DNA from: Thauera linaloolentis 47Lol = DSM 12138
Lineage (GTDB): Bacteria; Pseudomonadota; Gammaproteobacteria; Burkholderiales; Rhodocyclaceae
Reading direction: 5' to 3'
Length of the DNA stretch: 35,003 nucleotides
Assembly (NCBI RefSeq): GCF_000310205.1
Contig: NZ_AMXE01000040.1
Location: forward strand, 1 to 35,003
Shown here: one piece after another, positions 1-35,003 of the stretch
Numbering within the stretch: the first letter of the stretch is position 1
How the letters are laid out: every line of letters starts with the position of its first letter
Notes under the pieces: model-generated
The model's database searches: none
Told to the model about the DNA's origin: nothing
Seen by the model: only the letters and a program-made list of their open reading frames with translations
Position numbers and translations under genes: made by a program

Positions 1-542
1 CGCGACACGCCGGCGGCATCGGCCGCGACCCGCAGCACCACGGCCTCGCCGCTCGCCGCGTCGCGCGCCGACACCAGCAGGGCGCCGGCGACGTCGCCGT
101 GCAGCACACCGGTCTTGGCGCCGCGCAGGCGGCCGCCGTCGGCCACGCACGGGGCCGCGCCGTCGTCGTCATCGGCCACCGCCAGGATCAGCGAGCCGTC
201 GGCCAGTTGCGGCAGCCAGGCCGCCTGCTGCGCCGCCGAGCCCTGCTTGAGCAGCAGGCCGGTGCCGAGCACCGCGCTGGCGAGGAAAGGCTCCATCAGC
301 AGCCGCGCGCCGACGATCTCCATCAGCGCGCCGACGGCCACGGCATCGCCGTCCAGGCCGCCCGCGTCCTCGGGCAGGCGCAGCGCGAGAAAGCCGAACT
401 CGGCGAAATCGCGCCAGGCCTGCGGGCTGTAGCCTTCCGGGCGTTCGAGCGCGGCCCAGCGCTGGTGGAAGCTGTAGTTGTCTTCGGCATAGCGTGCGGC
501 GCTGTCACGCAGCATCGCGATGGTGTCGAGATCGGTCGCCAT
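1..542 (-). CDS. acyl-CoA dehydrogenase, N-terminal part (cut by window edge)
   Basis: This is the N-terminal 180 residues of an acyl-CoA dehydrogenase, starting at the ATG complementary to 540-542 and running off the left end without a stop. The helical N-terminal domain is recognisable (WRDFAEFGFLALRLPEDAGG near residue 45, then a stretch ending in GTGLLLKQGS and WLPQLADGS), followed by the start of the beta-barrel domain. Proteins of this family oxidise acyl-CoA thioesters at the alpha-beta bond using FAD. It starts 8 bp after the stop of a second acyl-CoA dehydrogenase, so the two are probably co-transcribed and may form a hetero-oligomer, as paired dehydrogenases of steroid side-chain degradation do. 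The pairing is inference. The active-site half of the protein is outside the window, so catalytic competence cannot be judged. Confidence 0.85.
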   Translation of the reverse strand, partial: MATDLDTIAMLRDSAARYAEDNYSFHQRWAALERPEGYSPQAWRDFAEFGFLALRLPEDAGGLDGDAVAVGALMEIVGARLLMEPFLASAVLGTGLLLKQGSAAQQAAWLPQLADGSLILAVADDDDGAAPCVADGGRLRGAKTGVLHGDVAGALLVSARDAASGEAVVLRVAADAAGVS

Positions 543-550
543 GTCTTTCC

Positions 551-1762
551 TCACAGTCCCAGCACGGCCTTGGCCACGATGTTGCGCTGGATCTCGGACG
601 AGCCGCCGAAGATCGTCGCCGCGCGATTGTAGAAATGATCCTTCAGGATGCCGCCGGCGTCGTCCGGCCCCAGCGGCGGCAGCCCGGCCTCGTGCAGCGC
701 GCGCACGTCGAAGGCGGCGCCGGCATGGCCCAGGGATTCGACCAGGGTTTCCATCACCTCCTGGTACAGCTCGGTGCCGCGGATCTTGATCAGCGAGGCC
801 TCGCCGCCGTTCTCGCTGCCGTCGCACATCGCCGCCACGGCCTGGTAGGCCGTGCGTTCGAGCGCGAGGAAGCGCAGTTCGTATTCGCCGATGCGCTGGC
901 GCAGCAGCGGCTGCCCGATCAGCGGACGGCCGTCGGCGCCAGCGGTGCCGCGCGCATGGCGCTTGAGGCGGTCCAGCACGTGCCAGGCCCAGCCGACGAT
1001 GGCGCCGGCGGTGCGCTCGTTCTTGAGCAGGAACTTGGCGTAGGTCCAGCCCTTGCCTTCCTCGCCGACGAGGTTTCCGGCCGGCACGCGGACGTCTTCC
1101 AGCCACACTTCGTTGACGTGCGCGTAGCCGTCCATGGTGCGGATCGGCACCACCTTGACGCCCGGACTCTTCATGTCGATGAGCAGGAAGGAGATGCCGC
1201 TCTGCGGCTTGTCGTCGCGGTCGGTGCGCACCAGGCAGAACAGCCAGTCGGCCCATTGCGCGTAGGTCGTCCATACCTTCTGGCCGTTGACCACGTAATG
1301 GTCGCCGTCGCGCAGCGCGGTGGTGCGCAGGCCGGCGAGGTCCGAGCCGGCGCCGGGCTCGGAATAGCCCTGCGCCCAGAATTCGTCGGTGCTCTTGATG
1401 CCCGGCAGGAAGCGTGCCTTCTGCGCCTCGCTGCCGAAGGCGTAGATCACCGGGCCGACGTACTTGACGCCGAAGGGGATCACCCACGGGCAGCCCAGGC
1501 GTGCCAGCTCGTCCTCGAAGGCGAAGCGCTCCAGCGGCGACCAGCCCAGGCCGCCGTGCTCCCGCGGCCAGTGCGCCACCGCCCAGCCCTGCTGGTCGAG
1601 CAGGCGCATCCAGCGCACGTAGTCGTCCTTGTCCAGCACCTGGTGGCGATGGGCCTTGCCGCGCAGGTCGGCGGGCATGATGTTGTCGTGGAAATCGCGT
1701 ACCTGCCGGCGCAGGGCCTCGGCCCTGTCACGCAGTTCGTCGATGCTGGCTTGTGGATTCAT
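551..1762 (-). CDS. acyl-CoA dehydrogenase
   Basis: A complete 403-residue acyl-CoA dehydrogenase, near the usual family length. It begins MNPQASIDELRDRAEALRRQ, has the family motif GYSEPGAGSDLAGL in the middle domain, VNGQKVWTTYAQWADW in the beta domain, and ends with IFGGSSEIQRNIVAKAVLGL, the usual C-terminal signature near the active site and FAD. It would dehydrogenate a CoA-activated acid in the cytoplasm, passing electrons to ETF. The ATG overlaps the TGA of the upstream MDR gene by 4 bp (ATGA), indicating translational coupling, and the next acyl-CoA dehydrogenase follows after 8 bp. The same open frame extends much further upstream only because of GC-rich codon bias; the chosen ATG matches the family N-terminus. 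The substrate cannot be read from the sequence. Confidence 0.93.
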   Translation of the reverse strand: MNPQASIDELRDRAEALRRQVRDFHDNIMPADLRGKAHRHQVLDKDDYVRWMRLLDQQGWAVAHWPREHGGLGWSPLERFAFEDELARLGCPWVIPFGVKYVGPVIYAFGSEAQKARFLPGIKSTDEFWAQGYSEPGAGSDLAGLRTTALRDGDHYVVNGQKVWTTYAQWADWLFCLVRTDRDDKPQSGISFLLIDMKSPGVKVVPIRTMDGYAHVNEVWLEDVRVPAGNLVGEEGKGWTYAKFLLKNERTAGAIVGWAWHVLDRLKRHARGTAGADGRPLIGQPLLRQRIGEYELRFLALERTAYQAVAAMCDGSENGGEASLIKIRGTELYQEVMETLVESLGHAGAAFDVRALHEAGLPPLGPDDAGGILKDHFYNRAATIFGGSSEIQRNIVAKAVLGL

Positions 1763-2787
1763 GCTGCGGCCCCGTCGGAAATTTTCACCAGCTGGACGCC
1801 CCGGTTGCGGCCGTGGAAGACGCGGGAGATCGCCTCGACCATGTTGTCGAGCCCGTCCAGCACTTCGATCTGATAATGCAGGCTGCCGTCGGCCACCCAG
1901 TCCTGCAGGATGCCGACCACCTCGGCATGGCGGTGCATGTAGTCGCGCACCAGGAAGCCTTCGATGCGGGCGGCCTTGTTGACCACCTGCATCAGCGCCT
2001 CGGTGCGCTGCGCCACCGGCGCGCCCTTGGCGCCGTTGTAGCTGGCGACGAGGCCGCACAGCACCACGCGCGCACGTTCGCGCAGGCGTTCGAGGACGAG
2101 GTCCATCACCGGGCCGCCGACGTTTTCGTAGGCGATGTCGATGCCTTCCGGGCACAGGGCGTCGAGCCGCGCGCCGACGTCCTCGGCCTTGTAGTCGATG
2201 ACCCTGCCGATGCCGCACACCTGGCGCAGCCAGGCGCATTTTTCGGCGCCGCCGGCGATGCCGACCACCTTGAGGCCCAACTTGCTGCCGATCTGGCACA
2301 CCAGCGAGCCGACGCTGCCGGCCGCGGCGGTGACCACCAGGGTCTCGCCCGCCCTGGGCCGGCCGATCTCGGTCAGCCCGCAGTAGGCGGTGAGCCCCTG
2401 CACGTCGAGCACCGAGCGGTAGGCGGCGAGCGGCACGCCGTCGCGCGGCGCCAGCTTGTGCAGATGAGCCGCCGGAGCGACGAACCATTGCTGGCAGCCG
2501 CCCATGCCGTTCACATAGTCACCAGGACTCAGCGCCGGATCGTGCGAGGCCTCGACCACGCCCAGGGTGATGCCCATCATCACCTCGCCGAGCGGCTGCG
2601 GCGGGAAGTAGGTTTCCTTCTCGTTCATCCACAGCCGCATCGACGGCGGAATCAGCAGGTAGAGGTTCCTCACCAGCACCTCGCCGGGGCCCGGCACCGG
2701 CCGCGGCACCCGGCGGACCTCGAAGTGCTCGCGGCCGACCTCGTCCTGCGGGCGGGAGACGAGCCGCCACTGGAGGTTCGTTTCCAC
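1759..2787 (-). CDS. zinc-independent MDR NADP-dependent oxidoreductase
   Basis: A 342-residue medium-chain dehydrogenase/reductase of the prostaglandin-reductase/curcumin-reductase type, which reduces activated C=C bonds with NADPH. The N-terminal segment contains NLYLLIPPSMRLWMNEKETY, typical of this group. The Rossmann nucleotide loop AAAGSVGS lies at residues 154-161, followed by GLKVVGIAGG and DIAYENVGG. The zinc-binding cysteine cluster of alcohol dehydrogenases is absent. The start is a GTG directly after the TGA of the upstream Rieske gene (TGAGTG), with a purine-rich GGGAGCGAG before it. The stop overlaps the next start by 4 bp. It is clearly paralogous to the MDR protein at 16819-17853. 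In context it probably saturates an enone or enoyl intermediate; the substrate is unknown. Confidence 0.92.
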   Translation of the reverse strand: METNLQWRLVSRPQDEVGREHFEVRRVPRPVPGPGEVLVRNLYLLIPPSMRLWMNEKETYFPPQPLGEVMMGITLGVVEASHDPALSPGDYVNGMGGCQQWFVAPAAHLHKLAPRDGVPLAAYRSVLDVQGLTAYCGLTEIGRPRAGETLVVTAAAGSVGSLVCQIGSKLGLKVVGIAGGAEKCAWLRQVCGIGRVIDYKAEDVGARLDALCPEGIDIAYENVGGPVMDLVLERLRERARVVLCGLVASYNGAKGAPVAQRTEALMQVVNKAARIEGFLVRDYMHRHAEVVGILQDWVADGSLHYQIEVLDGLDNMVEAISRVFHGRNRGVQLVKISDGAAA

Positions 2788-4182
2788 TCACTCGCTCCCG
2801 AGGCCGAGGTACTTGTCCAGGGTTTCGTGGTGGTGGCGGATGCGGCTTTCCTGGTAGCTCGCCAGCGTCACGCGGCCCTTCTTCGACGCGCGCAGGCCCT
2901 TGGTCATGGCGCCCAGGTTGTTCATGTCCTGGTCGAAGACCGGGCCCAGCGCACCGAGTTCGGCGGCGGCCGAGAAGGGCTGGTCGTCGGGCAGGCGGTT
3001 GAGCCGGGCCGGCGGCGGCGGCACTTCGCCTTCCTTATGGCGCCACAGCAGCATGACGTCGAAGATGCAGCTCTCGTGGTTGTCGCCGTCGGGGATGACG
3101 CGGTAGATGATGTTGCCGCAATAGCCCGCCCAGATCTGGGTGTTGGGGAAGATCGAGTACAGGATGGCGTCCTGCAGTTCGGCCAGGGTGGCGTGCGACA
3201 GGTCGCGGCCGGACACCTCGCCGAAGATCTTGCGGTTGAGCTCGCCGATGTACTGGCGGGCGGTCAGCCCTTCGGGCAGGCGGTGGGCGCCGCCGTCGGA
3301 ATCGGCCATGCGACCGGACTCTTCCAGGATGTCGTGCAGCACCAGCGATTCGGCCACGCCGCGGGTGTGGGTGCTGGGCACCGCCATCGGCGTGACGCTG
3401 CGGCTGATGTTGTCGCCGTACATGTCGTACTGGCTGTCGCAGTCGGCGGTGAAGGTCATCAGTTGCGGATGGGTGACGCGGGCGTGCATCGACTCCATGA
3501 ACGCTTCCTGCGCCACCTTCCAGTTGGAGGGCACCCTGCGCTGCACGTGGGCGATGATCACCGATTGCTCGAAGCCGTAGTCGCGGAAGTGCTGCGGCAG
3601 CGCGTCGAGGTAGTCGAGCAGCGGCGGCGCGTTCTCGTCCATGTTGATGAAGACGAAGCCGAGCCAGCTTTCCACCCGCAGTGCGGGCAGGTCGCTCTTG
3701 CCCTGGTCGAGGTGCTTGAAATCCCACTCGCAGGGAATGCTGGCGAGCTTGCCGCGCAGGTCCCAGGTGAAGCCGTGGTACGGACACTTCAGCTCCCTGA
3801 CCGTGCCGCCGTTCATGCGCAGCGCGCGCCCGCGGTGCAGGCAGGAGTTGTGGAAGGCACGGATGAGGCCGTCGTCGCCGCGCATGACGATGACGGAATG
3901 GCCGACGATGTCGTAGACCAGGTGGTCGCCGGACTTGGGCAACTGCTCCTCGCGACAGACGAACTGCCAGGTGCGGGGCCACATCTTCTCGGCTTCGAGG
4001 CGGTGGAAAGCGGCCGAGGCGTAGCGCTCCACCGACAGGTCGTCGTCGCGGAAGCCGGGATGGCTGGACGCCAGGTAGTCGGGCACCGGCACCGTTTCCT
4101 GCTCGAGCAGCGCCTGGAACAGCGCAGGATTGCCGGCCTGGCCTTGCGGCAGCATCTCGAACTTTTCTGCGGGCTTGTTCAT
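2788..4182 (-). CDS. Rieske non-heme iron oxygenase, large subunit (first of three)
   Basis: A 464-residue aromatic-ring-hydroxylating-type oxygenase alpha subunit. The Rieske [2Fe-2S] ligands are C114, H116, C133 and H136 in CLHRG and CPYHG. The mononuclear iron site follows in NWKVAQEAFMESMHARVTH (from N220), with H233 and H238 as likely ligands. Such enzymes insert oxygen into rings or activated C-H bonds using electrons from a reductase. No reductase or ferredoxin is encoded nearby. The ATG at 4182 is preceded by a GGAAGGAG-type ribosome site about 8 bp upstream. It sits 40 bp after the thiolase-like gene and abuts the MDR gene, inside one operon. Subfamily and substrate are not determinable by eye; a demethylase or ring hydroxylase role is equally possible. 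Confidence 0.92.
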   Translation of the reverse strand: MNKPAEKFEMLPQGQAGNPALFQALLEQETVPVPDYLASSHPGFRDDDLSVERYASAAFHRLEAEKMWPRTWQFVCREEQLPKSGDHLVYDIVGHSVIVMRGDDGLIRAFHNSCLHRGRALRMNGGTVRELKCPYHGFTWDLRGKLASIPCEWDFKHLDQGKSDLPALRVESWLGFVFINMDENAPPLLDYLDALPQHFRDYGFEQSVIIAHVQRRVPSNWKVAQEAFMESMHARVTHPQLMTFTADCDSQYDMYGDNISRSVTPMAVPSTHTRGVAESLVLHDILEESGRMADSDGGAHRLPEGLTARQYIGELNRKIFGEVSGRDLSHATLAELQDAILYSIFPNTQIWAGYCGNIIYRVIPDGDNHESCIFDVMLLWRHKEGEVPPPPARLNRLPDDQPFSAAAELGALGPVFDQDMNNLGAMTKGLRASKKGRVTLASYQESRIRHHHETLDKYLGLGSE

Positions 4183-4222
4183 CGTCTTGTCTCCTTCCTA
4201 GGGTCTTGTATCGGAACGGCCG

Positions 4223-5374
4223 TCAGCCGGCCTGCAGGATGCATACCGCGCTCACGCCCGGGGCGCCGTAAACATGGGTGTAGCCGAGCCTGGGCCGGCC
4301 CGGCACCTGGCGCTGCCCGGCCTGGCCCCGCAACTGGGCGCAGACCTCGATGACCTGGCGCAGGCCGGAAGCCCCCACCGGTTCGCCGTTGGCGAGGCAG
4401 CCGCCGTCGGTATTGATCGGCAGGCGGCCGCCGATCTCGGTCGCGCCGCTGCGCAGCAGGTGCGCCTGCTCGCCATGCTCGCAAAAGCCGTTCTCGGCGA
4501 TGTGGATCAGTTCCGAGCCGCTGTCGGTGTCCTGCAACTGGATCACGCCGATGTCCCGCGGGCCGACGCCGGCCAGCTCGAACGCGGCGCGCGAGGCGGT
4601 CACCGTCGGCGCCGGCGCCTGCTCGGCGGCGAGGCCCGGGCTGAAGACCTCGAACGAGCCGTGGTGGCGCGTGCGCATCACCGCCGCCTTGACGATGATC
4701 GGACGGTCGGTGTACTTGCGCGCATGCCTTGCGCTGCACAGCACCAGCGCCGCGCCGCCCTCGGCCGGATTGCAGAACATGTACTTGCGCAGCGGCAGGT
4801 TCACCGGCATCGACTCGGCGATCTCGGCGTAGCCGAGCTCGCGCCGGCGCCAGGCGTGCGGCGTCAGCGCGCCGTTGCGGAAGGCCCGCTGCGCGACCCG
4901 TACCAGGGCGTCGTCGGTGATGCCGTGCTCGAACATGTAGCGGCGCGTCTTCAGCGCGAAGAACTGGGTGGTGAGCATCATGCCGGTCTCGCCGTACCAG
5001 TCCTCCAGCCCCCAGTCGCGCGGCCTGGGATTGAAGGCTCCGCGCGGATGCTTGTCGAAACCGACCGCGACGCCGATCTCCGCCATGCCGGACTGGATCG
5101 CGGCGATCACGCTGGCCAGCGCGCTGCCGCCGGTGGCGCAGCCGTTGGCGACGTTGACGAAAGGCACGCCGGTCAGGCCCAGCAGGTTGCCGAGCGCATC
5201 GGCGTTGCCGGCGTCCTGGCTGCCGCCGTAGGCCACGCCCACCTGTGACCAGGCCACGCCCGCGTCCTTGAGCGCCTCCCTGACCGCGTGGGCGCCCTGC
5301 TGCTGCCCGGAAAGACCGTCGGTGCGGCCGAAGGGGTGGAGGCCGATGCCGATGATGGCGACGTCGTTGTTCAT
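4223..5374 (-). CDS. thiolase-like lipid-transfer (Ltp/SCP-2 type) protein, probable aldolase
   Basis: A 383-residue thiolase-fold protein. It starts MNNDVAIIGIGLHPFGRTDG and keeps the nucleophile-region motif NVANGCATGGSAL (C79). The usual thiolase GHP motif is changed to NGEPVGASG (E331 instead of His), and the C-terminal CxGxG is replaced by VYGAPGVSAV (Y369). Loss of these two residues is typical of Ltp-type proteins that work as retro-aldolases rather than thiolases. The gene follows a DUF35 Zn-ribbon protein by 17 bp. In steroid side-chain degradation the aldolase Ltp2 needs a DUF35 partner domain, so the pair here probably forms a similar complex that cleaves a beta-hydroxyacyl-CoA. 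The fold is secure; aldolase activity is inference from the residue changes and the neighbour. Confidence 0.87.
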   Translation of the reverse strand: MNNDVAIIGIGLHPFGRTDGLSGQQQGAHAVREALKDAGVAWSQVGVAYGGSQDAGNADALGNLLGLTGVPFVNVANGCATGGSALASVIAAIQSGMAEIGVAVGFDKHPRGAFNPRPRDWGLEDWYGETGMMLTTQFFALKTRRYMFEHGITDDALVRVAQRAFRNGALTPHAWRRRELGYAEIAESMPVNLPLRKYMFCNPAEGGAALVLCSARHARKYTDRPIIVKAAVMRTRHHGSFEVFSPGLAAEQAPAPTVTASRAAFELAGVGPRDIGVIQLQDTDSGSELIHIAENGFCEHGEQAHLLRSGATEIGGRLPINTDGGCLANGEPVGASGLRQVIEVCAQLRGQAGQRQVPGRPRLGYTHVYGAPGVSAVCILQAG

Positions 5375-5391
5375 GGGAATGGGCTCCGTGA

Positions 5392-5832
5392 TCAGGCCGC
5401 CGGGGCGAAGGCGTAGGTATGGACCGGCGCCTCGCCCGCCACCTGGCGGTAGGCGATCAGGGTGAGGCGCATCGGCATGCCGATCTCGAGCCGCTCCGGG
5501 TCGGCGACGGTGAGCCGGCTTTCCACCTTCACGCCCGAGGGCATCTCGACGTAGCCGACGCCATAGGGCTGGAACGCGTGCTCGGCTTCACCGCCGGCAT
5601 AGGGCGCCTTGGGCTGGAAGCCCTGGATGGTCCACGACCACAGGCGCCCTTCCGCGCCGAGCTCGTGCGCCGTCATTTCGCTGGCGCAGCAGCGGGTGCA
5701 GCCCTGCGCGGCGGGAAAGTAGATCTCGCCGCAGCAGGTACAGCGGCTTCCCACCAGCACCGGGCGGTCGGCGCTGCCGGCGACGACGCCGGGGCAAGCG
5801 AGGCGCGGAAGCGGATTCGGCTCCATCTGCAT
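5392..5832 (-). CDS. DUF35 Zn-ribbon/OB-fold protein, partner of the Ltp protein
   Basis: A 146-residue protein with an N-terminal rubredoxin-like zinc ribbon, C31-x2-C34 and C45-x2-C48 (GSRCTCCGEIYFP, then GCTRC), followed by an OB-fold-like domain containing SWTIQGFQPKAPY and GVGYVEMPSGVKVESRL. Proteins of this family bind acyl-CoA and act as obligate partners of thiolase-like enzymes. It is the first gene of the operon and directly precedes the Ltp gene. Two in-frame ATGs exist, at 5832 and 5826. The GGAG is only 2 bp from the first and 8 bp from the second, so the ATG at 5826 (protein starting MEPNPLPRL) may be the true start. A TetR1-type operator motif lies about 15 bp upstream. Confidence 0.9.
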   Translation of the reverse strand: MQMEPNPLPRLACPGVVAGSADRPVLVGSRCTCCGEIYFPAAQGCTRCCASEMTAHELGAEGRLWSWTIQGFQPKAPYAGGEAEHAFQPYGVGYVEMPSGVKVESRLTVADPERLEIGMPMRLTLIAYRQVAGEAPVHTYAFAPAA

Positions 5833-5846
5833 CTCTCCAGAAAATA

Positions 5847-5865
5847 CAAAACAATCAAGAATGTT
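5847..5865 (-). promoter_or_regulatory. type-1 operator motif, upstream of the DUF35/Ltp operon
   Basis: On the minus strand this reads AACATTCTTGATTGTTTTG, matching the copy at 10798-10816 at 17 of 19 positions. With flanking bases it forms an imperfect palindrome, AACAA-n-CA-nnnn-TG-n-TTGTT. It lies between TetR1 and the DUF35 start codon in an AT-rich pocket of otherwise GC-rich DNA. It is probably a TetR1 operator overlapping the promoter; binding is inferred. Confidence 0.68.
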
Positions 5866-5931
5866 TGTTATGTTACACGAAAGCGCCGGCAGGTAAAGCG
5901 GCGCGATGAAGTTTCCACCCGCCTGAATGCG

Positions 5932-5953
5932 GAACGGGGCGCATGCCCCGTTC
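5932..5953 (-). terminator. perfect hairpin just after TetR1, possible terminator
   Basis: A perfect 9-bp stem (GAACGGGGC / GCCCCGTTC) with the 4-nt loop GCAT begins 20 bp downstream of the TetR1 stop. No run of T follows on the minus strand, so it is not a canonical intrinsic terminator. It may still separate TetR1 transcription from the DUF35 operon. Confidence 0.45.
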
Positions 5954-5973
5954 GTCGTCGATCCTTTCGTGTC

Positions 5974-6777
5974 TCAGCCTGCGGCCTTGCCCGCCTTGCG
6001 CGTCTTCTTCGCCGGCGCGGCGGGTTCGTCGCGGGGCGGCGACTGGCCGTCGTGCGTCGCCTGGTAGGCCTTCTCCATTTCCATCATCGCCACCGTGGCG
6101 AGCAGGTGGTGCAGCTTCTTGAGGCGGTCGTCCTTCATGTAGGGCGTGGGGTTGATCGCCACCCCCTTCAGCGAATGGAAGAACAAGTCGCGCAGCACCT
6201 GGCTCGTTTCCGGGTAGTCGGCCCAGTAGGGGAAGCGCTTCAGCAGGCTGGCGGACTTGCGCTGGTCGAGGACCTCTTCCAGCGGCTGCAGCACGCTCTG
6301 CAGGTCCTTGTCGGTGCGGGCGCCGCGCTGCAGTTCCTGCAGGGCGATGAAGGACGGACGGCCGTAGTAGTACTTCTGCAGCACCTCCAGCGTCTCCAGC
6401 ATGCTCTCGAAGGTCGGCGTGTTGCCCGGCGGCAGCTTGACGCGCCTGACCGCGTCCTCGTACTCCACCGCGCGCAGGTCGGTGATGAACTCGGCCGCGG
6501 CGTTGAACACGTCGGCGCGCGACTTGAAGTGGTGCGTCATCGCGCCGCGCGACACGCCCGCGCGCTGTGCGATCTTCTCGGTGGTGGTCTGGGTATAGCC
6601 CAGCTCGACCAGGCACTGCAGCGTCGCATCCAGGATCTGGTTGCGCGTGGCCTGGCTTTTTTCCGCCTGCCAGGTGGTGCCGCTGGCGCGCGCACTCTCG
6701 CGGCGGGCGCGTGCGATCCGGCGGACCGGCTGGGCCGGGGACGTCAACGGGGATTCGACCGCGTTCTCTTCACTCAT
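5974..6777 (-). CDS. TetR/AcrR family regulator (TetR1)
   Basis: A 267-residue TetR regulator, longer than the usual 190-220 because of a basic N-terminal extension of about 40 residues and a Lys/Ala-rich tail (PAAPAKKTRKAGKAAG). The DNA-binding helix-turn-helix is at about residues 64-86 (TTTEKIAQRAGVSRGAMTHH), followed by FKSRADV, the classic TetR pattern. The C-terminal ligand domain is helical. It sits alone between two catabolic operons on the same strand. A motif related to those in front of five other operons lies 82 bp upstream of its ATG, which suggests autoregulation and control of the whole cluster. The inducer is unknown; a CoA thioester or the hydrophobic substrate itself would be typical. 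Confidence 0.92.
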   Translation of the reverse strand: MSEENAVESPLTSPAQPVRRIARARRESARASGTTWQAEKSQATRNQILDATLQCLVELGYTQTTTEKIAQRAGVSRGAMTHHFKSRADVFNAAAEFITDLRAVEYEDAVRRVKLPPGNTPTFESMLETLEVLQKYYYGRPSFIALQELQRGARTDKDLQSVLQPLEEVLDQRKSASLLKRFPYWADYPETSQVLRDLFFHSLKGVAINPTPYMKDDRLKKLHHLLATVAMMEMEKAYQATHDGQSPPRDEPAAPAKKTRKAGKAAG

Positions 6778-6858
6778 GACTCGTTACCTTCCAGATTCGA
6801 CGCGACACATATTCCGCTCGCACGCATCGGTGCGCGCATGGTACGAGCGGGCTCGAAA

Positions 6859-6877
6859 AACATTCGCGTTCGTATGT
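6859..6877 (+). promoter_or_regulatory. type-1 operator motif, upstream of TetR1
   Basis: Reads AACATTCGCGTTCGTATGT, 14 of 19 matches to the 10798 copy and the most divergent of the six. It lies in the 108-bp gap between the TetR1 start and the stop of the preceding SDR gene, where autoregulation of TetR1 would be expected. Read on its own it would be weak; its position supports it. Confidence 0.5.
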
Positions 6878-6885
6878 GAAGGATT

Positions 6886-7683
6886 TTACGACAGTCTTAT
6901 GGAATGGCCATAGTCAACCGTGACGATGGAGCCGTTCATGAACGACGACGCCTCGCTCGCCAGCAGCAGCAGCGGCCCGTCGAGCTCCTCCAGGCGGCCG
7001 AGGCGCTTGGCCGGCAGGTTGGCGATTTCCTTCTTGCCCGCCTCCGACTCGTAGAACGGATTCGTCATCTCGCTGGGGAAATAGCCCGGCGCGATGGCAT
7101 TGACGCGGATGCCATACGGCAGCAGGTCGAGCGCCATGTAGCGCGTCATGTGGATCAGCGCCCCCTTGGTGGTGCCATAGTTGATGAAATTCGGATAGGC
7201 GAGGTGGCCGAGGATGGATGCGATGTTGATGATCGCCCCGCCCTGCTCCGCGGCGATCAGGCGCTGGGCCACGGCCTGCGTGACGTAGAAGGGCCCCGAC
7301 AGGTTGACGTCCAGCAGCGAAGTCCATTGCGCCTCGGTCATCTGGTGGAAGGCCGTCGGATCGGTCCCGCCGGCATTGTTTACCAGGATGTGCGCCGGGC
7401 TGCCGAACCTCGCCTCGACGGCATCCAGCGCGGCGCCGATGGAGGCCTTGTCGCCCACGTCCATGCGGCATGCCATGGCCTTGCCGCCCGCGGCGCGGAT
7501 CGCCTCGGCGACCGCTTCGACACGCTCGACGCGCCGCGCCGCGCACACGACCCTGGCCCCGGCGGCGGCCAGCACGTGCGCCATGCGCTCGCCCAGGCCG
7601 GAACCGGCGCCGGTGACCAGCGCGACGCGGCCTTCGAGCGAAAAACGTTTCAGGGTTTCGCCTGCTTCAATGTGGATGCTCAT
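6886..7683 (-). CDS. SDR family NAD(P)-dependent oxidoreductase
   Basis: A 265-residue classical short-chain dehydrogenase. The cofactor loop TGAGSGLG is at residues 24-31, NNAG at 102-105, N127 in DVNLSG, and the catalytic S156, Y169 and K173 (YGTTK). The C-terminal PGYFPSEMT follows the usual NAIAPG. It oxidises or reduces a hydroxyl/keto group in the cytoplasm. It is the last gene of the operon that begins with E1 alpha at 10705, following the E2 gene by 24 bp. R50/R51 after the second beta strand hint at NADP preference, but this is not decisive. The substrate is unknown. Confidence 0.92.
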   Translation of the reverse strand: MSIHIEAGETLKRFSLEGRVALVTGAGSGLGERMAHVLAAAGARVVCAARRVERVEAVAEAIRAAGGKAMACRMDVGDKASIGAALDAVEARFGSPAHILVNNAGGTDPTAFHQMTEAQWTSLLDVNLSGPFYVTQAVAQRLIAAEQGGAIINIASILGHLAYPNFINYGTTKGALIHMTRYMALDLLPYGIRVNAIAPGYFPSEMTNPFYESEAGKKEIANLPAKRLGRLEELDGPLLLLASEASSFMNGSIVTVDYGHSIRLS

Positions 7684-7707
7684 GTCGTTGTCCTTGTTGT
7701 TGCTGCT

Positions 7708-8472
7708 TCACGCCAGGGCGGCCGGGTCGGCGAGCGCATCGGCCACGAAACGGGTAAAGCGCGCAGCGTCCGCGCCGTTGATCACGCGGTGGTCGTAGCT
7801 CAGCGACAGCGGCAGCACCGGCACGCTGCGCACCTCGCCATCGACCAGGCGCAGCCTTTCGGTGGCGCGGGTGACGCCCAGGATCGCCACCTCGGGCGCG
7901 TTGATGATCGGCGTGAAGCCGGTGCCGCCCAGGTTGCCGAGCGAACTCACCGAAAAACAGCCGCCCGACATCTCGGTGATCGGCAGCCCCTTGGCACGCG
8001 CGCGCCCGGCCTTGTCGGCCAGTTCGGCGGCGATCTCGCCGATGGACTTGCGGTCGCAATCGCGGATCACCGGCACCACCAGGCCGTTGGGGGTCTCGAC
8101 CGCGACGCCGATGTGGAAATAGCGCTTCATCACCAGGCTGTTGCCGTCGGCGCCCAGCGAGGCGTTGAAGCGCGGAAAGGCCTGCAGGGCCTTGACCACC
8201 GCCTTGATGATGAAGGGCACCGGCGTCAGCTTGACGCCCAATGCCTCGCCCGCCTCGCGGCGCACCGTCTCCAGCGCGGCAACGTCGGCCTCGTCATGGT
8301 GGGTGACGTGCGGAATCTGCGCCCAGTTGCGCGCCAGGAAGGAAGCCACCAGCTTCTGGTGGCGCGGCAGCGGCACGGTGTCGACCTCGCCGAACAGGCT
8401 GAAATCGACCACCGGCATCGGCGGCAGGCTGGCGGGCCAGGCCGGCGCCTCGGTATCGGGCCGGGCGGACAT
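7708..8472 (-). CDS. 2-oxoacid dehydrogenase E2 acyltransferase, catalytic domain only
   Basis: A 254-residue protein that matches only the catalytic trimer-forming domain of dihydrolipoamide acyltransferases. Visible motifs are NASLGADGNSLVMKRYFHIG, the NLGGTGFTPIINAPEVAILG segment at about 180-199, and the active site SYDHRVINGADAARF with H228 and D235. It lacks both the lipoyl domain and the peripheral subunit-binding domain present in ordinary E2 proteins, which are usually 370-550 residues. The lipoyl domain is supplied by the adjacent upstream gene, whose TGA overlaps this ATG by one base. A GTG one codon upstream (8475) is an alternative start. It would transfer an acyl group from lipoamide to CoA. 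Confidence 0.9.
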   Translation of the reverse strand: MSARPDTEAPAWPASLPPMPVVDFSLFGEVDTVPLPRHQKLVASFLARNWAQIPHVTHHDEADVAALETVRREAGEALGVKLTPVPFIIKAVVKALQAFPRFNASLGADGNSLVMKRYFHIGVAVETPNGLVVPVIRDCDRKSIGEIAAELADKAGRARAKGLPITEMSGGCFSVSSLGNLGGTGFTPIINAPEVAILGVTRATERLRLVDGEVRSVPVLPLSLSYDHRVINGADAARFTRFVADALADPAALA

Positions 8473-8702
8473 CACACCAGCTCGCCGATGACGGTGCCGA
8501 CCTCATAGGTCTCGCCCGCGTCCTTGAGGATCTTCAGCGTGCCGTCGGCCGGCGCTTCCACCTCCTGCACCGACTTTTCGCTTTCCATCGTGTACAGCAG
8601 CTGGCCCTTGGTGACGGCGGCGCCGTCTTCCACCATCCACTCGGTGAGGATGGCTTCATTCACGGAAAAGCCCAGCTTGGGGAGGATGATTTCGGTTGCC
8701 AT
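8472..8702 (-). CDS. free-standing lipoyl-domain protein
   Basis: A 76-residue protein that is a single biotinyl/lipoyl attachment domain. It begins MATEIILPKLGFSVNEAILT, and K43 in MESEKSVQEVEA is the expected lipoylated lysine. It ends just after GTVIGELV, so nothing but the lipoyl domain is encoded. Together with the next gene it makes up a split E2: the domain would carry acyl groups between E1 and the acyltransferase. It lies 24 bp after E1 beta and overlaps the E2 start by one base. It resembles the N-terminal lipoyl domain of pyruvate or acetoin dehydrogenase E2. Confidence 0.92.
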   Translation of the reverse strand: MATEIILPKLGFSVNEAILTEWMVEDGAAVTKGQLLYTMESEKSVQEVEAPADGTLKILKDAGETYEVGTVIGELV

Positions 8703-8726
8703 GGAGAGAATTCCTTTTTCGGTTTG

Positions 8727-9722
8727 TCAGTCGAGCGTTTCGCGGATGGCCGCCAGGATGCGTTCGCGGGTCGGCACGAAGGCGGTCTCGAGCGGCTTGG
8801 AGAACGGCACCGGCGAGCGCGCCGCGCCGACACGGGCGACCGGCGCCTTCAGGGTGCCGAACAGGTCCTTGTGCAGGCGCGCGGCGATTTCCGCGCCGAC
8901 GCCGAAGTCCACCTGCGCCTCGTGCGCCACCACCACGCGGCCGGTCTTGGCCGCCGAGGCGCGCACGGTGTCGAAGTCCAGCGGCGCGATCGAGCGCAGG
9001 TCGATGACCTCGGCCGAGATGCCCTCCTTGGCCAGCCCCTTGGCCGCCGCGACCACCTCGTGCAGCGTGCGGCTGTAGCTCACCAGCGTGATGTCGCTGC
9101 CCTCCTGCACCACTTTGGCCTTGCCGAGCGGAATCCGCTCGCCGCGCACCGGCGCGTCGCCGGGCTGGAAGTACAGCGGCAGGTTCTCGATGAAGATGCA
9201 CGGGTCGTCGTCGAAGATGCACGACAGCAGCAGGCCGTAGGCATCGGCTGGCGTGGCCGGCGCCACCACCTTCAGCCCGGCGGTGTGGGCGAACCAGGCC
9301 TCCAGGTAGTCGGCGTGCTGGCCGCCGGTGCCGAAGCCGGCGCCGGTGGTGGTGCGGATAACCAGCGGCACGTGGGTCTGGCCGCCGGTCATGAAACGCA
9401 GCTTGGCGGCGTGGTTGACGATCTGGTCCATCGCCACCGTGGTGAAGTTCATCAGCATGATCTCGGCCACCGGGCGCAGGCCGGCCAGCGCCCCGCCCAC
9501 CGCCGCACCGACGATGGCCTGTTCGGCGATGGGGGTCGATTTCACCCGCCCGGTGCCGTACTTGGCCGACAGGCCGGCGGTGCATTTGAAGACGCCACCG
9601 CCCTGATCGTCGGCGATGTCCTCGCCCAGCACCACCACCGAGCGGTCGAGTTCCATGGCGTCGTGCAGCGCGAAGTTGATCGCCTGCGCGGTGTTGATCT
9701 TCTTTTGTGCGGTCGTGCTCAT
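8727..9722 (-). CDS. 2-oxoacid dehydrogenase E1 beta subunit
   Basis: A 331-residue transketolase-type beta subunit of a thiamine-diphosphate 2-oxoacid dehydrogenase. Recognisable segments are VVVLGEDIADDQGGGVFK, TPIAEQAIVGAAVGGALAG, TGAGFGTGGQHADYLEAWFAHTAGLKVVAPATPADA (given in parts) and LRSIAPLDFDTV near the C-terminus. It pairs with E1 alpha, whose stop overlaps this start by 4 bp (ATGA). The complex decarboxylates a 2-oxoacid or cleaves an acetoin-type compound and loads the acyl group on lipoate. The frame is open far upstream through codon bias; the ATG at 9722 matches the family N-terminus. The substrate (pyruvate, branched oxoacid, acetoin or a pathway-specific oxoacid) is not determinable by eye. 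Confidence 0.93.
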   Translation of the reverse strand: MSTTAQKKINTAQAINFALHDAMELDRSVVVLGEDIADDQGGGVFKCTAGLSAKYGTGRVKSTPIAEQAIVGAAVGGALAGLRPVAEIMLMNFTTVAMDQIVNHAAKLRFMTGGQTHVPLVIRTTTGAGFGTGGQHADYLEAWFAHTAGLKVVAPATPADAYGLLLSCIFDDDPCIFIENLPLYFQPGDAPVRGERIPLGKAKVVQEGSDITLVSYSRTLHEVVAAAKGLAKEGISAEVIDLRSIAPLDFDTVRASAAKTGRVVVAHEAQVDFGVGAEIAARLHKDLFGTLKAPVARVGAARSPVPFSKPLETAFVPTRERILAAIRETLD

Positions 9723-10705
9723 GCGTGGGCTCCCTCGGCGACGACGTCCTTGTCGAGTTCGGATACATCGGGGTACGGGCTGGCCAGGCCGAATTCCACC
9801 GCTTCCTCGAAGGCGGCGACGTTGGCGGCCTCGATCGCGGCCAGCTGGCTGTCGCTGGCGTGCCCCTGCCCGATCAGCCAGGCGCGCATGCGCGGCACCG
9901 GGTCGGCCGCCACCGCCTCGGCCATTTCTTCCTTGGGGATGTAGTGGCTGTCGTCGCCCAGCAGGTGGCCGCGGAAGCGGAAGGTGTTGGCCTCGATCAG
10001 CGTCGGCCCCTCGCCGGCGCGGGCGCGGGCGACCGCGTCGCGCGCCGCGCGCCACATCTGCACCGCATCGTTGCCATCGACCTCCACGCCGGGGATGCCG
10101 TAGCCGATCGCACGGTCGGCGATCGTGGCCGCGCCGGTGCCCAGGCTGTAGTGGGTATGCTCGGCATAGCGGTTGTTCTGGCAGACGAAGATGACGGGCA
10201 GCTTCCATACCGCGGCCAGGTTGAGGGCCTCGTGGAAGGCACCGATGTTGCTCGCGCCGTCGCCGAAGTTGACCACCGTGACCTGGTCCGTGCCGTTGAG
10301 CTGCGCCGCCCACGCCAGGCCGTTGGCGATCGGCAGGCCGGCGCCGACGATGCCGGTGGTCACCGGCAGGCCGGAAGCCACGTGGGTGATGTGCATCGGC
10401 CCGCCCTTGCCCTTGCAGGTGCCGGTGGCACGGCCCAGCAGCTCGGCGACGAAGGGCTTCAACGGAATGCCCTTGGCGAGCTGGTCGTGGATGCCGCGGT
10501 AGGTGGTCACCACGTAGTCGCTGGGCTTCAGGTTCACCGAGATGGCGGCCGGAATCAGTTCCTGCCCGCGCGGCGAGTAGTACGGCGACGCGATCTGGCC
10601 GGCCTTGATCAGTTCGATGAAGCGGTCGTCGGCCTGCTTGATCAGCGTCGCAATGCGATAGATCTCCAGCAGGGTTTCTTTGCTGGGCTGATGCGTGTCA
10701 CTCAT
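9719..10705 (-). CDS. 2-oxoacid dehydrogenase E1 alpha subunit
   Basis: A 328-residue thiamine-diphosphate E1 alpha subunit. The ThDP/Mg motif runs from GDG at 148-150 to NN at 177-178 (NFGDGASNIGAFHEA, then FVCQNNRYAEHTHY). The active-site region GKGGPMHITHVASGLPVTTG and the phosphorylation-loop-like FRFRGHLLGDDSHY are also present. It opens the operon E1 alpha, E1 beta, lipoyl protein, E2, SDR. The ATG has AAGGAG about 8 bp upstream. A type-1 operator motif lies about 95 bp upstream. No E3 (dihydrolipoamide dehydrogenase) is encoded in the window, so E3 must be shared from elsewhere. Confidence 0.93.
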   Translation of the reverse strand: MSDTHQPSKETLLEIYRIATLIKQADDRFIELIKAGQIASPYYSPRGQELIPAAISVNLKPSDYVVTTYRGIHDQLAKGIPLKPFVAELLGRATGTCKGKGGPMHITHVASGLPVTTGIVGAGLPIANGLAWAAQLNGTDQVTVVNFGDGASNIGAFHEALNLAAVWKLPVIFVCQNNRYAEHTHYSLGTGAATIADRAIGYGIPGVEVDGNDAVQMWRAARDAVARARAGEGPTLIEANTFRFRGHLLGDDSHYIPKEEMAEAVAADPVPRMRAWLIGQGHASDSQLAAIEAANVAAFEEAVEFGLASPYPDVSELDKDVVAEGAHA

Positions 10706-10797
10706 GCCCTACTCCTTGTCGGATGTTGGGAGCCCGGCGCAGGCATCCGGCCCTGGACCGGCACGGCGATGGCGTCCGCGCTCCCGATAATAAAAAC

Positions 10798-10816
10798 AAC
10801 ATTCTTGTTTGTTTTT
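10798..10816 (+). promoter_or_regulatory. type-1 operator motif, upstream of the E1 alpha operon
   Basis: Reads AACATTCTTGTTTGTTTTT and is used here as the reference copy of the motif. It lies in a short AT-rich island within the gap between E1 alpha and the second Rieske gene. Related copies stand in front of TetR1 and four other minus-strand operons. Probable TetR1 binding site. Confidence 0.7.
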
Positions 10817-10931
10817 TTGAAGTATATCGATACCCCTGACGGGTGACAAGTGTCCGATGCCGGGCAATTACGCCCCGCCGCGCGCCCGTCCGCCGCCACC
10901 ACGCAAGCGGCGCCCCCGGGCGCACGGCAAG

Positions 10932-10964
10932 AAAAAACCCGGCGGTTCCGGGAGCACCGCCGGG
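10932..10964 (-). terminator. rho-independent terminator of the GMC/Rieske operon
   Basis: An 8-bp stem CCGCCGGG / CCCGGCGG (10957-10964 and 10938-10945, plus-strand arms) is followed, reading the minus strand, by a run of six T (complement of 10932-10937). It lies about 138 bp beyond the stop of the second Rieske gene. Confidence 0.75.
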
Positions 10965-11004
10965 CGAATCGAGGCCTTTGGGGAAGGCCGCGAGAGGAGA
11001 CTCC

Positions 11005-11098
11005 GATGAAAAATGGCCCCCACGCTCCCCCACTGCGTGAGGTCGCTGCCCCCCAGGGGGGCGCTTTTCATCTTGGGGCGGCCCGGCGATGAAAAAAC
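11005..11098. repeat. probable dispersed intergenic hairpin repeat
   Basis: The segment holds GCCCCCCAGGGGGGC (a 7+7 palindrome around one base), flanked by TTGGGGCGGCCCGGCGATG and by ATGGCCCCCACGCTCCCC, and is bracketed by short A-runs. From memory, sequences of this shape recur between genes in Rhodocyclales and Burkholderiales genomes. Only one copy is in the window, so repeat status rests on recall. Confidence 0.4.
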
Positions 11099-11101
11099 CG
11101 C

Positions 11102-12313
11102 TCAGCAGGACACGGCGGCGGCGCCCGCCTTGCCGGCGAGCGGCGCCTCCACCGGAGTGCGGCCTACGCCGCGCAGGAAAGCCTTGTGCATGTTCTGCAG
11201 GGCCGGCTCGTTACGGCCGAAAGTGCTGTATCCGAGCAAGCCGGTGTTCAAGTTCTTCATGACATTGGCGCTCACCCAGTAGTCTTCCTCGTCCACCACC
11301 TTGCAGATGAACTCGAAGTGGGCTTGCGGGTCGTTGCCGTCCCAGCCCTTCTCGCCGCCCTTGCGCACGTAGCTGCGGAAGATGGTGCGGTGCTCGCCAG
11401 GGGCGTCGCCCGGGTAGAGCTTGAAGAACTCCACCGACACCGGCGACACCAGCAGCGAGATGTTGGGATAGATGAAGTGCACGAGCTGGAAGTCATTGAA
11501 GATTTCCGGGCCCCATTCCAACCTCGGCTTGTCCCTGAGCTTGAGCATGCTCTCGTTGGGAAAGGCCAGGCGGTGGTTGCGGCCGTCCGGGCCGAAGGTG
11601 TCGAAGGCTGCGGTGTTGCCGATGGAGATGCCACCCAGCGTGTGCTTGTGCAGCGCCAGGAAGTGATAGCCCTCGCAGAAGGTGTCGAGCGCCAGCTTCC
11701 AGTTGGTCTTGATCTTCCATTCGTGGGTATTCACATGGGCGGTGCCGCCCAGATCCCAGCGCTCGAACACTGGCGCCATGTCGCCCAGGATCTCGTCGAT
11801 GCTGAACGACACGTCGGGGTGCATGCCGGCGAAGATCATGCCGTACTTCTCTTCCACCGGTAGCCTCACCAGGTCGTAGAGCGACTTCTCGATGCTGCCG
11901 AAGGTCTGCTCCTGCCACACCGCGCGCAGCTTGCCTTTCAGGTCGAAACCCCAGTTGTGGTAGGGACAGGCGAGCGACGCGGTCTTGCCGCAGCCTTCCT
12001 TCAGGCGGGCGGAACGGTGGGTACAGGCGTTCAGGAACGCATGGACCTCGCCGTCGTTGTCACGGGTGAGCAGCACCGGCGTGCCGAGGTCGTCGAAAGT
12101 GTAGTAGCTGCCTTTTCCGGGCAGGTCGCTGGAAAAGCAGATCATCTGCGGCTCATCGCGGAAGATCGTCTCCTTCTCCAGCGCGAGCAGTCCGGGGTCG
12201 GTATAGACCGAGGTCGGCTGGCGGTAGGCGGCCTCCGCGCTGTCGGTCGTGCCGGCATCGACCAATGCCAGCATGCGCTCGATGAGGCTCCTGTAGACTT
12301 CAACGTTTTCCAC
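11102..12313 (-). CDS. Rieske non-heme iron oxygenase, large subunit (second of three)
   Basis: Counting from the GTG at 12313 this is 403 residues. The Rieske ligands are C97, H99, C116 and H119 (ACTHRSARL, ACPYHNWGF). The mononuclear iron region is NWKLALDTFCEGYHFLALHKH from N204, with H217 and H222. The enzyme would hydroxylate or demethylate a pathway intermediate with electrons from an unlinked reductase. The GTG is favoured because AGGAG stands 7 bp before it. An ATG at 12349 would add MPTNTNKPRSET but has no ribosome site at a suitable distance. It follows the GMC gene in the same operon and ends before a clear terminator. The substrate is unknown. Confidence 0.92.
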   Translation of the reverse strand: MENVEVYRSLIERMLALVDAGTTDSAEAAYRQPTSVYTDPGLLALEKETIFRDEPQMICFSSDLPGKGSYYTFDDLGTPVLLTRDNDGEVHAFLNACTHRSARLKEGCGKTASLACPYHNWGFDLKGKLRAVWQEQTFGSIEKSLYDLVRLPVEEKYGMIFAGMHPDVSFSIDEILGDMAPVFERWDLGGTAHVNTHEWKIKTNWKLALDTFCEGYHFLALHKHTLGGISIGNTAAFDTFGPDGRNHRLAFPNESMLKLRDKPRLEWGPEIFNDFQLVHFIYPNISLLVSPVSVEFFKLYPGDAPGEHRTIFRSYVRKGGEKGWDGNDPQAHFEFICKVVDEEDYWVSANVMKNLNTGLLGYSTFGRNEPALQNMHKAFLRGVGRTPVEAPLAGKAGAAAVSC

Positions 12314-12325
12314 TGTCTCGCTCCT
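12311..12325 (-). promoter_or_regulatory. ribosome binding site deciding a GTG start
   Basis: On the minus strand AGGAG (12321-12325) is separated by 7 bp from the GTG at 12311-12313. This supports the GTG over the in-frame ATG at 12349 for the second Rieske gene. Confidence 0.6.
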
Positions 12326-12471
12326 GGGCTTGTTTGTGTTCGTGGGCATCGAAGTATCGAGTCCGCCTCCCCCGGCCACAACTACCGGTTCAGGTAGGCG
12401 CACCCGGCGACCCGGCAAAGCAGCGCCCGGCCAGATCGCCGCCTCTGCCCCCGGGGCCGTGCCGCCCATGC

Positions 12472-14088
12472 TCAGGCATTCCGATCGGCGAGGATCAGGT
12501 CCGCGGCGCGCCAGCCGAGCGCCATCGCCGGGCCGTTGGTATTGCCCGACACCGGGCTCGGCATCACCGAGCAGTCGGCCGCGCGCAGGCCGCCGACGCC
12601 GCGCACGCGCAGGCGTTCGTCGACCACCGAATCCGCATCCCGTCCCATGCGGCACGAGCCCACGGCATGGGTGCCGCACAGCGAGGCCTGGCGGAAGAAA
12701 TCGAGGATATCGTCGTCGCTGCCGCTGGCCGCCGCCGGCAGCAGTTCCTCGCCGACGTAATGGGCCAGCGCCGGCTGGCGCATGTAGCGGCGCATGTACT
12801 TGACCATGTCGATCGCGGCGCGGCAGTCCTCCGCCGTGCTCAGCCAGTTGGGAGCGATATCCAGCGGCGCATCCGGATCGGCCGATTTCACCGTCAGCGT
12901 TCCCTCGCTGCTCAGGCGGAGCAACTGGCCATACGCGGTGATCCCCGGCTTGTCCTCGACACCGTCGGGCACCGGGAAATTGTCGTCGCTGCGCGGATAG
13001 GTGAAGGCCGACAGGTAGAGCTGCGCATCCGGGCGTGGAACGTGGGGCGCGGTGCGGAAGAAGGCGCCGACCTCGAAGGGGCCGGTGGCGAGCGGACCGC
13101 GCCTGGTCAGGTAGTACCGCAGCACGCTCTTCGCCAGGCCGGTTCCGCGGAAGCTGGCATTGAGCCCCTCGCTGTTGGTCAGCCGGAAAGGCATCAGGAA
13201 GCCGAGGTGGTCGCGCATGCGGCGGCCGACGTCGGGCGACGCCGCCAGCACCTCGATCCCCGCCTGCTGCAGCTCGGCGCCCGGGCCGATGCCGGAGAGC
13301 TGCAGGATCTTGGGCGTCAGGATGGCGCCGGCCGACAGGATGATCTCGCCGCAGCAGCGATAGCTGACGCGCTCGCCGTTGCGGCGGCCGGCGACGCCGA
13401 CGGCCTGCCTGCCCTCGAACAGCACGCGGTCGACATGGACGCCGGTGATCACCCGCAGGTTGCCGCGGCCCATCGCCGGCCGCAGGAAGGCGACCGAGGC
13501 GCTCACCCGCCTGCCCTTGCGGATCGTATGGGCGTAATAGCCGACCCCCTCCTGGCGCTCGCGGCTGAAGTCCTCGGTGCGCGGCAGGCCCATTTCCTCG
13601 CCGGCGCGGACCATCGCCTCGCTGACCGCGTAGCGCAGCTTGCCCGTGCTGACATGCACCGGCCCGCCCGCGCCGCGCAGCTCGTCCGCGCCCAGTTCAT
13701 GGTCCTCGATGGCACGGAAGGCTTCCTTCATCGCCGCCCAACCCCAGTCGGCGCCAGCATGCTCGGCCCAGTCCTCGTAGTCTTCCGGCTGGCCGCGCAC
13801 GTAGATCATGCCGTTGATCGAACTGGAGCCGCCCAGCGTCTTGCCGCGCACCCACATTTCGGACGAAGCCTGGCCGGGCTTGCGTGGCTGCTGGACGGGG
13901 AAATGCCAGGCGTGGCTGGGCATCGCCACCAGCTTGGCGAAACCCTTCGGCATCGACACCAGCAGCCCGTCGTCCGGGCCGCCGGCTTCCAGCAGCAGCA
14001 CGCGGTTGCACTTGTTGCGGGACAGGCGCTCGGCCAGCACGCAGCCCGCCGAGCCGGCGCCCACCACGATGTAATCGTATGTACTCAT
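12472..14088 (-). CDS. GMC family FAD-dependent oxidoreductase
   Basis: A 538-residue glucose-methanol-choline oxidoreductase. The FAD-binding loop GAGSAGCVLAERLS starts at residue 10 of MSTYDYIVVG, LLLEAGG follows, and the GMC signature MWVRGKTLGGSSSINGMIYV is intact. The catalytic pair is in CGTHAVGSCRMG (His) and SGNTNGPAMALG (Asn). Such enzymes oxidise alcohols to aldehydes or ketones; cholesterol oxidase and alkanol dehydrogenases belong here. The ATG at 14088 lies 12 bp from AAGGAGG; an ATG at 14100 is in frame but immediately abuts that sequence. The frame stays open upstream to 14247 across a terminator hairpin, which is not coding. It is the first gene of a two-gene operon and is preceded by a type-1 operator. 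Confidence 0.93.
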   Translation of the reverse strand: MSTYDYIVVGAGSAGCVLAERLSRNKCNRVLLLEAGGPDDGLLVSMPKGFAKLVAMPSHAWHFPVQQPRKPGQASSEMWVRGKTLGGSSSINGMIYVRGQPEDYEDWAEHAGADWGWAAMKEAFRAIEDHELGADELRGAGGPVHVSTGKLRYAVSEAMVRAGEEMGLPRTEDFSRERQEGVGYYAHTIRKGRRVSASVAFLRPAMGRGNLRVITGVHVDRVLFEGRQAVGVAGRRNGERVSYRCCGEIILSAGAILTPKILQLSGIGPGAELQQAGIEVLAASPDVGRRMRDHLGFLMPFRLTNSEGLNASFRGTGLAKSVLRYYLTRRGPLATGPFEVGAFFRTAPHVPRPDAQLYLSAFTYPRSDDNFPVPDGVEDKPGITAYGQLLRLSSEGTLTVKSADPDAPLDIAPNWLSTAEDCRAAIDMVKYMRRYMRQPALAHYVGEELLPAAASGSDDDILDFFRQASLCGTHAVGSCRMGRDADSVVDERLRVRGVGGLRAADCSVMPSPVSGNTNGPAMALGWRAADLILADRNA

Positions 14089-14151
14089 CTGCTTCGTCAT
14101 CCTCCTTGTCTGGCGCGGGGCGCGGTCCGTGCTGCGATCCGTTTTTATAAA

Positions 14152-14170
14152 AACATTTGTGTTTGTTTTT
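14152..14170 (+). promoter_or_regulatory. type-1 operator motif, upstream of the GMC operon
   Basis: Reads AACATTTGTGTTTGTTTTT, 17 of 19 matches to the 10798 copy. It lies 64 bp before the GMC start, between that gene and the terminator of the TetR2/hemerythrin operon. Probable TetR1 site overlapping the promoter. Confidence 0.68.
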
Positions 14171-14193
14171 ATAACACTACACCGATTCGCCGG

Positions 14194-14248
14194 AAAAACC
14201 AATGCCCTGCGCTGGCGAACCGAACTCGGTTCGCCAGCGCAGGGCATT
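14194..14248 (-). terminator. terminator with a 23-bp perfect stem after hemerythrin
   Basis: Arms 14201-14223 and 14226-14248 are perfect reverse complements (23 bp each) around a 2-base centre. Reading the minus strand, the stem is followed after two bases by TTTTT. It begins 38 bp past the hemerythrin stop, so it should end the TetR2/hemerythrin transcript and insulate the GMC promoter. The stem is unusually long for a bacterial intrinsic terminator. Confidence 0.75.
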
Positions 14249-14285
14249 GCGCAAGGCTGCGGTCGGGGAGGGTCCCCGCAACCGC

Positions 14286-14744
14286 CTATTCGGCGCGTAC
14301 CGCGATGTTGCGCTTGAGCACCACCGGCTTACCGCCGGTGCTGCGCTTGACCACCCAGTGCGCGAGCGCCGAATCGAGATAGTCGGCATGCGACGGGAAC
14401 CAGCGCGCCAGCTCGGCGGCAAAGGCGCGGCCGATGGCGACATTGCCCGCCCGCACCAGCGGCTCCACTTCCAGCGCCGAGGCATAGACCGCCTCGTGGT
14501 CGTCGACATGGCATTCGGTCGCGGGGAAGTCGGTCGCCTCCATCATCGCCTTCTCCTCGCCGAAATGCGCCTCGGCATGGACGATGAAGGCACGCAGCGC
14601 AGCGGCGAAATCGTCATCCGCACAGCCCAGCATGCGGTCGACGAGCTCGACGAACTCGCGGTGGGTGTCGTCCATCCCGGCATGGCCGAGCAGGTAGTGG
14701 TCGGACCAGGGCATGCCTTGGGCCGGGATCGTCGCTTGGGTCAT
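14286..14744 (-). CDS. bacteriohemerythrin-like protein
   Basis: A 152-residue hemerythrin-domain protein. Candidate diiron ligands are H28 (MDDTHREF), H60 and E64 (HFGEEKAMM), H79 and H83 (CHVDDHEAV, an HxxxH pair), and a His/Asp near PSHADYLDSAL. The order and spacing fit the family. Hemerythrins bind O2 reversibly, and in bacteria they are thought to deliver or sense oxygen. It lies 34 bp after TetR2 in the same operon and ends just before a strong terminator. In a cluster with three oxygenases it may buffer or supply O2; this role is inference. Confidence 0.88.
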   Translation of the reverse strand: MTQATIPAQGMPWSDHYLLGHAGMDDTHREFVELVDRMLGCADDDFAAALRAFIVHAEAHFGEEKAMMEATDFPATECHVDDHEAVYASALEVEPLVRAGNVAIGRAFAAELARWFPSHADYLDSALAHWVVKRSTGGKPVVLKRNIAVRAE

Positions 14745-14778
14745 CGTTTGTCTCCTGTTGTCGGTCCGTCAGTGGTTT

Positions 14779-15363
14779 TCAGCCGCCCATCGCGCCGAGT
14801 TCGCGGATGAAATAATCACGCAGCGCCTCGCGCGACCAGGTCGCCGGGTCGAACACCGCCAGCACCGCCGTGCCGATGAGCAGGACCAGCAGGTGCTGGG
14901 CGAGCTGGTCGACGTCCTGGCGGGGCAGCGGCAGGCCGCTTTCGGCGCGCGCCAGCAGCACCCGCCGCAGGATGGCGCGCGCCTTGATCGCCTGCGACGC
15001 CTGCTCGGCGGCGAAATCGGGATCGAGCGCCGCGAGCCGCCAGAAGGCGAGATACACCTTCCAGTCCTGGCGGCTCGGCTCGTCGCACGGCAGCAGCGCC
15101 TCGATGCAGGCCAGCAGGTCGCCCGGCGCCTCGCTCAGCGCGGCCGCCACCCTGTCCTGCGCGTTGAGCGCCGCGCTGCGATAGGTGTGGAGCATCAACT
15201 CCTGCTTGTTGGCGAAGTAGTGGGTGACGATGGCGGTGCTGAACCCCGCTTCGGCAGCGATCTGGCGCATCGTCAGCGCTTCGAGGCCGGTGCGGGCGAT
15301 GATGTCCGCGGCGATGCGCGCTACGTGCGCGCGGCGGCTTTCGTGATCGACGATTGCAGGCAT
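14779..15363 (-). CDS. TetR/AcrR family regulator (TetR2)
   Basis: A 194-residue TetR regulator of normal family size. The helix-turn-helix spans about residues 30-51 (LTMRQIAAEAGFSTAIVTHY, then FANKQEL), and the helical C-terminal domain includes WKVYLAFWRLAALDPDF. This resembles the BetI-like branch. It is transcribed together with hemerythrin and lies divergent to the LuxR region. A 27-bp element 29 bp upstream of its ATG recurs with one difference in front of the flavoprotein operon at 27270, so TetR2 probably represses both itself and that operon. The ligand is unknown. Confidence 0.92.
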   Translation of the reverse strand: MPAIVDHESRRAHVARIAADIIARTGLEALTMRQIAAEAGFSTAIVTHYFANKQELMLHTYRSAALNAQDRVAAALSEAPGDLLACIEALLPCDEPSRQDWKVYLAFWRLAALDPDFAAEQASQAIKARAILRRVLLARAESGLPLPRQDVDQLAQHLLVLLIGTAVLAVFDPATWSREALRDYFIRELGAMGG

Positions 15364-15391
15364 TGACTTGTTTCCATGAGTGGCACTAATC

Positions 15392-15418
15392 TAATTTATA
15401 ACAATCGTTGCAAATAAA
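15392..15418 (+). promoter_or_regulatory. type-2 operator element, upstream of TetR2
   Basis: The element begins TAATTTATAACAA, has a variable base (T here), and ends CGTTGCAAATAAA. A second copy at 27118-27144 is identical except for G at the variable position. Its core CAA-nCG-TTG is a small palindrome. Because it precedes TetR2 itself and one distant operon, it is probably the TetR2 operator. Confidence 0.68.
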
Positions 15419-15550
15419 CAAAACCCGGGAAGAATTTCGTCTTCTTCGCACGTTGCCCGCCGTTTCATCGCAGATGGCGTGCAGAACCCGGCGGATTCCC
15501 ACGATTGCAGACACTCAACGGACCACAGAGTCCGCCGAGGAGACAAAACG

Positions 15551-15727
15551 ATGAACCACACCCCAAGGCCGTTTCCGGCCAGCCGCACCGTCCACCCGGC
15601 CAGCGATATCGGCCTGGCCCGCATCGACCACAGGCCAGCCGCCGGCAAGCCTATCCCGGCGCTGCCGCGCGCCGGCAGGGAGCGCTGCGGCGCCCCGCCG
15701 CCCGCGTTCGGCCGCATCGACGCCTGA
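15551..15727 (+). CDS. possible small protein of 58 residues, unknown
   Basis: An ATG at 15551 has AGGAG 8 bp upstream and opens a 58-residue frame ending at TGA 15725-15727. The product starts MNHTPRPFPASRTVHPASDI and is rich in Pro, Arg and Ala, with no membrane segment or recognisable domain. It stops 39 bp before the LuxR-type gene, so it could be a leader or a translated small gene, or only a chance frame with a good ribosome site. The composition is also what GC-rich non-coding DNA would give. Confidence 0.35.
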   Translation: MNHTPRPFPASRTVHPASDIGLARIDHRPAAGKPIPALPRAGRERCGAPPPAFGRIDA

Positions 15728-15766
15728 AACACGCCCCCGCCGTTTCCCCCTTTCCCGGAGTCCGCC

Positions 15767-16540
15767 ATGGCTGCTTCTTGGGACACCCGCTTTCGCGAGC
15801 GGCTCGCCGCGCATCCCGACCTCGCCGGCGCCGGCGCGCTTCTGGCCGAATACGCCGACACCCTGGGCTGGGAGCGCGCCGCCTTCCACGCCGACCTGGG
15901 CCAGACACGGCTTCCGCTGACCGAGAACGGCGAATTCGTCGCGGTGGCGATGGGCTGGTCGGCGGACTACGTCGCCCACTGGGTGAATGACCGCCGCGCG
16001 CTGACCTGCCCCGTCAGCCTGCGCTGTACCCGCAGCATGGACGCCTTCCTGTGGGACTGCGACCCCGACAGCGAGACCTGGCACCGGGAGGCGCTCTCCG
16101 CAGCGCAGCGCGACATCCTGCTCAGCTACCGCGATTGCGCCGACGGCGCGGTCACGGTGCCGGTGCACCGGCCCGGCGGCAAGACGGCCTACGTCTCCTG
16201 GTTCGGCCGCGGGGCCGCGGCTCTGCGCGATCGCTTCCGCCGCACCTACCGCGAGACCTACCTGATCTCGCACGCTTTCATCACCCACGCCGACGCCCTC
16301 GAAAGCGCCCGCCGCCGCGGCCGCGCCCAGGCCGCGGCCGACCGGCTGTCGCCGCGCGAGATCGAATGCCTGGGCTGGGCCGCGCAAGGCAAGACCGAAG
16401 AAGACATCGCCCTCATCCTCGGCCGCTCGCGCGAGACGGTGCATTTCCACCTCAACAACGCCTTGCGCAAGCTCGACGCCTGCAATCGCACCCATGCCGT
16501 GGCGATCGCCTGTTCGCTCGGCCTGATCCGTCTGTTCTGA
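15767..16540 (+). CDS. LuxR-type transcriptional regulator (solo)
   Basis: A 257-residue protein with an N-terminal autoinducer-binding-like domain (about 10-165) and a C-terminal LuxR/FixJ helix-turn-helix (about 190-250: [20 protein letters not shown], then [20 protein letters not shown]). The ATG has GGAG 6 bp upstream. In the ligand domain the region matching the usual DPV of acyl-homoserine-lactone receptors reads TCPV, so the conserved Asp appears to be missing and the ligand may differ. No luxI-type synthase is present in the window. It is followed by an SDR remnant and an MDR gene on the same strand and may regulate them. The fold is secure; ligand and targets are not known. Confidence 0.87.
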
Positions 16541-16640
16541 GAAAACACGCAGCGCCGGGTGCCCTCGCCCGCCCCACTTTCTCCCCGGGCCGGCATCGCG
16601 CCGGTCTTTGTCCCGCCCCCTCCCACACCCGAGGCCATCC

Positions 16641-16787
16641 ATGGAAAAACAGTTCAACGGCAAGGTCGTACTCATCACCGGCGCCGGCTCCGGCATCGGC
16701 CGCGCGGCCGCCCTCGCCTTCGCGACCGAAGGCGCCAGCGTCGCCGCCGCCGACATCACCGAGGCCGGCGGCTGGACCGCCCAGTAA
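16641..16787 (+). pseudogene. truncated SDR (N-terminal Rossmann segment only)
   Basis: A 48-residue frame starting [20 protein letters not shown] continues through [20 protein letters not shown] and then stops abruptly at TAA 16785-16787. It has the cofactor loop of a classical SDR but none of the catalytic Ser, Tyr or Lys, which lie beyond residue 130 in this family. The rest is missing: the MDR gene starts 31 bp later. It looks like the stub of a gene shortened by deletion. Translation of a 48-residue peptide is possible but would not be an active SDR. Confidence 0.8.
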
Positions 16788-16818
16788 GGCCGCCCCTCAC
16801 GATTCCGGAACCCGACCG

Positions 16819-17853
<1,035 letters not shown>

Positions 17854-17860
17854 CGCCGTC

Positions 17861-17902
17861 CTTTTCGTCCCCTGGGGCCATGCGGGCCCCGGGGACGAAA
17901 AG
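17861..17902. terminator. long hairpin between convergent genes
   Basis: Arms 17861-17879 and 17885-17902 pair over 18 bp with one bulged T and a 5-base loop. They sit 8 bp past the MDR stop and 52 bp past the stop of the convergent Cache gene. The T-run is on the 5' side and the A-run on the 3' side of the stem on both strands, the reverse of an intrinsic terminator, so the mode of termination is uncertain. Confidence 0.5.
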
Positions 17903-17954
17903 CTGCTGGCCGGCGCTGATCGCCGGGCCGCAGGGCGCGGCGGCGGCCCGCCGT

Positions 17955-18791
17955 TCAGTCCAGGTAGTGGCCGACGCCGACGAGGTAGCCGTCGACCTTG
18001 CGCAGGTAGGTGTGCTTGGTCGAGACCTTGCCGGTCACCGTGTTCTTCCAGGCATAGCGGGTTTCGCCCGTGTCGGCGTCGCGCAGCTTGTCGAGCATCT
18101 CGGGGATGAACTCCCGGCCGTCGGCGTCGCGCAGGGCGCGGGCGGGCGTGCCCAGCAGGCGGGGCAATGCGCCGTGGGCGCGGAAGCGGCCGTCGTCGAT
18201 GCCGATGGCGAAGACGTAGAGATCGTCCTCGACGAAATCGCCATTGAGGTCGTTGAAGTCGCGGAAGGCCTGCGCCGCGTCGGCCCGCACCGCGCGCGCG
18301 GCGCGCTCGGCCAGCGCCTCGGCCTGGGCGGCGGTGCCGTGCGGCAGGTAGTAGCCGACGGCGAGCACTTTCTCGCCGACCTGCTCGAAGAAGGCGATCT
18401 TGCGCTCGACCTTGCCGTCGCGGCGGTTGAGCCAGCGGTATTCCACCTGCCCCTTGCCCCTGGCCTTGGCGGTATCGAGCATCTCGCGGAAGAAGGGCTT
18501 GCCGGCGGCATCCTTCATGTCCGCGACGTCGCGGTCGATCAGCACCGAGGACGAACCGCCGCTGGCAAGCATCAGCCCGTCGCCCGACAGGACGTAGACA
18601 TAGAGCGAGTCGGTGACGAACGCCCCCTGGCGGCTGAAGGTGGCGAGGGCGATGTCGCCCTTGTCCTTGTAGTAGGCGACCGCCCGCGCCAGCAGGGCCT
18701 CGGCGCCTGCCGCCTCGTCCTTGGCGGCGGACAGGGTGGGAAAAAGCGCCGGAATCGCCAGCGCGGCGGCAAGCAGCTTGCGGAACTTCAT
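17955..18791 (-). CDS. periplasmic protein with two Cache-type sensor domains
   Basis: A 278-residue secreted protein. The signal peptide is MKFRKLLAAALAIPALFPTL followed by a likely cleavage at SAA-K (about residue 23). The mature part is an internal duplication: LYVYVLSGDG...GKPFFREMLD...WLNRRDGKVERK...LAVGYYLP is echoed by LYVFAIGIDD...GREFIPEMLDK...WKNTVTGKVSTK...VGVGHYLD. Each repeat resembles a single Cache (small-molecule sensor) domain. There is no transmembrane anchor or output domain, so it could be a periplasmic ligand-binding partner or an envelope factor rather than a classical receptor. It is the last gene of the eight-gene operon starting at 23656. Confidence 0.82.
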   Translation of the reverse strand: MKFRKLLAAALAIPALFPTLSAAKDEAAGAEALLARAVAYYKDKGDIALATFSRQGAFVTDSLYVYVLSGDGLMLASGGSSSVLIDRDVADMKDAAGKPFFREMLDTAKARGKGQVEYRWLNRRDGKVERKIAFFEQVGEKVLAVGYYLPHGTAAQAEALAERAARAVRADAAQAFRDFNDLNGDFVEDDLYVFAIGIDDGRFRAHGALPRLLGTPARALRDADGREFIPEMLDKLRDADTGETRYAWKNTVTGKVSTKHTYLRKVDGYLVGVGHYLD

Positions 18792-18830
18792 GGTCTTCTC
18801 CGTCGTTTGTGGCGGCCGGCGCCGGCCGGG

Positions 18831-19280
18831 TCAGGCGTCGCGCGCGGCGGCCTCGGCCAGGCCCTCGAACATCAGCGCATAGGCCATGCGCAAGAAGGCT
18901 TCGGCCTCGTCCGGCTTGCCCGATGCGGTGGCGAACACGCTGTGGTAATGGAGCCGGCTGCGTCCGTCGCCGAGCGCCTCGATGCGGCCGGTGGCCTGGT
19001 ACTCGGTCAGGCCGGCGGGACGCTGGCCGACGATCGACAGCCTGTAGCTCATCGTCTCCGGGTCCTGGAAGTCCAGCCGCTCGCTCACCGGCGCGGAATA
19101 GCCCTTGTTGTAGATGTGGCGGACGAGGCCGATGCCCTCGCCCTCCAGTTCTACCCGCTCGATCTGGACTTCGGGCCGGGCGGTCGGCCACCAGCGTTCG
19201 ATGTTGGCGAAATCGGCGAGGTAGGCCCACAGCGTCGCGGCGGGGGCGTCGAAGTCGTGATGGGTGACGATCTGGTGCAT
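18831..19280 (-). CDS. SRPBCC (START-like) family protein
   Basis: A 149-residue protein of the SRPBCC/polyketide-cyclase-like fold, starting MHQIVTHHDFDAPAATLWAY, with ANIERWWPTA and a closing long helix DEAEAFLRMAYALMFEGLAE. These small proteins bind hydrophobic ligands in a deep pocket and can be carriers, cyclases or hydrolases. It lies between the GST and Cache genes in the operon. A ligand-binding or isomerase role on a hydrophobic intermediate fits the locus, but nothing in the sequence identifies a reaction. Confidence 0.82.
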   Translation of the reverse strand: MHQIVTHHDFDAPAATLWAYLADFANIERWWPTARPEVQIERVELEGEGIGLVRHIYNKGYSAPVSERLDFQDPETMSYRLSIVGQRPAGLTEYQATGRIEALGDGRSRLHYHSVFATASGKPDEAEAFLRMAYALMFEGLAEAAARDA

Positions 19281-19321
19281 GGTTCAGCGCTCTCCTGTTG
19301 GATCGAGGAAGCCCGTGCCGC

Positions 19322-19942
19322 TCACAGCCAGGGCAGCCCGGCGCTGGGCCGGCCGGCGACACGGTCGCGCCAGTGTGCCAGCCGGCGGTGCGCGGGCGCG
19401 AGCCCCTGCCCCACCTGGGCGCCGAACTCGACGAAGCAGAACAGCAGCAGATCGGCCACCGTCATGGCATCGCCGGCGATGTAGGGCCGATCGCCGACCT
19501 GCTCCTCGAACCAGTCCAGCCCCTGGCGCGCGCTGCGCTTGAGGTCGTCCGCGGCCTGCGGCAGGCAGACCACGCGGTCCTTGAACAGCGGCAGGCCCTC
19601 CGCCCCGCGAAAGCCCGCCGTCATCGGCTGGACCACCAGCAGGTCGACGCGCCGCCACCACATCCGCGCCGCCGCGCGCCGCGCCGGCGTATCGCCGATC
19701 AGCGCCGGGCGCGGCTGCAGTTCCTCCAGGAACTCGCAGATCGCGGCGGTCTCGGCCACATGGCTGCCATCGTCGAGTTCCAGCACCGGCGTGGTGCCGG
19801 TCGGGTTGATCGCCAGATAGGCCGGCAGCCGGTTGTCGCCGGCGATGATGTCGACGTCGCGGAGTTCGAGCGCGATGCCCTTCTCCGCGGCGAACATCTT
19901 CACCAGCCTCGGGTTCGGCCCGATCGAGTGATACAGCTTCAT
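19322..19942 (-). CDS. glutathione S-transferase family protein
   Basis: A 206-residue protein with an N-terminal thioredoxin-like GST domain (MKLYHSIGPNPRLVKMFAAE, NPTGTTPVLELDDG with the cis-proline, and ETAAICEFLEEL) and a helical C-terminal domain (GDRPYIAGDAMTVADLLLFC). The ATG at 19942 fits the family start; the frame is open further upstream only by codon bias. It sits 29 bp after an SDR and 41 bp before the SRPBCC gene. It may conjugate glutathione to, or isomerise, an electrophilic intermediate. The substrate is unknown. Confidence 0.9.
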   Translation of the reverse strand: MKLYHSIGPNPRLVKMFAAEKGIALELRDVDIIAGDNRLPAYLAINPTGTTPVLELDDGSHVAETAAICEFLEELQPRPALIGDTPARRAAARMWWRRVDLLVVQPMTAGFRGAEGLPLFKDRVVCLPQAADDLKRSARQGLDWFEEQVGDRPYIAGDAMTVADLLLFCFVEFGAQVGQGLAPAHRRLAHWRDRVAGRPSAGLPWL

Positions 19943-19971
19943 GCAAGCGCCTCCTGCGGTGGCCGCGGCGG

Positions 19972-20730
19972 TCAGAACTGGACGCGCCGGGTGTAGCCGC
20001 CGTCGATCACCAGGTTGGCGCCGGTGATGTAGGACGCGGCCGGGCTGGACAGGAAGACCATGCTGCGCGCGACGTCGTCGGGCGCGCCGAAGCGGCCCAG
20101 CGGCATCTCGGAGAGGGTCTTCTCGTACAGCTCGGGCATGGCTTCCTTGATCATCGACCAGTTGCCGCCCGGGTAGGCGATCGGGCCGGGGCAGACCATG
20201 TTCACGCGGATCTGCTTGGCGGCCCACAGCTGCGACAGCTGCTTGCCGTAGGTGATGATGGCGGCCTTGATGGCGTTGAAGGCCTGCGGGTAGATGAAGG
20301 TTTCCACCGCGGCGGTGCTCGACATCAGGATCACCGCGCCGCTGCCCGACTGCTCCAGGAAGGGTTCCAGCGTCTCGCAGCCGGTGACCGCGCCCATCAT
20401 GTCGAGGCGGAAGCTCATCTCCCAGTCCATCGTGCCCTGGGCGCCGGACGAGCTGGCGTTGTGGATGAAGACGTCGCAGCCGCCCAGGCGTTCGGCCGCC
20501 GACAGCAGCCAGGCCTTGTAGGCTTCGGCGTCGTTCATGTCGAAGGCATCGCCGAAGACCTGGCCGCCATGCTTCTTCAGCTCGGCGACGGTGGCTTCCA
20601 CGCGGGCCTTGTCGCGCGAGAAGAAGGCGATGTCGCAGCCTTCGGCGGCATAGATTTCCAACGCCGCCTTGCCGATGCCGCGGCTGCCGCCATTGATGAT
20701 GACCTTCTTGCCCTTGAGTCCGAGATCCAT
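19972..20730 (-). CDS. SDR-fold protein with Phe in place of catalytic Tyr
   Basis: A 252-residue SDR starting MDLGLKGKKVIINGGSRGIG; AAGGAG lies 7 bp before the ATG. The nucleotide loop is NGGSRGIG (residues 13-20) and the usual NNAG reads HNASS (90-94). The catalytic serine is S138, but the expected YxxxK reads FNAIK, with F151 at the 13-residue distance where Tyr should be and K155 retained. A neighbouring Y147 is off-register. The codon for 151 is TTC. The enzyme may therefore be altered in mechanism or act as a dehydratase, isomerase or structural subunit. It is the fifth gene of the operon starting at 23656. Confidence 0.88.
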   Translation of the reverse strand: MDLGLKGKKVIINGGSRGIGKAALEIYAAEGCDIAFFSRDKARVEATVAELKKHGGQVFGDAFDMNDAEAYKAWLLSAAERLGGCDVFIHNASSSGAQGTMDWEMSFRLDMMGAVTGCETLEPFLEQSGSGAVILMSSTAAVETFIYPQAFNAIKAAIITYGKQLSQLWAAKQIRVNMVCPGPIAYPGGNWSMIKEAMPELYEKTLSEMPLGRFGAPDDVARSMVFLSSPAASYITGANLVIDGGYTRRVQF

Positions 20731-20802
20731 TGTTTGCTCCTTGTTGGTGGTGTGCGCGGGTTCAGGCCCGCGCTCCATTGCGCTGCTCCAGCGCGGTTTC
20801 GT

Positions 20803-21561
20803 TCATTGGCGCGCGGCCTTGCCCCAGGCGATGCCGCGCCGCAGCAGCTCGTAGAACACCGGCAGGTCCCAGGCGCAGGTCTGCTTCTCGGGCCAGTAGT
20901 CCATCAGCGGCTGCATGTCGTAGTGGCCCCGGCAATGACCGAGCGTCAGGTACAGCACCGCGCCCTTGCCGATGGGCCGCAGGTACAGCACCGGATGTCG
21001 CGCGCGGCGCCAGGTACCGCGCACGAAGCCCGTGCCTTCGCCTTCGAACTCGGTATCGAGCAGGACCTGCAACTGCGCGTGGACGTCCGACAGATAGAGT
21101 TCGTCGGTGACGTCGAAGGGTTCGATGCCGGCCACCAGGGGATGGCCGGGATCGGCCACTTCGACGCGGTAGGCGCCGATCGGCGGGTGGGCGATGAACT
21201 GCGTGCCCAGCGTCTCCATGAAGTGCGGCGCCGACGCCGGCGAGTCGACCAGGCCGTTGTCGAGGAAGCGCAGGATCGACGCCGTGCCGTGCAGGGCATA
21301 CCAGCGCCCGCCCTCCGCCACCCATGCGCGCAGGGCCTCCTGTTCCTCCAGGCCGGGCACCACGTCGCAGGTGTAGGTGACGAGGAAATGGGCGTTGCGG
21401 ATGGCGTCGAGGTTCGAATAGTCCTCGAACACCCGCACCCGGATGCGCTCGTCCTCACCCAGCAGCTTGAGCAGTTCCAGGCGGGCGAAGTCGATGTCGT
21501 GGTACTTGCCGGAGGCCACCAGCACGCAGTCGATGCGGCCGGCCTTGTTTTCGTTCGTCAT
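20803..21561 (-). CDS. ThuA-like (class I glutamine-amidotransferase fold) protein
   Basis: A 252-residue protein matching the ThuA/trehalose-utilisation domain family. It starts MTNENKAGRIDCVLVASGKY, with FLVTYTCDVVPGLEEQEALR, EGGRWYALHGTAS (the family pattern in which His replaces the amidotransferase Cys) and VLYLTLGHCRGHYDMQPLMD near the end. ThuA-like proteins are found with sugar or ring-compound catabolism, but their reaction is mostly undefined. It lies between the VOC gene and an SDR in the same operon, 10 bp after the former. Confidence 0.82.
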   Translation of the reverse strand: MTNENKAGRIDCVLVASGKYHDIDFARLELLKLLGEDERIRVRVFEDYSNLDAIRNAHFLVTYTCDVVPGLEEQEALRAWVAEGGRWYALHGTASILRFLDNGLVDSPASAPHFMETLGTQFIAHPPIGAYRVEVADPGHPLVAGIEPFDVTDELYLSDVHAQLQVLLDTEFEGEGTGFVRGTWRRARHPVLYLRPIGKGAVLYLTLGHCRGHYDMQPLMDYWPEKQTCAWDLPVFYELLRRGIAWGKAARQ

Positions 21562-21571
21562 CGCGTCTCCC

Positions 21572-22114
21572 TCATCCGACCGCGCGGATCGGTTCGCTGC
21601 CGTCCCAGCCGCGCGCCGCCTCGCGCATCACGTCGAAGAAGGCGTAGTTATCCGGTGGGAAGCAGATCATCTCGATCAGGCCGCCGGAGCCGCCGCCGGC
21701 ATCGACGTAGATCGCCTCGCCGCCGCCGGGCAGCCAGATTTCCTGCATCACCGCGGCACCGGCCTCGGCGCAGACCGCACGCGCCCTGGCCATGTCCTCG
21801 ACGACGATGCAGACGTGGTGCAGCCCTTCGCGGCCCTCGCCGCGCCACGTGCTGTAGATCGACGGCGCATCGTTGTGCTGTTCGATGATCTCGATCTGCA
21901 GCTCGCCCCAGTAGGCGATGTAGACCGAGAAGTCGATGTCGGCCGGCCCGCCCTTGTAGCGGGCGGCGTCGACGACGATGTTGGACAGCTTGAAGAAAGG
22001 GCCGACGCCCATCGTCTCGGTCCAGTAGCGCAAGGCGCCGGGCACGTCGGCCGGCACGAAGGCAAGCTGCATGATGGTGCCGAGGCGGGAAACCAGCGTT
22101 CCGGTGTCGCTCAT
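21572..22114 (-). CDS. VOC (glyoxalase/dioxygenase superfamily) protein
   Basis: A 180-residue vicinal-oxygen-chelate protein starting MSDTGTLVSRLGTIMQLAFV. Two beta-alpha-beta modules are visible: ADVPGALRYWTETMGVGPFF with IEIIEQHNDAPS, then GLHHVCIVVEDMARARAVCA with GGGSGGLIEMICFPP. H and E in GLHHVC and GLIEMI are plausible metal ligands. Members act as epimerases, isomerases, lyases or ring-cleaving enzymes. The ATG at 22114 has GAGGA about 8 bp upstream. It follows an SDR by 11 bp within the operon. Metal and substrate are unknown. Confidence 0.87.
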   Translation of the reverse strand: MSDTGTLVSRLGTIMQLAFVPADVPGALRYWTETMGVGPFFKLSNIVVDAARYKGGPADIDFSVYIAYWGELQIEIIEQHNDAPSIYSTWRGEGREGLHHVCIVVEDMARARAVCAEAGAAVMQEIWLPGGGEAIYVDAGGGSGGLIEMICFPPDNYAFFDVMREAARGWDGSEPIRAVG

Positions 22115-22125
22115 GTCCGCGTTCC

Positions 22126-22923
22126 TCAAGCCTGGCCCGCGCCGGCCGACGCCACCGCGGCCTGGATTTCCTCGCGCGTGGGGTTGCGGCGCAGCGTCAG
22201 GCCGCCATTGACCTGCAGATTCTGGCCGGTCATGAAGCATTCGTCGCTGGCGAGGAAGACGGCGGCGGCGGCGATGTCCTCCTTGGTGCCGATGCGGCCG
22301 AGCGGGTAGCCGGACAGGAAGCTGTCGAACAGGCCCGGCACATCCTTCGCGCCAGCCGTCATCGGCGTGTCGGTGAGGCCCGGCGAGATCGAGTTGGCGC
22401 GGATGCCGCGCTCGCCGTACTCGTGCGCCACACAGCGGACCACATGGTCGGTGCCGGCCTTGGTGCCCATGTAGGCGGCGTGGTCGTTGAGCATGATGGT
22501 GGCGGTCGCCGAGCTGATCTGGATGATCGAGCCGCCGCGCGCCAGCGTGTCCACCGCCGCCTGGAAGAAGTAGAACGGCCCCTTGAACTGCAGCTCGGTG
22601 ATGCGGTCGAGCTCGTCCTCGGTGGTGTCGGTGAAGCCCTTCAGCAGCCCCCAGCCGGTGGCGTTGACCGCGATGTCGACCTGGCCGCCCCAGTTGCCGG
22701 CGAAGTCGAACAGCGCCAGCACCTCATCCTTCCTGGTGATGTCGCAGGCCTTCGCCGCGCCGCCGATGGTGCCGGCGAAGCGCTCCAGTTCGCCGATGCT
22801 CCGGCCGGCCACCACCACGCGCGCGCCTTCCCGCGCGAAGCGCTGGGCGATGACCTGCCCCATGTTGTCGCGGCCTGCCGCGCCGATGACGATTGCAACC
22901 TTGCCTTCGAGTTTCTTGCTCAT
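22126..22923 (-). CDS. SDR family oxidoreductase
   Basis: A 265-residue SDR. The cofactor loop is unusual, IGAAGRDNMG at residues 13-22 instead of TGxxxGIG, and the NNAG motif reads NATG (87-90). The catalytic residues S138, Y151 and K155 (AAYMGTK) are present, so it is probably active. R41 after the second strand suggests NADP. It starts 4 bp after the preceding SDR's stop, the tightest link in this operon. It would oxidise or reduce an alcohol/ketone of the pathway. Confidence 0.9.
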   Translation of the reverse strand: MSKKLEGKVAIVIGAAGRDNMGQVIAQRFAREGARVVVAGRSIGELERFAGTIGGAAKACDITRKDEVLALFDFAGNWGGQVDIAVNATGWGLLKGFTDTTEDELDRITELQFKGPFYFFQAAVDTLARGGSIIQISSATATIMLNDHAAYMGTKAGTDHVVRCVAHEYGERGIRANSISPGLTDTPMTAGAKDVPGLFDSFLSGYPLGRIGTKEDIAAAAVFLASDECFMTGQNLQVNGGLTLRRNPTREEIQAAVASAGAGQA

Positions 22924-22927
22924 GTTT

Positions 22928-23656
22928 TCAGGCTCCCCCGCCGATGATGGAAGATGCGTTGTCGAGAACGATGTGGGCGCCACTCATGTGGCGTGACTCA
23001 TCCGATGCCAGGAACAGCACCGTGTTGGCGACGTCGTCGGGCTGACCGACGCCGGGGCACTCCGCGCCGACCACCGCCTCCAGCAACGGAGTGGCGATCA
23101 TGCCGGGCAGGATGGCGTTGCAGCGGATGCCATCGCCCTTTTCGCGGCAATGCGCGGCGACCGTGGTGGTGATGGAAAGGATCGCGCCCTTGGCGGCGGC
23201 ATAGGTGACGACGCCGGGAAAGCCGCGCACCGCCGACAGCGACGAGATGTTGATGATCGAACCGCCGCCACCCGGCTTGCGCTTCATCGCCCCGATGCCG
23301 TACTTGCAGCCCAGGAAAGTGCCTTCGGCATGGATCGCGTTGATCAGCCGGTACTGCTCCAGCGTGGCGCTCTCGATGTCGGCCGGCACCACGATGCCGG
23401 CGTTGTTCACCAGCACGTCGAGCTTGCCGTAGCGTGCCACCGTGCGTTCGATCACCGCCTGCCAGTCCTGCTCGCTGCGCACGTCATGGCGCAGGTACTC
23501 GCCGCCGATCTCCTGCGCCACCGCGCGGGCGGCGTCCTCATCGACGTCGGTCACCATCACCCGGGCGCCCTCGCGGGCCAGCGCCCGGGCATCGGCCCGG
23601 CCCAGGCCCGACCCGCCCCCGGTGACGATCGCCACCTTTCCTATGACACGGCTCAT
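22928..23656 (-). CDS. SDR family NAD-dependent oxidoreductase
   Basis: A 242-residue classical SDR with TGGGSGLG at residues 12-19, NNAG at 84-87 and the catalytic S139, Y152 and K156 (TYAAAKGA). D37 in VTDVDE suggests NAD preference. It resembles 3alpha/20beta-hydroxysteroid and cyclohexanol dehydrogenases. It opens the eight-gene operon that runs to 17955. A type-1 operator motif lies about 75 bp upstream. Confidence 0.91.
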   Translation of the reverse strand: MSRVIGKVAIVTGGGSGLGRADARALAREGARVMVTDVDEDAARAVAQEIGGEYLRHDVRSEQDWQAVIERTVARYGKLDVLVNNAGIVVPADIESATLEQYRLINAIHAEGTFLGCKYGIGAMKRKPGGGGSIINISSLSAVRGFPGVVTYAAAKGAILSITTTVAAHCREKGDGIRCNAILPGMIATPLLEAVVGAECPGVGQPDDVANTVLFLASDESRHMSGAHIVLDNASSIIGGGA

Positions 23657-23730
23657 TCCTTGCCTCCTTTCCGCCTGTCACTGCCCCCTGCATGTCGGGG
23701 CCACGGTGCAGACATGTGGCCATTCTATAT

Positions 23731-23749
23731 AGAAACAAACAATTCTGTT
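23731..23749 (-). promoter_or_regulatory. type-1 operator motif, upstream of the SDR operon
   Basis: On the minus strand this reads AACAGAATTGTTTGTTTCT, 15 of 19 matches to the 10798 copy, with the TTGTTTGTTT half fully kept. It lies in the 149-bp gap between the SDR start and the stop of the DUF1329 gene. Probable TetR1 site. Confidence 0.6.
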
Positions 23750-23768
23750 TTAAAAATATCACAAGGGC

Positions 23769-23798
23769 CGGCGGCGGAGGGTCGATCCCCCGCCGCCG
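23769..23798 (-). terminator. GC-rich hairpin after DUF1329, possible terminator
   Basis: An outer 8-bp stem CGGCGGCG / CGCCGCCG encloses an inner GGG/CCC pairing and the loop TCGAT. It begins 8 bp after the DUF1329 stop. A T-run (complement of 23752-23756) follows only after about a dozen bases, so this is a plausible but imperfect intrinsic terminator. Confidence 0.45.
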
Positions 23799-23805
23799 CG
23801 CCCCG

Positions 23806-25182
23806 TCAGCGGATGCCGCCGCCCGCCATGGTTTCGGCGTTGAAGAAGGAATCGGGCTTGGGATCGGTCACCACCCAGCCGCCCTTCATGGTCGAGTTCT
23901 GCTGCCGGGTATAGGCGCCGGTCGCGAGGTCATAGGTCACCCACTCGTCGGTCATGTGGCCGGTGTTCTCGTAGAAGGTGATCGGCAGCGTGTGGGTCAC
24001 GCGGTAGAGCCTGCCGCCCGAATCGTAGGCGTCGCCGATGCCGACGCCGGGCAGGTCTTCGTCCCAGTACATCACGCGGCGCGGGTACACATGGCGCTTG
24101 CCTTCCTTGACGGTGGCCTCCACCACCCAGACCCGGTGCAGTTCCCAGCGCACGCAGTCCGGGTTGAGCACGTTCTTCGTGCTCTCGGCCACGGTATCGG
24201 GGCAGGCGTTGGGGTCGCGCACCTTGTAGGTGTTGTACGGGATGTAGAGCTCCTTCTTGCCGAGCAGCTTGTAGTTGTAGCGATCGAGCGCACCGTAGAA
24301 CACCGCCGACTCGTCCACCACCGACGCGCCGCCGCCGGTCGGGCTGGGCGTGTCGTAGGCGATGTCCGGCGACAGCTTCACGCGGCGCTGTCCCGGCAGG
24401 TACTGCCAGGCCTTGCGTCCGATCTTCACCATGTCCACCGAGTCGTGGATGATCAGTTTCTCGCCCGCCTTGCGCGCCGGATCGGTGTATTCGATGCGCA
24501 TGCGCTCGTAGGCCTCGTCCGGCCCGATCGGCGTGCTGCGCTTCGGGTCGAAGATCGGATACTGGATGAACATGGCACCCACGCCGGTGACGGTGCGGTT
24601 GCCTTGGCTGTCGACGATCGAGCCGCCCATGCCGTCGGTCTTGAAGGCGTGCTGGTCGAACTTGAAGATGCGGTTCCACATCACCTCGCTGCCGCTCTTG
24701 GGAAACGGGAAAGGCGTGCCGGCGTAACACCCGACCAGCAGGAGCTCGTTTTCGGAGAGCTTGCATTCGCTGGCGTTCTTCACCGCGTTGTCGAGAAACA
24801 ACTGGGGATAGGACGCGGTGCGATGGCTGGGATAGACGTCGAGCCGGTAGTGCGGATATTTCTTCAGCATCTCCTTGGTTCCGTCGGCCAGCTTGTCGGC
24901 GTACTGCTCCATGTTGCTGGCGTCGATCGAGAACAAGGGTTTTTCGTCGGCGAACGGATCGGGGCGGATGCCGGGCGTCTTCGGGTCGTAGCTTGCGGGC
25001 GGCGCGACCGGGCCGGCATAGGCCGGAATGGTGCCTTCCTTGTTGCCCGCCTTCTCGGCCCCCCAGGGCAGATGGGTGGTGCCGATCGACTTCAGTTCCT
25101 CGGGCGTGGCGGCCGCCAGCAGCGGAGCGGAAAAGGCGGCAGCGAACGCGGCTGCGAGCAGCGTGTGGACATGGCGCTTCAT
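23806..25182 (-). CDS. DUF1329 family periplasmic/outer-membrane protein
   Basis: A 458-residue protein with a clear signal peptide (MKRHVHTLLAAAFAAAFSAP, cleavage near LLAAA) and the DUF1329 pattern: LTPEELK-like start, ARNKDGTIPAY-like segment (GNKEGTIPAYAG), NPFADEKPLF-type segment (RPDPFADEKPLFSIDASNM) and RRVMYWDEDLPGVGIGDAYD. DUF1329 proteins share a LolB/LolA-like lipid-binding fold by prediction and are regularly encoded next to DUF1302 proteins in loci for hydrophobic substrates. Here it directly follows the DUF1302 gene. It probably handles a hydrophobic ligand in the periplasm; the exact role is unproven. Confidence 0.9.
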   Translation of the reverse strand: MKRHVHTLLAAAFAAAFSAPLLAAATPEELKSIGTTHLPWGAEKAGNKEGTIPAYAGPVAPPASYDPKTPGIRPDPFADEKPLFSIDASNMEQYADKLADGTKEMLKKYPHYRLDVYPSHRTASYPQLFLDNAVKNASECKLSENELLLVGCYAGTPFPFPKSGSEVMWNRIFKFDQHAFKTDGMGGSIVDSQGNRTVTGVGAMFIQYPIFDPKRSTPIGPDEAYERMRIEYTDPARKAGEKLIIHDSVDMVKIGRKAWQYLPGQRRVKLSPDIAYDTPSPTGGGASVVDESAVFYGALDRYNYKLLGKKELYIPYNTYKVRDPNACPDTVAESTKNVLNPDCVRWELHRVWVVEATVKEGKRHVYPRRVMYWDEDLPGVGIGDAYDSGGRLYRVTHTLPITFYENTGHMTDEWVTYDLATGAYTRQQNSTMKGGWVVTDPKPDSFFNAETMAGGGIR

Positions 25183-25207
25183 TGGGGTGTCTCCTGCTTT
25201 TTTCTGA

Positions 25208-26848
25208 TCAGAAAGTGGTCTTGAACGTGAATGACAGCCAGCCACGGTCATTGAGCAAGGCATTGCTGCCATTGGTCGTGTTCAGTACCTTGCCCGGCAC
25301 GCCGCCGGTGTGGGTCGAGGAGTAGTCGCCGAAGTAGTCGGTGTAGGCGACATCGAATTTGTACCTGGCCTGGTAATCGAAGCTCAGGCCGATGCTCCAG
25401 CTGCCGTTGCCTTCGTTGCCCCCGCCCGGCACCGGGGAATTGCCCGACAGCCCGGTGTTGAAGCTGATCGGCATCGACACGTCGGTACTCGGCAGCAACT
25501 GGTACCACAGCGGGGTGAAGCTCATCGAGATGCCCCAGGCGTCGTCGGTGGAGCAGCCGTCGTCCTCGTCGCCGGTCGCGCAGCCCGCGTAGTCGACATG
25601 GTTGAAGTAGGCGCGCGTGCCGCGCCTGACCTTGTCGAGCCTGCTGTAGGACAGCTCGCCCATGAAGGTGGCGGAGTCGAACAGCGCGGTCTTGCCGATG
25701 TAGGCCACCATGTTGGCCAGCGCATGCCAGGTGTCGCCGATCGCCAGTTCGGGCTGGAAGCCGGTGTTCAGCGCCGTACCCTTGCGATAGACCAGTTCGG
25801 CGCCATACGAGATGCCGCCCACTTCCTTCGACAGGCTGGCGCCGAACAGCTTCACATCCTCGGCATAGGCGTTGTGCAGATGGAAGTTGACCGGGTCGAG
25901 CAGCACCGTCGGCAGCTTGTCGTCGAAGTTGCGGTAGTACAGACCCAGCGTGCCGCCCAGCCATTCGGGCGCCATGCGCACGTTTACGCCCCAGTTGCCG
26001 GCATCGCCCGGCGTCTTGTAGCGGCCGTGGTGGCGGTTGCCGTCGTACTGCAGCCCGCCGAGCGTGGTGCCCCTGGCGAACAGCGCGTCGAAGGAGCCGA
26101 GATAGGTGCCGCCATGCGGGAAACGGTAGGAATCCCATTCGAGGAAGTACTGCGCGGCCACCGACACGGTATCGGTGATCTGCGCCTGGGCGGAGATCTG
26201 GTTGAGCGGCAGGAACAGCTCCTTGGCCTCGACCCCCGGCGTCGCCTGCGCCTTGCGGAAGTCCGCCGGGCTTTGCGAATAGGACACGCCGTGGATCGGC
26301 GAGAACAGCGATTCGCCCCAGTACAGCGCATGGCGGCCGGCCTTGACGTTGATCGGCACGTTGCCGATGTCGAAACGGCCGAACACGAAGGCGTCGAGCA
26401 GTTCGCCCGAGTGCATGTAGGCCCGCTTCACGTCCCGCGTGTACCTGCCGCCCGGATAGGCGCTGGCACCGCCGTAGAGCGGATTGCCCTTGACCTTGTC
26501 GTCATAGGCGGCGTCGTACCAGGCCGCCCCCGACAGGCGGAAGCCGTACTTGTTGCGGTAGATCAGGTCCAGTTCGGTCAGCAGGTCGACGCGGTTGGTG
26601 ACCATGTCGCCCTTGCCGAACTTGTATTCGCTGCCGTGCAGGGACGGCGTATCGGCCAGCGTGCGGTCCCGCCCTTCCATCCGCCAGCCGGCGTTGTACT
26701 TGACGGTGTTGTCCCAGCGCAGCTCGACGTCGGGATTGCCCGCATCGACCCTGAACGCCATCGCCTGCCCGCTGGCAAACGCCGCGGCCAGCGCCGCGCC
26801 GACTGCCGCGGCACAGCTTGCCCCGCGGCCCGTATTTTTTCTTCTCAC
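25208..26848 (-). CDS. DUF1302 family outer-membrane protein
   Basis: A 546-residue protein with a signal peptide ending GQAMA (about residue 31), followed by FRVDAGNPDVELRWDNTVKY and many alternating aromatic beta strands. It ends in SFTFKTTF with a terminal Phe, the usual C-terminal signal of outer-membrane beta-barrels. DUF1302 proteins are predicted barrels linked to uptake of hydrophobic compounds. The start is a GTG at 26848, with AGGAGG 7 bp upstream. An ATG at 26855 is in another frame and is not used. It opens a two-gene operon with DUF1329 and is preceded by a type-1 operator. Confidence 0.9.
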   Translation of the reverse strand: MRRKNTGRGASCAAAVGAALAAAFASGQAMAFRVDAGNPDVELRWDNTVKYNAGWRMEGRDRTLADTPSLHGSEYKFGKGDMVTNRVDLLTELDLIYRNKYGFRLSGAAWYDAAYDDKVKGNPLYGGASAYPGGRYTRDVKRAYMHSGELLDAFVFGRFDIGNVPINVKAGRHALYWGESLFSPIHGVSYSQSPADFRKAQATPGVEAKELFLPLNQISAQAQITDTVSVAAQYFLEWDSYRFPHGGTYLGSFDALFARGTTLGGLQYDGNRHHGRYKTPGDAGNWGVNVRMAPEWLGGTLGLYYRNFDDKLPTVLLDPVNFHLHNAYAEDVKLFGASLSKEVGGISYGAELVYRKGTALNTGFQPELAIGDTWHALANMVAYIGKTALFDSATFMGELSYSRLDKVRRGTRAYFNHVDYAGCATGDEDDGCSTDDAWGISMSFTPLWYQLLPSTDVSMPISFNTGLSGNSPVPGGGNEGNGSWSIGLSFDYQARYKFDVAYTDYFGDYSSTHTGGVPGKVLNTTNGSNALLNDRGWLSFTFKTTF

Positions 26849-26934
26849 GGTCCATCCTCCTCCTGGTTGAAAAACTCCGGCAGGGCCCGCCGCCGAACGC
26901 TGCGGCCGGCCAGGTAGCGTCTCTTCTTATTAAA

Positions 26935-26953
26935 AACCGTCTTGTTCGTTTTT
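26935..26953 (+). promoter_or_regulatory. type-1 operator motif, upstream of DUF1302
   Basis: Reads AACCGTCTTGTTCGTTTTT, 16 of 19 matches to the 10798 copy. It lies 87 bp before the DUF1302 start in an AT-rich pocket. Probable TetR1 site controlling the envelope genes. Confidence 0.65.
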
Positions 26954-27117
26954 TATGAAACTACTCTGAAACATGGGCCCTGCCAACCCGGCCGGGCAGG
27001 CCTCGCCGCCCCACCCGCGCAGCGAACGGGATGGGGGCATCCGGACCTACCGGAAAAGGGGGGTGCGGATGTCCACCCGCGCCGTCGCCGGGGATTGCAC
27101 CCCGGGAGGAACTCGAT

Positions 27118-27144
27118 TAATTTATAACAAGCGTTGCAAATAAA
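27118..27144 (+). promoter_or_regulatory. type-2 operator element, upstream of the flavoprotein operon
   Basis: Identical to the element at 15392-15418 at 26 of 27 positions (TAATTTATAACAA, then G, then CGTTGCAAATAAA). It stands 126 bp before the flavoprotein ATG. Probable TetR2 operator for the plus-strand flavoprotein, cytochrome and Rieske operon. Confidence 0.68.
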
Positions 27145-27269
27145 ACAAACAGTGGTTACTGTATTTGGAACTCGCCCCGAACGAACAAGCACTTACACGG
27201 CGGCGGGCAGCACATGCAAGCAGTCCATACGAGACATCGCAGCACCCGAAAAACCAAAGGAGAGACACG

Positions 27270-29039
27270 ATGAGCAAGAGTCACACCCCACAGATGCCGA
27301 GCCGCCGGCAGGCGCTGATCCGCGGCGGCCTGGCCGCGGGCGGCCTCGTGAGCGCCGGCCTGGCGCCGATCGCCCACGCCGCGCCGAAGGCGGCGCAGAG
27401 CCAGCACTGGGACCACGAAGCCGACGTCGTCTGTGTCGGCAGCGGTGCCGCCGCGTGCTCGGCCGCGGTCACCGCCGCGAGCGCCGGCGCATCGGTCATC
27501 CTGGTCGAAAAGATGCCCCTGCCCGGCGGCACCACCGGCAAGTCCGGCGGCGTCACCTGGATTCCCAACAACCCGCTGCTGCGCGAGCGGGGCATCCAGG
27601 ACGACAAGGCCGATTGCCTGCGCTACCTCGCGCGCTACGCCTACCCGCGCGAATACACGCCCGACAGCCCCACCCTGGGCCTGCCCGAGCACAGCTACCG
27701 GCTGCTGGAAGCCTTCTACGACAACGGCTCGGCCGCCGTCGAACACTTCGACAAACTGGGCGCGGTGCGCTTCCGCGCCTTCAAGATGTGGTTCGTGGAC
27801 AAGTACGCGCCCGACTACGCCGACCATCTGCCGGAAAACAAGGTGTCGCGCGGCCGCGCGCTGGAACCGGCCGAAGGCGCCAGTTCGTCGGGCGGCGGCG
27901 CCAGCCTGGCGAGCCAGATGGAAAAGTGGCTGACCGAGCGCAACATGCCCATCCTGCTGGAACACCGCGTCACCCGCGTGATCAAGGACGGCGGGCGCGT
28001 GATCGGCATCGAGGCCGAGCACGACGGCAAGCTGGTGCGCATCAGGGCCCGCCGCGGCGTGGTGTTCGGCACTGGCGGCTACGCCCACAACACCGACCTC
28101 ATCCACCTGCACCAGCCGGCCGCCTACGGCGCCTGCGCCATGCCCGGCTCCACCGGCGACTTCATTCCCATCGCCCAGAGCGCCGGCGCGCGCATGGGCG
28201 CGCTCGGCACCGGCTGGCGCACCCAGGTCGTGCTGGAAGAAGCGCTGGAGAACCGCGCCATCGGCCTGGGTGCCTTCGTGCTGCCGGGCGACTCGATGAT
28301 CGTCGTCAACAAGTACGGCCGCCGCCTGGGCAACGAGAAGATCAACTACAACGACCGCACCCAGTTGCACTTCGTGTTCGACCCGGTGAAGAAGGAATAC
28401 CCCAACCACCTGCAGTTCATGATCTTCGACGGCCGCAGCCTGGACGCCTTTGGCGGCGCCTTCCCGATCCCCGCCGACCGCCGCGCCTCGCGCCACCTGG
28501 TCGAGGGCCGCGATCCGGCCGACCTCGCCGCCAGGCTGTCCGAGCGGTTGGCGAAGCACGCCGCGCGCACCGGCGGCTTCACGCTGGCGCCGGACTTCGC
28601 CGCCAACCTGGCCGACACCATCGGGCGCTTCAACGGCTACGCCAAGGCGGGCAAGGACCCGGAGTTCGACCGCGGCCTGCACGAATACGACCGCGACTGG
28701 CAGGCGCTGTTCTCGCCCCGCCGCGAGGGCACGACGCAGCCCGAGAACCCGATGCCCAACGTCACCATGCACCCGCTCGACACCCCGGGGCCGCTGTACG
28801 CCTTCATCCTCGCGCCCGGCCTGCTCGACACCAACGGCGGCCCGATGATCAACGCCAACGCCCAGGTGCTGGATGCCGACGGGCAGCCGATCCCCGGTTT
28901 GTATGGCGCCGGCAACTGCATCGCCTGCCCCGCCCACAACGCCTATGTCGGCGCCGGCGGCACCATCGGCCTGGCGCTGACCTTCGGCTACATCGCCGGC
29001 AGGCACCTCATGCAGGCCGGCGGCGGAGCCGGCGCGTGA
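27270..29039 (+). CDS. Tat-exported FAD dehydrogenase, 3-ketosteroid delta1-dehydrogenase-like
   Basis: A 589-residue FAD_binding_2 flavoprotein. It begins with a twin-arginine signal (PSRRQALIRGGLAAGGLVSA, cleavage near AHA-A about residue 38). The FAD loop VCVGSGAAACSA follows at 54-65, then GGTTGKSGGVTWIPNN, the pattern of 3-ketosteroid delta1-dehydrogenases. Near the C-terminus, GLYGAGNCIACPAHNAYVGA and GGTIGLALTFGYIAGRHL match the second FAD motif of that group. It would introduce a double bond next to a ketone, or run a related dehydrogenation, in the periplasm. The ATG has AAGGAG 7 bp upstream. The following cytochrome gene overlaps its stop, suggesting an electron acceptor. Most known relatives are cytoplasmic, so the Tat signal is notable. 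The steroid substrate is inference. Confidence 0.9.
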   Translation: MSKSHTPQMPSRRQALIRGGLAAGGLVSAGLAPIAHAAPKAAQSQHWDHEADVVCVGSGAAACSAAVTAASAGASVILVEKMPLPGGTTGKSGGVTWIPNNPLLRERGIQDDKADCLRYLARYAYPREYTPDSPTLGLPEHSYRLLEAFYDNGSAAVEHFDKLGAVRFRAFKMWFVDKYAPDYADHLPENKVSRGRALEPAEGASSSGGGASLASQMEKWLTERNMPILLEHRVTRVIKDGGRVIGIEAEHDGKLVRIRARRGVVFGTGGYAHNTDLIHLHQPAAYGACAMPGSTGDFIPIAQSAGARMGALGTGWRTQVVLEEALENRAIGLGAFVLPGDSMIVVNKYGRRLGNEKINYNDRTQLHFVFDPVKKEYPNHLQFMIFDGRSLDAFGGAFPIPADRRASRHLVEGRDPADLAARLSERLAKHAARTGGFTLAPDFAANLADTIGRFNGYAKAGKDPEFDRGLHEYDRDWQALFSPRREGTTQPENPMPNVTMHPLDTPGPLYAFILAPGLLDTNGGPMINANAQVLDADGQPIPGLYGAGNCIACPAHNAYVGAGGTIGLALTFGYIAGRHLMQAGGGAGA

Positions 29040-29422
29040 TCGCCCGCGCCCTCGCCTGCGCGCTCCTGCTCTGCGGGGGCGCGGCCGCCGCATCACCGGG
29101 GGTCAGCTTCAAGCGCGACCTGGTGCCGGTGCTGCGCACGCAGTGCGCCACCTGTCACCTGACCGGCCAGGAGGCCGGCAACATGAAGCTGCACCCGGGG
29201 GCGGCCCATGCATCGCTGGTGGCCGTGCAGTCGGTCGAAAGCCCGCTGCGGCGCATCGAGCCCGGCGACCCGGCACGCAGCTACCTGATGCACAAGCTCG
29301 ACGGCACCCATCTGGATGCCGGCGGCAGCGGCGACCGCATGCCCTTCGGCCAGCCCCAGTTGGACGAGGCCACGCGCGAGCGCTTTCGCGCCTGGATCGC
29401 CGAAGGCGCGCACAACAACTGA
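29036..29422 (+). CDS. small periplasmic c-type cytochrome
   Basis: A 128-residue protein starting at a GTG that overlaps the flavoprotein's TGA (GTGA). The hydrophobic signal ARALACALLLCGGAAAA is followed by SFKRDLVPVLRTQCATCHLT, with a single heme c motif CATCH (C37, C40, H41). M102 in SGDRMPFGQPQLD is a plausible distal ligand, and the C-terminal helix ERFRAWIAEGA is typical of small cytochromes. It would accept electrons from the flavoprotein and pass them to the respiratory chain. The overlap implies translational coupling and a one-to-one complex. Confidence 0.9.
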   Translation: MIARALACALLLCGGAAAASPGVSFKRDLVPVLRTQCATCHLTGQEAGNMKLHPGAAHASLVAVQSVESPLRRIEPGDPARSYLMHKLDGTHLDAGGSGDRMPFGQPQLDEATRERFRAWIAEGAHNN

Positions 29423-29528
29423 ATCGCCAACGGAGAGCGAACGCGCCGCCGGCGCGGGAACAACGACAAACGACGCAAGACGCGTTCATCGCACAGGCCA
29501 GCATGGCCGGACATCGAAGGAGTGAGAC

Positions 29529-30857
29529 ATGAACATGCGAGACAACAGCATCCAGGCCCTGGTCGACGCCGAGCGCCTGCAGAACGGCAGCATCCTGCGC
29601 GGCGACCCGATCAGCGGCGACCGCTACTATTCAAAGGAATTCGCGCGCAAGGAATGGGACCACGTCTTTACCCGCACCTGGCAGATCGGCGGCACCGTGG
29701 CCCAGCTCGAAAAGCCGGGCTCGGTCATCACCCAGGCCATCGGCGAGGAGTCGATCCTGATCACCCGCGCCGATGACGGCGTGATCCGCGCCTTCTACAA
29801 CGTCTGTCCCCACCGCGGCAACCGCCTCGTCGCCGAAGACCAGAAATGCGGCGTCAAGCGCATGGTGTGCGCCTACCACAGCTGGACCTTCTCGCTCGAC
29901 GGCGTGGTGCGCCACGTGCGCGACGCCGAGGACTACCCGCAGGGCAACCCCATCGGCAACATGAAGCTGGTCGAGATCCGCTGCGAGACGCTGGGCGCGC
30001 TAGTGTGGTTCAACATGGACGACAAGGCGCCGTCGCTGCGCGAATACCTCGGCGTGGCCGCCGACATCTTCGAGCAGTACCAGACCGGCAGCTGGGTGCG
30101 CGTCAATTGGCTCACCGGCCTGGTCGACTGCAACTGGAAGATCATCCACGACAACTTCAACGAGGCCTACCACATCCTCAGCCTGCACCGCGAGATCGGC
30201 CCCTTCATCAACGACGCCTACCAGGACACCGACTTCCAGCTCTACAAGAGCGGCCACAACCTGATGAAGATGCAGGGCGGCGTGCCCTCGGCCAACGCCC
30301 GCCACAGCGTCGTGCCGGACGAACTCGCCGGCATCCTGCGCGAGTGGGAGATCGACCCCGAGGCCTTCGGCGGCCGCGTGCGCGAAACCCGCGCCGCGCT
30401 GCAGCAGCAAAAGCGCAAGCTCGGCCCCGCGCGCGGCCACACGCACTACGACCACCTGAGCGACGAACAGCTCACCGACTACCACCACCTGACGGTCTTC
30501 CCCAACACGACGCTGACGATGGCCGCGGACTTCTTCCAGGTGCTGCGCCCCCTGCCCCACCCGAGCGACCCGGAACGGTGCTATTTCGACCACTGGGTGT
30601 TCATGCCGCCGGTCGAAGGCCGCGACGAAGTCGACACGCCGCTGGGCAAACGGCGTTTCGAGCAAGCCGAGCATGAGAGCTTCCTGCATGGCGAAGCCTC
30701 GATCGGCTTCGTCGCCGACCAGGACCTGAGCGTCGCCATCGCGCAGCAGAAAGGCCTGCACTCGCGCGGCTACAAGGACGCCTACCTGACCGGCCAGGAA
30801 GAGCGCGTGCGCCGCCTGCACGAAGTCATCAACGACTACATCGAAGGCCGCCGCTAG
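29529..30857 (+). CDS. Rieske non-heme iron oxygenase, large subunit (third of three)
   Basis: A 442-residue oxygenase alpha subunit. The Rieske ligands are C93, H95, C114 and H117 (VCPHRGNRL, VCAYHSW). The mononuclear iron region CNWKIIHDNFNEAYHILSLH has H215 and H220. The ATG at 29529 has AAGGAG about 8 bp upstream. It follows the cytochrome gene by 106 bp, with no terminator between, and ends before a strong terminator, so it is the last gene of the TetR2-type operon. No reductase accompanies it. Sequence differs clearly from the other two Rieske proteins, so it probably acts on another step. Confidence 0.92.
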   Translation: MNMRDNSIQALVDAERLQNGSILRGDPISGDRYYSKEFARKEWDHVFTRTWQIGGTVAQLEKPGSVITQAIGEESILITRADDGVIRAFYNVCPHRGNRLVAEDQKCGVKRMVCAYHSWTFSLDGVVRHVRDAEDYPQGNPIGNMKLVEIRCETLGALVWFNMDDKAPSLREYLGVAADIFEQYQTGSWVRVNWLTGLVDCNWKIIHDNFNEAYHILSLHREIGPFINDAYQDTDFQLYKSGHNLMKMQGGVPSANARHSVVPDELAGILREWEIDPEAFGGRVRETRAALQQQKRKLGPARGHTHYDHLSDEQLTDYHHLTVFPNTTLTMAADFFQVLRPLPHPSDPERCYFDHWVFMPPVEGRDEVDTPLGKRRFEQAEHESFLHGEASIGFVADQDLSVAIAQQKGLHSRGYKDAYLTGQEERVRRLHEVINDYIEGRR

Positions 30858-30888
30858 GCCTTCCCCAAGGTTTCCCTCTCCTCTTTAC

Positions 30889-30914
30889 AGCTGGCCTCGT
30901 GCCAGCTTTTTTTT
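30889..30914 (+). terminator. rho-independent terminator of the flavoprotein operon
   Basis: A 7-bp stem AGCTGGC / GCCAGCT with the loop CTCGT (30889-30907) runs directly into a T-tract to 30914. It ends the plus-strand operon and abuts the stop of the convergent dehydratase gene. Confidence 0.88.
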
Positions 30915-30915
30915 G

Positions 30916-31842
30916 TCATGCCCCGGCGCCGCGCCGCCGCCACCGGTCGAACTGTGCCATGTCGGCGGTCACGCCACCGCAGATCACGACCAGCACATTG
31001 CGAAAACCATCCAGCACCTCACTCCGATCATAGACAACGGCCAGGCTGGCACCGCAAGCCGGCTCGACCAAGACCCGGTGGTCATCCAGAAAGCGCGTGC
31101 AGGCGCGCAACGCCGCCTCGTCGCTGACGACGACCGGATGCACGGGATGCTGCCCGGCCAAGGCGAAAGCCTGCGCACACACCTGCCTGGCACCCAGCGA
31201 GGTAGCGATGCTGGTGATAGCGTCCAGCGCAATGCGCTCATTCGCCGCGATCGAGCGAGCCAATGCGTCGGCACCCATCGTCTCTGCGGTGATGATCGGC
31301 ACGTCGTCCCAAGCATTACGCCGCAAGCCTTCGACCACGCCGCAGAACAACCCCCCACCGCCCACCGACAACACGACGGCGTCGGGTTTCATGCCCGCGC
31401 CAGCCACTTCGTCGATCAGGCTGGCATGGCCTTGCCAGAGCAACGCATCATCGAACGGATGCAGGAAGGCATCGTCCTCGCCCAGCATCGATTGCGCCAG
31501 GGCATTGGCTTCGTGCCACGCGGCGCCATGGACGATGAGCTCCGCGCCTTGCTCACGGATCAGCGCACGGGCACGCTCGGTGGTGGTTTCCGGCACCACG
31601 ACGACGACGGGGATGGAGAGCTTGCGGCCCGCATAAGCCACGGCGATGCCGGCATTGCCGCCCGACGAAGAAATGAAGCGCCGCCTGCCCTGGCGCGCAT
31701 ACGCCTCGCACGCCGCGCCGATGCCGCGGATCTTGAACGAGCCCGGGGGCTGCAAGGCATCGAGTTTGAGCCAGATACGGCGACCTGCGGTTTTGCTCAG
31801 GGGATCGGATTCGAGAAGTGGGGTTTCGATATGCAGCGGCAT
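30916..31842 (-). CDS. PLP-dependent serine/threonine dehydratase family protein
   Basis: A 308-residue fold-type II PLP enzyme of the L-serine/threonine dehydratase group. The Schiff-base lysine is K37 in PPGSFKIRG, the phosphate-facing loop is SSSGGNAG (58-65), and VLSVGGGGLFCGV is the glycine-rich phosphate-binding segment. It would deaminate serine or threonine to pyruvate or 2-oxobutyrate; those 2-oxoacids are also E1 substrates, though no functional link is shown. It stands alone, convergent with the Rieske operon, and its base composition is already a little lower in GC than the genes to its left. It is probably unrelated to the catabolic cluster. Confidence 0.9.
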   Translation of the reverse strand: MPLHIETPLLESDPLSKTAGRRIWLKLDALQPPGSFKIRGIGAACEAYARQGRRRFISSSGGNAGIAVAYAGRKLSIPVVVVVPETTTERARALIREQGAELIVHGAAWHEANALAQSMLGEDDAFLHPFDDALLWQGHASLIDEVAGAGMKPDAVVLSVGGGGLFCGVVEGLRRNAWDDVPIITAETMGADALARSIAANERIALDAITSIATSLGARQVCAQAFALAGQHPVHPVVVSDEAALRACTRFLDDHRVLVEPACGASLAVVYDRSEVLDGFRNVLVVICGGVTADMAQFDRWRRRGAGA

Positions 31843-32475
31843 TTGGGGCGTGACCTTGAAGACGGTATCGGGAGTGTAAAGAAAACGCCGATATCACATG
31901 CCATGCTTGTTCTTTGGATATCTCGAAGCAGATCGAGATCTGACCTTGGCGTGGCCGGTTGCCGTTGCTTGATGGGTGAAGACAGGCCGAAATGTGGCGG
32001 TCACCTGCCATTTGGCCATCAGACGACGACAAACGGCAGCTTCTCCATCTTTCGAACTGGAGCTACCGGCCCGTTTCCGACGTTCAAACTGTCGTCTCCG
32101 GAAAGACAGGAAACCGGGGACGTACCGCACAAAGTACAGCGGCCGTCCGTGGCGACAGGCCACGGGCAGGTGCTCGGCAAGAGCTGTCTGGTCAGACAGG
32201 ATGCTGGTAACATCCGCTATCGGCCAAAAGCGGCCGTTCGTCGCGTTTCCCTAGAGCATATATTAATGCGAATAGCAACTTCATGAACCGTGTCTGCACA
32301 ATGGCGAGCTGTCCAGTTTCAATTGTGGGCTCACATGTCACATAACTACCTTTCGTCTGAGAACAACCTTCTGCCAAGGAACGTGATTTGTCCTGTTCGC
32401 CGGCTTATCAGACAGATTGTCAAGTTAGGCAGCAGTTTTGTCTTCTACTAGTAGGCGTTACGAACGCACCTGCCA
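31843..32475. other. 633-bp non-coding flank of the reverse transcriptase, hairpin-rich
   Basis: I see no convincing gene. Base composition changes to AT-richer here. Three short hairpins lie close together: CCGTGGC/GCCACGG (32147-32165), CTGTCTG/CAGACAG (32184-32199) and CGGCC/GGCCG (32221-32236). The stretch nearest the gene (32240-32475) is AT-rich without a clear promoter or ribosome site. Some defence reverse transcriptases have a non-coding RNA in this position, so it is a candidate location, with no further proof. Confidence 0.4.
32452..32462 (+). repeat. 11-bp inverted repeat, left copy flanking the reverse transcriptase
   Basis: TAGGCGTTACG here is the exact reverse complement of CGTAACGCCTA at 33995-34005, which overlaps the stop codon. 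The two copies bracket the gene. The sequences GTTAGGC (32424-32430) and GCCTAAC (34001-34007) add a second, shifted match. Confidence 0.45.
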
Positions 32476-33999
32476 ATGACTATACTTACCGATCAATCGT
32501 TGGAATTTGCGCGCGAGCACATTCACAAATTCTACGACTCAGACTTCTTTCCGAAGCCCGTTGAGTTCGAAGCGCTCTGGCATCAGTGGGAAGAGGTCAA
32601 GAAAGAGCTTCTCTCTAAGAACGTCACGAAGTTCTGGATTACGCCACCGCGTGTAATGACTATCGCAAAGCCGAAAGCTGGCTTTCGCGTAGTTCATCAA
32701 CTCGAGCCGATGGAGGCGATCATTTATGCGGCCCTCGCCTGCCATGTGGCTACTGCTGTCGAAGCCGCAAGAGTGCCTGTGGACCAGCACATCGCGTGCT
32801 CGTACAGATTTCAGATTGCAGATGGAAGCTACTTCTCGGAGGGATCGGACTGGGCAAACTTCACGTCAAAGACAGAAACCCTTGCAGAACAGTTCTCGCA
32901 TGTCCTCGTGACGGACATCACTGATTTCTACAACCAGATCTATATTCATCGCCTAAACAATGCCATAGAAACTGCCGAGCCGAGTTTGAAACCAGTCGCA
33001 GATGACATTGAAGCCTTTCTCTCAACAATCAACAGCAAGTCGTCTCAGGGCGTACCTGTTGGGCCGGCTGCAAGCATCGTCATGGCCGAAGCCGTCCTGA
33101 TCGACGTAGACGTGTTTCTACGAGATCAAGGCATTGCTCATACTCGATACGTTGACGACATTCGAATCTTCTCAAACTCTCCTCGAACCCTGTATCAAGT
33201 TCTTGAGCGACTGACTCTCTACCTGTATGAAAATCACCGACTAACCCTTTCGTCCGAAAAAACGATGGTGATGGATGCTAAGGAATACGTTCAGCAGCAC
33301 ATACACAGTACGTATGCTGACGAAAAGGTTGAGCTCCTTGAGACACTTGAGATTTTCAACCCCTACACTAATGAATTCGAAGAGGTTGAGGTAATCGTCG
33401 ATGACGAAGAAGAAATCCAGAAGGCCCAGTTGGAGGCAGCGATCGAAAAGGTGATCAACTATGAGCACCTTGATTTGGGAGTAGCCCGGAGCGTCATTCG
33501 AACGGCCCGACGTAACAAGATATCGTCAATCGCCCACTATCTCTTAGATAACTTTGAGTTCTTTGTCCCTGCAGTAAACGACGTTGCGCTGTATCTTCAA
33601 GAAGTGACCGACACCGACTTGGCTCAGGAACTGCTGCCGCTATTTGAGACCCTTGTCGATTCGGAAGAGTTCGATAGTCAATTGGCTAAATTCTGGATTG
33701 AATGGTACGTGGCGCAGCATGAGGTATATATGGCATCGCCGAAAATTCGCCAATTCGTGTTCGCTGGATCGAACATCGAGAATCAAGCCCTCGCAGCAAT
33801 TACGACCAAAAATGTTGCATGGGTCAGGAATCACAAGGCCGGCATCTACAACCTCGGGGGATGGGCAAGGCGTGCAGTACTGCATTCTGCAAGGGTTCTG
33901 CCGAGCGATGAGAGGAAGCACTGGCTAAAAATGATCATGGGTGTATCACCAGTTGTTCTTGACCGTTGGGTGGCCAAGTGGGTGATCGACACGGCGTAA
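32476..33999 (+). CDS. reverse transcriptase of the Abi/unknown-group (defence-associated) type
   Basis: A 507-residue protein with a reverse-transcriptase core and a helical C-terminal half. Motif A is VTDITDFYNQIYIHRL with D147; motif B is QGVPVGPAASIVMAEA (191-206); motif C is YVDD (225-228), with intact catalytic D227 and D228; motif D includes LTLSSEKTMV (257-266). Residues 310 to the end contain successive amphipathic helices like the repeat region of Abi-type reverse transcriptases. There is no maturase, endonuclease, integrase or protease domain, so it is not a group II intron or retrotransposon protein. The gene is AT-richer than its neighbours, has no good ribosome site and stands alone beside an IS end, all signs of transfer. 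Phage defence is the likely role by family; the subgroup is not determinable by eye. Confidence 0.88.
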   Translation: MTILTDQSLEFAREHIHKFYDSDFFPKPVEFEALWHQWEEVKKELLSKNVTKFWITPPRVMTIAKPKAGFRVVHQLEPMEAIIYAALACHVATAVEAARVPVDQHIACSYRFQIADGSYFSEGSDWANFTSKTETLAEQFSHVLVTDITDFYNQIYIHRLNNAIETAEPSLKPVADDIEAFLSTINSKSSQGVPVGPAASIVMAEAVLIDVDVFLRDQGIAHTRYVDDIRIFSNSPRTLYQVLERLTLYLYENHRLTLSSEKTMVMDAKEYVQQHIHSTYADEKVELLETLEIFNPYTNEFEEVEVIVDDEEEIQKAQLEAAIEKVINYEHLDLGVARSVIRTARRNKISSIAHYLLDNFEFFVPAVNDVALYLQEVTDTDLAQELLPLFETLVDSEEFDSQLAKFWIEWYVAQHEVYMASPKIRQFVFAGSNIENQALAAITTKNVAWVRNHKAGIYNLGGWARRAVLHSARVLPSDERKHWLKMIMGVSPVVLDRWVAKWVIDTA

Positions 34000-34005
34000 C
34001 GCCTA
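33995..34005 (+). repeat. 11-bp inverted repeat, right copy flanking the reverse transcriptase
   Basis: CGTAACGCCTA, the exact reverse complement of 32452-32462, containing the TAA stop of the reverse transcriptase. Confidence 0.45.
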
Positions 34006-34345
34006 ACCTGAGTCGACACATTCCTGAATGACCGCTTTCCAAATCTGGCAATTTCCGCAAAGGGTCGGTTGCCGTCAAGCGGTGCTACAACTTGACGCTC
34101 CGCTCCGGCCGAGTTGTGTGAATTGCTCCTACGGCAGGTTCTGGAGTGCAGCAGCCGTTCCGATGACTGCTATCTGGCGCGGGTCAATTTTCGCTGTTGG
34201 CCGATATTACCCCTTGGACATCGTCCCCGATAGCTTCCAATCAGGCTCCGATCAACAGCAAGGAGCACCGGAGCCATCAGACGAGTGACTTCCAAGCAAA
34301 GGTAATTAGCCCGCAGCCGTGCGCAGGAGCGGCGCGGGCAATGAC
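34000..34345. other. 346-bp region between the reverse transcriptase and ArsR genes
   Basis: No gene is supported; the open frames here have no ribosome site or family pattern. A hairpin with 7-bp arms GGCTCCG / CGGAGCC (34244-34250 and 34269-34275) lies midway and has no T-run. The end of the region may carry the terminators of both convergent genes, but none is clear. Confidence 0.4.
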
Positions 34346-34651
34346 TCAGATCAATTTTTGCAGGCTCTTCAGCAACTCTTCAATATTCCCTTCGTGACGC
34401 TTGTAATAAGTCCAAGGTCCGATGCGCTGGGACGTGACCAGCTTGGCCCGCTGCAAGACCGTCAAGTACTGTGAAATGGTCGACTGGGACAGCCCCGCAC
34501 TCTCCTGGATGATGCTTACGCATACCCCGACCTTTTCAGGATCGACCTCTTGCTCAGGATAGTGTTTGCGTGGATCTTTGAGCTTGGCCAAGATCGCCAA
34601 TCGGGCGGGGTTGTCCAAAGCCTTCAGTGCTTCATGGATATCAATGCTCAT
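34346..34651 (-). CDS. ArsR/SmtB family regulator
   Basis: A 101-residue winged-helix protein starting MSIDIHEALKALDNPARLAI, the usual ArsR opening. The recognition helix region is SIIQESAGLSQSTISQYLTV, followed by the wing VTSQRIGPWTYYKRHEG. The ATG at 34651 has GAGG 5 bp upstream and matches family length; an in-frame ATG at 34693 would add 14 residues and run through a palindrome, which is less likely. There is a single Cys (GVCVS) and no classic ELCVCDL metal site, so a metal ligand is doubtful. No obvious target gene adjoins it; the IS element to its right may have removed one. Confidence 0.88.
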   Translation of the reverse strand: MSIDIHEALKALDNPARLAILAKLKDPRKHYPEQEVDPEKVGVCVSIIQESAGLSQSTISQYLTVLQRAKLVTSQRIGPWTYYKRHEGNIEELLKSLQKLI

Positions 34652-34675
34652 GGCAACCTCAAAACTATTTTTCTC

Positions 34676-34689
34676 GATATTATAATATC
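34676..34689. promoter_or_regulatory. palindromic operator/-10 region of the ArsR gene
   Basis: GATATTATAATATC is a perfect 14-bp palindrome containing TATAAT on both strands, 24 bp before the ArsR start codon. It is a good candidate for an autoregulatory ArsR operator overlapping the -10 element. No convincing -35 is seen. Confidence 0.55.
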
Positions 34690-34931
34690 TCAATTACTAA
34701 TAGCAGTACACGGATGTAGTGAGAGCCACTACCGCAAAGTCCAGAGCGATGTCGGGCATCAGCAATGCCCTCCACCGGTTCGCCGCATTCGCTGCCCGCT
34801 AGTCTCCGCAACCGTTTAGTGCACCACGGAACGAGCGTCAGACGCCCCATAACGAGTTGATCTCTTGCGACCTCATGGCGAGTGCGCGGTAAACCGGGGC
34901 ACGATATAAGAGCCAAGTTCATCAATGACTT

Positions 34932-35003
34932 TGAATTGCCCCGGGTTTTGCGGAGGCTCCAACTCTTGAGAAGATGGAGCCATGAAGAAGACGACGAAGT
35001 TCT
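34932..35003 (+). mobile_element. left end of an IS3-family insertion sequence (cut by window edge)
   Basis: TGAATTGCCCCGGGTTTTGC near 34932 resembles the terminal inverted repeat of IS3-group elements, and a start codon follows 50 bp later, as in their short orfA leaders. Only the left end is in the window, so the opposite repeat and the target duplication cannot be seen. The assignment is from recalled family pattern. Confidence 0.6.
34982..35003 (+). CDS. IS3-family OrfA, first codons only
   Basis: Seven codons, MKKTTKF, after GGAG close to the ATG. Many IS3-family OrfA proteins begin with a similar basic start followed by a helix-turn-helix. Too little is present to verify; it is supported mainly by the terminal-repeat-like sequence upstream. 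Confidence 0.5.

What the first reader, a model, noticed from the sequence alone, without database searches (positions are those of the whole stretch)
5847..26953. A six-copy AT-rich operator motif defines a TetR1 regulon across the cluster
Six related 19-bp sites (5847, 6859, 10798, 14152, 23731, 26935) with consensus AACATTCTTGTTTGTTTTT stand in front of TetR1 and of five minus-strand operons: DUF35/Ltp, E1 alpha, GMC, the SDR operon and DUF1302. Counted against the 10798 copy, they match at 17, 14, 19, 17, 15 and 16 of 19 positions in that order. They are AT-rich islands in GC-rich DNA and partly palindromic. This links most of the pathway genes into one regulon and predicts the operator of an uncharacterised regulator.
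Basis: partly seen in the sequence, partly recalled or inferred. Interest (0 to 1): 0.72.

Follow-up and report, generated by a model that had tools for sequence, protein, structure and literature searches.

The report
Shared repressor switch for catabolic genes
A short mirror-symmetric DNA word, repeated in front of scattered degradation genes in this bacterium and in distant relatives, is very probably the docking site of one TetR-type repressor that controls a degradation pathway as a unit.

Summary
In detail: all six sites exist with the stated match counts. They are better described as an 18-bp palindrome, AAACNNNCNNGNNNGTTT, with AT-rich flanks. A model built only from 45 sites in genomes carrying a TetR1 homologue, nothing from the window's genome, was searched against the whole 4.2-Mb genome. 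At E<=10 it finds seven places: four of the six sites, plus three on two other contigs, in front of SDR/SnoaL genes, a UspHHE-DUF1302-DUF1329-MMPL series (C72) and a thiolase-HCDH-acyl-CoA dehydrogenase series (C85). The other two sites (23731, 6859) are weaker; 6859, before TetR1, has no counterpart in the six nearest loci. In 14 TetR1 genomes 38 of 71 perfect sites lie within 100 kb of TetR1, and fetched ones neighbour homologues of the same genes. TetR2 and TetR3 lack orthologues in 12 of 17 and 17 of 17 of these genomes. Two -10-like elements lie 6-7 bp before operators, suggesting repression. Nine literature searches gave no description (listed under Tried and rejected). A new regulon of a known kind; binding, ligand and substrate are untested.

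The parts
5849..5866 (-). Operator 1, 0 mismatches to the palindrome, 16 bp before the DUF35 start
   Evidence: (E 0.03, own genome); a site at the same place in 14 of 15 loci where DUF35 follows TetR1
6858..6875 (-). Operator 2 (weak, uncertain), 1 mismatch, 80 bp before TetR1, 7 bp after a -10-like element
   Evidence: no counterpart in the six Zoogloea-type loci
10797..10814 (-). Operator 3, 1 mismatch, before E1 alpha, 6 bp after -10-like TATACT
   Evidence: (E 1.5); a site in 15 of 15 loci with a readable E1 alpha upstream region
14151..14168 (-). Operator 4, 1 mismatch, before GMC oxidoreductase
   Evidence: (E 2.4)
23733..23750 (-). Operator 5 (weaker), 1 mismatch, before the SDR operon
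   Evidence: (6th of 37); below threshold
26934..26951 (-). Operator 6, 0 mismatches, in the divergent region between DUF1302 (-) and the FAD_binding_2 gene (+)
   Evidence: (E 1.6e-4)
5974..6777 (-). TetR1, proposed repressor of the sites
   Evidence: Pfam TetR_N; helix-turn-helix region nearly invariant in 17 aligned proteins; AlphaFold model matching TetR proteins
5392..5832 (-). DUF35 / ChsH2 OB-fold protein, first gene after operator 1
4223..5374 (-). Thiolase (Ltp-like)
2788..4182 (-). Rieske oxygenase alpha RO1
1759..2787 (-). Zinc-type oxidoreductase
551..1758 (-). Acyl-CoA dehydrogenase, resembling PimC below its cut-off; 5' end estimated
6886..7683 (-). SDR1
7708..8475 (-). E2 acyltransferase
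8727..9770 (-). E1 beta (transketolase-like); 5' end estimated
9719..10705 (-). E1 alpha, first gene after operator 3; the same-strand series ends in TetR1
11102..12292 (-). Rieske oxygenase RO2, after GMC; 5' end estimated
12472..14100 (-). GMC oxidoreductase, start placed after AAGGAGG
19322..23656 (-). SDR operon: SDR4, SDR3, glyoxalase-like, ThuA, SDR2, GST
23806..26848 (-). DUF1302 and DUF1329 genes
27270..29039 (+). FAD_binding_2 dehydrogenase, divergent from DUF1302; may share operator 6
   Evidence: homologue in L082 has a perfect site 51 bp upstream

Best explanation
The sites are operators of TetR1. A TetR1 dimer binds the 18-bp palindrome AAACNNNCNNGNNNGTTT, which lies at or just after the transcription start, and blocks RNA polymerase. 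It thereby keeps the E1 alpha-E1 beta-E2-SDR1-TetR1, DUF35-thiolase-Rieske-acyl-CoA dehydrogenase, GMC-Rieske, SDR and DUF1302-DUF1329 operons off. On other contigs it does the same for SDR/SnoaL genes, a DUF1302-DUF1329-MMPL transport series and a beta-oxidation series. A pathway intermediate (most likely an acyl-CoA or the lipophilic substrate) releases it. Shown here: the motif, its specificity in the own genome, its conservation with TetR1, its place in front of homologous genes. Inferred: that TetR1 is the protein that binds, operon boundaries, repression as the sign, the ligand, and the substrate class.
For: Hold-out test: a model from 45 relatives' sites finds 7 places in the own genome at E<=10, all in front of catabolic genes (the tool scored the best 150 of 686 first-look candidates). 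The 8 best of 37 near-matches in the genome by the 18-bp matrix all lie in these gene sets. A matrix from 30 Pseudomonas and Halopseudomonas sites alone ranks the six window sites on top, apart from one shifted overlap of the 10797 site. In 14 TetR1 genomes with complete listings 38 of 71 perfect palindromes lie within 100 kb of TetR1 against 2.7 expected. The 26 stretches fetched around such sites in relatives each hold a homologue of a C40, C72 or C85 gene. A site scoring 19 or more lies before E1 alpha in 15 of 15 and before DUF35 in 14 of 15 loci; 8 and 6 of these are perfect palindromes, the kind that also trained the matrix, the others are not. The segment SRGAMTHHFK is invariant in the 17 aligned proteins (L009 and L013 were left out). 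TetR2 and TetR3 have no orthologue in 12 and 17 of the 17 relatives.
Against: No binding data. The relatives were chosen because they carry TetR1, so a linked factor is not fully excluded. Sites 23731 and 6859 miss the genome-wide threshold. Bare pattern counts separate poorly: 88 perfect matches against 45 for the reversed control in the 17 TetR1 genomes, with the control higher in two of them, and 30 against 21 in 16 family genomes without TetR1. Five of those 16 have model matches at E<=10, best 0.056, at most two places each. In the two Pseudoduganella genomes no perfect site near TetR1 was counted (0 of 8, 0 of 1), and locus L022 has none at up to 1 mismatch. TetR1 relatives exist within one genome (L020 and L022; a 53% match in L074) and might share the site. 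The scan found no promoter-like match at three of the five operators in the stretch scanned, and -10-like evidence in AT-rich flanks is weak (34 sites favour the 5' side, 11 the 3' side, of 63 related sites).
Confidence: 0.82

Rival explanations
1. Another TetR-type protein of the same gene set (TetR2, 14779-15363, or TetR3, C72:5612-6352) or a TetR1 paralogue binds the motif, and TetR1 is only a neighbour.
For: TetR3 lies beside the C72:6430 site. TetR2 orthologues at 57-61% are in 5 of 17 relatives, all Zoogloea-type, and on the contigs with sites.
Against: TetR2 has no such match in the Pseudomonas, Halopseudomonas, Pseudoduganella and Vitreoscilla-labelled genomes that keep the motif (one 28% match in G160). 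TetR3 has only 23-33% matches in the relatives; none was on a TetR1 contig where that contig's number was known, and five of their loci that I compared, those of G161 and G157 among them, share no 60-base piece with the TetR1 loci. TetR1 sits between the two most conserved sites.
Confidence: 0.1
2. TetR1 acts as an activator, or as a dual regulator, from these sites.
For: Some TetR proteins activate (recalled).
Against: At E1 alpha and TetR1 the operator begins 6-7 bp after the -10-like elements found by the scan, and it ends 12-17 bp before the aligned DUF35 start in relatives; such positions fit blocking.
Confidence: 0.06
3. AT-rich promoter islands resemble one another by composition; there is no shared operator.
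For: Sites are AT-rich islands in 66% GC DNA; the bare pattern is only about 1.4 times as frequent as its reversed control in the own genome (37 against 26).
Against: The matrix separates the sites genome-wide, and the palindrome with C and G in the middle recurs at the same places in Beta- and Gammaproteobacteria.
Confidence: 0.02

Closest known systems
FadP and PsrA regulons (TetR repressors of fatty-acid degradation in Proteobacteria; PMC5343134, passages seen)
   Same: TetR-family regulators that control several dispersed degradation operons; predicted by comparative genomics
   Different: The paper lists PsrA in 76 and FadP in 25 of its genomes; TetR1 was found in 1 of 150 sampled family genomes and in 18 loci of the genome collection by a search that finds close relatives only. 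PA3006 (PsrA, recalled; 2fbq) matches TetR1 only over residues 43-130. The PsrA operator spacing that I recall (GAAAC-N4-GTTTC) differs. FadP was not compared.
KstR (TetR repressor of cholesterol catabolism, PDB 5fmp)
   Same: TetR fold; one repressor for a large catabolic gene set (its gene content is recalled)
   Different: Actinobacterial; 17% identity in a general fold match at rank 36; its recalled operator is shorter
AmeABCD monoterpene exporter of Castellaniella defragrans (PMC6394551, passages seen)
   Same: DUF1302, DUF1329 and RND genes together in the metabolism of a lipophilic substrate, like the C72 series
   Different: The passages seen describe no operator and no TetR regulator

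Membership tests
TetR family of transcriptional regulators | N-terminal TetR_N helix-turn-helix domain | tested here: met
   PF00440, 1.6e-14; fold matches to TetR proteins
TetR family of transcriptional regulators | Palindromic operator near the regulator's own gene | tested here: met
   Sites between TetR1 and DUF35 in 14 of 15 loci (in L012 the two genes lie 8.5 kb apart); the site directly before TetR1 is weak
TetR family of transcriptional regulators | Dimer binds DNA and is released by a ligand | not testable with these tools
   needs binding experiments
PsrA regulon | Orthologue of PsrA (PA3006, identity recalled) | tested here: not met
   phmmer match to 2fbq only 6.9e-5 over residues 43-130; 16% in the fold match
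FadP regulon | Orthologue of FadP of Burkholderia, Ralstonia and Comamonadaceae | not tested
   no FadP sequence was compared; the sparse finds of TetR1 speak mildly against it
NCBIfam named TetR regulators (AcrR, MtrR, BetI, FadR and others) | Score above the curated cut-off | tested here: not met
   15 families matched TetR1, each below its cut-off and within residues 37-111

The most novel reading that the evidence does not exclude
TetR1 with its operator is a portable regulatory module: one repressor and one DNA word hold together a horizontally spread catabolic island of roughly 100 kb, whose pieces may sit at separate places, across Beta- and Gammaproteobacteria. The operator can then be used to find further genes of an unassigned pathway for a lipophilic, possibly terpenoid- or steroid-like, substrate.
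Probability: 0.5. Interest if true: 0.55.

Novelty: new member of a known kind. Interest (0 to 1): 0.42.

Why it matters
It gives an uncharacterised regulator a concrete, testable operator, and it groups otherwise scattered genes (DUF1302/DUF1329/MMPL, Rieske oxygenases, a DUF35-thiolase pair, a beta-oxidation series) into one likely pathway. That narrows the search for the substrate and gives a possible sensor part. The patchy finds of TetR1 suggest that the regulon moves between lineages.

Tried and rejected
Rejected: chance or composition; TetR2 and TetR3 as the common factor. The first impression that a -10 element follows the operator on the gene side was dropped: flanks are AT-rich on both sides, and over 63 oriented sites the better -10-like hexamer is more often on the 5' side (34 against 11, 18 ties; the sites are related, so this is not a test). 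Considered and left low: C6:56865 (perfect core but GC-rich filling; no homologue of the gene sets in the 4 kb around it) and C144:530 (before a peptidase M24 gene; 11.8 in the 18-bp matrix, 21.7 with flanks in a frame 4 bases off). Literature: nine searches listed no paper that I could recognise as describing this regulator or operator; I saw the listings, and passages of PMC6394551, PMC7012976 and PMC5343134. The pathway's substrate was not identified.

Limits: the pattern AAACNNNCNNGNNNGTTT was written after seeing the window and the 18 loci, so sites within 10 kb of TetR1 are not independent of it; of the 38 sites near TetR1, 27 lie more than 10 kb away by my count of the listed positions. 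In one search I left out G157, G159 and G161 (their listings were cut), counted G162 and G163 as zero because the contig number of TetR1 was not known, and typed approximate TetR1 positions; the probability printed there is nominal. The logo counts both strands, so its symmetry outside the ten chosen bases is by construction. For one search I fetched 26 stretches of relatives, mostly sites on TetR1 contigs plus four elsewhere, and did not fetch the other scattered hits. The 16 control genomes are a hand-picked part of the 149 without a match. The genome searches with the model score the best 150 first-look candidates only. One search finds close relatives of TetR1 only.

Full report
WHAT WAS CHECKED. 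The six 19-mers are in the sequence at the stated places, with the stated numbers of matches. The consensus at up to 3 mismatches gives 4 matches in the window, none in shuffles, and the same 4 in the whole 4.2-Mb genome of 220 contigs, in which the window is contig C40. A degenerate pattern that covers all six has 7 matches in the genome, six of them in the window and one on contig C72; since it was drawn from the six, only the low number elsewhere is informative.

THE OPERATOR. A scan of the genome collection with TetR1, which finds close relatives only, returned 18 loci: Zoogloea, Pseudomonas and Halopseudomonas, Pseudoduganella, and genomes labelled Proteobacteria bacterium and Vitreoscilla. 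Zoogloea and Pseudoduganella are Betaproteobacteria, Pseudomonas Gammaproteobacteria. Most share the gene order E1 alpha, E1 beta, E2, SDR1, TetR1, DUF35, thiolase, Rieske oxygenase, (oxidoreductase), acyl-CoA dehydrogenase; L020 and L021 differ, and L022 lacks DUF35 and thiolase beside TetR1. The common element is a palindrome, AAACNNNCNNGNNNGTTT. At up to 1 mismatch the window contains exactly the six sites; 17 of the 18 loci have at least two matches and L022 has none. From 45 distinct perfect sites in relatives the logo is wwAAAACSAWCnnGWTSGTTTTww; the ten specified bases are fixed by selection and the symmetry of the rest by counting both strands.

HOLD-OUT TEST ON THE OWN GENOME. A sequence-only model of the 45 sites finds seven places in the own genome at E<=10 (13 rows, both strands; 150 of 686 first-look candidates scored): C72:6430, C40:26934, C72:10602, C40:5849, C85:10701, C40:10797 and C40:14151. 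All lie in front of catabolic genes. C72 carries Rieske oxygenases, SDRs, SnoaL proteins, TetR3, and a UspHHE-DUF1302-DUF1329-MMPL series; C85 a thiolase-HCDH-acyl-CoA dehydrogenase series. The bare palindrome at up to 1 mismatch has 37 places in the genome against 26 for the reversed control. Of these 37, the eight best by the 18-bp matrix are five window sites, two C72 sites and the C85 site; 6858 is tenth. A matrix from 30 Pseudomonas and Halopseudomonas sites alone ranks the six window sites above everything else in the window except a shifted overlap of the 10797 site.

CONSERVATION. With the matrix of the 45 sites, the best place upstream of E1 alpha scores 19.7 or more in 15 of 15 loci where it could be read, and upstream of DUF35 19 or more in 14 of 15 loci where DUF35 follows TetR1 (L023 scores 11.0; in L020 and L021 DUF35 lies about 9 kb or less away and has none). 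Of these, 8 E1 alpha and 6 DUF35 sites are perfect, the kind that trained the matrix. Directly upstream of TetR1 only 3 of 18 loci reach 17, and the six Zoogloea-type loci score 9.5 or less. TetR1 may instead be controlled as the last gene of the E1 alpha series (inferred). In 17 genomes with TetR1 the perfect palindrome occurs 1-9 times, 88 in all against 45 for the reversed control. Numbers alone therefore say little; position does. In the 14 genomes with complete listings 38 of 71 lie within 100 kb of TetR1 against 2.7 expected. The 26 stretches fetched hold homologues of DUF1302, DUF1329, the C85 thiolase series, GMC, FAD_binding_2, UspHHE, oxidoreductase and MMPL genes next to the sites. 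In 16 family genomes without a detected TetR1 there are 0-6 perfect matches, 30 in all against 21 for the control, and five have model matches at E<=10, best 0.056, at most two places each.

WHICH REGULATOR. TetR1 is a TetR protein with a low-confidence N-terminus (residues 1-32); the helix-turn-helix region is nearly invariant in 17 aligned proteins. TetR2 has orthologues in 5 of 17 relatives, all Zoogloea-type. TetR3 has only distant matches, 23-33%. The motif is present in genomes without either. TetR1 is therefore the best candidate, though the genomes were picked for having it.

MECHANISM. In 19.9 kb the consensus scan finds two sigma-70-like promoters, no more than shuffles give (mean 1.6), but both are directly in front of operators: TTGTCA-17-TATACT ends 6 bp before the 10797 operator and TGGCCA-16-TAAAAT ends 7 bp before the 6858 operator; the other three operators in that stretch have none. 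TATACT is found 6 bp before the operator in Zoogloea-type E1 alpha promoters, and TAGAAT at the same distance in four Pseudomonas or Halopseudomonas ones. An operator over the start site points to repression by blocking. The coincidence at 6858 is the best argument for that weak site.

SPREAD. TetR1 was found in 1 of 150 sampled genomes of the host's family but in two proteobacterial classes, so the set is patchy and probably transferred; no tree was made. In relatives, sites of C72- and C85-type operons lie on the TetR1 contig (for example between 337 and 435 kb of one contig in G150), so C40, C72 and C85 may be pieces of one island; this is not shown.

PATHWAY. Domain content suggests degradation of a lipophilic compound: DUF35-thiolase pair, Rieske oxygenases, FAD_binding_2 dehydrogenase, SDRs and DUF1302-DUF1329-MMPL. 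The last set resembles the AmeABCD exporter of monoterpene metabolism (PMC6394551, passages). The substrate remains unassigned.

VERDICT. The finding is right in substance, needs the corrections above, and is a new regulon of a familiar kind.

Noticed in passing
window 32476-33999 (+): Reverse transcriptase matching the defence family Drt8 (PADLOC 1.4e-149) in the low-GC right end of the contig.
   Followed up: partly
window 15767-16540 (+): LuxR-type regulator with an autoinducer-binding domain inside the catabolic cluster; possibly a LuxR solo.
   Followed up: no
window 14201-14248: Perfect 20-pair hairpin followed by a T-rich tail on the minus strand, after the hemerythrin gene and before the GMC operator: a terminator-like element.
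   Followed up: no
L042 (G000:C72) 5391: Weak operator-like palindrome (15.9) upstream of the leftward SnoaL-Rieske genes on C72.
   Followed up: partly
window 27147-27164: Weak palindromic match (10.4) upstream of the FAD_binding_2 gene.
   Followed up: no
L074 26-328: A partial TetR1-like match (53%) near the UspHHE gene in Zoogloea oleivorans, suggesting paralogues that may share the operator.
   Followed up: no
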